DNA of 64,000 nucleotides from Spinacia oleracea. Taxonomy: Eukaryota > Streptophyta > Magnoliopsida > Caryophyllales > Amaranthaceae. Shown one piece after another: positions 1 through 64,000 of this stretch. Position numbers and translations under genes: made by a program. The notes beneath the pieces were generated by a model. The model did no database searches. It worked only from the letters and a program-made list of their open reading frames with translations, and was not told the origin of the DNA. How positions within the stretch are numbered: position 1 is the stretch's first letter; each line of letters opens with the position of its first letter. The stretch lies in contig NC_079488.1 in the NCBI RefSeq assembly GCF_020520425.1, forward strand, positions 90,811,285-90,875,284, given 5' to 3'.

Positions 1-1820
1 AGTTGCACTAACCCAAAACACGATTTCTGTCCAAATTGTCGTTTGTATGTGTTACGGTGAAACCCCTCCCTCCCCCTCTTTTCGAAATTATTATTCTACC
101 CACCAAGTATGAATCGCCTAACCTGGCGTGAGTGCTCTGCTTCGCTGCTCTTTTATTTCTCTTAATTTGTGTTAATTCACGCTTCACAAATTAATTATTT
201 GTAATTAATTTATGTTTTAACTTTAATTTTATTTTTGTAGGCAAAGGTAATTGATTATGCAGGATTTACATATAATTAATAAAAGTTTATTTCTAACTTT
301 ATTGTATTTTGTAGGCACATTTGTAATCGTGCATATAATTCTTAACACCCTTTTTATTCTCGTAATTAATATGTACTAACATCTTTTTTGTAGGATGATC
401 TAATTAACTATAAATCCTTGTTGTGCATAATCGCCTTTATTATTGCTAAGCAAGACTTGTTAAATGCAAACCGCGACTAATAAGATAGGTTTTAATTTTG
501 TTTTATAGCTAGGTTATTTTTAATCAATTCTAAATCAAAGTGACCAAGTATGTGTTAAACGAACTAACCTAGTTCTTCAATGTTTAGGATTTTGATTAAT
601 GTTCGGTAGGTTTTGTTGTTGCGAATTACCAATTACTACATGAATTAGAGTAGAGTAGAGACTGAAAATGGGTGTATTGATACAATATAGATGCATAACC
701 TTGTCCCCGTATTCATCTTTGGTTTATAACCATTTTAGAGTCAAATTCTCTTGAAACTTGATAGGAGCCTTTATGTGGATATGTCACTTATCGATTTGCA
801 ACTAAACTTCCCTATTCAAATTTCACATAAAGGTTTATGAATTTTCCACAAAATTCGTTGGTGGTTGCCCTATTTTGACCCATTCGTTAACTCATTCGTA
901 CAAGTCGAATTTCCAAGATCCAAGCTTCAGCGTCGTCTACAGGGTTGATTAGGTCAAATGAGCAATTAACGACTAAGTAAGCCTCATTCATAAGCGGAAG
1001 ACGTGGAGGAGTTGGCTGCCCAACTAACCCCTACATCTCCGGGATCTTCTCAACAGATTGAGCCGTTGCCCTAGGACTATAAGAAGACTAAGCTGGCGCA
1101 GGTGAAAGGTACAAGTTCTCTCAAGCATTCAAGCATTCTAGTAATCATTTAAGCTCATTGTATTCTTTATTATCGCAAATAACTTATTCTTTTTTTTACT
1201 TAGATTATTCTTAGGTATTATAGTGGATTGGTGGCCTCATTGCCACCCACAGGTTTTCTCCCTATTCTTGAGTTTTCCGCATCACCATCTCCTTGTGTCG
1301 TCTCTCTTTTTTTGCTTCTTGTACTCTTTTACTTAATTAGTGCCAACTCAAGCCAAGCGTCGGACATAAACAATTAGTTACTACCATAAGTTCGTAACCA
1401 AAATATCTATGCATGGTTGGGTACATGGAACGGAAGGCCATAAAAGCACATGCAAGTTAATGTAAAAGCACATGCATAATGTCCCTTGCCAACAAACCTT
1501 CACAACCTGTCCATTTGTCTATCATAAAACGTTCACTGTGTTCTCTTCCATCTTTACCGAATTTAACCTCACAAAGATACATCCCAATCTTCTTAAAACT
1601 AATGGAGTTAAATCTTACAATCAACTCCTTACATAATCAAATGGATCGACTATTTTTTGGACTGAATTAATATTTTAAGGAGCCAAGGTACCACTTAAAA
1701 ACTTTCACAAAACAAGTTACCAGCACAAAATCCGTACCCATTATCGATACTACAAAATTGGAACGTTCTAAATTTCTAATAGATATTCTCTCCATAGTGA
1801 ATTGATTGTCGATAACATTA
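1..1820. other. Intergenic DNA, no gene recognised
   Basis: AT-rich DNA with no long open frame and no recognisable protein similarity on either strand. The stretch around 900-1130 is less AT-rich and may be decayed retrotransposon sequence, but I see no terminus or domain that would place it in a family. Confidence 0.5.
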
Positions 1821-2138
1821 AGGGCATGTTCGGTATAAACTTAAAAAAGAAAATGGAAAAATAAAATAAGGGGAAATTGTAGTGTTAGTTATTATCAATA
1901 TCTTTGGAAATGGGTCACTTATAACAAATTGGGGATTGAGGAGAGTAATAATACTCCGTATTGACTAATGTTGTTACCATGGAGCCGGGTAAGGAGAGAT
2001 AACAAATGGTGGTAATGGTTACCGTTAGGAAATTAATTGTGTTACCACTCCTCTCATGTCAGGCATTAGGTAATAGAAATAGTTAATTGATTCGATCTAT
2101 TTCCATCACTTAAAAATCTTTATACCAAACATGCTCTG
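1821..2138. repeat. MITE with GGCATGTTYGGTATAAA inverted ends
   Basis: The left end reads GGGCATGTTCGGTATAAA and the right end, on the other strand, reads GAGCATGTTTGGTATAAA, giving imperfect terminal inverted repeats about 320 bp apart. The interior is non-coding. The size and the TTTGGTA-type end fit a small non-autonomous DNA transposon. I could not define a target duplication. Confidence 0.6.
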
Positions 2139-2800
2139 AGAGTATAGCGAGAACTAATAATATGACAACTAATTAATACGGATATAGGTGTATATATATA
2201 TGTGTATTGTAAGTTTTGAGTTTGTTGCTTTGAATTCTTTGCTTAGCGAGATAGGTGCAAAGAGGAGAAAAGGTATGGTGGGTAGTGTGGGTACTGGATT
2301 TATGGCTAAGTTTCCCTTTGAGTACAAGTAGCAAATAAAAAGTAGCCAACAAATTTTAAGGTTTAGAATCTATGTTTGGTTGAGGATGAGGAAAGAGCTG
2401 AGGACAAAGTATCTTCAATTCTTACAACTTGGGTAAGAAAGTGAGACCACATTTATACACTTTCTTAGCCGGCCACTCTGTAAAGAAAACACACCCACCT
2501 CTTTAATCTCACTATACTAATTGAAATGACCAAAATAAATATCTTTAGGTACGCCTATTCCTCGATCAGACACCTAAGTATACCCGGTTACAGGACATAT
2601 TTTATAAGGGAAAGTTACCCAAAAATAGAGGGAAAGCATTATACTTAGAGACAAATAGAGTGTTGCAAAATTCCCATGTTGCTCATGCATTTTCATCAAC
2701 CATTGTAAATTAAGAAGAAGAAAAAAAAATAAGGAGATTAAGATTATCTCGATCTACAAGCTAAGTACAATTTAAATTCTAATAATTATAGCCGGATTAG

Positions 2801-2811
2801 CTAAACGGCTA

Positions 2812-2842
<31 letters not shown>

Positions 2843-4083
2843 CTGCTGTTGATGAGACGTAGACTCATCGTCGTTGAAACACGAGTGGATTATCATAGAC
2901 GATTTTCCCATGATTAACGACGGATTAGAGTCGGAAATGACGACATTAAGAGGGGGTTGGAGTAGCAACATTTCTCTTTGAAGGTAAGAACAATAGGTAT
3001 GAAATGTGTTGGGTGTCACATTTAAATGAAATCCCAACCCAAACAAGAAATCCACCTCTAGGAAGTTCATTTCTGTGATGTTTATACCTCCAATTTTTGC
3101 ATAATATGCATTGTTGTAATACCTGTAAATTTAAATAATATTGGATTAATACAAATTATACTTTAATTCATTTTTCAAATTTGAAATTATTACAAAACAA
3201 AATTTATGCTTAAGAGTGGGCCTCATTATTAAGAGCCTCCCATGTGAAAGGATCGTATAAAAGATTTTCTTTTTATTTTGAAATTTTTAACTCATTTGAG
3301 AAAAAGACAGCTTAATTAGTAGCTGGATTTAGCTGGTCTTGCATTGCCCAATTTCTTCCCCAAAACATGTTTTACTACCAATTTTTTATTATAGATTTTA
3401 TTACTAAAACAAAAATAGGTTACAAATGTAAATAAATTTGGACTTGTTGTAATCCTGAAATGTTATAGAAAATTTTGATCTGTATTGTAATTGTCTGTTT
3501 GACTCTTGATTAATGAATTAGTTTTAACTCAAAATTCCTTAAAGAAAATGAATAATTTTGAAAAACAGAGGACCAATAAATTACCAAAATTTGAAACCAA
3601 CAAAGCGAAATTCAAAAAACCCAGAAATTTCAGCTCATTATGAAAAATTTAAGCATAATTGTCGAAGAAAGAAGAAGAAGAAAAAAAAACAGAGCAAAAA
3701 AAGGAAATTGAAAATTGCAATTATAATAAGAAAAAGAGAGAAACTTACATGTCATCCATGAATTTGGCAGAAATCATGACACTAGTAATCAACAAACGAT
3801 GAACATTGTAAGAATTAATAGGCAACAATGGTTGTCTTTGAGTGAAACGATCAAGGTAAACATAAGCAACAACAAAGCAAGATGGGCTACAATTTGCATA
3901 CTTGAAAATCCTTTCTAAGTAAGTTTGAATTGAGATTGTAGGTTGAGTAAGACCATGGAATACCGACACTTTCTGGGGTTCCAATTTCCGTTGGATATCG
4001 TTCGATTCTGCTACTCGTTGAAGGAGAGAAGACAGAAAGGTGATCATCGTTGGCACTGAGTTTAGCTTCTCTATCTCAGCCAT
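2801..4083 (-). CDS. CYCU4-1: P/U-type cyclin, CYCU4-1-like
   Basis: Two-exon gene: exon 1 at 4083-3749, intron 3748-3123 (GT..AG), exon 2 at 3122-2801, giving 218 residues; Arabidopsis CYCU4-1 is about 200. The single cyclin-box region is visible as FHGL, then SIQTYLERIFKYANCSPSCF, then VAYVYLDRF and LPINSYNVHRLLITSVM in exon 1, followed by YYNNAYYAKIGGI, EMNFLEVDFL and FGLGFHLNVTP in exon 2. The C-terminus is a glutamine tract ending LAV, as I recall for CYCU4-1. The start at 4083 gives MAEIEKL, the normal N-terminus of this family. In the family, U/P cyclins bind A-type cyclin-dependent kinases and are linked to phosphate signalling and growth; that role is known for relatives and inferred here. 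Reading frame and splice sites are clean, so I take it as functional. Confidence 0.93.
2814..2851 (-). repeat. CAA/CAG trinucleotide run coding polyglutamine
   Basis: An almost pure GTT/GCT run on the plus strand, read on the minus strand as CAA/CAG, encodes about a dozen consecutive glutamines just before the final Leu-Ala-Val of the cyclin. Such runs vary in length between individuals. Confidence 0.9.
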
Positions 4084-4166
4084 CCTGAAAATTAATACTG
4101 GTTTTTTTTTTTTGGTTTACTGTGTTTGGAATTGGAATGTTAAGCAAAGACCCTTCTTCTTAGGGG

Positions 4167-4178
4167 TTTTATATATAT
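4167..4178 (-). promoter_or_regulatory. Probable TATA box of the cyclin gene
   Basis: Read on the minus strand this is ATATATATAAAA, about 85 bases upstream of the cyclin start codon and followed by a pyrimidine/purine-rich leader. Position and sequence fit a core promoter; no other element is evident. Confidence 0.5.
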
Positions 4179-4353
4179 GTGTCCTGTCCACATAATATAA
4201 AGAAATTAATAAAAACTAACTAACCGGTAAGTTGGTTATTTATAATCTAAATGTTCAAATTTTGAGAAAATAATTACGGAGTACTCCAACTCGAAAGAAT
4301 GTCTAATTGTCTACTAAGCAACTACGGAGTACTCCGTAATAATATGTCTCTAA

Positions 4354-4691
4354 GGCTCCGTTTGGTAGGGAGTGAAACATTTTCATGGGAAACGATTTTT
4401 CCCTTTTCAATCATTATACGTTGTTTGGTTGGGTAAGGGATGGAAAACAATTTTCCATGACTCCATCAAATGTGGAATACCCTTTTCCATTTAAAAGGGA
4501 GGGAAATCACTTTTCTTTCTTTCCTCCTTACCTCCTCCTTTCTTCCCCTCAATCTTCACCATCTTCTCCCATTTTCCTTTAAGGTACCAAACAAAGGAAA
4601 ACTAGTTTGAAATTGTGTTTTCCCTTGAAAAATGTTTTCCATGGAAAATCATTTTACAATAAAAATGTTTTACGCCCCACCAAACGGAGCC
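4354..4691. repeat. Tourist-like MITE with TAA duplications
   Basis: The ends are perfect inverted copies of GGCTCCGTTTGGT, flanked on both sides by TAA (4351-4353 and 4692-4694). A 3-bp TAA/TTA duplication and this terminus fit PIF/Harbinger-derived Tourist MITEs. It lies about 270 bp upstream of the cyclin start codon, close to the promoter. Confidence 0.75.
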
Positions 4692-4796
4692 TAACAGTAA
4701 TTAATCATTATACGTTTAATTTATCTGATTTTATTTATTTAAAATTTTCATAAACTATTTGAATTTGTTAGCAATTATTTAGTTACATATTGAATA

Positions 4797-5055
4797 CTCC
4801 CTCCGTCCCTTAATATTCGCACCGTTTTGACTGGACGCGCTTGTCAATGCGCAACTTTGACCAACAATATCTTTAACTACATATTATAAAAACTTATAAA
4901 AATATCAATATTTTGAAAATATATATTAAAATGAAGCCAACAATATATTATATACTAACATTTGTTTTCATATACTAGAAATAAAATAGGGTCAAAGTAA
5001 TTATGTGAATAGTGTAAAAAATCAAAATGGTGCGAGTATTAAGGGACAAAGGGAG
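4797..5055. repeat. Stowaway-type MITE
   Basis: Starts CTCCCTCCGTCCCTTAATA and ends with the inverted form ending GGGAG, with TA on the left and CA (mutated TA) on the right. Inner inverted sequences (ATTCGCACC / GGTGCGAGTATT) extend the TIR. Non-coding. Confidence 0.75.
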
Positions 5056-6814
5056 CATTAAGTACCCTTATTTGTTCTACACTTATTTGAATTGTGTTTC
5101 CTTAAAATTTTAAAATTGAGATTAACGTGGTTGTATTTATCAAATTTGTTAGAATTGCATCAAAAAGAGATTTTAAAATTTTAGGCGATTTTTTTGATTT
5201 TTTTAATTTTTATTATTTTAGTGCAATTAACAATACAAAGTATAAACGGAATAGAGGAGATTTTAAAACTCAAACGTATTATACACGGACATTTTATTTT
5301 AACTATTACTCCGTACGTACTAGATTTTTTTATTGGTGGTTGTTTTGTGATTTAAGTTGGTAATGATTTGCTTAATTCAAAACTTAAGTTGCAAAAGAGG
5401 GAAAGAGAAAAGGTGATCATAAATGGATATCTGGATAGGACTAGCAACAGAGTGGAGGGTCACCTTTTATTTGTTGTTTGGGAAAAATATTTATTTTATA
5501 GCATTTTGCTTTTTTATGTTTATTTTTGTGACGGTGTAATTCTATTTATGTGAACAATATACATGACTATATTGATTACATATTGCCTTTATATGTTGTT
5601 GTTCTTAACTTACATAGGTTGTAAAGCATGTGAACTGAATTTCAAAGTAATCAGCGAAGCCGAGGAAGGTAATTTTCTAATTAAAGAGGAAGAATAATTT
5701 TCAACAATCGGAATTAAATTAAATTAAATTAAATACAGGTAATAAGTATGTGTGTCGATCACAGGACACAGAAGAAGCCATCAAGAAGGAGTATATATTA
5801 TTGACATTGATTAATTAGCTATTAATTATGTATTATTACCAGTAGATTGGTAAAGATTTATGCGGGATTGAAGAGAATGTCAATTTTTCGACTACAATCA
5901 GACGGAAATCATATTTGTCACGGCTACAACAGATCTATAGACCCCCTCGTCAATGAAAGCTGTAAATCACAACGATATAAAAGAGGGTATACAGAATGTT
6001 TGATATACTACGATCGTAGCTATGGTGAAAGGAAGTTTTTATTTGATTCGATTGTTATGTATTTGTTAGATTTAAATCTTTATGTAGATGTCGTATGACT
6101 TTTTATCAATGAATTAATTTGTTTATAAAAAAAAAATTATAGGAAAATCACATACAATAAACTTATATAACACATAACACCACTCGAAGTAATAGAGATA
6201 TTGCATACCATGCATCTCGCTAAAAATCTAAACTAAGAAGTTCAAATTTGTTAGCTTTTTAACTAACCAAGAACGTGATGCGAAAAACAAAACACGATTT
6301 TATCCTCCCTTTTACAAACAAACAACGAGGTTTAGTAAACCATATGATATAACACTAAAAAGGGTATTAAAAAATATTGAGTGAAATTTGAAGTAAAAAA
6401 TACATGTGATAACATGTGGGAGTAATTGTACACAAGAAAATGCATACTTGTAAAGATCCCAATTGCATGTGAAAGGATAGAATCTAACACGCTATTACAT
6501 TGATTAGACCTCTATATATATCATCAAACTTTGGACTACCCTTTCATTTTGCTATAAATAATTTCCCTTTATTACATTAATTAATTAGCAAATATAATTA
6601 TGTATTATTATGCTTAATCTTAATCATAAATCATAATTAATAATTAAGTGATCCAAATATATAATCACGTGACAAAGTATCTTTATACCTTAACAGATGG
6701 ATCAAGAATAATTTAATTAAAGCTTAAATAAGGTGGATTTAGTAGCAGAATTTCAGGTAATTATGTTGGATTGTTGGAAGATTAGCTAGGGAAGAAAATT
6801 AAAGTGTTATTTAA
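5056..6814. other. AT-rich intergenic DNA
   Basis: Contains only short open frames without recognisable domains. Nothing here supports a gene, and no transposon termini were found apart from the elements listed on either side. Confidence 0.5.
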
Positions 6815-7412
6815 TCTCTATTATATAAGAAAACACCTGAGGTTGATTTTTTGACGTCACCTGTAAAATATTTATACTATCCCGTTAATATTAATAGTAC
6901 TTATAAAACATTTTAATGTTCACTAATAAATAATAAAATAAATTATACGGAGTAAGATATATGTAAAATATCACGCACGCATCTCGTGTGTAAACATTAC
7001 GCAACTACAGTACTCAGTAATTCCGTATCCGCAGTGCTTACGGAGTAATAAAGGAACTAGAAATAAAATTTAGAAAATCAAAGGTTGTAGCATCTGGAAA
7101 GTTTGTCCTCTTACAAGTGTACAATTTGATGCCAATCCCAATTTAACAAGCATCATCTGACATTCACAGCTTATATTTGTTGGGGATTTGCTAACTAGAT
7201 CTACTCATGTTAAATGTTTAATGTTTAATAAATTAATGATAGCAAAATAAACACAAATCACCGTCATTTGAGAAATTAAAGATAGTTATAGTATTTACAA
7301 CAACCCTTTTGATAAATGATTAAATGGTATTCCGGGCCGTACTCCTTAATAAATTACAAACTTTTATACAAAGCAATTTTATATAAAATATCACATTGGT
7401 GTCATATGCGTT

Positions 7413-7545
7413 AACTAATAAAATCAATTAGTTAAGTACTTAAATTAATTAGTTAAGCAATTAAATCAATTAGTTAAACAATGAAACTAATTAGTTAAGC
7501 AATGAAATCAATTAGTTAAGCAATAGAACCAATTAGAGCAATTAA
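7413..7545. repeat. Short tandem repeat, AATTAGTTAAGCAAT unit
   Basis: About five imperfect copies of a 25-30 base unit built around AATTAGTTAAGCAATGAAA follow each other. Probably a minisatellite inside the outer Helitron candidate; no coding potential. Confidence 0.75.
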
Positions 7546-8284
7546 AATGATCTTTTAGATAAGACAGTTTTACACAAAAGTTGTCGTTAATAAATAACTC
7601 GGGTAATAGCTAGGATGAATTTATAATTTATGTTACTCCCTCAATATTTAATTAAAATATACTTTGACCGGCACGTATTTTTAGGATGGTGAGTTGAATA
7701 TATTAAAATAAAATATATAAGAATCGGATAGTGAGTGAATTAATTAATTATTGTAGTAAAACGTTTCTCTCACCATTCTATTTGTTTTCATGTTTGGTGA
7801 TATTTCATAAACATCCTCATTATTTTCAAGATCGAGTAAAATTGACATTATGTTTTAATTAATTAACTAGTCAAAATAAATAAAATTAATGAGATTTTGA
7901 TATCAGAGAAAACTATCAACATGAAAACATGTAGTTCTTGCGATTAGTTTCGCATATAATGGTGACTTGGTCATGGTCCCCTTGAATTCCTATTTAACGT
8001 GACCAATACGTACACGATCTAAGTACTTCATTTCTAAAGAATATATTTGAAGGGGGTGTATTTGCCACTCTCAACATGCCACGTTATAGGTTATAACACT
8101 ATTTATTATTAGGGGCAAAATATGGGCATCACTTCTAACTTCTAAGGAATAATTATTACTAATTACTGCTCCCTCCGTCACTTTTTATTCTTTACTTATT
8201 TCTGTTTTATTTTATGCATGTCACTAAAATCAGTCTTAAGCTCAATTTATGGTGCTACACGTGGTTTTCAGATTTCTGATTTAA

Positions 8285-8319
<35 letters not shown>

Positions 8320-10811
8320 AATTTTTTATTAATTAACTAAAATAATTAAAGTATGGTTAACGGGTAATTATGGTATGATTAGTGACTAATTGATCAAAAT
8401 ATGACTAAGGTAGTAATTGACAACAATAACTAAACACCTAGGTAGTAATGGACAACTTTTAACAAGGTAGGTAATAATTTGCAAAGTAACTAAAGACTTA
8501 GGTAGTAATTGAAAATTTTAAAGAACCAGATCAAAATTAAGTAGTTTTATTAATGTTAAAATGGAGTAACTCCCGACCAACGAATTATTTATATGGGATA
8601 ATGATATAGTCTAAATTCTAAAATGATCGGGTTAGTTATTAATCATGTATGTTGCAATGTTATTTAAGCTTGTAAAAATAAATATGGGTTGAGAATTCGA
8701 TTCTGAAACCTATCATACACAAAATGTTAACTACTATGTCATGACCTCATAATGGGGGCAGGGGATTTGATCCTGAGACCCACCATACACAACTCTCATT
8801 TCTTAACCGTTAAGTGAAGATCTCATTAGTATTAGAGATGAGATTGTAGAAGTACATAATACTTACAAATTAGGTATACTTACAGTCCTTTGAAAGAATC
8901 AAATTAAGTTGAAACTGAAACTAAAACTGAAAAGGAAAGTGGGTGCATAATAAGTAGATAGCATGAACAAGTTGGAGCATATCAAACAGCCCTCCAAAAC
9001 CAACTGTAAACAGACGAACCAAGCGATGCATCATATATTCATATCATATGTAAATTGATTCTCACTATCAATTTATTCATCTTACTTTAATGTTTACAAG
9101 CCATTCAGGAAAAGGACTTGATGTACATAACGTGCACAACATGTAGTGCGCCATGTTTTCTACTTAATTAAACATTGATTTTACTATTTGCTCTAATTAA
9201 TTCTTATTTTAAAAACGTTTAAGTTCTAACCGACACAAACTGTTAATTTAGACACAATTAAAATAGTGGCCGGAGGAGGTGGCCGGCGAAGGTGGTCTCC
9301 AGTGGTGGTGGTGGTCAAATTTGGGGTAAGAAAATAAGAATGTAAATAAGGATGGTAATTGTTGAATGAGGGGGTAAATAAAGGGGGTATATGGGTAAAT
9401 GAATTGGACGATTTTGAGTAATATGTGGCGGTAAATAGTAAGCCCCTTAAAATATGTATAGGTCATATGTTTTTTGGGTCCTTTAATGATCTCTTTTTAA
9501 CATTTTATAACCTCCGGGGTGAAACAAAATATAATTACCTCTATAAATTTTTTTTAATACTTAAGAACATCTCCAAGGGTTGTAGGTTGGGACTTTCTGA
9601 CAATTTATAAAATTCTCAAGTTACTAGCTTAATCATTGGAGTAATTTTGATAAATTAGCTCGGCCAAGCAAATTAACTTGGACAAGCTAATTTTCTTGGG
9701 GAAAATCTGCCCAATTGGAATGCAGTTTTAATTAAAATAAAGTTTAAATTAAATGATTAATTGAAAAGTGAATCTAATTTGATAGCAAGTTAGTTTGGTA
9801 AAATAGTTTGTCATTGGGACATAAACTAGCTAGAAAATAAATTAACTTAAAATTTTAGTTGACATGACAAGCTAATTTAACAATTAGCTTACCATTGAGG
9901 ATGCTCTAATATTTAATGTTTTAAAACTTGTAAAGATAAAATAGAATTACTACATTTGTGCAAATTAGCCACAATCACAATACAAAGTTTAAATGGGGTA
10001 GGTGGGACTCGAACCTAAGACCTATTATATAAAATCGAATCACTAATTGATTGGGTTAGGCTATTAAAAAAAAAAAAAGTAATTGTGTGTACGTGCTAGA
10101 TCATTAAATTGTTCTATTCGATTGTTAGATCATATATATGTGTTTTATAATTTTTTTGAACCCTCCTTCAATCATGGACCAATTCAAGGACAATCGCCCA
10201 AAATTCCAAAAGATAACTAGGTTCGATTCACAAGGGTGGGAGAGGATTTTGTAAAAGAGGAGTATCTCATATATTTCTTCCGTTTACTTTTAATTGCAAT
10301 ATTTATCTAAAACGACAATTCGTTACGACATTATTATTTATGGTAATTTTTCACTATAAAGTGCTCATATTCATTTCACCTTACTACCCTAATTAATTAG
10401 CACTTGTTGATAGCCTAGCGTCGAACCCAAGTCTAGAGAATATTATTAGGCTTCTTTATTCATTAGACCATTCTACTTTTGTGATATTTAACTGCTTATT
10501 AATTTATTTAAACTCAGCCAACAGGGTGTGCACGTGTCTACCCACGGTACACAATCTACACACTGCATCTGCCCCTTGGACCCGACCCAAAGTCCTAAAG
10601 CCAGGTTTCAACATACACCCAACTCCACATAAACTAAAAACCATAGCGGCGGAAAAGAAATACTTCGCACTACTTCGTAGTCAAATGATGTGGTGTTTGA
10701 ATGAAGTCGAGTACTCTTACAACTTACAAGATACGGAATACACAAAATAAGCATACATCACGGCATCAATCAAAACAATTGGGTGTCAAATGTAGTGTAA
10801 ACAGATTACTA

Positions 10812-11094
10812 CTCTCTCCGTATTTATTTAAGAGATACACTTGTCCGGACAGGGGTATTAAGAAAAAGAATTGAATGAAATAAAGTAATAAAACAAGTGG
10901 GATTGAGTAGATATTTTAATAAGAAAAACAAGTGGGGACCATGTCATTTTAGAGAGTGGAGGTGGGGGGTGGGGTGTAGATATATTATTTAATTAGATAG
11001 TGGGATCGATAAGTTACTAAAAATGGCAAGTGTATCTCTTAAATAAATACAGCCGGAAAAGGCAGGTGTATCCCTTAAATAAATACATAGGGAG
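10812..11094. repeat. Stowaway-type MITE
   Basis: The left end is CTCTCTCCGTATTTATTTAA and the right end is its inverted form TTAAATAAATACATAGGGAG, both flanked by TA. The sequence AAGAGATACACTTGTCCGG recurs inverted at the right side, with an extra partial copy, so the right TIR seems duplicated. Confidence 0.8.
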
Positions 11095-11204
11095 TATTAG
11101 CTTTACTTAGCTTCTCTTACAGTTAAATTACTTAAATAATCAACCAACCTTTCTTTCTTTTTTTTAATAAAAAAAGTCCAAACAGTGACTTTCTCATATT
11201 ACAA

Positions 11205-12079
11205 TCAATACCTAGTATTTAAAAAGGAAAATCAACTCAATTTTAATGACACGTAAGCAACACCATTTTGAAAACACGTGGCAGACACATAATCATCACC
11301 ACTTAGAAGACACGTGGCCAATACTACATAATCAATTCTTCATGTAATACATAATAAGTCACCTCAACATTTCATCATTCCCTTTCCAATGTTAGTTTAA
11401 CCGTTTAGAACAATTTGGTGCGAAACCTCATGTATACTTGGCAATTGAAACATAGTTTTTCAATCCAAGAAACAACAATCGTGAATTTCTTAGCATATTG
11501 AAGATTTGTGGATTTCTTTGGTTTAATCCAAAGAATACATATGCTTAGCTTAGTTACTCTGTACTAGCATATTTCTCTTATTCTCACTTTTTTTAAAAAT
11601 CCCTTGGATAAAAGCTATACTTCTAAACTAGAATGTATTTGTGGTCTTGTGGGAGCTCATAATATATTCCATAAAAGTAATCCTTCCACCCAATATATCT
11701 TCACAATTTTAGTTTGTCCACGTACTATAAAAATTATTATTGAAAGTTTTTAGTGAAATATTATACATTTAGGCTGTGTTCTATTCACCTGATTTTCACT
11801 TATTTTTCCTGAACTTATCTTATATGAACTTAACTGAACTTATCTGAACTTATTAGATCTTATCAAAACTTATTTTAGTTATAAATTGTACTTGGCCAAC
11901 CCTTATTTTTCCTGAACTTATCTTATCTGAACTTATCTGAACTTATTTTTCCTGAAATAAGTGAAAATAAGGTGAACAGAACAGGGCCTAAACCTTTATC
12001 GTTTTGGTATGTCAATTTACCATTTTTTTAATTGAGTTTCCTAAAATATAGCCCGTGCGTAGAACGGACCAAAAGCTAG
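11205..12079 (+). mobile_element. Small non-autonomous Helitron (nested)
   Basis: Starts TCAATACCTAGTATTTAAAA after an A, followed by a stretch rich in ACACGTGG motifs, as in many plant Helitron 5' regions. It ends with GCCCGTGCGTAGAACGGACC, a decayed hairpin, then AAAAGCTAG followed by T. About 0.87 kb including a nested MITE. No coding capacity. Confidence 0.55.
11772..11988. repeat. MITE with about 30-bp inverted ends
   Basis: GGCTGTGTTCTATTCACCT at the left is mirrored by AGGTGAACAGAACAGGGCC at the right, and the interior is a repeated TTATCTGAACTTA motif. It sits inside the small Helitron. Target duplication unclear (TTA left, TAA right). Confidence 0.7.
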
Positions 12080-12184
12080 TTTTGATAAACTATGTCCAAT
12101 TTTTGATATATAAAGCCGCCTTAAGCTGTATTTCATGAATTTTAGTTTTTTACAAATAAGACACAAGGGCGATAATAATTACAA

Positions 12185-12248
12185 AAGGGGAAGATATTCG
12201 AACCTAAAACCTATTGTATCAGTCCACTAGGCCGTGCTCTCATTGGAA
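12185..12248 (-). repeat. tRNA-derived (SINE-like) fragment
   Basis: On the minus strand an A-box-like CGGCCTAGTGG is followed about 30 bases later by a B-box-like GGTTCGAATATC and then a short T run. This is the internal polymerase III promoter arrangement of tRNA-derived SINE heads. No poly-A tail or target duplication was found, so it is probably a relic. Confidence 0.4.
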
Positions 12249-12442
12249 CTCCTTCCGTATAAAATTAATTGGTACACTTTCTATAATTGGACGTTTTTTT
12301 TTTTTTATTAATTGGTGCTTATGGAAAATTCTCCCCGTATTTTATAATTTTTTCTTACCCCAAGTGACTCACTAGTAATATTTTATCTTTATTTTTGTTT
12401 TTTATTTCCTTTAAATACTTTAATACCCCTACTAACTTTTAT

Positions 12443-12817
12443 TCCCTCCGTTCCTTTTTGTTTGTTACGTTTGACTTTTGCACGTTTATTAACGTATAAT
12501 AAATTATTTTTTTCTTTTTTATTAAAAATATAAACCCAACTAAAACATCAATCCACTAATAATTACAACAACCAATAAGATTGTTTCATTTATCAAAATG
12601 AACCAATAATGAAAAAAGTACACAGATTGCTAACTTAATATACTTGGGAAATTGTAAAAAAAATTAATGAGTTGAAAAAATTGGACCAATTACAATAAAA
12701 AGTTGACACAAAAAATGACAATATAATAAGTTTATAAAAGGAAATATTCTCCAACGTAACAAGCATTATGAAACACCCTAAAAGAAATACGTAACAAACA
12801 AAAAGAAACGGAGGGAG
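12443..12817. repeat. Stowaway-type MITE, 375 bp
   Basis: Begins TCCCTCCGTTCCTTTTTGTT and ends with the inverted AACAAAAAGAAACGGAGGGA. TIRs of about 28 bp extend to GTTACGTTT. Interior AT-rich, non-coding. Confidence 0.8.
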
Positions 12818-13256
12818 TAACTTTTATTACAATTGTTTGTTCTCCCACTTAATAAAATCAAATTAAATCACATTCATTAAATTCCGTGACGGTCAAAATG
12901 CACCAAATAATTTTATACGGACAGAATATTTCGATATTCTTAAGATGACAAACAACCATTATTCTCTTGTTTTTTGTTTTTTCAGATGTACTAAAAATAA
13001 TATTGACTACAAAATAGATCCGACGCACTAGCATATTCCAAAGCATAATATTAATATGGGATTTTCCTTAAAGAAAAGAGTAATTAGACCAACAGACAGC
13101 CTGACATAAGTTACAATCGAGAGGCAAGATATAGTGAAATTTTAGTTGCATGCATTTTGAAATGATAATGACTAATCGGAAGGTGTTGGCTACGTAAATT
13201 AATCATTGGTTCATTCCTAAACATCTGATGACCCAATATGCACCCTACTCAGTACT

Positions 13257-13300
13257 CACTACTGACTACTGACTACTGACTACTGAGTAGTGAGCACTGG
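13257..13300. repeat. Short TACTGAC tandem array inside a palindrome
   Basis: Four copies of ACTACTG are flanked by an inverted pair (GTACTCACTAC and GTAGTGAGCAC), so the array sits in a potential hairpin. No known function. Confidence 0.6.
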
Positions 13301-13476
13301 ACCAGCCATAACATGCACCACTATGCATGGCTGTATGTATGATGTATCAGTCAGCCAAGTTGTTAATACTATGTCTTCTTCCTGTTTTACCACTTTCACG
13401 TCTCATTTGGAAATTGGAACCCGATGATAAATGGTGAAAATATGAATAATCTAAATGTTATTTGGCAAGAAAAATA

Positions 13477-13778
13477 CTCTCTTTGTATTTTTTTAGGGGT
13501 CATAATTACTACTTAAGCCGTATTTTATTACGGAGTACAAGTTACATGTTCTTTTTTAGTAACTTTTACACCAACTTTCCAATTCTTTATTACGGAGTAT
13601 TTCCTACTTCCAATATAAACATAAACAATTGTTTTTAAGTAACTTTTACACTCTGCTTCCCGTTTTTTTTTTTTTTTTTTTATCAACTACCCCACTTACT
13701 TCATTACGGAGTCTTATATAACATTCAATCAAAGTCTCTTCCGGTCAACATGTAACCCCTACAAAAATACGGAGGGAG
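13477..13778. repeat. Stowaway-type MITE with TA duplications
   Basis: The left terminus CTCTCTTTGTATTTTTTTAG and the right terminus AAAAATACGGAGGGAG are inverted copies, each flanked by TA. Internally ATTACGGAGT occurs several times, and a poly-T run is present. Confidence 0.7.
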
Positions 13779-14373
13779 TAACATCATAACGTCTATGCTA
13801 ATGCAACTTTATCTTAAACTTGTTGATTTTCCTCATAAATTTACATTCTCAACCAATACCACTCCCAGGACAAATGGTACAGATAATGAAAACTTATGAA
13901 ACAAAAAGTGATAATTTTGAATGGACTGTAATTACCATGGAAAATAAGTTAAATCCCGTACAATACACAAATGTGACTAAATATTGTTTTAAGAAACAGG
14001 AAGCCCCCTTAGAGGGCAACCGTAACATACTGAAACAATTGGTTTTTTCAGGGTCATTCGAACTTAATAAAATTACATGGAAATAAAATTTGATGAATAC
14101 TTAAGAAAATAAACCCAGTATATTTAATGTTGTTTTACTATTACTAATTTAAAATGACTAAATTCGTGCAACTAATACTTCATTGTCGTACTTTATCAAT
14201 CTCGGCTTTTGTTTTATATGTTGAGATAAATCTAAAATTATATACGAAGTATATTCTATATCGAAAAAAGTAGTGTATAAAATACAAATTAGATTAGTAG
14301 AGTAAGTCGTAAATTATCAATGTTTAAAATATTAATATATATATATTCGTGCATCACACGGGCTTAAAACTAG

Positions 14374-14891
14374 TCAATGGTATATAAAAGTGTACCGTGA
14401 TCAAGACTAGTGTTACATATGTAGTATTTCACTAACCCTGAATGAATAATGATCCAAATTGCGTGAATTGGCTAACAAAGCATTATAGTAGTACATGCAT
14501 GATGCATGGTACAATGTTACACACTCACACTTGTTTGTGTAATTTAAGAAAACTTTGTAGGAAATAGAATCAACCTCTGAAAATCACTGGCATTATGACT
14601 TGACAACATAATAAGAAATCCACTCCACCAATAAATAAACTAAACAGGATCACCAAAAAAAACTCATGGAAGAAACTCATGTACAACATGATATCTTATT
14701 GTTTTATTTACAATAATCTTAGCTTCACATAACCACCAAAAGAATGTACATATACATTACTTGAACATCTAAAAGACACAGTTTTCTCCTTTTGTTGCTC
14801 ACTTGCCATAATATTCTTTTTTAAGGTTAAAACAAACAGCCGAACTGAGTAAATTGAGTAAATTACCAAAAAGCAGTTAATCATTAATGAT
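14374..14891. other. 3' flank of the IscA-like gene
   Basis: AT-rich DNA between the Helitron end and the stop codon of the minus-strand IscA gene. The part nearest the stop is presumably its 3' untranslated region. No other feature seen. Confidence 0.5.
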
Positions 14892-17800
14892 CTAGCCGCG
14901 CCCTTGTTTAGAAGCTTCTGAACTGCTAGTTGTCATGAATGATTCTCCACATCCACATTGCCCTTTAGAATTTGGATTTATGAAAATGAATTCTGACCTG
15001 CAAAAATGTAAAAAAGGAATAAAAAACGCTACTATCAACGAAGTGAGAGAATGGGCACGCATTACAAACTAAATACTTCGTATACGTAGTATTTTTTTTT
15101 TAATAGAAAAAGAAAAAACTAATCCAAGTATTACACAACTTGCATACTACAAAAAGGAAGATGGTCATTTTTATAAAATTCAGTTCATTCCCCATATAAA
15201 AGCTCCGGATACACTAGTGATAGAACGAGGCAAGTCAAGTAGGAGCTTCCTCGAGGTCGCACATGCAAGGATCTCATTTAGGCATAGAGAAAGGTGTTTG
15301 TAATACAACATCAGCATCCAAAATCAGTTCTACTAAAGCAAGGTCTGGTGAGGTGTAATTGTATGCAAGTCCTGCAGTCCTACAGCCCAAACCCTGCTAG
15401 TCAACAAATATTACACTTTTTTCTAAATACCTACTACAGAGTATATATTTACATCCTCTTCGTCAAGGAAAAAGAGGAAAGCCTATTTCTGTAAGTATTG
15501 GATACACTTTTTTTAATGTTGGACCAAGAGTGGAAGTCTGCATACCATTTCATACAACAATATTACTAATAGTCAAATAACAGTAACAGCAATAGCAACA
15601 ATAATGACACTAAACCGAGAAGGTCTAAACAGCAACAACAATAATAATGGCATCAACAATAACACTAAAATTGAGAAGAGGTGTGTATCTAATAGAGATT
15701 AGAAAGTTTGTTGATCAACCTTATCGACAAGGATGAGTGGTACCAGTTTGTCCATTTTAATTTGACTAAAACTAAACAGAAAGTATCAAAGTTGATGCGT
15801 CTTAGCATACCATAAAAACCATGTATGAAAATGCATTGTAGATCACTACTCAGCCAGTTGACTAACACTTAAAAGTTAAAACAAACGCACCTGAGTTTGT
15901 CATCAACAAAATCCATTTTCGTGCCTATGACATGCATTAGGGCTTTCGGTTCAATAAGGATCTTGACTCCCTTGTCCTCAATGAGCTCATCGAACTTCCC
16001 CTTTTCATCTGGACATTAAGATCATAGAGATAAAAAATCTTTCAGATAATTAAACTCAACAAGACTTGTTTTAGATTCAAATTTTACAGTTACAAATAAT
16101 TGTCATAATAATCAGCAACAGGACATTATAGTGTTCTGCTACCTTGTTTGTACTAAACTATTCTGTAGCTAACATTTTGACATTTGTGTTGCGCATTAAC
16201 ACAAGCACAAAAGTCAAAAAAATCATTACATAGAAGATGACAATTAGACAACTGTGAGCTGTGGACACAAAACTTACAATGTCAGTGTAGTTACATCTGA
16301 TTGATGGCAAACAAGATGTTAGCATGTCTTAATGTTAAAGGGGCAGTTGAAATGCTTCAGCCAACTACAAATATATAAAAAAGAGCTTAACATAAAGTCA
16401 TGGAGACCTATTGCAATGTATATGTTTCCAATTCATATCCAATGAATTAACAAAAAAATTTCTTGAATTTGGCTATTTAAAAAGGAATTGGCGCAAATCA
16501 AAACAATGGAAGATGATAGTGTATAAATGATGCAGATAATAGAATTGGACATCAAACAGGGGGTAATGTACTTGATGTCGGGATGCGTATGGAAATGCAT
16601 ATCTAGGCCTCCCTAGTTACTAAACAGGAGATTGTGAAAATTGATCCTGGATCTAATGGAAAATTGTGGACTCGAATTCAATTTCTCGGTATGTATATTC
16701 AATTTGGAAACCTACGAAGTTCTTTATTTAAGCCCTGATCAATGAACCTCCAAATGCAGTGACTGTATACATCCCCTCATTTCCATCCCACTCAATTCTT
16801 CATGTACTTAAAATCCCATCTTTGGCTCTTTCTTCACTGAATCATATAGATCGATCTAGCTATGATGGAACTTATACCCTGCCTGCTAAATCACATAAAA
16901 TTTTTAAAAAAGCTCCATATATTCGTATATGATCTAAACTCAAAGTAAATAAAAGTCATTTTCAATGGCCAAAATTAACACAAGAACAAAGGAACGATGT
17001 ATAAAGTAAAATCCCTTGCAAGGGTATATATAGTAATATACATCAATTATAACATATATATGAAACACAAATTACAAGGCTTTATATACGACAACCCCTT
17101 TATTTATGTCTACACCAGAAAATAAGAATCTTAATCTCCCTAACTACTTAGGGCCTTTTTGGTAAGGGTTTTTAACAGAGGAAAAGGAAGTTCAACATTA
17201 TCCCTTTGACCATGTTTTTAACTCCTTCAGTCCCTCACTCCCACTTGCCTTAGTGGGTTATGACCCCCCCCCCCCCCCCCCGGCCCCAGCAGACTAAAAT
17301 TTCCACAAAGAAACATTGAAATATATATTAAGATAATGAAGAATCACCCGAGGCAATCCTAACCAGCTAACCCCATGATTCCATGAACAACACCTTTCTA
17401 TCGTCACAACCACCACCACACTTAATAGCCAAGACAACTGCCAACACTCCCACCTTCATCAACCACCACACTTTGAGCTTCAAGCTCCAACACCATGTCC
17501 CAACCTCTTCACGAAAACCAAAACACCCACGGTACACCCTCTCTAAAAAAAACAGAGTAGCAACAGATGCTCGAAGTTTACCACTTGCAGTAACACCCCA
17601 CATCACCACTGGCTTTAACCGCCCAATTCGCCAGTACCACCTTCATCAACAGATAAAGCATGTCCACCCTAAAATTTACTAGTCCAATAATAAGGAAAAG
17701 CTTCACTGGTCCAATGCATGACCATGAACTAAATATGGTTGAATTAAAGCGATATCTAACGCTTAATAGATAGGATTTGAACAGGAAAAAACCATCTTTA

Positions 17801-20800
17801 CAATTCATTTACTAATAGGAGGAGGATGATGGTGATGATAGGGAAAGAGGATAATAATGATGGTGATGGGGAAAGGGGATGATGATGGCCACAATGAAGG
17901 TAGAGAAGGAAGAAGAGAGTTTGAATAGAAAAGACCATAGTCCAAGGATGGTGTGAATTACATTCCTTTATTTATGAAATGCCAAAAACAAAAATTGAAC
18001 TACATTCCCCAATTGAACCAAACGTAGGATACAAAACCCTTTCTAAATAATTTACTCCAAAACCATAACTTATAAGTTAAGATTTTCTAGATCAATGATT
18101 AATTTTCTCCTTAATAAGGTTAAATCATCTTCCAGCAAAAATTTCCTTACAACAGGCTTTTAAACAATTATAAATCTAGCAGTACACCAGAATAGATCAC
18201 TAAGTTTAAACCAGTAGTAATTCATATTTGCTGACAGGGAACATCAGAAACATCTATAGTTCTATACTAAGATTCAAATAGCACATGGACATTTATTTTC
18301 TTTAAATGGAAACTACAAGCAAATTATCCAATTTGAACACAACATTGTCTATCTATTCACATTTCACAAATTCATGAAGTGGACAAACTTTAAGGTGGAG
18401 TATGATTTTTTATTAATGATATTCCAATAAGCTGTCAGGGATACACAAATAGCTTGCATACGTTCAACTGCAATGATGCTTTACATGGAATGATATTACA
18501 GCCACTTGTAAACCAATCTATATTGTAACCTGCACTATAATAATATTACTGAAATAATGGATATGCAGAATCCAACAATTGCACAACATCTTTTAAATTA
18601 TTTTTGCTATAAACTTTCTCCAAGAAAATTTAACACTTTTGCCTCTACTTGTAAAACGTATGCAGTCCCTTCAGAAAAGAAAAAAAAAAACCCAGTTATA
18701 TGCAGTCAGGTAACTGCCGCCTTTTTTACTAATGTATATCAAGCTATTTCCCTGCTTGACCGAATGCTATCATAAGCTACTATACTACTTTGATGGATTG
18801 ATTCTACTATTTCATCGAGATTCAAAAAAAAAATCAGTTAGAAGGAACTCTTTTAGTATAAACCCACGTTCCACATATTATTCTTTAACTACTACTCACT
18901 CCGTCCCAGATTAGTTGTTACACTTTCCTTTTTCGTCCGTCCCAGATTAGTTGTTACACTTCTAAATTGGAATGACCCCACAATTATTATATTGTCTCTC
19001 TCTTTCCACTAAATTTTTTTTGGTCCCCACACCCTCTCTCATTCAATTAAAAAAATACCCCACTAACTCCTATCACATCTACTTTTTCAATAAAATAACA
19101 ATTGATAACCAAACAACCACTTATCACCTAAAACTTTGCGCAAAGGTAAGTGTAACAACTAATCTGGGACGGAGGGAGTAATACTTCTACTCAAAGGAAA
19201 AACCTAAAATACGTGTACCCTACAGATAGCCACTTTGTACTATCATAAAATCTCAGATTATAAGCCATTGCTTGCCCACAATAAAATGAAACCTCAAGTA
19301 TATGGGCTATAAACTACTATCCTCTAGTCTCCACCACAGTCAAAAGAACCTAATACGTTGTAATAGTTCACAAAAAACTCAACCCCTTCCTCCGGGACAA
19401 GTAAAATAATGCTACAGCAATTAAACCAAAAAAAAACAAGATCATGTATAACCAAGATACCTACATGGCTATATCCATATAGAAGCTATGTAATTCCAAT
19501 TCTTACATCTGCGCTGTAATCACAAGGTATACAAACATTCTTAGCATACAGGGTTACCTCTACCGTTGAATAAAGCCTAAAGCTATTCCCGCCCCTTTTC
19601 CCACATCTCCACTTTATAATAAGTAAGTAGTTACGCTAGTATCCGTGAAATAGGAAGACCTATGCTCATTGGGTATATGCACCAGGAAATTAACCTTGCA
19701 AACATAAGTTAGCATCTTCAATTGTAGAATTCCTCTTAATTCTCACCATTAGATCTGGTTATCGGGCGGGGCGGGTCAGGGTCGGTGCGGGTTAAAAGAG
19801 GGTCGGGTATTGAAAGGGTCATTTTTAGCGGGTCGATAATGGGCGGGTCAAAACGGGTCGCGGGTCAATAGCGGGTCATTAGTGGGCGGGTCAATAAACG
19901 AGCAATGAAAAATGAAAAACAAAATAGCCATGTGCAAGTACAAGTAAATACGAAGCTATACACGTAATTTTTTGTATCATTACTATTTTATTTTTCAAAA
20001 TAATTGTAGTATAAGTTTGACCATATAATGACCCTGTCCAATAAAGGCCCTGTCCAATAGGAGCCCTGCCCAATAAAAGCCCTATTAACTTGACCCTAAC
20101 CCTATATCCATTGGACTACCCTGTCCAATAACCAGGTCTACTCACCATACTTCGTACTTTTCCCCTTATTTTCGTGGAGTGAAAATTTGAAGTTCTTCAG
20201 TTCCAAAAATCAGGAAACTAATAAACAACAGCTCCAGCCACTACTAGCAAGCCGTTAAGTTTACAAATCAACTTTCCGAACTGCTCGTTACCCATTTTGT
20301 GCAACTAGACGCACAATTCCATCAAGAACAATTATTAGCAGTCCTTTTAGAGTTCCAAATATGCATTCTACGTCAATTAGGACTATCAGTAAGGGAAACA
20401 AACAAATCCACAATACATACTTCGACCCAATTTAGTGTTTGACAAAGAAAATCAATCCCAATTCCAAAAACTCATTTCTTAGTTTCTTAATGTTTCATCA
20501 ACAAATTCATCATCCTTCCATCAAAAAAAACAAAAAAAAAACAAATTCATCATCCAAAAATTTCAGCACACAAGTCCCAGCCATTTTTACTAGTAAATAC
20601 AATCCACATATAAGAGAGCAAATGAAACATAAACCATCCAACCCTAACATAAATCCCTGTTGCCAAAAAAAAAAAAAAACATAAATCCCAATTTCAAATG
20701 GTATTTTCTAATTGCCGATCAATCAAATCAAAAAAATTCAGCCGTAAACGATTACATACAGTATTAGATTGAAAACTGGTAGGAATAAAAATTAAAATCT

Positions 20801-21027
20801 TCAGTAAAATAGCCACGATAAACGAGAGAAGAAAGAGTACCGGCGTAGTTGAGGGTGTAAGACAAGCCGTTGCAGCCGCGAGCCTTGACGCCGAGGCGGA
20901 GGAAAGAGCGCTGGCGTTGTTGCAGGAGCTGCTGTATGCGGGTGGCGGCGGCGTCGGACAAGCTCAGAGCTTGGCGGCGGATGGTTGGGCCGGCTTTCTC
21001 CGCGGCTTTAGCTAGAAATGCTGCCAT
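14892..21027 (-). CDS. ISCA1: Mitochondrial A-type Fe-S assembly protein (IscA-like)
   Basis: Three exons: 21027-20841, 16008-15891 and 14997-14892, all with GT..AG borders, joining in frame to 136 residues. The A-type carrier fold is seen in order: [16 protein letters not shown] near residue 20, [20 protein letters not shown] with the first conserved Cys, [40 protein letters not shown], and the C-terminal QCGCGESF with the other two Cys. These three cysteines bind the iron or cluster in this family. The alanine-rich N-terminus with Lys and Arg fits a mitochondrial presequence. A-type proteins help pass 4Fe-4S clusters to mitochondrial enzymes; this role is family knowledge. The first intron is 4.8 kb and holds several MITEs. 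The gene symbol is by resemblance to plant 'IscA-like 1, mitochondrial'. Confidence 0.93.
18895..19178. repeat. Stowaway-type MITE in IscA intron 1
   Basis: Left CTCACTCCGTCCCAGATTAG, right inverted CTAATCTGGGACGGAGGGAG, TA on both sides. The left TIR is tandemly duplicated (CCGTCCCAGATTAGTTGTTA occurs twice), as if the element had gained an extra end. Confidence 0.85.
19751..20139. repeat. TIR element with CTGGTTATYGG ends in IscA intron 1
   Basis: The left end AGATCTGGTTATCGGGC and the inverted right end AGACCTGGTTATTGGAC form terminal repeats. The interior has many GGGCGGGTC/GGGTCA repeats on the left and their complements (GACCCTG, CCCTGTCCAATA) on the right, so the whole element could fold into a long hairpin. 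Non-coding. Confidence 0.65.
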
Positions 21028-21183
21028 CTTTTTGTGGATTTCTTGGTTGGGAGGACACGATCATACGAGGGGAAGGTTGTGTCTGCCACAAGCTTCTCTT
21101 TTTTTTTTGGACAGAAATACACGAAATTATACTCTCGATCCCAAACTTTTGCCTCTTTTGTTTTCGGTGATTCCAAATCAACA

Positions 21184-21440
21184 AGGGGCGTTTGGTTGGT
21201 CGGGGTGGTATGAGTTTGGAACTTTATTCTTAATTTCATATGTTTTGTTTGATTTAATTTGGGATGAATTTTTTTTCTTTTGTTTGATACCTTGAGTAAA
21301 GATATGAGCCATATCCACCTCCCCTTGGGGGTTTGAGGTATGGGTTTAAAACTCTAAAAATTTCCAACCAAACAAATGGTATGGGTTTAAACCATTCTAA
21401 ACTCATACATCATACCTAGAATCCGCAAACCAAACACCCC
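21184..21440. repeat. MITE with GGGCGTTTGGTT ends just upstream of IscA
   Basis: GGGGCGTTTGGTTGG on the left mirrors CAAACCAAACACCCC on the right, with inner inverted pairs around GGTATGGGTTTAAA. It starts only about 160 bp upstream of the IscA start codon and could affect the promoter. Superfamily not certain (hAT- or Harbinger-like). Confidence 0.65.
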
Positions 21441-22088
21441 CTAAAACAATACGGAGTAGTATTATATAAAAAAAAATTAGGGATATAGCTCGGGCTTATT
21501 ATAAATTTGTAAATAAATATATTTCTAATATTTAACTGGGATTTTTTATTTATAATCTCAAATTTATTCAAGTAACAATCTCTAATTTAATTAATTTAAT
21601 TCACTTTTGTCATTTCTTTTCTATTTTTCTATTTTTCTTTTATTTTTCTTACCGATTTAATTACGAAAATGTCATGTTATTTGTACTATTCACAAATTAC
21701 AGTTATAGATCTTTTGGGTTTTCACATAATCTTAATTATATGTGGTGTACACTAAGGACCTGTTTGGTTCATCTTATTTCAGTACCTTATTACTTATTTC
21801 AGATCATATCATATCAAAAAAAAAATCAGATCAGATCAGAAAAAATAAGTTCATTTCAAATGAGATCGGACCAGATTAGATCATACTCCCTCCAATTTTT
21901 TGTAGGAGTCACATTTACTACTTCCGGCCGTATTTTTTAGGAGTCGCAATTTCATTTTTTGTAACTTTCACACCCACTCTCCAATCGTTTACTCATCCGT
22001 CCCAATTTAGTTGTCACACTTTCCATTTACGCCCGTCCCAATTTAATTGACATATTTCCTTTTATGATATGGACGCACTAATATTTTA

Positions 22089-22610
22089 CGGATTTTTCAT
22101 GAAATGCCCCTGAGATTTGACTTTATTCACCTAATACCCTCGTAGTTTCAAGTATCCACCATATACCCCCGAGGTTTCATTTTTTTTGCATGACTTACCC
22201 TGCCGATAAGTGACCGTTAGAAACTTTATTTCACCATATACCCATGTATTTCATAAACTTTATTTCACCATATGTCCCTCTGGTTTCTGATGCTTTCATC
22301 ATATGCCCCTGTGTTTTCTGATGCTTTCACCATATGCCCTGCTCACCAAATTTATTCTTAAGTTTCTAAAATCTAAGGGGTATATGGTGAATACCTGAAA
22401 CTATATGAGGGCATTTGGTGAATAAAGTCAAATCTCGGGGGCATTTCATGAAAAATCTGAAACGGAAAAGTTAACGAAGTTGGTGGAAAATGGCCATTAA
22501 GAGTATATTGTGCACGTTTACAAAATCTCAGGGGTATATGGTGAATACCTGAAACTATGAGGTATTTAGTTAATAAAGTCAAACCTCATGGGCATTTCAT
22601 GAAAAATCCG
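22089..22610. repeat. Mutator-type MITE with 9-bp target duplication
   Basis: Perfect terminal inverted repeats CGGATTTTTCATGAAATGCC are flanked by identical 9-bp copies of AATATTTTA (22080-22088 and 22611-22619). A 9-bp duplication points to the Mutator superfamily. The right arm contains a duplicated inner segment (GGGGTATATGGTGAATACC appears twice), so one arm was copied. A related truncated copy lies at 60079-60190. Confidence 0.8.
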
Positions 22611-22619
22611 AATATTTTA

Positions 22620-22849
22620 TTATCATTTCTTTCCACTACCCAAAATTATGACCTCACTTGCTCTAAGATTAAACAAAAAAAGCCATATTTTACCATCCTT
22701 TTCTTATTCTACCCTTATGATTTACCCCCCAATTACCTCCCCTTCATTTACTATTCACTAATGTTCTCTCTCTTGACCTTCTATCACTGCTTTCCCTCTT
22801 TGGCCGGTCTTTCACTGCTCCGGCACCACCGCATGTCCTCCTTGGTTGA

Positions 22850-22888
<39 letters not shown>

Positions 22889-23167
22889 TCAATGCCCACA
22901 CCTATGCATTTTCCACAGTTTCTATTATGTATTTGTTGTTGTTGGGCGTCGTTGTCAATAACCGTCGATGTTAGGCATCGTTGTAGACCATTGATGTTAG
23001 GTGTCATTGCAGTCCATGCATCAATGTTAGGAACCGCGTTTGGTTGCTTATTGCTGCTGGGAAGCGTTGTTGGTTGTTGTTATTGTCCATTATTGTTGGC
23101 CGCCTGTGGTAAAGAATGGAATAAAACTGTGACGAGCTGAACTAGCCCTAGTTAACTCAGTCCCATG
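22620..23167. other. Intergenic DNA with a CT microsatellite
   Basis: Contains an uninterrupted CT run at about 22852-22883 and low-complexity TTGTTG/CGTTGTTGG motifs. Short open frames overlap in several frames but show no domain; I see no gene. Confidence 0.5.
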
Positions 23168-23891
23168 ATTTTTTTATTTTTTTTGACAGTTGAAACAAGC
23201 AAATAAAAAAACAGGAAAAAGAAGGACAACCCTAAGGCCCATTTTTCCTTGCCATAGCTGCAAGATAGTGAGCCCTCCTAACCCTATTTCTACTACACTT
23301 CATAATATATACATTTCTCAAGCTTAAAGATGTTCTAATAATATCAGCACATTCTGCAGTAATATCAAAAGGACTATTTGGAAAATTGCGTAAGGCCGCT
23401 ACCAACATAGCACTATCTGTCATAATATGAAGATCCCACCAGCCTCGGTTTTTAGCTTGCTGAATCCCAATAAGCAAAGCAAGAGCTTCAGCCTTCAAAG
23501 CGCTACTACTCCTTACAGGGGATGCTCCTTCCGCCATGACAGAACCATTTTGTTCTATCACCCAACCAATAGCTGCATCAGGGTCGAATTTTCTATGCAC
23601 CCTTTTCCATGCTCCATCAACCTGAATATTAACATGGCAATCTCTGATATTCCCTTTGATCAAAACAACGTCTATCTTTGAGCTGGAACCATCCTGCGCT
23701 GCTTCTCCTTTGTTGCGTATAACTCTCTTTTTTCCTTCAATGGCTTCCCATGCCATTATTTTTTGGTTTTCAATTATCCACATAATGTCTGTTGGACCAA
23801 CGTCACCACCTCTAAAAACTAAATTATTCTTGGACACCCAAATTGCCCATAAAACTGCCACAAAGTCTATGTCTCCATGCCTTCCTTCCTT
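23168..23891 (-). pseudogene. LINE 3' part: RNase H domain and A-rich tail
   Basis: Read on the minus strand from 23891, the frame gives FVAVLWAIWVSKNNLVFRGG and then an RNase H fold: IQVDGAW with the first catalytic Asp, SSALKAEALAL with the Glu, and IMTDSAMLV with the second Asp. This RNase H type is found at the C-terminus of plant non-LTR retrotransposon polyproteins. The frame stops near 23232, and an A-rich tail (A runs broken by one T) follows at 23190-23168, as at a LINE 3' end. The missing upstream zinc-binding domain is on the same strand at 59523-59990, beyond a 34.9-kb insertion, and joins this part in frame. Confidence 0.85.
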
Positions 23892-23896
23892 ATTAC

Positions 23897-26263
23897 TGAC
23901 AAGCGATTTTCGCGTCGTTATACGAAAACCACCTAATCAAACAAAATTTATAAGAACACCTAACTAACCAACTATATTGATTATAGCGGTAAGTTCGGGA
24001 TCGTCCCAAGAGAACGGTGAGAACGAGTTTAACAAGATCAAGCTAGCTTAGAAAAGGAGAGTAAATTGGATAATACTATCTAACAATTCTACGCTAATTA
24101 ACAAGTTAAACAATAGGGAAAGAGCTAGGGGAATTGGGGTTCGGCTTGGGTTTATTAGGGAAGGATGAAGGTCCAAACACTTTGATATTGCAAAGACATG
24201 ACAATTAGGGGAAGAACCAAAAATGCTGCATTCACCACCTCTCGGATAGAATGCATTGAGTTGCCTAATCCGAGGGAGAGCTTTCGCATGACCCCTAGAC
24301 TAAGTGACTACCGATTAGAACTAGTTCATCTACATGCTCACACTAATTCACAATCTCTTGCCAAATTAACATGAAGCACTCCAATCAATCCTAGTAGAAC
24401 TAGCATTTGCAACTACCAATTCAACTAGTCATGGAAATCCTAATTACCAAATCTCAATTTAATCACAACATCGTCATGAATTCACTTCAAAAACCCTAAC
24501 TAATTCCAAGCTTCACCCCTAACCCTAACCAATAAACTACTTCATAAACATAAAAACAATAAATTTGAATACTTTAACAAATAAAAGCATGATTCTAGTC
24601 ACTAATCTAAAGATTGAAATAACTAATTAAAACATGAACATGAAATTAAGCAAAAACAATTAAACTAATAAAGCAATAAATAAAACAATAAATGAAGAGA
24701 GAAGAGTAAGAAATGCTCATTGATTGATGGTTGGTTTCCAAAACAAGTTGTCACCCCTTGAAATTGAAAAGCCCTAATTTTTCATTGAATTTTCCTCACT
24801 TTTTCTCTCAAAAACTAAGACTAATGAAGAACCCTAAAAATTGAGAGAACTAAACGTCAACTAAATATTTACATGGTATCTTGTTATGACCCAAGTATTG
24901 GGTATTTAAACTCAAGGCCTAAAAAGAAAATAAAAGAGGAAAAATAAAAAGGAAAGGAAAAGGAAATCTAAAAATGTAAAAGAATCCTACAACCTTTAAA
25001 ATCAAGGAGTTGTGTTTCACTATTCATCCAATAGTGAAGTACCTGAAATGCCCTTCAATTACTTCCAAATTTTCGTTTTTGCCCTTTTTCTCACACGTCG
25101 TTGCATCTTGACCTAGGTCTTTCTTCCTCTACCTTTTGCTTGCTCGAGCTTCCCCTTTCTCTTTCCTCCTGCTTCTCTTCTTGGTATAATCTCACCCCCC
25201 ATCTCCTACTGAAATTTTTTCGACCACACAATTCACGAATGAAGGGAGGTTGGATCTATTATGGTAAGCTCTCGAGGTCTCTATTTCTCTCTCCTCTTTT
25301 TGTTCTTCACAATTGTAGTTTTTCTCATTTCCGGAATTTTTTTGGTGTTTCAAGGTTAATGCGGTGAAAGCAACGGAGTTTCGAGTTGCTTCAAGTTCAG
25401 TAGGATAAATTACGCGAATAAACCTCGCTCTCCCCAAGCCAAGGTTTCTCTCCTTGACTCTCTCCCTTTCTCCTCTGCTGATTACGTTTTTTAGGGTTTA
25501 TGATACCAATTTTGAAGCTAGGGTTTTGTTTGATTGGGTATTTGAGTTGGCATAGACCAAACGTTTTGCTTTTACTTGTTGATTTTGTTGAATTATGGCT
25601 GGTTTAATTGATTGGAATATTGAATTGGTGTTTTTGTTTTCTTTATTTTTCTTGATTTCTAGACATTAGTTTGGGGATATGGATACAAAAGCGCCACCAA
25701 TCACAAGTTTAAGCTGGGTTGCTTCTGTGCCATCTACAACAAGCGCTGCTTCTCACAGGCTTTCTGTTTCTAGAGTTTATATGAGTTATTGTTTCTTTGG
25801 CAACAATGGTAACTTACCCACATTTAATTTTGTCTTTAATTTGGTTTTTATGCATATTTTGGCAACATTGGTAATTACCCACCTTCAATCTTCTATTTAA
25901 TTGTTATTTAATTTGATTTTTGTGCTAATTTTAGCTCATGGGTATGATGGGGGACTGTTTCCTTAATCTTGTAGTTGTTGATAATTGGTAATAATTGGTA
26001 ATTTGTGTTTGGGGTTTAATTAATGTGGTGGAACAGTTTAGTGCAATGGTTGCTACTTTGATGAATTCAGTTGTTGGGTTGTAATGCTTGATTAGGTTTC
26101 AGTGGAGAATTTGATGAATTGAGTTGATTTTTTTTTTTTTTTATCGTTTTTCTATTGAATTAATGTCTGTTTTGTTAGTGTAGATACATAATGCATTGCT
26201 TATAGTTGGAGCATTGAGATTGAGTGGAGTTCGGTCGATGTTGTGATTGTATTGGTAATGTCA
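23897..26263. other. Left inner part of the insertion; no intact gene
   Basis: 23897-25080 is non-coding repeat DNA including a purine-rich stretch (about 24920-24980) and a perfect hairpin, TTCACTATT-CATCC-AATAGTGAA, near 25019-25041. From about 25080 the texture changes to gene-like leader and intron sequence with T-rich tracts and possible splice sites (for example TATTATG|GTAAGC near 25264). This suggests one more captured exon or promoter that I could not identify, ahead of the kinesin fragment. Confidence 0.4.
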
Positions 26264-26354
26264 GATAAGGTGTTTGGGCCGAATGCGACAACGGAGGAGG
26301 TTTACGATATTGCTGCTCGGCCTATTGTGAAATATTTAATGGATGGTGTTAATG
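26264..26354 (+). pseudogene. Kinesin-7 motor fragment, exon A
   Basis: The open frame reads DKVFGPNATTEEVYDIAARP and then IVKYLMDGVN, ending at a GT donor (26355). This matches the start of plant kinesin-7 motor domains, where DxVFGP..TT..VYD.AA and EGVNGTVFAYG precede the ATP-binding loop. The expected upstream beta strands (TVRFRP..) are missing and the sequence before 26264 does not fit, so the copy is truncated. The next exon starts at 26490 after a 135-base intron. All downstream motor and stalk exons are absent from the window. Confidence 0.8.
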
Positions 26355-26489
26355 GTATGAATTGTATTATTCTTGATTAGAACGAGATTTGTTCAATGAA
26401 ATGGATTTACAGTTTTTATTTTATGTATGATCTTTTAAAATTTCTTTATTGAATGTTAGTGATATTGAAATGCAATGTTGATCATGTAG

Positions 26490-26506
26490 GAACGGGGTTT
26501 GCTTAT
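26490..26506 (+). pseudogene. Kinesin-7 fragment, exon B left piece
   Basis: After an AG acceptor the frame continues G-T-G-F-A-Y, equivalent to GTVFAY, and is then broken by the Tat-type retrotransposon. The last five bases, CTTAT (26502-26506), recur at 47023-47027 beyond the transposon as its target duplication; the exon resumes at 47028. Confidence 0.8.
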
Positions 26507-27026
26507 TGTTGTGGGAACTTTTACGGTGCTGATGTGGCACGCGCTCCTCGGAGGTATCAAGTATGACTTGGCACGAACTTCTGGCAACCTGCAAAACAAG
26601 AATATTCCCGTAGGAATATTCCCTCCGATGCTTAAGTAAGTATAAGCTAGAGAGATAAGTAATTTGTAGAGAGAAGGCAGAGCAAAGATAAGTTTTTTGT
26701 AGTTGGGCAAGAATTGAATACCCTTTTACCTTGGGATCTGAGCTATTTATAGTGCTAGGGTTCCTTGGGGACTGCACCCTCAACCCTAACTATGGGACAC
26801 GTGCCCCTTGGGGATTTAAGACACGTGGCCTTTGGCCTGCAATGATGGGCCTCCCATATTTGGACCGGCTTTTAAAGACAATGGGCTTTGCCCAATGGGG
26901 CTCTGTCTTTATTCTGGTGAAGTAGCAGGACTTTGGGCCTTCTTTCCAGGCCTGGGCCCATCTGATCAGTATGAGTTGTAGGCTGCCTCTTTGGGCTTTG
27001 TGGGAGATTTGTTCAAGCCCACATCA
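26507..27026 (-). repeat. 3' LTR of the Tat-type element
   Basis: 520 bp, TG..CA ends in sense. On the minus strand CTATAAATAG-type TATA sequence (complement of 26743-26751) marks the promoter. Nearly identical to the other LTR. Confidence 0.9.
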
Positions 27027-27038
27027 TTTGCCCCTCAT
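27027..27038 (-). promoter_or_regulatory. Polypurine tract of the Tat-type element
   Basis: Directly next to the 3' LTR, the minus strand reads ATGAGGGGCAAA, the plus-strand primer site used in reverse transcription. Confidence 0.75.
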
Positions 27039-27128
27039 GAGGAGTGAAAACAGACGTTAGTTTTCACTGCTCTTGGAGTATCCAACAAGGTGATGACGCG
27101 TGGCAGGGGTAATCATTTCTTACCCCTC

Positions 27129-27136
27129 TATAAATA
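27129..27136 (+). promoter_or_regulatory. TATA box of the antisense ORF
   Basis: TATAAATA on the plus strand about 100 bp inside the element and some 190 bp upstream of a clean donor (CAG|GTAAAG at 27319). It is placed to drive the plus-strand ORF that starts at 27489, opposite to gag-pol transcription. Confidence 0.55.
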
Positions 27137-27488
27137 AGTGGCCAGTTTGAGTGATTTTCCCCCTCATTTCCAGTGATCACTTGAGAGCAAATAGGAGAAA
27201 GCGATTTCCGGCGTCTTATATCCACCCATATCCACCGTAGCACCGCCACGATCTTCAAAATCGTGTTCTTGCAGTTCTTCATCCAAGTTCTTTCACAAAC
27301 TCCCTTTTGATTTATCAGGTAAAGGTTTTCTTTGGAAAAATGTGTTTGTTAATTTTGATTCTTCCAAATTTTCTTCTTAGTCTTGCATGGGTCTCGTCAA
27401 ACTGAAGGCGTCATCTTGTCCCTTTAACGTCTTCTGTTTTCAAGTTTGTCCCTGTTTTGAGGCAAGTCTTGGCTTGTTGCAGGTTTTA

Positions 27489-29802
27489 ATGGCGCGAATA
27501 GAAGACGAGGAGCAGTTTGAAGGAGAATCCTCTTCTCCTATAGAGGACGTCCCAGAAAGCACCGATGCCGCGCCGGCTAGTACGTCAGGTGGGGAGGAAG
27601 GCCATCTTCATCACAGCGCCATCTTCACACTTCAGACGTGGCTGAATTTCCTCACTCTAGAGGGGAAAGCCTATGGGGCGTCTCTGAATCTAGGTTCGGA
27701 GTATAAATTCCGCATGCCGGCTGGCATGGACTGCACCAGCTTTGGACTGGTGAAAGGAGAGTTCGCCGTTTACGGCTCGTTTTTGAAGCTGGGTATGAGA
27801 TTCCCCCCTCACCCCTTTGTGGTGGAGTTGCTGGACAGCTTCAATATTGGCCTGTGCCAAATGTCTCCGGACTCCTGGGCGGGTGTGTTTGGCTATATTG
27901 CTCGCTGCGAGCTTGCCGGCATCACCCCTTCTCTTCCGGCGTTCCTAAGAATCGCCTCTATGTCCCAAGTTTCGAAAGCCGCCGCGGGCTGGCTGATTCT
28001 TACATACAAAGGGGCCTATCGGACGGTGATGGGGAAGGCGTCTAAATGGCATCACTGGAGGAAGAAGTGGGTGGTTATCAAAACCACCAATCTGGAGATG
28101 TGTGAGAGGATGAGCCGCTGGAACGCCAAGCCCAACTTTGTTGGGAAAGGTGCTTCTTTACCTCCCATCTCCGCCGAGCTCTGGGAGCGGATCTCGTCGC
28201 TGTTCCTGGTCAAGCCGCTCGTCATCAAGGACAAGACGACCTACATACCCGAGGGGTGGTTGCCTCATCTGAATCAACTGAGCAATCCCACTTTCCTCTC
28301 GGCTGTAGGCCTGTGTCCGTATATGCCGAGAGGTAATGTATCTATACTTTCCATTCTTCTGTTTAATCAAAACCGCACTAATGTCTTTATTTCGTTTTGT
28401 CAGACGAGGCCATGGGTCAGCTGGATGATGCCTCCAAAGGCCAAATGGACAGACCGTCTTGGTTGGCGAAGGTACTCGATGCCAGTACCTTCAGAGCTTG
28501 GAAGCGTCAGTAGGCAGCCGAGCAAGCCATTCATGAGCAAATGGCTCCCCCTCCTGCTGAGGAGGAGAAGGTATTGATTAAATCTTCAGACGTGATTTCC
28601 TTTGTTGTTTACAACTTGTTTTTATTCATCATCATTTTTTTTTTTTTTTTTTGTTTTTTTTTAGAAGACGAGGAAGGCGAGCACGGACGCAGCTCCTACT
28701 TCCAAACGTAGGGCTGGCGGCACAGGGAAACCCGTCTTCAAGTCAGTTACGTCGAAGGCTTCTAAGGGGTTTGTCGTCCCCAAGGCTGCATCTGCTTCTC
28801 CTAGCTTGGAGAAAACTGGAGGGACAACTGATCCTCTTGCGGGGATTCCTGAAGTCGTCCGCCGCAACATCCCTCTGAGGGCGGCGGAGAGAGCTAGGAA
28901 TTCCGGGGGTAAGTTTTACTCCAACATCGTAACCACCTGCCGTTCCTCGTCTAGCAGTTCTATAGTTTCCCCCAGGGATTCTAAGGCCGTTGTTTTTCCC
29001 ATAGAAATTCCCGATCCTCAGAAAGACATAGATGCTGAATTGGATCAGATCCCTTCTTCAGGCGGGTTCAATTCTCATGACCGTAGGAAGATAATGACGC
29101 TGATGCGCAGTGCCATTCCTCCCCAATATGTTGAAACTCTTCCTGAGGCGGCCGAGAATATGCTTCCCGCCATGCAGTCCTCGGCGCTGGACGTAAGTTT
29201 CGTTATACCTTTATTTTTACACACTCGTTTCTTTTGTTTGACTTACTATTTTTGCGCAGATGTTCATTCTGCTGGACTCGCTGAAAAAGTGGCGCACTGC
29301 TTTGGTGCATGAAGAAGCTCGTCACCGTCTTCTGGCCAGTCAGTGTGGTGACCAGCATTTTGCTGCACTGGAGAAGCTTCGCTTAGACAGGCGGGAACAG
29401 ATTGACGCTGTGACTACCGCCCTGGCCTCTCAAAATGCTGAGAACACAACTCGTCTCCTGCATATTGATCAGAACTTTTCTGAAATGGAGGATCTTTCCA
29501 AGAAGATAAAGGAGAAAGAGGCTGAGTTTTCTCGTCTGGAGACTCAGTTTAAAGAGTTGGAGGTTCAGCTGGAGGCGGCTAGCAAGGAAGTCGCTTCGTC
29601 ACAGAGCGTCCTCGACCAGTCGGCCATGCTGGGTGAGATATCGATCCGAAGGGGTATGGAGCTTGCATGGAATGCTGAATTTGCAAGAGAACGTCCCTTC
29701 AGCTGGTTTGAGAAGTTTCTCACCTATCAGATTGAGGTGGAGAAGGCTCAAAGGGAAGGACGCACCCCTCCTGAGTTCGTGCCCAGCGAGGATGAGGAAT
29801 GA
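27489..29802 (+). CDS. Antisense ORF of the Tat element (gypsy-type transposon domain)
   Basis: Four exons are inferred from splice signals: 27489-28332, 28404-28570, 28665-29192 and 29260-29802, joining in frame. The N-terminal half has MRFPPHPFVVELLDSFNIGL and SWAGVFGYIARCELAGITPS, matching the plant 'putative gypsy type transposon' domain (Pfam PF04195). Exon 3 is basic and Ser-rich; exon 4 is an alpha-helical, Glu/Lys/Gln-rich coiled coil ending in EDEE. The ORF lies between pol and the 3' LTR on the opposite strand, as reported for Tat elements; its function is unknown. One stop (TAG, 28511-28513) interrupts exon 2, so this copy is probably inactive. The start is uncertain: an in-frame ATG at 27387 exists, but the AG before 27483 suggests a 5' leader intron and the ATG at 27489. 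Confidence 0.75.
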
Positions 29803-30328
29803 GTTCCTACGCGTCTTTGTTTTTATTAATGTGTTTTTGTTTTTTTGCACATGTTTTTTTGAGGCCATGCTTGGTGGCTTTTGTGCATAATTCTTGTAAT
29901 TATGGCTAACTTTTTGGGAATGACATGATGCCCTTTTGAACGTCTTACTGCTTTTTAGCTTTCATCATATTTTTTATGATTACGTCTGACGCCCCCAATT
30001 TGAGTCGTCAGATGTCCGCCCTGGTCTTTTTGCCAAGGTCTTTCGCTACTTTATATAGTTGTGTTAGGAATGTGTAACCCCTGTGTTCTAGGTGATCAGC
30101 CTAGTGAGGGTGCTAGTCTGGGCCACTTCTTAGGCCTTTAAACGACTAGTCTTTTTGGGAGAGCATTAGTTTGCATTTCTCCGAGAGTTTTGATGACATT
30201 CTTTTCACAAGGATTTCCCAGCAAGACCGGCTTGCAGTGAATTTTTCATTTAATGTTTAAAACATGCTACACGGTGCGTCTAGGCTCTAGACGTCTTTAC
30301 AATGCATATAATCTAGACAAGTGTCAAT
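29803..30328. other. Spacer between pol and antisense ORF
   Basis: Non-coding. It separates the 3' ends of two converging reading frames: integrase on the minus strand and the antisense ORF on the plus strand. Contains T-rich sequence that could serve as polyadenylation region for the plus-strand transcript. Confidence 0.5.
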
Positions 30329-31828
30329 CTAGAAAAAGTACTTCTTGAGGTTATCCGCATTCCAAGTACGCAAAATCGGACGTCCCTGCATGTCTTGGAT
30401 CCGGTATGTTCCGTCTCGAACCTCCTCGTAAATCTCATACGGACCTTCCCAAGTAGGGGTGAGTTTCCCTTGTTCATTGGCGCGTCCGACGGCTTCCATT
30501 TTCCTAAGCACAAAATCTCCAACTTTAAGTATTCTTCTAGAAACCCTTTTGTTGTATTCCCTTGTCGTGCGGAGTTTGTATAGCTGCTGTCGTAGAGCCG
30601 CATTCCCTCTGGTTTCTGGTAAGAAATCCAAAGCCGCCTTCATCATTTCCCAATTGGCATCTTCATTAAACAACATGACGCGCAGGGTGGGTTCGCACAT
30701 TTCAATGGGTAGGACGGCTTCAGCCCCATAGGCTAACAAGAATGGTGTTTCTCCTGTGGAATTTTTTTCCGTGGTCCGTATAGACCATAAAACATTGGGT
30801 AACTCGTCGGCCCATAAACCCTTTGCCTCATCAAGCTTCTTCTTCATCCCTTCAGAGATAATCTTGTTGAATGCCTCTACTTGTCCGTTAGTTTGGGGGC
30901 GTCCTACTGATGCAAAACATGCTGTGATACCATGGTCGGCCAACCACTCTTCTAATTTGGGCGTCTTGAATTGTGGCCCATTGTCGAAGACGATAGACTA
31001 AGGCACGCCAAATCTTGTGATTATGTTTTTCCAGATGAATGCTCTCACATCCTGTGCTTTAGTGTTCTTTAAAGCCTCAGCTTCTACCCATTTAGTGAAG
31101 TAATCGACGGCTACTATTACATAACGCAGTCCTCCTGGCGCCGTCGTATAGGGGCCTAATAAGTCCATCCCCCATTTGGAAAAAGGTATAGGGCTGGTGA
31201 TTGGAGTTAGTTTCTGTGCTGGTCGTCGGATTAGGTGAGCAAATCGTTGGCATTTATCACAACGCTTGACCATATTGAGGGCGTCTTCTTTGAGAGTGGG
31301 CCAATAGTATCCGGTTCTTAAAGTTTTTTCGGCCAGGGCTCTCCCCCCTATGTGGGAGCTGCATAATCCCTGATGAAGATCTTCCAGTACCTCTTGCCCC
31401 TTCTCGGGGGTTACGCAGCGGAGAAGTGGCCGTGAGAAGGCTTTTTTGTATAGTGTTCCATTCCATATCTCAAACCATGTACATTTCTTTTGTAATCTTT
31501 CTGCCTGCTTGGGATCATCAGGGAGTACTCCATTCATTTTGAAGTTGACAATGTCATCCATCCAGGTGGCTGTTCGATCCAAGATGTCTATTCTCGAGGC
31601 GTCAATGCTTTTGGACTGTTTTACCTCCCAGAATACATGACGTGGCGTGTCGCAGGATGCTGAGCTTGCCAGTTTAGATAAAGCGTCTGCCTTGTTGTTT
31701 TCAGACCGGGGGATGTGTTTTACTTCAAAGTTAGACAGCTGTTGGGCTTCTTGGCGGACTTTTTCCAAATATCTTATCATGGCCTCGTCCTTAGCCTCAT
31801 ACTCTCCTTTGACCTGACTGACAATTAA
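30329..31828 (-). pseudogene. Tat pol: RNase H end and integrase
   Basis: Contains in order the end of the second RNase H module (EAKDEAMIRYLEKVRQEAQQ), the integrase HHCC zinc finger (LHQGLCSSHIGGRAL ... MVKRCDKCQ), and the catalytic core with Asp in KWGMDLLGPY, Asp in VFDNGPQF and Glu in NGQVEAFNK. The C-terminal domain ends WNADNLKKYFF. Integrase inserts the element cDNA into host DNA. One stop (TAG at 31000-30998) falls just before SIVFDNGPQF where a glutamine is expected. Otherwise the frame is intact over about 500 residues, so decay is slight. Confidence 0.88.
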
Positions 31829-32715
31829 TTACGAGTCAGACAAAACTAGGACGCCTGCTGCCCCTGCGGCTCTGCTCATCTGAATTCCACATATCAGGGC
31901 TTCGTATTCGGCTTCGTTGTTTGACGCCTGAAAGTTGAATCGCATTGCATATTCATAGATATCTCCTTCTGGTGAATCACAGATAATGCCGGCTCCTGAC
32001 CCGTTCTGAGTAGCAGAGCCGTCCACATGCACTATCCACTGAGTTTTTTCATTCTTCAAATAGGGTGGCTTGGTCAGTTCCGCGATGAAGTCAGCAAATG
32101 CCTGTCCCTTTATTACCTTCCTTGGTTCATACGAGATATCAAACGCGTGAAGCTCAATTGCCCAATTGAGCATTCTTCCTGACGCTTCAAGGTTGGTGAA
32201 AGGTCGCTTAAGCGGTTGGTCCGTGTATACTACCAATCGATGGGCCAGGAAATATGGACGAAGCTTCTTACTAGCCAAGAACAGAGCAAAACCAAAATTT
32301 TCAACCGTTGGATATTTGAGTTCAGCATTCTGCAACATGTGACTGACAAAGTACACAGGTAGTTGCGTTCTCTCCCTCTCTGTAAGCAAGACGGCGCTTA
32401 GCGCGTATTCTGAGATGGCAAGGTACAGATACAAAACTTCCCCCAAGAGAGGGCTGACCAGTCGTGGCAAGGTGTGCAGATGTTCTTTTAGGCGGAGGAA
32501 GGCAGCCTCAGCTTGCGTCGTCCATTCAAACTGGGTGCCCTTTTTGATGGTACCGAAAAAGTAGTGACACTTGTCTCCAGCTCTAGATAAGAATCGTCCC
32601 AAGGCGGCGAGACACCCAGTGAGGCGTTGCACGTCTTTAACCGTCTTTGGCGACGTCATATCAATGACCGCTTGCACTTTGTCCGGATTTGCTTCAATGC
32701 CCCTTTCTTCAATCA
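31829..32715 (-). pseudogene. Tat pol: RNase H modules
   Basis: Starts with the RT connection (DKVQAVIDMTSP, KTVKDVQRLTGCLAALGRF), continues through the first RNase H (ISEYALSAVL, LVVYTDQPLKR) and reaches the second, plant-type RNase H (WIVHVDGSATQNGSGAGI, NNEAEYEALI, LVLSDS). A doubled RNase H is a hallmark of the Tat lineage. A TAA stop (31831-31829) replaces a glutamine codon after LSDS, and at the upstream end a one-base loss near 32716 shifts the frame relative to RT. Confidence 0.85.
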
Positions 32716-33927
32716 GGAGCCAAGGAACTTGCTAGAAGATACCCCAAATATGCACTTCTTGGGATTGAGTCTCATCTGGTATGTCCTGATGGTTTCAAAG
32801 GTTTCTCTCAAGTCGTCAAGGTGATCCTTCTTCTGCTTGCTTTTTACAATCATGTCGTCAATATAGGATTCTATATTCCTCCCCAGCTGCTTTACTAAAA
32901 CTGTGTTTATCAACCGTTGAAAGGTAGCAGGGGCATTTTTTAAACCGAACGACATTACTTTGTAGCAGTACAATCCTTGTTCTGTGATGAAAGACGTCTT
33001 CTCCTGATCTTCGGGCCATAATGGAATTTGGTGGAATCCGGAGTAGGCGTCCATGAAGCTCATCATGGCATGTCCAGCGGTGGAGTCGACGAGTCGGTCT
33101 ATCTTCGGCAGTGGGAAGCTGTCTTTAGGGCATGCTTTATTGAGATCAGTGTAATCAACGCACATTCTCCACGTCTTATTGGGCTTGGGTACCAGGACTA
33201 CGTTGGCTACCCAGTCTAGGTACTGGCATGGGCGTATGAAGCCTGCATCCATTAGTTTCTTGACCTCGGCAGCGGCAGCCAAATTTCTTGCTTCTACATG
33301 ATTCCTTTTCTTTTGTCGTACTGGCTTCACAGTACTGTCCACATTCAACTTATGCACGGCCACCGTCGGGTCTATACCGGGCATCTCCTCTACCGTGAAG
33401 GCAAATATCTCCTTGTATTCTTGGAGTAGCTGCACTAATGCTGCTGACATGGGGTCGTCAGGGTGGACCCCAATGGGGACTGTTCGAGACGGATCCGCTA
33501 AGTCCAGAATTACATCATAAAGTGCTCCCACTGGCTCAGGTCGTCTTTCTGCATTGTGCTCTGTCGGTATTTCCCGGGTTTTTCGGCGACTCGCTGGAGG
33601 TTTAGTTTGTTCCTTTCCCTTTAGAGAAGCTCTCCAGGCCGTTGGCTCCAATGTCGACAAGTAACAATCCCTGGCCAACTGTTGATTTTCATAGAGAGAT
33701 CCAACGCGTCCGTTGCTTCCAACAAATTTTACCAATAGTAAATGAGGGACGATCACAGCTTTTAGAACGTTGAGTGTTGGACGACCAAGTATGATGTTGA
33801 ATGTGGTGAGATTTGCCACTATTATAAACCTGATGACAACTTCTTTGACTACTGGGGGAATTCCAAAAGAAACCGGCAGCAAAATGGAACCAATTGGACG
33901 AACGATGCTCCCCCCGAATCCTACCAA
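32713..33927 (-). pseudogene. Tat pol: end of protease linker and reverse transcriptase
   Basis: The frame opens VGFGGSIVRPIGS (after the protease), with FNIILGRPTLN further on. The RT palm and fingers follow: FIRPCQYLDWVANVVLVPKP, WRMCVDYTDLNKACPKDSFP, FMDAYSGFHQI, FGLKNAPATFQRLIN and the YIDD catalytic box at about residues 355-358 of this frame. It ends KKCIFGVSSSKFLGS, where a one-base deletion creates a stop. The upstream end is cut by the inserted gypsy element at 33928; the protease lies beyond it at 43196-43300. Confidence 0.88.
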
Positions 33928-34171
33928 TGCGATAGAAATTCGCGCTTTTTACCTGTTTTTATGGTGATTTTATACATGTTGATGTAAAGCAAATAGATTC
34001 TCCGCATAAGAAAAATGTGTTCTTGAGTAACACAAACAACTTTAAGTTGGCAAAAGAGTGCACATGAGCGGCACAGGTACTTCTCATGTAAGAATAAGTT
34101 GAAAACTTTTGATAAATGGGTGAATTTTCGTGTTAAGTTTCGGGACAAAACTTCTTTTAAGAGGGGTAGAT
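33928..34171 (+). repeat. Extra copy of 3' internal end, left of the LTR
   Basis: Nearly identical to 41630-41873. It begins TGCGATAGAAATT. In the right-hand copy the base just before this TG is the end of a purine tract (AAGAGGGGTAGAA), almost the same as the tract directly before the LTR (AAGAGGGGTAGAT). Confidence 0.9.
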
Positions 34172-36892
34172 TGTAATCCCCCGTAATTTTATAAATCCTA
34201 TTAATATATTTTAACGTATAGTTAATTATATTTAAATAGAATTCACGAATTTTAGAAATAAAAATGTAATTAATGAATATTTATTTTTATACGTTTAAAA
34301 CATTTCAACGATTTATGAAATTAAAATGATTTTAGAATTTTATGTTGAAAAGAAATCGAATTACGAAGCCGATTGAATTTAGGAAACGATCCTAATCAAT
34401 TTTGGATTGAAATCCTAGAACTAAATCCAAATTCTAGCCCAATTGGCAAAGCCCAAATAATAAGACCCAAAACACTTTACTCCTTTCCTTCTCTTTCAAT
34501 TCACGTAAAAAGCCAAAAACAAGAAACACCCAAAACCCCTTTCTCTCTCATCATTCACGTGAAGTTGCAAGCCCTCAAACCTCCTCCTTCATCCACCGCG
34601 CTAACCACCGTCGGACCACCGTTGCCTGCGCCACCGGTCCTCATACGCACGGTAATTCTTCTTCTCCTTCTCTCCCTTCGTTCTGTTCTTCTCTCTTTAT
34701 TTCATTGCTCGCTCCTCCTTAACCGTGGCCTGTTTCCAGCAACCACCGCAAAACCACCGACCACCAATGTGTCGCGCATCCACCGACGCTGGTTGCCCCT
34801 TTCTGGCCGGTGTTTGTTCTCCTCGCTCGTGCTTTGCTTCCCCTCTCGCGTCGCTGCAAGCCGCACCGCCTGCAGACCACCGCGCCGCCTGCCGACCTCC
34901 GCAACCGCCTGCCCGGCTGCCGCGCCGCCCTGCCGCCAGGCAGCCTTCACTCTTTCTCTCTTTTGGTTATTTCTAAACCCTTAAAACTAATTAATGTTTT
35001 AATTATGTTTTTATAATTCGATTTATGTTTCTTGAATTAAATTCATGATTCTTTTTATGATTTATTATGAATTTCGGATTTTATGTTTTGTAATAATTAT
35101 ATCATTAATTTTCAGATTATACGATTTGATTGAGATATGGTTTTAATTATTAAAGTATGAGTTTTAAAGGTTTTTATAGTTTTGAAACCATGGTAGGACG
35201 ATTGTGGATTATTAATATTATTGTTTCGATGTTCTAAGAACGTAGATTGGCCTTGGTGAAGTTTTAAATGAATTTACATTGCTGAAAATTTAAAGTACGA
35301 TGTTTGCAAAGAGTTTTCAAAGAATTTCAATCTTTAATTCAATAATTGTTATTCTAGGAAATCAAATATTCAATTTTTGATATTGGGGAATGTTCTAAAT
35401 ATGTTTAGGATGTGTTTAGAGTACGTTAGTGTTGCTGTAAATTATTAGGAATTGATTTGGGTACGTTTCTTGATTATTTTAGGCGGAGAATTCTCTTTAG
35501 GCGACTTTTGAAAGTGTTAAAGTGGCCTATCAGTTTGTTTTCACAAGGTACGTACATACCTGTGTGCTTGGAATGTGTGCTAATTGTTGAAACCATGTGG
35601 AATTTGTTGGTGAACTTGGTTGTGTTGAGATTGTTGTTGAACTTGGTTATGTTGAAATTGCATGTTTAATACTGTTGGACGGACATATTGAACCTATTGC
35701 ATTATGAGAATTATAACATGTTAGTATGGATGATTGATGCAAACATGTTTGGTTGGGAACACTAGATTACTTTGTATATATTGATTCAAATCGGTTGATT
35801 GTTGTTCCCTTTTAGCTTTTCACTACTTTATGAGGGCCGAGGACCTTGTTTAGTAAGTTGAAACCTTATACCCATATAGAGGGGGTTGATCAGTATCAAA
35901 GGAAAGGTTGGATTAAATTGGAATGAGTCTTGATTGATGTCTTTATGATCACTTACTTAATTCCAAGATAAAAACAGTTGTGAACGAATGTGGATTGTAT
36001 GCCTTATGTGATTGTTGAGTCATAACAGAGTCTCAATTTGTAAATCATGTAAAGTGAAACTGAGTGGCAATAGCTTTAGACTGTGCACGTCTAAAGTGAC
36101 GGACAAACAGGAGTTGGGGTTCATGGTGGTAGCCCATGGCCTTTTCTGGAACCGGATTGATCACCGTGTTCTATTTTTATTAAAACGTTCCTCGATATCG
36201 CAGGTCACTGAGGTTACGGAGTCGCGCCCGTACCTCGTCTTCCTTAGTGAAGACTTCTGGATGGACAACTCGGTCCATTGTCTATTTCAACTAAAATAAT
36301 ATTATTGCTAAAAGTCTAGCCTAGTCTAGTCTGGTCAAGTATGGTCGTCAAACTATCATGTTTTGTCTGCCTTTATTTGTGTTCATTAGTATCATGTTAG
36401 GATCGTTCGTTTAATAGAATCATGTTAGGATTATTATTGATTTAGTATGTAGTACTCAGCTTTGCTGATTACGTGCTTTTGCTTGTGCATGTTGATCATG
36501 GCTATGCCTTATTCATCCTGTGATGACCCAATCTTTGGTGAGCAGTCTCTAAGGATCAATAAGCATTGTCCATCTGCAGGTTTGAAGATGTTGCATCATT
36601 GGGATCGGGAATAGAGAGCTTGTATTTAGTTTTGATTTACTAAGTTGACTTGGGTTTGTTTAATTGGACTTTAAACTTGTCGTACTATTTATATTTCCTT
36701 ATTTTCGTTGGTTGATTTTTGGGACTAAACCTGTAATCGATTATTTATAAACCTAAAGTTAGTTTTATGTTTTCCGCTGCAAAATTCTGAATAAGCCGTT
36801 ACGTTTTCACACGGGCGATAATGCCTTGATAATTCTCTACGTTTTATACTAAAAGGTTATTTTAGAAAAGAAAGAATTGTCGGGGTGTTACA
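34172..36892 (+). repeat. 5' LTR, 2721 bp
   Basis: TGTAATCCCCC...GGGGTGTTACA. Full-length form; holds a GC-rich, C-rich segment at about 34560-34960 that is missing from the other LTR. Confidence 0.92.
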
Positions 36893-36894
36893 AA

Positions 36895-36910
36895 GTGGTA
36901 TCTAGAAGCT
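36895..36910 (+). promoter_or_regulatory. Primer-binding site (initiator tRNA-Met type)
   Basis: GTGGTATCTAGAAGC follows the LTR end by two bases; it differs slightly from the usual TGGTATCAGAGC by small insertions. Confidence 0.8.
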
Positions 36911-38640
36911 AAGGTTTTACTTTGATAAATTTTTAGGCGCCTAACTATCTAGTTATTTAAAATAAATTTCTTAAAAATCGAGCTTCTACGTATTATAGTG
37001 TTCAAAAATTGGTACTTTTTTTTGGGGGGGCAGATTTCCTTTTATCTTGTTTGAAAGTATATAATATTTCTTATTTAAGTTCGAAATCAAATTATTTATT
37101 CGAATTAAATTGACTTTCGAAATTTTTATTCTTTTTCTTATTATTTTTTATTCAAAAATGGAGTATAATTTTTTTAGAAGTTCAATTTTTTTTTTAAATT
37201 GTTTCAAGAGTTAGAATTCGTTATTTTTTAAAAAAAAATATATATAAATCTTCTTCGAATTAATAACTTTATTTTCGAATTTATTCGCTACGCATTTCCT
37301 TAATTTATTTTACTTAATTTATTTTATATTTTTATTCTATGTTATAATTTTATTATATTATCGTCCTTTTAATTTGTTATTTAAACTATTTCAATGCTTT
37401 AGTTTATGAGAGATGGGTAGTATAAGAAGGGCATATAAGATAGAATTACATGTGCATTAGTAGCTAGTTAATGCTAGCATAAGAAATTAATTGTTATGTA
37501 CGTGCAAGTGTTTATTGTTTAAATGTTGTAATTATATGTGCATAATAGAAATTGTTTGCTTCCACCAAACTTATTGTGTTATCGAATTTTGATTATGATT
37601 TGGTTGGGAAGTCATTAGTGAGACCTGGAATTGTTTATTTCAGAAATAAAATATTTCTTTCTAAGTATACCAACATAGGATCTCTCGAGAAGGATCGATA
37701 TAGAGATCACTGATATTTTTGTGAAGAAAGTGGTGTTTAGATGTGAATATCTTGCTAGGATTCAATAGCAACTCAATTGTATTAAGTGATCATGAGAATG
37801 AAATGGATTATGAGTCTGACATTAATAGTTACACCAGCTTTGAACGCACTATGCGTCATATATTAAGAACAGGAGATCATGATAGGGATGAGGAAGTCAT
37901 TCGTGAGTTTGACCGTGTTAGAGGGCATACTAGAGTTGATATTTATAATGTAGTGATACTGAGCCAGAAGAGGATGACCTCAGTCTCAAAGGCTACGAAG
38001 ATCCACAAGGCAGAGAAAACTAGCTTAATATTTTAATACCGAGGATGATGATGAATTTAAATACGAGTCCTTTTACTCTAGAAAGCTATAAGGAATGAAA
38101 GAACAAGATTGATAATATTTCCCTCTAAGATCGTTTCATTATTTATTTATGTTGGGAATAATGTGGGACAAATCGCCCAACGGTTGTTTAAATTTATTGC
38201 ATAGCGCTTTTATTTTATTTTGGGACAAGTACGTTATTATGGTTTAGAAATTGTTATTAATATTGTTTTGAGGAATAAAAGTTTCTTTTAGGAAATACAA
38301 GTTTCTTTTGAGGAATTAAAGTTAAATATTCAATTATCCAAGTGGTCAATGATTTAGTTTGGGCACGCGACGAGGAATAATTTCTTTTATTATTATTATT
38401 TGTGATGATTGCATTTGATTTGTTTCCCTCGATCGGATGTCCTTTATGTGAATGTCGTTCGCGAATGATCGAGGAGAATTATTTTGCAATGATTGTTGCA
38501 CCTTCGTAAATGATTTTATGTGAATATTGTTTATTGAGGCGACCTCCATGGTCAAATCAAATATTGCTTGATATAGAATGGCATATAAGTGATGTTTAGA
38601 ACCTAAGATAGAGTATATTAATTTCAGGTCGTGTTATAGA
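36911..38640 (+). other. Leader region of the Tekay-like element
   Basis: AT-rich 1.7-kb leader between primer site and gag. A 97-codon open frame at 37743-38036 is acidic/basic mixed and resembles nothing I know; it is probably chance or decayed sequence. Confidence 0.5.
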
Positions 38641-39606
38641 ATGGCCAACAATAATGATTTAGTTGTTGCTATTCGCCTCTTGGCGGAAAAGCTGATCCAA
38701 GAGAGAACTGAGCGTCCCGATTCTGCTGGGGACATGTTGGAGAGACTAGTAAAAGTTAAGTCACCATACTTTTAAGGGGGAAACTGATCTTACTTTTTAG
38801 AGAACTAGTTTAGAAAGTTTGAGAAATTGTTTGAGGTTGTGAACTGTCCTTAGAATATGAGGGTGGGTCAAGTTGTCATGTATTTGAAAGATGAAGCTGA
38901 TTTATGGTGGAGAGAGAATAGAGTTAGGCTTAGCACTGCTGAGAGATTCAATTAGGATTCAATTGTTACTGCCTTAAGGGAAAGTTTTACCCTACCTGTT
39001 ATGAGAAAGCAAAAAGTTTAGGAATTCATAAACCTTAGTATGGGGAGCATGACCATTGCCGATTACTATAGCAAATTTATAGCACTGTCGTGGTTTGCAC
39101 CTGAGGTTGTAGCCACAGAGGAGCTAAAGGCTCCGAGGTTTAAGCAAGGTTTGACTGAGGAGATCCAATTAGGATTAGGTGGGGAAACCTACACATCTTT
39201 GGATATTGTGTATGGGAAAGCTGTTCATATTTATGGGTTGCAGTCTAGAAGGGACAAGAAAAATATTGTTCTTGGGGAGAAAAGAAAAGAGTTTAATGCT
39301 GGGGAAAACCAAAGGAATTTCAAGAGGAATATGAATGAAAATGGGAATGGGAATGGATATGGAAACTTTCAAGGAAGGAACAAACAGGGGCACAACAATA
39401 GGAATCAATCTGAGAGAGTGTATCACTGTAAGATGTGCAATAACAACCATCCTGGTAGGAATTGTAAGGGAGAATTAATGAACTGTAACTATTGTCAGAA
39501 AAAGGGGCATAGGAAGTATGAGTGCTTTATTAAGCAGAAAAAGGAACAAAATGGTAATGAGAGTGGTAACCAGGTGAAGTCGGGATTTAACCAGTCAAGA
39601 AATTAG
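38641..39606 (+). pseudogene. Tekay-like gag, decayed
   Basis: Starts MANNNDLVVAIRLLAEKLIQ, but stops occur within 50 codons. The later part is open from about 39040: MTIADYYSKFIALSWFAPEV, RFKQGLTEEIQLGL, an Asn/Gly-rich linker, and two zinc-knuckle-like motifs, CKMCNNNHPGRNC and CNYCQKKGHRKYEC (the second a regular CX2CX4HX4C). Gag forms the particle and the knuckle binds element RNA. The N-terminal half is broken, so no functional protein is expected. Confidence 0.85.
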
Positions 39607-41629
39607 AGTTCGAAGCCTATAGGGTCGCAAGACAACCAAGGAAACCTCCATAAGTCTGCTAATTAGAATAACAACCATAACAAGGCCCCGGGTAAACTGT
39701 ATGTGATAAGTCGAGATGAAGCTGAACGACCAGTTGACTTAGTTTCTGTTACTTTCCTATTAACTCCGTGCTAGTTAGAAAGTTATTTGATTCAGGGAAA
39801 GCTTATTCTTTTATTTCGTCACCTCTTATTAAAAGTCCGAAGTTAGTAGATTTTGAGGTGATTGATTTACCCATTAGTATTCCTACTGTTGTAACCATAA
39901 GGTGTACCAAATTGTTTAAGAACTTGCCCTGTGAACTATTTTTCGGTTGTGTGAGCTAGATGTGAGTTAAGAAGTCGGAATGAAGATCGAGGATGTTTCA
40001 ATTGTGAATGAATTCATGGATGTGTTTCCTAGTGAGATTGCAGGTATGCCACTTGCTAAGAGCTGTTGAGTCCCCTATAGACTTAGTTCCTAGAATGACG
40101 CATATATCTAGAACACCATATAGAATGACACCTCCTGAAATGAGCTAATTAAGACAAAGTTGCAAGAGTTGTTTGGTCAAGGAATATATTATGCCTAGTG
40201 CATCACCGCGGGGAGCTCCTGTGTTGTTTATTAAGGAGAAAGATAAGAGTATGGAATTATGCATCGAATTTAGGGAACTAAACACCATCAAGAACAAGTA
40301 CCATTTGCCTAGGATAGATGACATGTTGGATTAATTGAATTGGGCGAGTGTGTTCTTGAAGACTGATTTGTGTTTAAAGTACCACCAATTGAGAATAGCT
40401 GATAAGGGCCTAAGACCTCATTAGGATTCGTATTGTCATTATGGGTTTAGAGAAATGCCTTTTGGGTTAACCAATGCACCTTCCATAGTATAGATTTGAG
40501 GAATAAGATTTTCTACGAATTCCGAATTAAGTTCGTTATTATGTTATTGATGATATCCTGATTTATTCAAGGAATGAGAAAGAACATGACAAACACTTGA
40601 GGATTATTTGGAGACGCTTAGAAAGAATCTAGTTTTATTAAATGAAGTATACAAATCTTGAAGTTATTTGTGTATAAGTGACACCGACGGAAAAGTGAAG
40701 GATTGAATTGTTTGAAACTACGTTACGTAAGGGAATAAATTTAAGAGAAGATTTGAGTGGTCCAGGATCGTTTGAAATCAATTGTTGTCTTGAAAAGATG
40801 AGAATGTATGAATTGGTGAAAGTGCTAAGAGTTAAGCCCAAGAGTTATACATCCATGAAAGCCGTAATGAGGTTCACTAGAAAGGGAAAGCTCAGTATAA
40901 GGAGTTTCTGTAGATCCTACTAAGAATCAAGCTGTGAGTGAGTGACCTACTCCAAAGGAACGTGTCTGATATTTGAAGTTTCCTAGGCCTAGCTGACTAT
41001 TATAGGGGGTTTGTGAAAGACTTTTCGGAAAAAAAAAGGAATCGAAATTCGAGTGGAGTGAGAAATGTGAGAAAGCTTTCTAGATTTTAAAAGAGCGTTT
41101 GACCTGCGCACCTGTCGTCGCGACAATTGAAACCTCATGAAATCAATTACCCTACCCATGACCTAGAGTCAGCTGTTATTGTGTTCACTTTGAATGATTT
41201 GGAGACATTATCTTTATGGGGCAACATTTGAGATCCTTACCAACCATAAAAGTCTGGAACTTTGGCAAAAAGGTCTAATGAATCTTGGGGACGACATTGA
41301 AAATGAGTACTGCTTTCCACCCTGCGATCGATGGACAAACTGAGATTACTAACGGAAAATATGTTGAGAGCATGTACTATTGACCTTGAAGAGAAGTTGG
41401 GAGATCATTTAGATTTGATTGAATTTTCGTTCATCAATAGTTACCATACGAGCATTACGATGTCACATTTTGAGGAATTGCATGGAAAGAAGTGTAGAAG
41501 TCCACTTGCTGGAATGATTTTCGTGAAAATGTTGTATTGGGAACAGAATTAGTTGAAGGAAAACTATCCAAAGTTATTCCCTGAGATGAGTTACGAGGGC
41601 GTAACTCGTTTTCTTTAAGAGGGGTAGAA
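39607..41629 (+). pseudogene. Tekay-like pol, heavily decayed
   Basis: Recognisable in shifting frames: protease FDSGKAYSFISSPL (the DSG triad near 39785), RT pieces [49 protein letters not shown] and YVIDDILIYSR (near 40530). Then come an RNase H remnant around 41000-41300 and integrase pieces STAFHPAIDGQTE and ENMLRACTIDLEEKLGDHLD. Many stops and frameshifts, and most of integrase is deleted. It cannot have supplied its own enzymes. No chromodomain seen. Confidence 0.85.
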
Positions 41630-41873
41630 TGCGATAGAAATTCGCGCTTTTTACCTGTTTTTATGGTGATTTTATACATGTTGATGTAAAGCAAATAGAT
41701 TCTCCGCATAAGAAAAATGTGTTCTTGAGTAACACAAACAACTTTAAGTTGGAAAAAGAGTGCACATGAGCGGCACAGGTACTTCTCATGTAAGAATAAG
41801 TTGAAAACTTTTGATAAATGGGTGAATTTTCGTGTTAAGTTTCGGGACGAAACTTCTTTTAAGAGGGGTAGAT

Positions 41874-43195
41874 TGTAATCCCCCGTAATTTTATAAATCC
41901 TATTAATATATTTTAACGTATAGTTAATTATATTTAAATAGAATTCACGAATTTTAGAAATAAAAATGTAATTAACGAATATTTATTTTTATACGTTTAA
42001 AACATTTCAACGATTTATGAAATTAAAATGATTTTAGAATTTTATGTTGAAAAGAAATCGAATTACGAAGCCGATTGAATTTAGGAAACGATCCTAATCA
42101 ATTTTGGATTGAAATCCTAGAACTAAATCCTAATTCTAGCCCAATTGGCAAAGCCCAAATAATAAGACCCAAAACACTTTACTCCTTTCCTTCTCTTTCA
42201 ATCAAAGGAAAGGTTGGATTAAATTGGAATGAGTCTTGATTGATGCCTTTATGATCACTTACTTAATTCCAAGATAAAAACAGTTGTGAACGAATGTGGA
42301 TTGTATGCCTTATGTGATTGTTGAGTCATAACAGAGTCTCAATTTGTAAATCATGTAAAGTGAAACTGAGTGGCAATAGCTTTAGACTGTGCACGTCTAA
42401 AGTGACGGACAAACAGGAGTTGGGGTTCATGGTGGTAGCCCATGGCCTTTTCTGGAACCGGATTGATCACCGTGTTCTATTTTTATTAAAACGTTCCTCG
42501 ATATCGCAGGTCACTGAGGTTACGGAGTCGCGCCCGTACCTCGTCTTCCTTAGTGAAGACTTCTGGATGGACAACTCGGTCCATTGTCTATTTCAACTAA
42601 AATAATATTATTGCTAAAAGTCTAGCCTAGTCTAGTCTGGTCAAGTATGGTCGTCAAACTATCATGTTTTGTCTGCCTTTATTTGTGTTCATTAGTATAA
42701 TGTTAGGATCGTTCGTTTAATAGAATCATGTTAGGATTATTATTGATTTAGTATGTAGTACTCAGCTTTGCTGATTACGTGCTTTTTCTTGTGCATGTTG
42801 ATCATGGCTATGCCTTATTCATCCTGTGATGACCCAATCTTTGGTGAGCAGTCTCTAAGGATCAATAAGCATTGTCCATCTGCAGGTTTGAAGATGTTGC
42901 ATCATTGGGATCGGGAATAGATTTGTATTTAGTTTTGATTTACTAAGTTGACTTGGGTTTGTTTAATTGGACTTTAAACTTGTCGTACTATTTATATTTC
43001 CTTATTTTCGTTGGTTGATTTTTGGGACTAAACCTGTAATCGATTATTTATAAACCTAAAGTTAGTTTTATGTTTTCCGCTGCAAAATTCTGAATAAGCC
43101 GTTACGTTTTCACACGGGGGATAATGCCTTGATAATTCTCTACGTTTTATACTAAAAGGTTATTTTAGAAAAGAAAGAATTGTCGGGGTGTTACA
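41874..43195 (+). repeat. 3' LTR, 1322 bp, internally deleted
   Basis: Same as the 5' LTR but lacking the 1396 bases equivalent to 34501-35896, with a 2-base AT microhomology at the break. Outside the gap the two LTRs differ by about seven small changes over 1.3 kb as counted by eye. Confidence 0.9.
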
Positions 43196-44170
43196 TCCTG
43201 GATTGTGCCTTAATTTCCGCAGGCATTGCAGACTGATTATGTCAGACGAGCTTCCCGTATCCACCAGTACTCTCTTTACCTTAAGATTAGCCACCTTAAC
43301 CTCAATAACCAGAGGATCATCATCATTTGGTGCGGCCGCCCTTCTATAGTCGTCTTCGGAAATTTCTACAGAGGGTAGGTTCTTCTGTGCTGGGCGAAGA
43401 TGAGGTGGACCTTTTTGTCGTCCCTCCTTACATGGTTCTCCTGCCGCTATTCCTCCTGATATTACCATAATTCTTTCATTTGTGTACTTAGAGGTGGGGC
43501 TCGCTTCTTCATGTGCGTCCTCTAGATGGACGTACTGGCGAAGGTGTCCTTCAGCCACGCGATCAGTTAATATCTTCCTCAACATCCGGCAACTTTGGGT
43601 GTCATGCCCTTCGTCGTTGTGAAAAGCACAGAATGGTACTTGTGGGCAGGAGGTGGACGATCGTCGGGGAGACAGTTCTATTCCCAGACTTGGTCCTTCC
43701 GCAAGGAGGATCTCGCCAAGGGCCGTATTGAACTTAAAGGGACCTCTAGAGGACGTCCTCCTTCGCCCCCTTTTTTCTTCGGAGCCACAGCCATTCTTCC
43801 TTCGGGCGACGCTCTCATACTGTCTTACAGGAGCCTCTAGAGAGTAACGGTCCGCATTTTTCTTCTGCAAGATTCGTCTCGTCCTTCTTCCTAGACGAAC
43901 CTCCTTGACATGCCGACTAGCTTCCTCCAGGTTGCGTCTCCTCATAGGCGAGTCAGAATCTTGTGACAGAAACTCTACCATCCTACCATTATCATGCTTA
44001 GGATTGACTCCGTGAGGACCATCCAGCAAGGGTCGAATAGGAATGACGGCCGCAGGCTGGCTAGCTGCCGTGTCACATTGAGTGTTGGACCCGTCCTTAA
44101 ACACTCCTTTTCTGGCTGGGAGTTCTGATTTACCCTTGGTTTTTCCGCAGTCAGTTTGAAGTTCAGCCAT
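43196..44170 (-). pseudogene. Tat gag-protease N-terminal part, gag core missing
   Basis: Starts at the ATG at 44170 (MAELQTDCG), 29 bases after the primer site. The frame is open up to the inserted gypsy element. It has the Tat zinc-knuckle-like CAFHNDEGHDTQSCRMLRKI and, near the end, the protease active site RVLVDTGSSSDIISLQCL. The usual Gag core (FDG..DP..H and the WF motif) is absent and the length before the knuckle is only about 190 residues, so gag carries an internal deletion. Without a capsid-type core this copy would rely on Gag from another element. Confidence 0.8.
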
Positions 44171-44181
44171 GACACTGTACC

Positions 44182-44199
44182 TCCCCACAGACGGCGCCA
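44182..44199 (-). promoter_or_regulatory. Primer-binding site of the Tat-type element
   Basis: Minus strand reads TGGCGCCGTCTGTGGGGA, two bases after the LTR. The first nine bases match the 3' end of plant tRNA-Asp, the rest diverges. Confidence 0.75.
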
Positions 44200-44201
44200 A
44201 A

Positions 44202-44718
44202 TGTTGTGGGAACTTTTACGGTGCTGATGTGGCACGCGCTCCTCGGAGGTATCAAGTATGACTTGGCACGAACTTCTGGCAACCTGCAAAACAAGAATAT
44301 TCCCGTAGGAATATTCCCTCCGATGCTTAAGTAAGTATAAGCTAGAGAGATAAGTAATTTGTAGAGAGAAGGCAGAGCAAAGATAAGTTTTTTGTAGTTG
44401 GGCAAGAATTGAATACCCTTTTACCTTGGGATCTGAGCTATTTATAGTGCTAGGGTTCCTTGGGGACTGCACCCTCAACCCTAACTATGGGACACGTGCC
44501 CCTTGGAGATTTAAGACACGTGGCCTTTGGCCTGCAATGATGGGCCTCCCATATTTGGACCGGCTTTTAAAGACAATGGGCTTTGCCCAATGGGGCTATG
44601 TCTTTATTCTGGTGAAGTAGCAGGACTTTGGCCTTCTTTCCAGGCTTGGGCCCATCTGATCAGTATGAGTCGTAGGCTGCCTCTTTGGGCTTTGTGGGAG
44701 ATTTGTTCAAGCCCACAT
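44202..44718 (-). repeat. 5' LTR of the Tat-type element (main part)
   Basis: Matches 26507-27026 almost base for base. Its last seven bases, CACATCA on the plus strand, lie at 47016-47022 because another element inserted here, duplicating CACAT. TATA sequence at 44438-44446 (minus). Confidence 0.9.
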
Positions 44719-47015
44719 TGTAAAATCCCGAATATTTTATGTAGTAAAGTTTGGTATATATTTTCGTTTTTAAAAAAAAAAAAATCTTTAATTAGCGTTT
44801 GAAATTAAAGTCACAAAGTTTTTCTAACTTAAGTTCCGGGAAAAACTTCTTTTAAAGAGGGTATATTTAATAATCTATATCTTTCTAATTTTAAGTTTCG
44901 GGACGAAACTTCTTTTAAGGGGGATAGATTGTAATACCCCAATATTTTATAATTTTGTAAAACATATTTTATAGTCAAACTATAATTATATCCGTTTTTA
45001 GCTAGTCTCTTTTAATATTTTCAGAAAGTTTAAAAACGTTATTTTAAAATTAGTAGGACTCTTATTACGAGCACCTATATATATTCCGTTAACCCTAATT
45101 ATTTTTAGAAAACCTTAGTGCAGCCGTTTTACATTGTAATCGTATGGAGTTGCGTATAAATTAAGAACCCATAATCATCTTTTTTTTTTTTGTTCGGTAA
45201 TTTGTGGAAAGTCAAACTCCAAATTTAGTGACCACATATTGAATCTCATAGGAAGATCATCATGTACGTACCTTCGTCAAAGATCAAAACAATATGTTGC
45301 GTGAATCCCTATCACCATATACCAACCATGATCTTTTAGCTTATGGATTTAAATTGATACGTTGTCGTCGAGATGTAGTGGGTAGGCGAGTCTTTATTGT
45401 TCTAATGCACGGTCTCGAATCCTTGGAAGGTAATCACGCACACCCAGTCTTTTCGAGTCATTTGTATAGTGTGAATTATTATTACTATGTGTAATCACGC
45501 TTAGTCCTTTCTAATTGTTCGTGTATATTATTAGTTGTAATCACACGCCCCTAGTCTATTAAGTTATTTATATATATTGATTATTATGTGTAATCACGAT
45601 TTAGAGTCACATGAGCATATTAGTCGTCAACTAAGCGTAATTGATTATATATTCTGCTTTGTTATAATGTGTGTTAAATTTCTATTGTGTTCAATTTACT
45701 AATATGCACGATTATCTATATTAGAATATAGTATTGGTTTTCTTATATGATGCATTTTATTATTGTCTTATTGATTGAAGGATCTATAGTAGCAGTAGAC
45801 ATGAATTTATCTATTTCGGTAGTATGGAAAGTATGAAAGATCGAAGATTTAGGCTAATTTTATGAGTTGAGTTGTATTATAGAGTATATCAATCATTGAA
45901 GACTTATATTATCATTTTTGGGTTACATTGAGATACTTTGGATGTTCGATTAGTAATAGTTTGGATGGATTAATATTTTCATTTGTGTATTCCTTCTGTC
46001 GCAATAGAGGAGTCAGATTATTATGGAGAATGAATGATATGGTTTTGGATCTTGTGCCGTTGTTGAGCAGTATATATATTTTAGAGACCCAGCGCGGGTT
46101 TTGATAAGATTAGGAGATCACGAGATCAAGGTTGAGAATGAATGTTATATACTTCGTATATTTTTAGTTTGAGGCTCGATGTTATAGACCTTAGTCCTTG
46201 GCATGTTGGTAGGGAGATGATAACCATTAGTAAAGGAGCAAGATACAATCTTTATTTTTCTTAATATCTCCAAAAGTGAGATTTAGTCCAAAAGTGGCCT
46301 TGACTCAGAGAGTCTTTTTAGTAGCTATTGAGAGTTTCAAGTTTTTATACTTGTTGGTTTATTTATTCGAATTACCCATGTCCAAGGTTAGGTATAGAAC
46401 AAAGAGCAAATATGGCACCTATTGGTTTGAGTACGTTTAGTAGAGGAAAAGATCATATCAATATATTTGAGGTTCATATGAAGAGAAGATTTATAGTTTC
46501 CGTATAGTATGGAGTTAGTTTTATTTTTGGGATCATACTTGAAATGTAGTTTCATACTACATTATTTACATGACACTTTATTACTCTATTTTAGTATGTT
46601 TCTGTTTGTAACGGGTGATTACTCAGCTGTTTGCTGACGTGTGTGTTTATTTGCTATGTGTGTTTGCGGCCATGTCTTTTTCTTATGGTGGCCCTGCGAC
46701 GATCCTTTTGGAATTTGTCCTCTATGGTGAGCAGTCAATATTAACTGGAGCAGATTGATCGTTAAAGATCGCAATTCAAGATGAAGGAGCTCAAGTGTTA
46801 TCGTATAGTCTTTTATGACAGTTTAATACTTTTCAGTTGTAAATAGACCACCTAGTAATCGAGTTGTAATAGTTTAAGTTTTGTAAGCCTTAGCACTTGA
46901 CAATGTGGTCAAGTGTGGCGGTGATGCCTCCGATTTAGGTGTAAGCTTCCGCAAATATTTATAAAGTATGTATTATTTCTTATTTATTTAAAGTTAGTAA
47001 ATCGGGGGTGTTACA
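44719..47015 (+). mobile_element. Internally deleted Ty3/gypsy element in the Tat LTR
   Basis: Flanked by perfect CACAT duplications (44714-44718, 47016-47020). It starts TGTAAAATCCCG, a shortened 5' LTR, then jumps to a 3' internal end with two purine-tract modules (ACTTCTTTTAAAGAGGGTA and ACTTCTTTTAAGGGGGATAGA). A 3' LTR follows at 44930-47015 (TGTAATACCCC...GGGTGTTACA). No coding sequence is left. A different family or subfamily from the element at 33928. Confidence 0.85.
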
Positions 47016-47027
47016 CACATCACTTAT

Positions 47028-47063
47028 GGTGTCACCAGTAGTCGAAAGGCGCACACAACGCAT
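47028..47063 (+). pseudogene. Kinesin-7 fragment, exon B right piece with broken P-loop
   Basis: After the second CTTAT copy the exon resumes in frame: G-V-T-S-S-R-K-A-H-T-T-H, then a GT donor. Kinesins have GVTSSGKTHTMH here, the ATP-binding P-loop. The invariant Gly is Arg and the Thr after Lys is Ala, so the captured copy could not bind ATP normally. Confidence 0.82.
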
Positions 47064-48686
<1,623 letters not shown>

Positions 48687-49035
48687 TTCTAGAGGACTTG
48701 GTAAAGCACTTGCTAGAGAATTTCTTCTTTCTGGAGACCGAGTGGTTGTTACTTCACCTGGACGTTGTATTTTGGAACTTGAGGGTCACCTTTCTTTTCT
48801 TTTTTTTGTTATGTCAAACTCACAGTGCGCTATCTTGAAGGCAGTGTTGATTTAGTGGATGCAACTGTCAAAGAGCTTGAAGAAAGTCTTAGGGAAATGA
48901 AAGTTGTAAATGGGAAAAAACAGAGATATGCATAAGTGGTAGGCATACCATGTGACGTTTTCAAATTTCAACCCTAATGACGTGAGCAAGTTAGCTGATT
49001 TTGCTGTAAATGAACTTGGTTCAGTTGATATTTGG
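48687..49035 (+). pseudogene. NYC1: Chlorophyll b reductase NYC1 fragment
   Basis: After a TTGCAG acceptor the frame reads SRGLGKALAREFLLSGDRVV and VTSPG, then a gap with a T-rich insert. It continues VDATVKELEESLREMKVV, a stop, VVGIPCDVF, and VSKLADFAVNELGSVDIW, ending at a GT donor exactly where NYC1 exons would end. The glycine-rich SRGLGKALA is the NADPH-binding motif of short-chain dehydrogenases, and the spacing fits NYC1, which reduces chlorophyll b in thylakoids during leaf senescence. Stops, frameshifts and lack of all other exons show a dead partial copy. Splice borders are preserved, so genomic DNA and not cDNA was copied. Confidence 0.82.
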
Positions 49036-51744
49036 GTGAGTAATGTGCTTTTTCTCCTAAGGAGTTCTATGCAACATCTATCACTTTAGTCTTTTCCTCA
49101 ACCTTCCTAATTTCAATTGAAGTTTCTTGGCCCTTGCATACGTAGTTCTATTATTATAGCAAGATAGTCGAGAATTTGAAATCAGCTAGATGCACGTTGA
49201 TATCATTATATAAGCACGAGCTGCATGACAACGACACATTGTTTTAAAGGATATATTTAAAGGACGTAGTAACTGGTAAGTGGGTGTCTGAGAAACATTA
49301 ACCCTATATTGGTTGTTTTCTATCTAAGTTTAAAAGGTCTAGCTGAATAAGCAACCATTGAGTCTTCAGCCAAGCTAGGCTATTACAACAATCAAGATTG
49401 ATTTCAGATGAGATATCTATTATCTGGTTAGCTACTCAATCCTGAACCCAGGAAGAGTTTCATTATGGAAGAGTTCCTTTCAGATGAAGTGGGGTCAAAT
49501 AAAATTGTAGTCACTGTGTCTTTCTATTAATGCCATGCACTGGAAACAAAATTGTTGGATATCATCCACTTTGTAAAGTTTCAAATATTGATTTTTCTCC
49601 TTTCATAATCTTTCTACACCACATGATCTTGAATTCTATTTTGGGTAGGCAGCAAATTTTATTGGATGTTTGCGCGATCTTCTTCTTTTGAATGTAAAAG
49701 TTACCTGCAAATGGTCATATAAGTTTGGCCAATACAAATGGCAGTATTTTGTTGGGTTATGTCATCTGTTTTCTTCTAAATTTGTTCTTCTAATTTTGCA
49801 ACTTCTGATTTGGGAAGTTGGAGTTCCTGTTTTTTTTTTTTTTTGGTGTAATGGATGAAGTTGAGGTGTTTACAGTAATTTGGTACTACCAACTTTTTAG
49901 CTGACTCTTTGAGACATGTTATCCATTTTTTTTTTTTGGAATTTGGTCAATCTGTTTGTCGCACTGAAATAAGGTAAGGGGAAAAGAAGGAAAAAGAAAA
50001 TTGTTTTGCAATCTTTATGGTTATCTGTATAAACTATAAACCAACTTGGTTGTCATAGATCTAAGAAAAACTATTATCAATATCTAGGTCTCATGGGTGT
50101 TGAGAATTTCGGGTATATTTTTATGCCTTCTGAATCCATAATATGTATAAGAACTTAGAAGCAATCTCCTACACTGAAAGAGCCCAGTCGCTCATTCTGC
50201 GATTTTAGGTCGTTAACTATACGTTAAATAATTTACTCTTTGGATTTCATATTTTTTTTGCTTTTTCTTGTAGACGTTCGGTTGATGAAATGGGTGACGA
50301 TTCTTTCTTTTCCTCTCTCGCCTGATCAGACCTATAAACTACAGAACTGGTAAATACTCTTAAACCCTTTCATTAATCTGTTTATTTATTTGTTTGAGTT
50401 TGAATTGAGTCTAACAAAGTTTATTTACCATGTCCAATATTGAAGTCCCAACTAATTAGGTATGGTATTTAGGGAGCTTTTGATTTTTCTCATTCTATAT
50501 TTAAGTTTGTTGAGATGGTCAAATTTGGTATAATTTGAGATAACTTGTTCCCTATGACCACAGGTTTGTTAGGAATTTTTCCTAAACTAATCTATATAAT
50601 TAACATATTAATTTAGGGTTCCTCCAGATTATATCAATTGTTGAAAAAAATATGCAGAAAGTTGAAAGGTAGCAAATGAGACGACTAAAGCATCGGTTTT
50701 GGCATTGAATTATGAGATTGGCGATTGGCTCAAAAAAGGGTGTGTTATTATCCTCAATTTTGGCTTGTAATGCTAATGAACTTGATTTTGATTGATTTGT
50801 GGGTTAAATATCATAATTTTTTTCTTGATTATGCTATTTGTTATAAGTTTATTTTTCGTGTATACGATTTGTTTGATCATGGAAAATGCGGAATTTTAAC
50901 ATAGAGGACATATATTTCCTTATGTACTAATTGTATTGCATAAGAAACTATGCTTATAAAACACGGTTGAATTTTCTATATATGTAACTAGAGAGAATAA
51001 GCTAGGATGACTTAACATGATTTTAGTAAAATAACCTTTATAATTGTAATAATCGAGAAAATCCGAGCACGATCCTTTCACTATTTTAAGAGATGTATAA
51101 CTTTTCCGCATATATGAAAATGGTACTTGTATATGTGAGTGTAGCTCTTGGTGAGAAGGAGAACTAATTATCATGATTTGTGTTAGAGTTGATATAGTTC
51201 CTGAGTAATGGCACTAACTTTTAGCCATTCTTGCTACGCGTTATGACTGAGCGATTTGACTGATATATAGATGATATATTATAATCGGAGCTAATGAATT
51301 AGGCTTGGTTTTCAGTGAACTATTCAGAAGTTCAACGATAAACCTATTATGGTGAAATCATGTTACTTAAAATAATTAGACAAACAAAGATAAACCCTGG
51401 AGTTTATGCATTTAATTGTCGAATAATGTGAAATTCAGGATCCTCTCTATAAGCTCTAAAGAGTAGGAGAGTTTATGGCTTTAAGCACCTTATATTAGAA
51501 AAACAAAGTTTTAATCCCAGTGTTTTAAGTTTTTGACTTCTCTCTCTGTTCTCCAGTCCTAACACCTACAGAGGAACATTTTAATAGAGTAAGATCCTTA
51601 AAGAACCAGTTTGTGTTGAACAATAATTAATTGGAATAAAAGGCAAGTATGTGTCAATCGATTACTTTTATCTTTATTAGGAACAAGGTAGTTTGTTGTC
51701 ACCCCTATTGGTGCTAACCTTAATCATTTATACTTATATTTCAG
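49036..51744. other. Non-coding, intron-like; possible small exons
   Basis: Low-GC, T-rich sequence. Two short stretches look exon-like (about 50273-50350, after TTGTAG and before GTAAAT; and about 50640-50750) but their translations match nothing I recognise. They may be leading exons of the next fragment or of another captured gene. Confidence 0.4.
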
Positions 51745-52156
51745 GTCCACTGCAAGTTTATGGGTAATGGTGGTGGTGATATGGATCCAAAAGATATAGA
51801 GTATGTCAAGAAGTGTTGATTTGTAGTTGCATATGGTATCTTCGATGGATACGATACACCATATCAGCTTAATAATATTAGTGCTCGGTCACAAAAGTTC
51901 TTTTGTTTTCTTATGGTGGTTGATGAGAATCTTTTTTCATCAAGAAAAACGTTTCTGTAAGAGTGGAAACTGATGGGGGTCATTGAGTGGGAGTTTGACA
52001 TCTTATTCTTCTGAAGCATCAACCATATGATGAACCCGGAAGAAATAGAAAGGTTCCAAAGATATTAGTAAACATGATGTTTCTAGAAGCATTGTACAAC
52101 ATCTGGATTGATGGTAAAGTGGAGCTAATACTTGATCCGTTACTTATGGTAGAGAG
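51745..52156 (+). pseudogene. DUF616 (TOD1/MUCI70-like) glycosyltransferase fragment
   Basis: Between AG (51744) and GT (52157) the frames read VHCKFMGNGGGDMDPKDIEY, VKKC, a stop, FVVAYGIFDGYDTPYQ, NISARSQKFFCFLMVVDE, a frameshift, KNVSVRVETDGGH, LILLKHQPYDEP, KVPKIL, and NIWIDGKVELILDPLLMVER. The pattern VHC..F, GIFDGYD..Q...IS, RRNGK(V)PK, YSIWIDGK and DP is typical of DUF616 proteins, a plant family of putative Golgi glycosyltransferases. Three stops and at least one frameshift make it a pseudogene, and neighbouring exons are missing. Confidence 0.82.
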
Positions 52157-54421
52157 GTAATATATTTTCTTACGATTTTGTCGTCTCATTCTCTAACACT
52201 CTCGGTCTCTCTTGCTTTCTGATATATAATTTCTTAATAAATGATAAAGAGTGATTGATCCAACAAACAGAAAAACAGAACTCCTTGCTTTAGTTTCTTT
52301 TGATGAGCAATCTCTGACTCTCTGCTACAACCTAAGAGAAAACAAGTTACTGGGGTTTTTATTTGAGTGATGTGAGGTTTGGCATTAGATATTTGATCCG
52401 CTGAGTTGTGATTTGTTTATTCTCTCTCTTTCACTTGGATGATCTGTTAGTTTATTCTCTCTCTTTCACTTGGATGATCTGTTAGCTCATGATACTATTC
52501 GACCAAAATATAGTAGAAGTTAAATTTAATGAATTTACTGAATTTTTCATAGTGTTCGAGAACGTTATTTTCAATAGCTCATGATACTATTTGTTGAGGC
52601 ATCTGACATAATTCCAACCATTGCATATAGTTAGCTATGGTCTGTTCCTTTCCAAAAATAAAATTGGGGTCTTTAGTAGTTTGTTTCCCCTTTAATTTTT
52701 GTTTTCTTGTTTGTTATGAAGTATTTCTTTTCAACAACAAATGTGATCCTCAATCGGAGGTTTAATCGAGCTTGTAGGAATTGATAGAGTTCTATGCAAT
52801 CTCCTTGGATGTATCTTGTAGAAGCACTCAGATTCTGTAATTGTAATTGAGCAGGTCAGTTGGTTTACCTGTGACCCCAAGCTTCATATTGAAAGGGAGC
52901 AGTTGATTAAAAGGGAACAGTGATGTTATCTGACATGTACGACAAAAATCACACACCCGCTGATTAATGAAAACTTGCATGGAGCTCCAACATATGGCGG
53001 GTGAGTTGAAGCTAGAGAACCTAGACACTGCCCTTCTATTGAAGATAAGGTAAAATTTGCAAATTAATATTTTCATGCAAACTGCACTCTTGTTATTCCA
53101 CCCCCTCCAAAGAAAAGAGCTAGCAAGTTGCTAGGTTTTCTTATAGATGGAGTTTCTATAGAGCTTGTAAGTGAACTGATCGAATAGGAACATGTTTCAA
53201 TTAGCGTATAGACTTATTCTCTCAATCCCTAATCCCATTAGTTGACGGTCACATGAAACTCGCCAGTTTATGCTTAATTTTCTTACTTTGTATGTTTATT
53301 AAAACTTTATAGTATCTTAAGCTCTAGGTAAGTGTGGGTAAGCTAGCAATTGACGATTACTTGTGCCGAATTCTAGAATTTAGATAGTGAGTAGGTAGTA
53401 TGCTGGTGTTGACTTGATGTTGACGAAGCTTCTTCCATGCTCGGTAAAATTCTAGAATTTAACAGTGAAGATGCTTTTGTTTATGGAAGTACGAGTATCA
53501 GAAATGAATTTTTTTCGTAATTGTATCTTTGCCTCTAATTTGTAAATTGTTTGCAAAGAAGCAGTGTTACATTCAATTATATTAAGATAGGTATATGAAG
53601 TTTCACCTTGAAGAGGCTGCAGTAATGCAGTATCCTCTTACCAACTAAGCGACCCCTATTCCAATACATTTATGCGGAGTAGTCCGGACTATAATGGGTT
53701 GTATTCTTTGAAGACTTTAGCTTTAGTGATCTCCTTGAAATTATTACTACGAGCAATATGTTGGATGAGAGGATTAGCCGAGGCGAGAGGGAATGAGAGT
53801 CATATTTTCCCTTTTTGCCCCATCCCGTCATGGTTGTTCATCCAACACTACAAATTTTTTACTTGCTTTAGATATGAATTGATATTATTAGGTTGTAGTC
53901 CGTATTAAGTTTGGTTAGCTACATTACTACTCAAAACAGCACTTGAAATCTGTTGTGACAACGCGATTTGGTTTGAATTAGTGGTGCTGTGATCTAATGC
54001 AATTTCCTCAAAAGTTAGTAGTTGCATTCATTTAGTGCCACAAGAATTTGGTTTAATTGTTGATTTTGTTTAATTATGGATGGTTTAATTGAATTGGAAT
54101 ATTTACTATTTCAACGTTTCTTTTCTGCTATTTTATTCGATTTTTGGTTGTTTTATTGTGGAAATAATTTTATATCTGTAGTTTTATCTGAGAATTTTGA
54201 TTTCTGACTTGCAGGAGTGCGCGAGTTTGCAAGAGTAATGTATATGGCAAGGTGGATTGGCGGACATCGTAGTCTGAAATATGTCTATATTTCTACCTTT
54301 CTTAGGGGGAGGGGGCTTTGCTAATTTTCATATTATATTCAGGTACAAGTTTTTTCAGTTCACGTCTCAGGTTTTAGGTTTAACTTGTGATATTTATTCC
54401 CTGAAGGTTCTTTTGTAATAG
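52157..54421. other. Non-coding stretch between DUF616 and GRXS15 fragments
   Basis: A direct repeat (TTTATTCTCTCTCTTTCACTT, two copies at about 52416-52475) and a region near 52850-53060 with some codon-like texture, but no recognisable protein. 54236-54310 could be a decayed first exon of the GRXS15 copy (it starts MYMARWIGG) but the match is too weak to call. Confidence 0.4.
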
Positions 54422-54786
54422 GTATCTGGCTTGTTCTACCAAAATGCAATGAAGTACTCAACTACTCCATCCAACGATCCTGACACACATAAGGATTTCA
54501 GGCCAAACCAGTAAGGCTAAGAGTGATCTTTCTGTCAAAGATATTGTTGAGCAGGTGATGTTTTTTCTTTATCCATGGTTCTTTATATAATGACTTTGGC
54601 GCATATGCCCTTCTCTTTAGCTCGGGATTGTATCTTTTTGCTTATGAATCTTATGGTGAATGCATCTTCAATCTTGGTATCTTCCAGACGTGAAGGACAA
54701 TTCAGTTATGATGTATATAAAGGGGATTCCCGAAATGCCTAGATGCGGTTTCAGCTCTTTTGCAGTGAGGGTACTGAAGGATTATA
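54422..54786 (+). pseudogene. GRXS15: Mitochondrial monothiol glutaredoxin GRXS15 fragment
   Basis: Two exons with preserved splice borders. The first, 54422-54554: VSGLFYQNAMKYST, NDPDTHKDF, then a one-base frameshift and SKAKSDLSVKDIVEQ. The second, 54688-54786: [20 protein letters not shown] and [17 protein letters not shown]15 has KG(V/I)P..P(Q/R)CGFS at this point, where the Cys of CGFS holds a glutathione-bound 2Fe-2S cluster in mitochondria. Here the CGFS Cys is kept, but the frameshift, a lost base at the second exon's start and absence of the last exons show a dead copy. An intact GRXS15 is expected elsewhere in the genome. Confidence 0.85.
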
Positions 54787-55829
54787 GTAAGTTTTTCAGT
54801 TTTGGTTGATTATTTGACTTTATCTGTTAGCAATTTGAGGCTCTTTCAAATGTTGGTAGAAACTTTTATAAGTTTAAGTTATCAACACAGCTGAGAGCTA
54901 TTTATATGTGTGGGATAGACATGGAGTAAAATACCCCCTTCCTCGTATATGGATTAGAGAGGATGGATTGGTGATGAAGCTACCCTGACCAAGCTAAGTA
55001 TTGACTGAGTTTTTGGTATTCTGTAAAAATTCTTGGCTTAAATTGTCCCCTGTCATCAGGTATAAGCTGAGATTTCGATTGTTCTATTTGCCAAAATTTA
55101 TGTGGGATCCTGTCGTGGTGTGATGTATTTGTAAATTTCTGTTATTATATCTCTTTATGATTCTTAATTTCTCAATCTTTTCTTACATGTATGATCATTA
55201 TATATCTTTTTATGTTGGCCTCTTCATGTGTCAGTAGTAACATTTGTGAGATTGAAGAAATATCAAAGGGAGATTAGTGCACGGGTTATGCATAATTATA
55301 TTTTTTTGCCTAAATTTTTCTCAAGTAGTAAAAAGTTTGTGCTAATTCCATGTCTTTTTTATACAGGCATCGATAGTGAAATTTCCTTGATATCCTAATC
55401 CTATTGCATCCTCCATATCAAGCAGAATCAGGGTGGAAGTTAAAAGTTGAAGTTATTTTGTTGTTAAAATCTCTCCTCTCTGTAATGTTTCGATTTGTTT
55501 AGGTTAAAATGAGTTTGTCTAAAGAGGTTGTGTTTTTCAAGATTTGTTGAATTATTGTATGTATATAATTTATTGATTATGTTTAGTGTTAAGAGTGATA
55601 CTTGTATGGTTGTACATGTTTCACTTGAAACTACGATGAAAATTTTAGTTTGGTTTATAGGAAATACAACGTATAAAATGGTTGTTAAACTTATAATTTT
55701 CAATGAAAAGTAGTGTTTTTTTCTTGTGACAACAAATATAGCAACTTTCAAAGTGTAATTGCTAAATTATGGCGGTTATAATTTCACAAAGTTTATTTTT
55801 GCTACATTGGGGGGACGGCCAACAACTAG
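54787..55829 (+). other. Tail of the captured region with Helitron-like 3' end
   Basis: Non-coding, T-rich. It finishes with TTGGGGGGACGGCCAACAACTAG followed by T (55807-55829 and 55830). The pieces TTGG and CCAA can pair around a G-rich loop, and CTAG|T a few bases later is the Helitron 3' arrangement. The hairpin is short, so this is suggestive only. No matching TC start was identified upstream. Confidence 0.35.
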
Positions 55830-56721
55830 TAAATTAAAAGAAGAAAAGATAAGGAGAAAGAAATAAAAATAAAAGAGAAAAAGAAATAAATGTGGAAAAT
55901 AAAACCCCCTAATTAATCTAAACAATCAGACCCCCATCTCAATCAAGCCCAAGACCTTCGTCATTTTTTTTTCTTTCGCAGCTTCTTCAGCGCCGTTCAT
56001 CTTCATCAATCATCTTCTCAATCAGCTCCTACCCACCATCATCCGTCGCTGATCATCATCAATCATCCATCGACCATCATCAATCATCTATCGACCATCA
56101 TCATTATCATCATCAACGGCCATCATCAACGGTCATCAATGTTCAATCATCTCGTCGTCCACCATCATCAAATCGCAGCCGCTACCACCACGGTCACGTG
56201 CAAGGTCACAAGCCTTCATTAATTCCGTACACCCACCCGGTGCGGGCGCACCGTTTTGAGGTGCGGGCGCACATCTCTGGAAATGTCAAGTATGCAACAA
56301 TCAGTAGCTTTTTTACGGGTGATTTCCGTGATGGTGCGGGCGCGGGAAATTGATTCGGGCGCACGAACTTGCTCTGTTTTTCTTCTCTGTTTTGTGTGAT
56401 TTTGGTATGCTGATTTGGTGTTGGTGGGCTCGGTTAATTGTTGGTGAGGTGTTGGGGTGGTGAAGGATATGTATGTAGTGTGGTGTAGGTTAGGAGGAGG
56501 GCAGTAGTTGTTGTGGTCTAGAAATAAGTCAATGTTAGACTTTTGATCCATGGAATTTCAATTGAAGGCATTTGACTTTTCTTGACCAAGCTAAGACTTT
56601 ACTCGACCTTTGAAACTCGCGCTTGACAATCCACACCGTTCACCTACATAATTAAAATAAAAGACGAGGGAAGAAACAAATAAAAGTAAAATAAAGAAAA
56701 ACAATGAAATCTAAACTAATA
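55830..56721. other. Repeat-rich part of the 34.9-kb insertion
   Basis: Purine-rich stretch (55830-55890), then ATCATC-type repeats (55990-56170), then four copies of a GC-rich motif GTGCGGGCGCAC or close variants between 56239 and 56365 in otherwise AT-rich DNA. No credible gene; the minus-strand open frame here is low-complexity. Confidence 0.5.
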
Positions 56722-58127
56722 CTCCCTTCATTCCCTTTTGTTCTTCCCCTAAAAAATGTTCGGTGTGGTTTAAGAAAACTGAATCTTGGTTTGTATTTGG
56801 GATATGAGTAATGATTGGGAATAAGAGTTTATATATTTAAAAATAAAGTTAAGTGAGAGAAAATATTAAAAAAAAAGATATATGGGAGATATTTTGACCA
56901 AATTCGAACCAGAAAAAAATCAACCCAGAAACTTCGAATCAGAAAAATAAAAAATTCGAACCAGAAAAAATCAACCAAAAGATTTGGAAAAAATCAAAAG
57001 ATAAAAAAATTCGAACCATGAAAATAACAAAAATCAAAAAATTCGAACCAGAAGATTTGACCAAATTCGGAAAAAAAAATTCGAACCAGAAGTTCGACAA
57101 AAAATCGAGCAAATTCAACAAAAAAACCACCCAAATTCAACCATGAAAATCGAGCAAATTCAACCCAGAAAATCGAACAACAAATTCAACCCAAAATCTA
57201 ACAAATTCAACCCAGAAACTCGAACAAATTCAACCAAAAATCGAGCAAACTTCAACCAAGAAATATGAACAAATTCAACCCATAAATACGAACACATTCA
57301 ACCCATAAATACGAACACATTCAACCCAAAATCAACCACAAATTCGACCAAATTTAACCCAAAAATCGACCAAATTCAACCCAAAAACTCAGCCAAAAAA
57401 TCGACCAAAATTAATCCAAAAATTCGACGAAAATCAAACGAGAAATTTGACCAAATTCAACCAGAAAAATCGACAAAAAAATTTGCCCAGAAAATTCGAC
57501 AAATAAAATACACAAAAATAAATAAAGACCCACTTGATCCTTACTATCACTCACGATTTTAAGGATTTAGAGGTCAAATTCGACCATGAAAACTCTAGAT
57601 CTAGAGTTTTTATGGTCGAATTTCACCATCTAAAGCCATTTTTTCATATTCTACAACTTCAATGGAGGGCGGCGGCGGCGGCGGAGGTTTGGTTGTAGTG
57701 GTGGCGGCGATCTCAATTCCAGATCTCTGAAGAACAGAGAGATGTTTTGGAGGAGAGAGAGTGAAAATGAGAGGAGGAGAGAAACAGAGTAAGGAAATGA
57801 AGAGAGGGAGAGAAATCAGAGAGGTGAGGGGGTTGAAGTGAATCAATAAGGAAATGAAGAGAGAGAGAGAAATAAGAGAGGTGAGAGAGAGTGAAAGTGA
57901 CGGTAGTGGGGTGGGGTTATGGGGGATGGGAAATTAATTAAATAAGGGTGGTGGGGAAAAAAAGGGTGGAAAAAGGGTAGAATCTTAGGGTTTTTTGGTA
58001 AATAGTGGAGAATCTTAGGGTAAATTGGTAAAAAAACTATGACCAAAAATAGTAAAGATTCAGTAGGGGAAGAACAAAAAGAAATGCTAAAAAAGGAAAT
58101 GGGAAGAACAAAAAGGAATGGAGGGAG
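56722..58127. mobile_element. Long Stowaway-type element, 1.4 kb
   Basis: Ends CTCCCTTCATTCCC and inverted ATTCCTTTTTGT...GGGAG, flanked by TA. It shares its terminal 80 bp with the 344-bp element at 58386-58729 but holds about 600 bp of imperfect TTCGAACCAGAAAA / AAATTCAACC tandem repeats (56890-57500). The right arm has GAGAGAGAG purine tracts. No transposase seen. Confidence 0.7.
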
Positions 58128-58132
58128 TACTA

Positions 58133-58182
<50 letters not shown>

Positions 58183-58385
58183 TATTAATAGAAAATAGGA
58201 AATAGGAATAGATTTAGAAAATAATAACGATAACTAAAATAATTAAAATATAAAATTATAAAAACAAGGAAACCAAACAAATTACGAAATTAAGGTCTAA
58301 AAACAAAGAAAAATCACTAAGTACGCTAATTAAGCTACAAAATATAAAATAAATAAAGGTTAAAAATGAGAAAATTAGATAAATA
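58128..58385. other. AT-rich LTR-like stretch
   Basis: Contains an (ATA)n run (58136-58172) and long A-rich sequence; part of the presumed LTR of the surrounding insertion. No gene. Confidence 0.5.
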
Positions 58386-58729
58386 CTCCCTCTGTTCCTT
58401 TATGTTCTTCCCATTTGAGAAATGGTGTAAAAATTAAGAAAATGGAATCTTGTAATGATTGGGTGTAAGAGTAATGATTGAATGTAAGATAAAGTAATAA
58501 AGTATTAAAGGAAAGTAATAAAGAAATGAAGGAGAGAGAAGATATTTTAAATAAAGTAATAAAAAATTATAAAAGTGGAGTTGGGTGGGTGAATAGGGAA
58601 ATGTGAATGAATTAAATAAGGGATGGTGGGGAATTTTATGGTAAAAAGGTATATCCAAAAAAGGAAATGGGAAGAACATATAGGAACGCCCAAAATAGAA
58701 ACGGGAAGAACAAAAAGGAATGGAGGGAG
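58386..58729. repeat. Stowaway-type MITE
   Basis: CTCCCTCTGTTCC start and inverted GGAATGGAGGGAG end, TA on each side. The right end carries a second, inner copy of GGGAAGAACA, i.e. a duplicated TIR. Confidence 0.8.
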
Positions 58730-58773
58730 TATATAATAAAATAAGCTAGAAAAATACCTAAAAACTACCCTAG

Positions 58774-58793
58774 GAGTGACATAAATGTCACTC
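58774..58793. repeat. Perfect palindrome at the end of the insertion
   Basis: GAGTGACAT-AA-ATGTCACTC lies four bases inside the right terminus of the 34.9-kb insertion, a strong potential hairpin next to the TG/CA end. Confidence 0.8.
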
Positions 58794-58808
58794 ATCAACT
58801 ACCCTTCC

Positions 58809-59514
58809 CAGGTCCGGTCCTGATATTTTGAGGGCCCTAGGCGAAATAAGGGATTTGGGCCCCTTCCAAAATAATACGTCTTTAACTGAAATATTTTTTT
58901 TTTTTGTGAAATCCATTATATTGTTGAATTCAAATCAATAGAAACTTACTATATCTCCTTTGCAGGATCCTAGAATTTCAAAATCCGGCTCTATTCGATT
59001 TCTTGAAATATTTCAATAAAATAAATACTCACTTAATTACAAGATAATTAATATGCGTAAAGATATATTTTTTGAAAATAAAGGTTCATTTTGAGCATAT
59101 AAAAATATCAATTAATTTTGTCTTCATTAAAATGCTTATCTATTTTAAAACTTATAAACCCATAGTCCATCAAATAAGCATTTTTTTGCTCACATATAGT
59201 TAAATCAATTAGAACTGAGTACTAAAAGTCAAATACTACGTACGTAAACTCAACGTAAAACACAAAATTAAAAATATTGACAAAGTTTAAAAAGAAAAGA
59301 AAAGAGATGGTGAGGGGAGTCGAACCCTAGACCTCTAGTAGATATCAAAACTTTAGAAACAACTTTCTACCAATGAGCCAAGAAAATAACATGTATTGTT
59401 AATGCGTTGTTTATTACTAGTACTAAATTACTGGATAGACAATTATTTTGGGCCCCTTTCCACCTTGGGCCCTAGGCGGTCGCACCCCTCGCCTACCCCC
59501 TAGGACCGGGCCTG
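58809..59514. mobile_element. Non-autonomous hAT-like transposon
   Basis: Inverted ends CAGGTCCGGTCCTG and CAGGCCCGGTCCTAG with subterminal GGGCCCTAGGCG motifs, flanked by identical 8-bp copies of ACCCTTCC (58801-58808, 59515-59522). An 8-bp duplication and CAGG-type end fit the hAT superfamily. 706 bp, no transposase. It landed almost on the junction between the LINE and its 34.9-kb insertion. Confidence 0.85.
59305..59392 (-). repeat. tRNA-like sequence inside the hAT element
   Basis: On the minus strand TTGGCTCATTGGTAGAAAG matches an A box, and GGGTTCGACTCCCCTCACC, 45-50 bases downstream, matches a B box followed by TCTTTTC. The A-to-B distance is larger than in a plain tRNA. Probably a tRNA-derived relic; cloverleaf not confirmed. 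Confidence 0.5.
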
Positions 59515-59522
59515 ACCCTTCC

Positions 59523-59990
59523 ACAAGTATCCCAAAAAATTCTTCACCCATTCCCTACATCTAATATGAGCAACACCCTTTACCTTGATTCCCAAACTGC
59601 TGGCGTGCCACACCCTTTGCACTATCTCACAGTCTCTAAACAAGTGATCTTCTGTTTCTTCAGCTTTACAACAAAGAGGGCACCTGTCGTCCACCATTAT
59701 TCCTCTTCTAATCATTCTAGGACGCAATGGGAGAGCCTTGTTAATCAGCTTCCACACGAAAATCTTCCATTTGGGCAGTAGGAGACTATGCCACAATAAT
59801 TTATAAAATTTCGAGCTGGTATGATCACAATGTTCTCCATTATTTTCCTGCATCAAGAAAGCATAAATCAATTTTGAAGACATCTTTTCATGGCCATTTC
59901 CAACCCAGTGAAACTGATTTAAACTAGCACAAAATAAGTGTCGCCATGGGTACAACTGATCTGGTGCAGTTTCTCCTCTGGTTCAGACTA
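59523..59990 (-). pseudogene. LINE part with zinc-binding RT domain (zf-RVT)
   Basis: Minus-strand frame reads YPWRHLFCASLNQFHWVGNG, FYKLLWHSLLLPKWKIFVWK, ALPLRPRMIRRGI, then the zinc-binding DRCPLCCKAEETEDHLFRDC, VQRVWHASSL and EWVKNFLGYLWKG. This is the zf-RVT module that follows reverse transcriptase in plant LINEs. The frame continues across the hAT (one duplication copy removed) to WKGS and then meets the 34.9-kb insertion. The RT itself is absent, so the LINE was 5'-truncated, as is common. Confidence 0.85.
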
Positions 59991-60736
59991 AGGTAATTCT
60001 GGAGTGCTTTGAACTAAGGTAAAACACAAAATACTACAATGGTAGAACTAACGGAGGACTAAACCACGTCATTAGTAAGGGTATTTTGGTTATTAAGTCA
60101 TTTGTGAGGGGCATTTGGTGAATTTTTGAAAGTCGGGCGGCATTTGGTGAATTACGCCAAGATTCAGGGGTATTTCATGAAAAAATCGTTATTTTATTTA
60201 AACAATGCAAATTACGTTTATTTATAATGTTTTTACTTTTATCAAAATCTAACATTGGGAAAATGGGAAAGATTAAATGACCAAATGGAAAAGTGTGAGA
60301 GATTGAATGCCTCAATAAATTTAATTGGTTAAAATAATCTTTGAACACAAATTTTGATAGTTATATTAATGCATTTATGTGATAATATAAAATGAAATGT
60401 AAAGAACAAACTGGGACACAGAAAATGAAATACATAAATAACAAAAAGGGATGAATGGAGTATTATTTATGTCCGCTTTGAAATTACCCATTGTCACTCA
60501 TATTAATATAACATTTGAATAACCTAATTGTTAATTTTTTAAATAAAACCGTGTATTAAAATAAATTTATTGTAATACCTTATACATGCAAGACATTTCG
60601 TATACCTTTTGAGTAATTTTAAACGAATAATTTTAATAAAAAAAGTTTTTAGTAAAAGAAAAAATCTATACAAAAAAATAAATAACTTTACTTATATCAA
60701 TGTAACTTTTAAAGATTTTTTCCTTACGATTAGTTA
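59991..60736. other. Intergenic DNA with a truncated Mutator-type MITE
   Basis: 60079-60190 resembles the MITE at 22089-22610 (GGGGCATTTGGTGAATT; GGGGTATTTCATGAAAAA), but only one end remains. The rest is AT-rich with no gene. Confidence 0.5.
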
Positions 60737-61520
60737 GGGGTGTAAACGAGCCGAGCCGAGCCGAGCTTTACCATGTTCATGTTCATGTTCATTTAACTTA
60801 TGCGAGCTCGAGCCCGAGCCCGAGCTTTTAATCGAGCTCAAAAATCTGTTCAAGCTCGGTTCGTTTAAAAGATTTTGTGTTCGCGAACTGTTCGTGAACG
60901 GCTCATTTATTAATCGAGCCGAGTTTATAAACAAGCTTTTTTCATGAACGAGCTTTCTTAAACGAGATTTAGAGTATAACCACTTGAAAATCTAACAAAT
61001 TATAATCATATCTAATAATAAAGATTAAACTACATTACTTTATTTGATAAACAAACTAATAATTTAGAAAGAGTCAAAGAGCACTAATTTAGCAATTAAA
61101 ATTTTATTTCAAAATATTTTTATTCTATTATAGATTTCAAAAGTCAAAAACATGATTTTTATTTATATTTGAAAAACGTATATATGGTAAAATATGATAC
61201 ATAACATAACTAGAAGAACTTGTTCACGAACATAAATGAACGAGTTGTTCATGAACATAATGTTGCGATTAAAGCGAAAATTAGAACAAACTTATCTGAT
61301 TCGATGAACTGAACGAATAACAATTGTTGCGTCGTGGACACCCACTGTCCTAAAAGACGATTTCGCGCTACCTCCCGGTGCAGTAGAACAGAATGCGGTC
61401 GCCCTCCAGGATTAGCGCAACTCCGACGTTGTATGCACTCACAAAGCCGGATGGAGTCAGAACGTATGCCCAAAACCGAGAGCAATTTTGAGAGTAAGAA
61501 TGTGTTTTCGTATTTTGTGT

Positions 61521-61551
<31 letters not shown>

Positions 61552-62229
61552 GTGTGAGAAGGGAACTGAAACTCTGATTTAAATAATTAGAAGGAAAGCA
61601 TTGCAACAGACAAAAACGGCTGAGGGAATGAATGTTGCAACAGCCAGAAAACGGTCAAAAAACATTGATCATAGTAACGGACGTAATTAATGGCATTTAA
61701 TCCAACGGTTACGTAATCAATACAGATTCCCGTAACAGTGACTTGCGCAAACCGGTCCAGTTACCAAAAAGAACAGGGTTGACCCACAAAACCCACCCCA
61801 CGCCCGCGAACCGCATTCCCAAGTACCAAGGCCCAAGGCCCAAGGCCCGCGCCCGGCCCGGCGCGCGCGCGCGTGTGTGTGATGTGTCCACCCATACCAT
61901 TCTCACACTTTCTTAAACAAGAGTTACACTCATTCCCCAATTAATAAACAAGAGGAATATGAAGAGTTTTTCCAATGTGGGACTCTTGAATTTTCACTCA
62001 CCCTTTTTTCCTTTGTGTTTCCCAATGAGAATTTCCAACACATAAATGAACGAGTTGTTCATGAACGTAAATGAACGAGCATACCTATGTTCATGTTCAA
62101 ACTCGTTTATTAAGCGAGCTTCAAAAGTTGTTCAAGCTCGACTCGTTTAATAAATGAACGAACATGAACGAGCTTTAAACGAGCCCGAGCCCGAGTAGTT
62201 TATTGATCGACTCGCCTCATTTACACCCG
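60737..62229. mobile_element. TIR element with 12-bp target duplication
   Basis: Ends GGGGTGTAAACGAGCCGAG and inverted CGGGTGTAAATGAGGCGAG, flanked by identical TACGATTAGTTA (60725-60736, 62230-62241). Both arms are full of CGAGC/GAGCTCGAGCCCGAG and TGAACGAG motifs in opposite orientation. A duplication of 11-12 bp hints at Mutator-like insertion, but the family is unsure. About 0.7 kb without the solo LTR nested in it. Confidence 0.7.
61261..62040. mobile_element. Solo LTR, 780 bp
   Basis: TGTTGCGATT...TTTCCAACA flanked by identical CATAA (61256-61260, 62041-62045), with no internal retroelement sequence. Left by recombination between two LTRs, probably of a Ty1/copia element (minus-strand start TGTTGGAAATTCTCATTGGG). 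Contains a 20+ base poly-T and a GC-rich patch (61800-61880) ending in a CG/TG run. Confidence 0.8.
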
Positions 62230-62452
62230 TACGATTAGTTATTACTCCGTATAATGTACTGTATGTCGTTACGAAATTGCGGTATTAATGATGGATTAGT
62301 GGATTACCAGCTATCCACATTTTTATCCACGGAAACCAAACTTCACAATAATAATAGCTACTCACCACTCGCTTCTCTTTTTCTTCAACCTCCCAAAATT
62401 TCTGCAAAATTGAAAAACCCACAAAATTGAACAATTAGCAGTTGAGAAAACC

Positions 62453-64000
62453 ATGATTTCATCCTCAATCTCTGATAAAATCCTCCATTTGGTCCCAATT
62501 TTGGTGAAGTCTTCTTCTTCTACAGGCAAATCTTCTTCTATGTTTCTCTCTCAATCATCCTTTTCTTCTTGTGTATTGGTAGCTTCATTATCACCTTCCA
62601 AATTCAAGTTATTATCTTGTTCAACTAATGATCCCAGAAATTTGAGCTCTTGTGATGGTCTATTCAAACATCAACGCCATGTAATTGCTCTTTTTCTTTG
62701 CTTTTTTTTCTTTAAAATTTCCTGCCTTTTTTTGCTTGGATTGCTTGGTATATGTTAGAGAATTTGTTCTTTAACAACTTGTATGAGTCCATTACAAAAT
62801 TGAAATTACTGGTTTGTTCAGATGGGGCTTTAATCCTCATTGACCATTGAGTAATTGAGTGTTCTTTAAGTGAGGGGTTGGCCCCTGAAGGAAGTAGTAC
62901 ATATTCACATACTCCATTTAGGATGTAATACTGTACTATGTGCCCAGTAATTTTTTGATACAGTTACACTATTGGTAACTAGCTTTCACGAAAATTCACA
63001 AAAATAATATTTAAGTGTTCTACTTGCAGTGATTAGTGAAGCTGTTAACCTAGATTTACATGTCAATGGATGTGATAGTGTTCAAGAGTTCCTTTTTGTT
63101 TCTGTTTGTAGGAGGCTGCATGTATCAGATATGTTACTGCTGCCTGATATTATGCAATTTCTGTAGGTTGTTTAGTGTTGGGTTGTTTATTAGTTAAATC
63201 TGTTATATTTTGAACCACATTCAATTCTATTGTGTTGTATGTTTATATATTACATGCTCCTATTTAATCAATCACAAAAGGCATTTAACACAAATGTTGC
63301 TCCTTTGACGATTTCTGTCATCTGATTTAGCTCTACTTTTCAGTGAATTTATTCTTAAAGATTATTTATATTTTACTGCTTTGCATACAGTCTTTAATTT
63401 TTCTCCTTTGTCGTGTATGAAGGCAGAAATTTGGAATGGCATTGACATGGAGACCAATCTTATCAATAAATCAGCATGGTAACTCTTCTCTTATTCTAAA
63501 ATGTGATAAATCTATGCATAAATATTTCCAAGTGAATGAAGAATTTGCCAATATCTTGATTTCTGAATATTCTTTTCTAATGCTGCATATTCTATGTCTT
63601 CCAACTCTTACACCTTGATTTATGAGAAATTAATTTGTTCTTTTACTTTGATGAAGATTTTTAACAAAGGAAACAGTAAACCACTTTATGGCATTATGTT
63701 GTTTACTTGTTTTTAATATTTCCATGCTACCTCTTTCTCATTTCAACAAAAGGTTTGAATCTGTTTTGTTGGTAAAATATGCAAATATCTTGTTTACACA
63801 TTTGATGCTAATGGCCTATGCAGAACTCTCTAAGAAACATTGCGCTGGCGAAAATGTGAAGGGTTTGTTGAGAGGTGGTATTGCCCTTTCATCTGCTACA
63901 ATTGCCTGGTTGGCTTCTTCGCAAGTGGCATACTCCAGCACTGACATCAAAATAAATCCAGTTTATGAGGTTGGAGAGTTATTTGAATTGGGGATTCAAT
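62453..64000 (+). CDS. PYG7: PYG7-like chloroplast TPR protein, 5' part
   Basis: Three exons are visible: 62453-62680, 63427-63478 and 63824 to the window end, joined in frame by GT..AG introns. The first exon is a Ser-rich, acid-poor N-terminus typical of a chloroplast transit peptide. Exon 3 reads [33 protein letters not shown] and then [20 protein letters not shown], which I recognise as the segment before the transmembrane and TPR regions of PYG7, a thylakoid protein needed for photosystem I assembly with Ycf3. The TPR part lies outside the window, so identification rests on about 40 residues. The start ATG follows a pyrimidine-rich plant leader. Confidence 0.78.

Follow-up and report, generated by a model that had tools for sequence, protein, structure and literature searches.

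Maize Helitrons have TC and CTRR ends and enter between A and T (PMC3288121). According to the same account, maize helA Helitrons carry from 0 to 12 gene fragments, with a mean of 3 (Dong et al. 2011, PMC3288121), and its authors conclude that capture is stepwise. Pack-TYPE elements, including Pack-MULE and Pack-CACTA, can also contain several loci, as stated in a report on this group (PMC8903248).

The window analyzed here is a stretch of 64,000 nucleotides of Spinacia oleracea (contig NC_079488.1). It contains a gene-fragment cassette on the plus strand at 24967 (or 24985)..55829, a probable Helitron with A|TC and CTAG|T at composition breaks. Compared with what is described of the maize helA and helB Helitrons, the cassette is similar in that a single element holds several fragments of different genes, and in its TC/CTRR ends and A/T target. 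Unlike those elements as described, it possesses no convincing 3' hairpin, is buried in an LTR and is split by a Tat element. The cassette also differs from Pack-TYPE elements, as these are presented in the report above, since no terminal inverted repeats or target duplication of at least 5 bp were found. Given the maize Helitron range, a cassette of about 10 kb with five fragments is of an ordinary kind. No paper joining glutaredoxin, kinesin, Helitron and gene fragments was found in a literature search, which says little.

Gene fragments in the cassette

The cassette was translated in frames with X at stop codons, and the translations were searched against Pfam and solved structures (PDB). 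Five gene pieces were found, all on the plus strand and within about 10 kb when the Tat element is not counted. Four of them, from kinesin, NYC1-like, DUF616 and glutaredoxin genes, had been listed in an earlier note on this DNA, and all four are present with readable splice borders and retained introns. The fifth, from MnmG/GidA, had been overlooked.

The kinesin motor fragment includes exon 1 at 26265..26354 (+), recognized by Pfam Kinesin (E=0.0023), by solved kinesins and by its AG/GT borders. Exon 2 is interrupted by the Tat element, with the left part at 26490..26506 (+) and the right part at 47028..47063 (+). Both parts are delimited by their sequence borders and by the exon that is restored without Tat, and the right part also by its structure match. 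When the exons are joined, the best solved-structure match is a kinesin-1 (E=1.7e-10), and CENP-E, a kinesin-7, ranks under the kinesin-1 structures with E=2.5e-7. A kinesin motor, as proposed in the earlier note, is thus confirmed, but its kinesin-7 sub-family name is an assumption that solved structures do not favour. The P-loop, located in the right part of exon 2, is altered and reads SSRKAHT, compared with SSGKTHT in the best solved kinesin.

A short-chain dehydrogenase (SDR) fragment with a broken frame and readable splice borders is located at 48687..49035 (+). It matches Pfam adh_short under the cut-off (E=0.007) and, with exons joined, solved SDR enzymes at best with E=5.2e-4; we take it to be NYC1-like. 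The TOD1/MUCI70 fragment at 51745..52156 (+) has an in-frame stop and a frame change, and its two halves match TOD1_MUCI70 (the Pfam family formerly called DUF616) above the cut-off, with E=8.1e-15 and 9.9e-17. The MnmG/GidA fragment at 52909..53049 (+) possesses two in-frame stops; it is supported by Pfam GIDA above the cut-off (E=2.3e-8) and by seven MnmG/GidA structures with E ranging from 1.7e-9 to 2.5e-8. A monothiol glutaredoxin, presumably GRXS15-like, is represented by exon a at 54422..54554 (+), with a broken frame and structure matches, and by exon b at 54688..54786 (+), which carries the CGFS motif and is found by both Pfam and structures. Its best solved relative gives E=1.1e-5 with the exons joined, and its Pfam match is under the cut-off (E=0.066). 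Overall, MUCI70 and MnmG lie above the Pfam curated cut-offs, and the single pieces of kinesin, SDR and glutaredoxin lie below. NYC1, GRXS15 and MnmG homologues act in plastids or mitochondria.

On the minus strand, where all three frames of 47016-56002 and of 24967-26506 were scanned with Pfam, no gene piece was found. Three candidate exons (25660-25810, 50610-50760 and 54870-55020) gave no family with Pfam in three plus frames each, and some cassette frames were without match in the PDB searches. Five further Pfam matches below their cut-offs were treated as chance: Arylesterase (E=0.19), adh_short_C2 (E=0.32), Ribosomal_L32e (E=0.087), TPR_Nup160_C (E=0.1) and NADHdh_A3 (E=0.015). A 52-bp stretch is present twice, at 25571-25621 and 54052-54103, with 92% identity (E=3e-13). 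The copies precede the kinesin and glutaredoxin pieces respectively, and perhaps one source was sampled twice.

Exon flanks show AG and GT borders, with the exception of the MnmG match start, which has no visible acceptor. Introns are retained between the exons of kinesin and between those of glutaredoxin, and therefore the fragments were captured from DNA rather than from spliced RNA. Each piece covers a small share of its Pfam profile, for example 30 of 327 positions for kinesin, about 143 of 314 for MUCI70 and 56 of 391 for GidA. The retained introns, the small family coverage and the shared strand of the five pieces in about 10 kb give good support to a capture, at the level of DNA, of fragments from several unrelated genes, in agreement with the multi-gene capture event suggested earlier.

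The fragments had also been described as partial and mutated, and this holds. Stops or frame changes are found in four of the five (SDR, MUCI70, MnmG and glutaredoxin). Together with the altered kinesin P-loop, these broken frames make it unlikely that a functional chimeric protein is made from the cassette today. It is also very doubtful that the sense-oriented cassette formerly yielded one long transcript affecting the five parent genes, for instance via small RNAs.

Nested insertions in a LINE

The cassette is part of a nest whose outermost layer is a LINE on the minus strand. The zf-RVT part of the LINE lies right of the insertion (Pfam, E=1.3e-18), whereas the part resembling RNase H lies left of it (Pfam RVT_3, E=7.9e-15). 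A 34,901-bp element on the minus strand at 23897..58797 is inserted between them, with TG...CA ends and flanks ATTAC/ACTAC, a 5-bp target duplication in which four of five positions match. A second, 706-bp element is located at 58809..59514 and is flanked by the 8-bp duplication ACCCTTCC; from its ends and the duplication length we take it to belong to the hAT superfamily. When both elements are removed and one copy of each duplication is kept, a single open LINE frame runs across the joint. The restored frame therefore fixes the border pairs of both elements, and the 34.9-kb insertion in a LINE reported in the earlier note is borne out.

Self-comparison revealed no terminal direct repeats in the outer element. 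A solo LTR most simply accounts for TG...CA ends and the 5-bp duplication in the absence of such repeats. The TG...CA ends, the duplication with one mismatch and the clean empty site all agree with the pattern of a solo LTR. The outer element is thus probably a minus-strand solo LTR that was later split by the cassette. Taken as a whole, the 34.9-kb insertion is not the capturing element; the cassette probably entered it later.

Several smaller features were observed in and around this element. A strong 8-bp hairpin (z -4.6) occurs at 58774-58793. It directly precedes the right end of the outer element, which is taken to be the start of the LTR. Within the outer element, the stretches 56717-58132 and 58380-58735 have inverted ends of about 30 bp and probably represent small inverted-repeat elements, with tandem repeats at 56893-57480 in the former. 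Beside the nest, 20836-21027 on the minus strand holds the beginning of a gene for iron-sulphur cluster assembly (Pfam Fe-S_biosyn, E=5e-5, under the cut-off). The 24-base end of the outer element had no match in a collection of viral contigs, and its first 1,304 bases had none in 72,556 plasmid records; plant DNA is not expected in either. A 19-base piece of the element did match one contig, whose remaining similarity to the window is at chance level, and this match was discarded.

The innermost large insertion is a gypsy-type LTR retrotransposon of 20,516 bp at 26507..47022, which itself holds further insertions. Its LTR pair, 26507-27024 and 44202-44718, is 99.0% identical, the 518 columns containing four mismatches and a single gap column, and a Pfam match to 'putative gypsy type transposon' (E=1.6e-8) lies in the element; the lineage label Tat is the name given in the earlier note. 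It is flanked by CTTAT, and removal of 26507-47022 restores one continuous kinesin exon, so the 20.5-kb insertion called Tat is upheld. The cassette is older than the Tat insertion, because Tat splits the captured kinesin exon. From the LTR differences and plant substitution rates, the Tat insertion is dated roughly within the last million years. A solo-LTR-like element with the duplication CACAT occupies 44719-47015 in the right Tat LTR. A further LTR element was noted inside Tat at roughly 33926-43195. An insertion at about 34501-35894 interrupts its left LTR; after joining, its LTRs differ by nine mismatches and five gap columns in 1,573.

Borders and likely carrier of the cassette

The maximum likelihood position of the left composition break is after 24984 (support interval 24966-24986) and that of the right break is after 55835 (support interval 55808-55838). 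The purine content is 80% at 24905-24974 and 87% at 55830-55899, outside the borders, and about 50% in the adjoining ends of the cassette. A|TC occurs at 24966/24967 and again at 24984/24985, which leaves the 5' end ambiguous, and CTAG|T occurs at 55829/55830. Both motifs together were found in 2.8% of 20,000 random intervals of equal sizes; as the purine tracts had been noticed before the stretches to be analysed for breaks were picked, the agreement of the motifs is suggestive only. The right end at 55829 is that of the earlier note. The start, however, lies at about 24967-24985, upstream of the 26264 given before. Without Tat, the cassette measures 10,342 or 10,324 bp.

These borders would provide the ends of a Helitron, with a 5' TC at 24967 (or 24985) and a 3' CTAG ending at 55829, although the motifs are short and their joint chance is 2.8%. 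If the borders are correct, an A precedes TC and a T follows CTAG, as in an A/T target without duplication. The palindrome of 16-20 nt that Helitrons carry some 10-12 bases upstream of their 3' end was not found; a 4-bp stem is present with z -0.05 and -0.12. In folding, the hairpin at 55829 was equalled or beaten by 80 of 200 shuffles. Among 476 CTRR|T sites, 55829 ranks 92 by stem and 119 by energy. The hairpin, which the earlier note had offered for a Helitron, was dropped as no better than chance. No Rep/helicase gene was found in the frames scanned, which is expected of a non-autonomous copy, yet lends no support either. Near the 5' border, at 25016-25038, a perfect 9-bp hairpin (z -3.8) is better than the 3' one and could be the cassette's or the LTR's. 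A Helitron in reversed orientation using this hairpin was rejected, as no CTRR was seen at the proper distance behind it.

We consider it somewhat probable that the cassette is a non-autonomous Helitron, old and decayed, which bears DNA of at least five unrelated nuclear genes. The carrier named in the earlier note keeps the CTAG|T, the A|TC, the A/T target and the lack of a fitting inverted-repeat rival on its side, but not the 3' hairpin. The genomic DNA of these genes would have been taken up stepwise and with its introns. The Helitron would then have entered by rolling-circle insertion, in plus orientation, at an A/T site in a purine-rich part of the solo LTR that itself lay within the LINE. 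The gypsy-type (Tat) element inserted into the captured kinesin exon thereafter.

Other origins and what the nest records

Patches copied from several genes during double-strand break repair in the LTR (filler DNA, template switching) would need no transposon, and we regard such an origin as unlikely. No transposon end is certain here, and repeated copying of one source could yield the leader-like stretch at 25571-25621 again at 54052-54103. Filler DNA is, however, normally smaller and less ordered than about 10 kb from five genes in one orientation, and the terminal bases agree with a Helitron. Capture by Pack-MULE, Pack-CACTA or another inverted-repeat transposon with since-decayed ends is quite unlikely, although Pack-TYPE elements likewise carry genic DNA of several loci (PMC8903248). 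There is a CACTA at 25018 and a TAGTG at both 55584 and 55711, but as inverted repeats the borders resemble each other no more than expected by chance, their score being reached by 65 of 200 shuffles. The 25 weak 12-base repeat pairs were exceeded in 4 of 30 random controls, and a duplication of at least 5 bp accompanies none of the 25, though very decayed ends could escape.

Two explanations place the gene pieces in a larger unit. The TG...CA ends and the 5-bp duplication would also suit one large LTR-type element of 34.9 kb that was itself the carrier. This is very improbable, as terminal direct repeats were not found in self-comparison, the retained sense introns are at odds with passage through spliced RNA and the composition breaks inside are sharp. 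Least probable is that a region with the five genes as neighbours underwent segmental duplication, in view of the small part of the family profile covered by each piece and the presence of all five within about 10 kb.

As a probable Helitron, the cassette adds another multi-gene capture and leaves the knowledge of the capture mechanism unchanged. The nest as a whole is a clean, ordered record of a LINE, a probable solo LTR, a gene-capturing element, a Tat element and further LTR elements, in which two layers have borders proven by restored reading frames.
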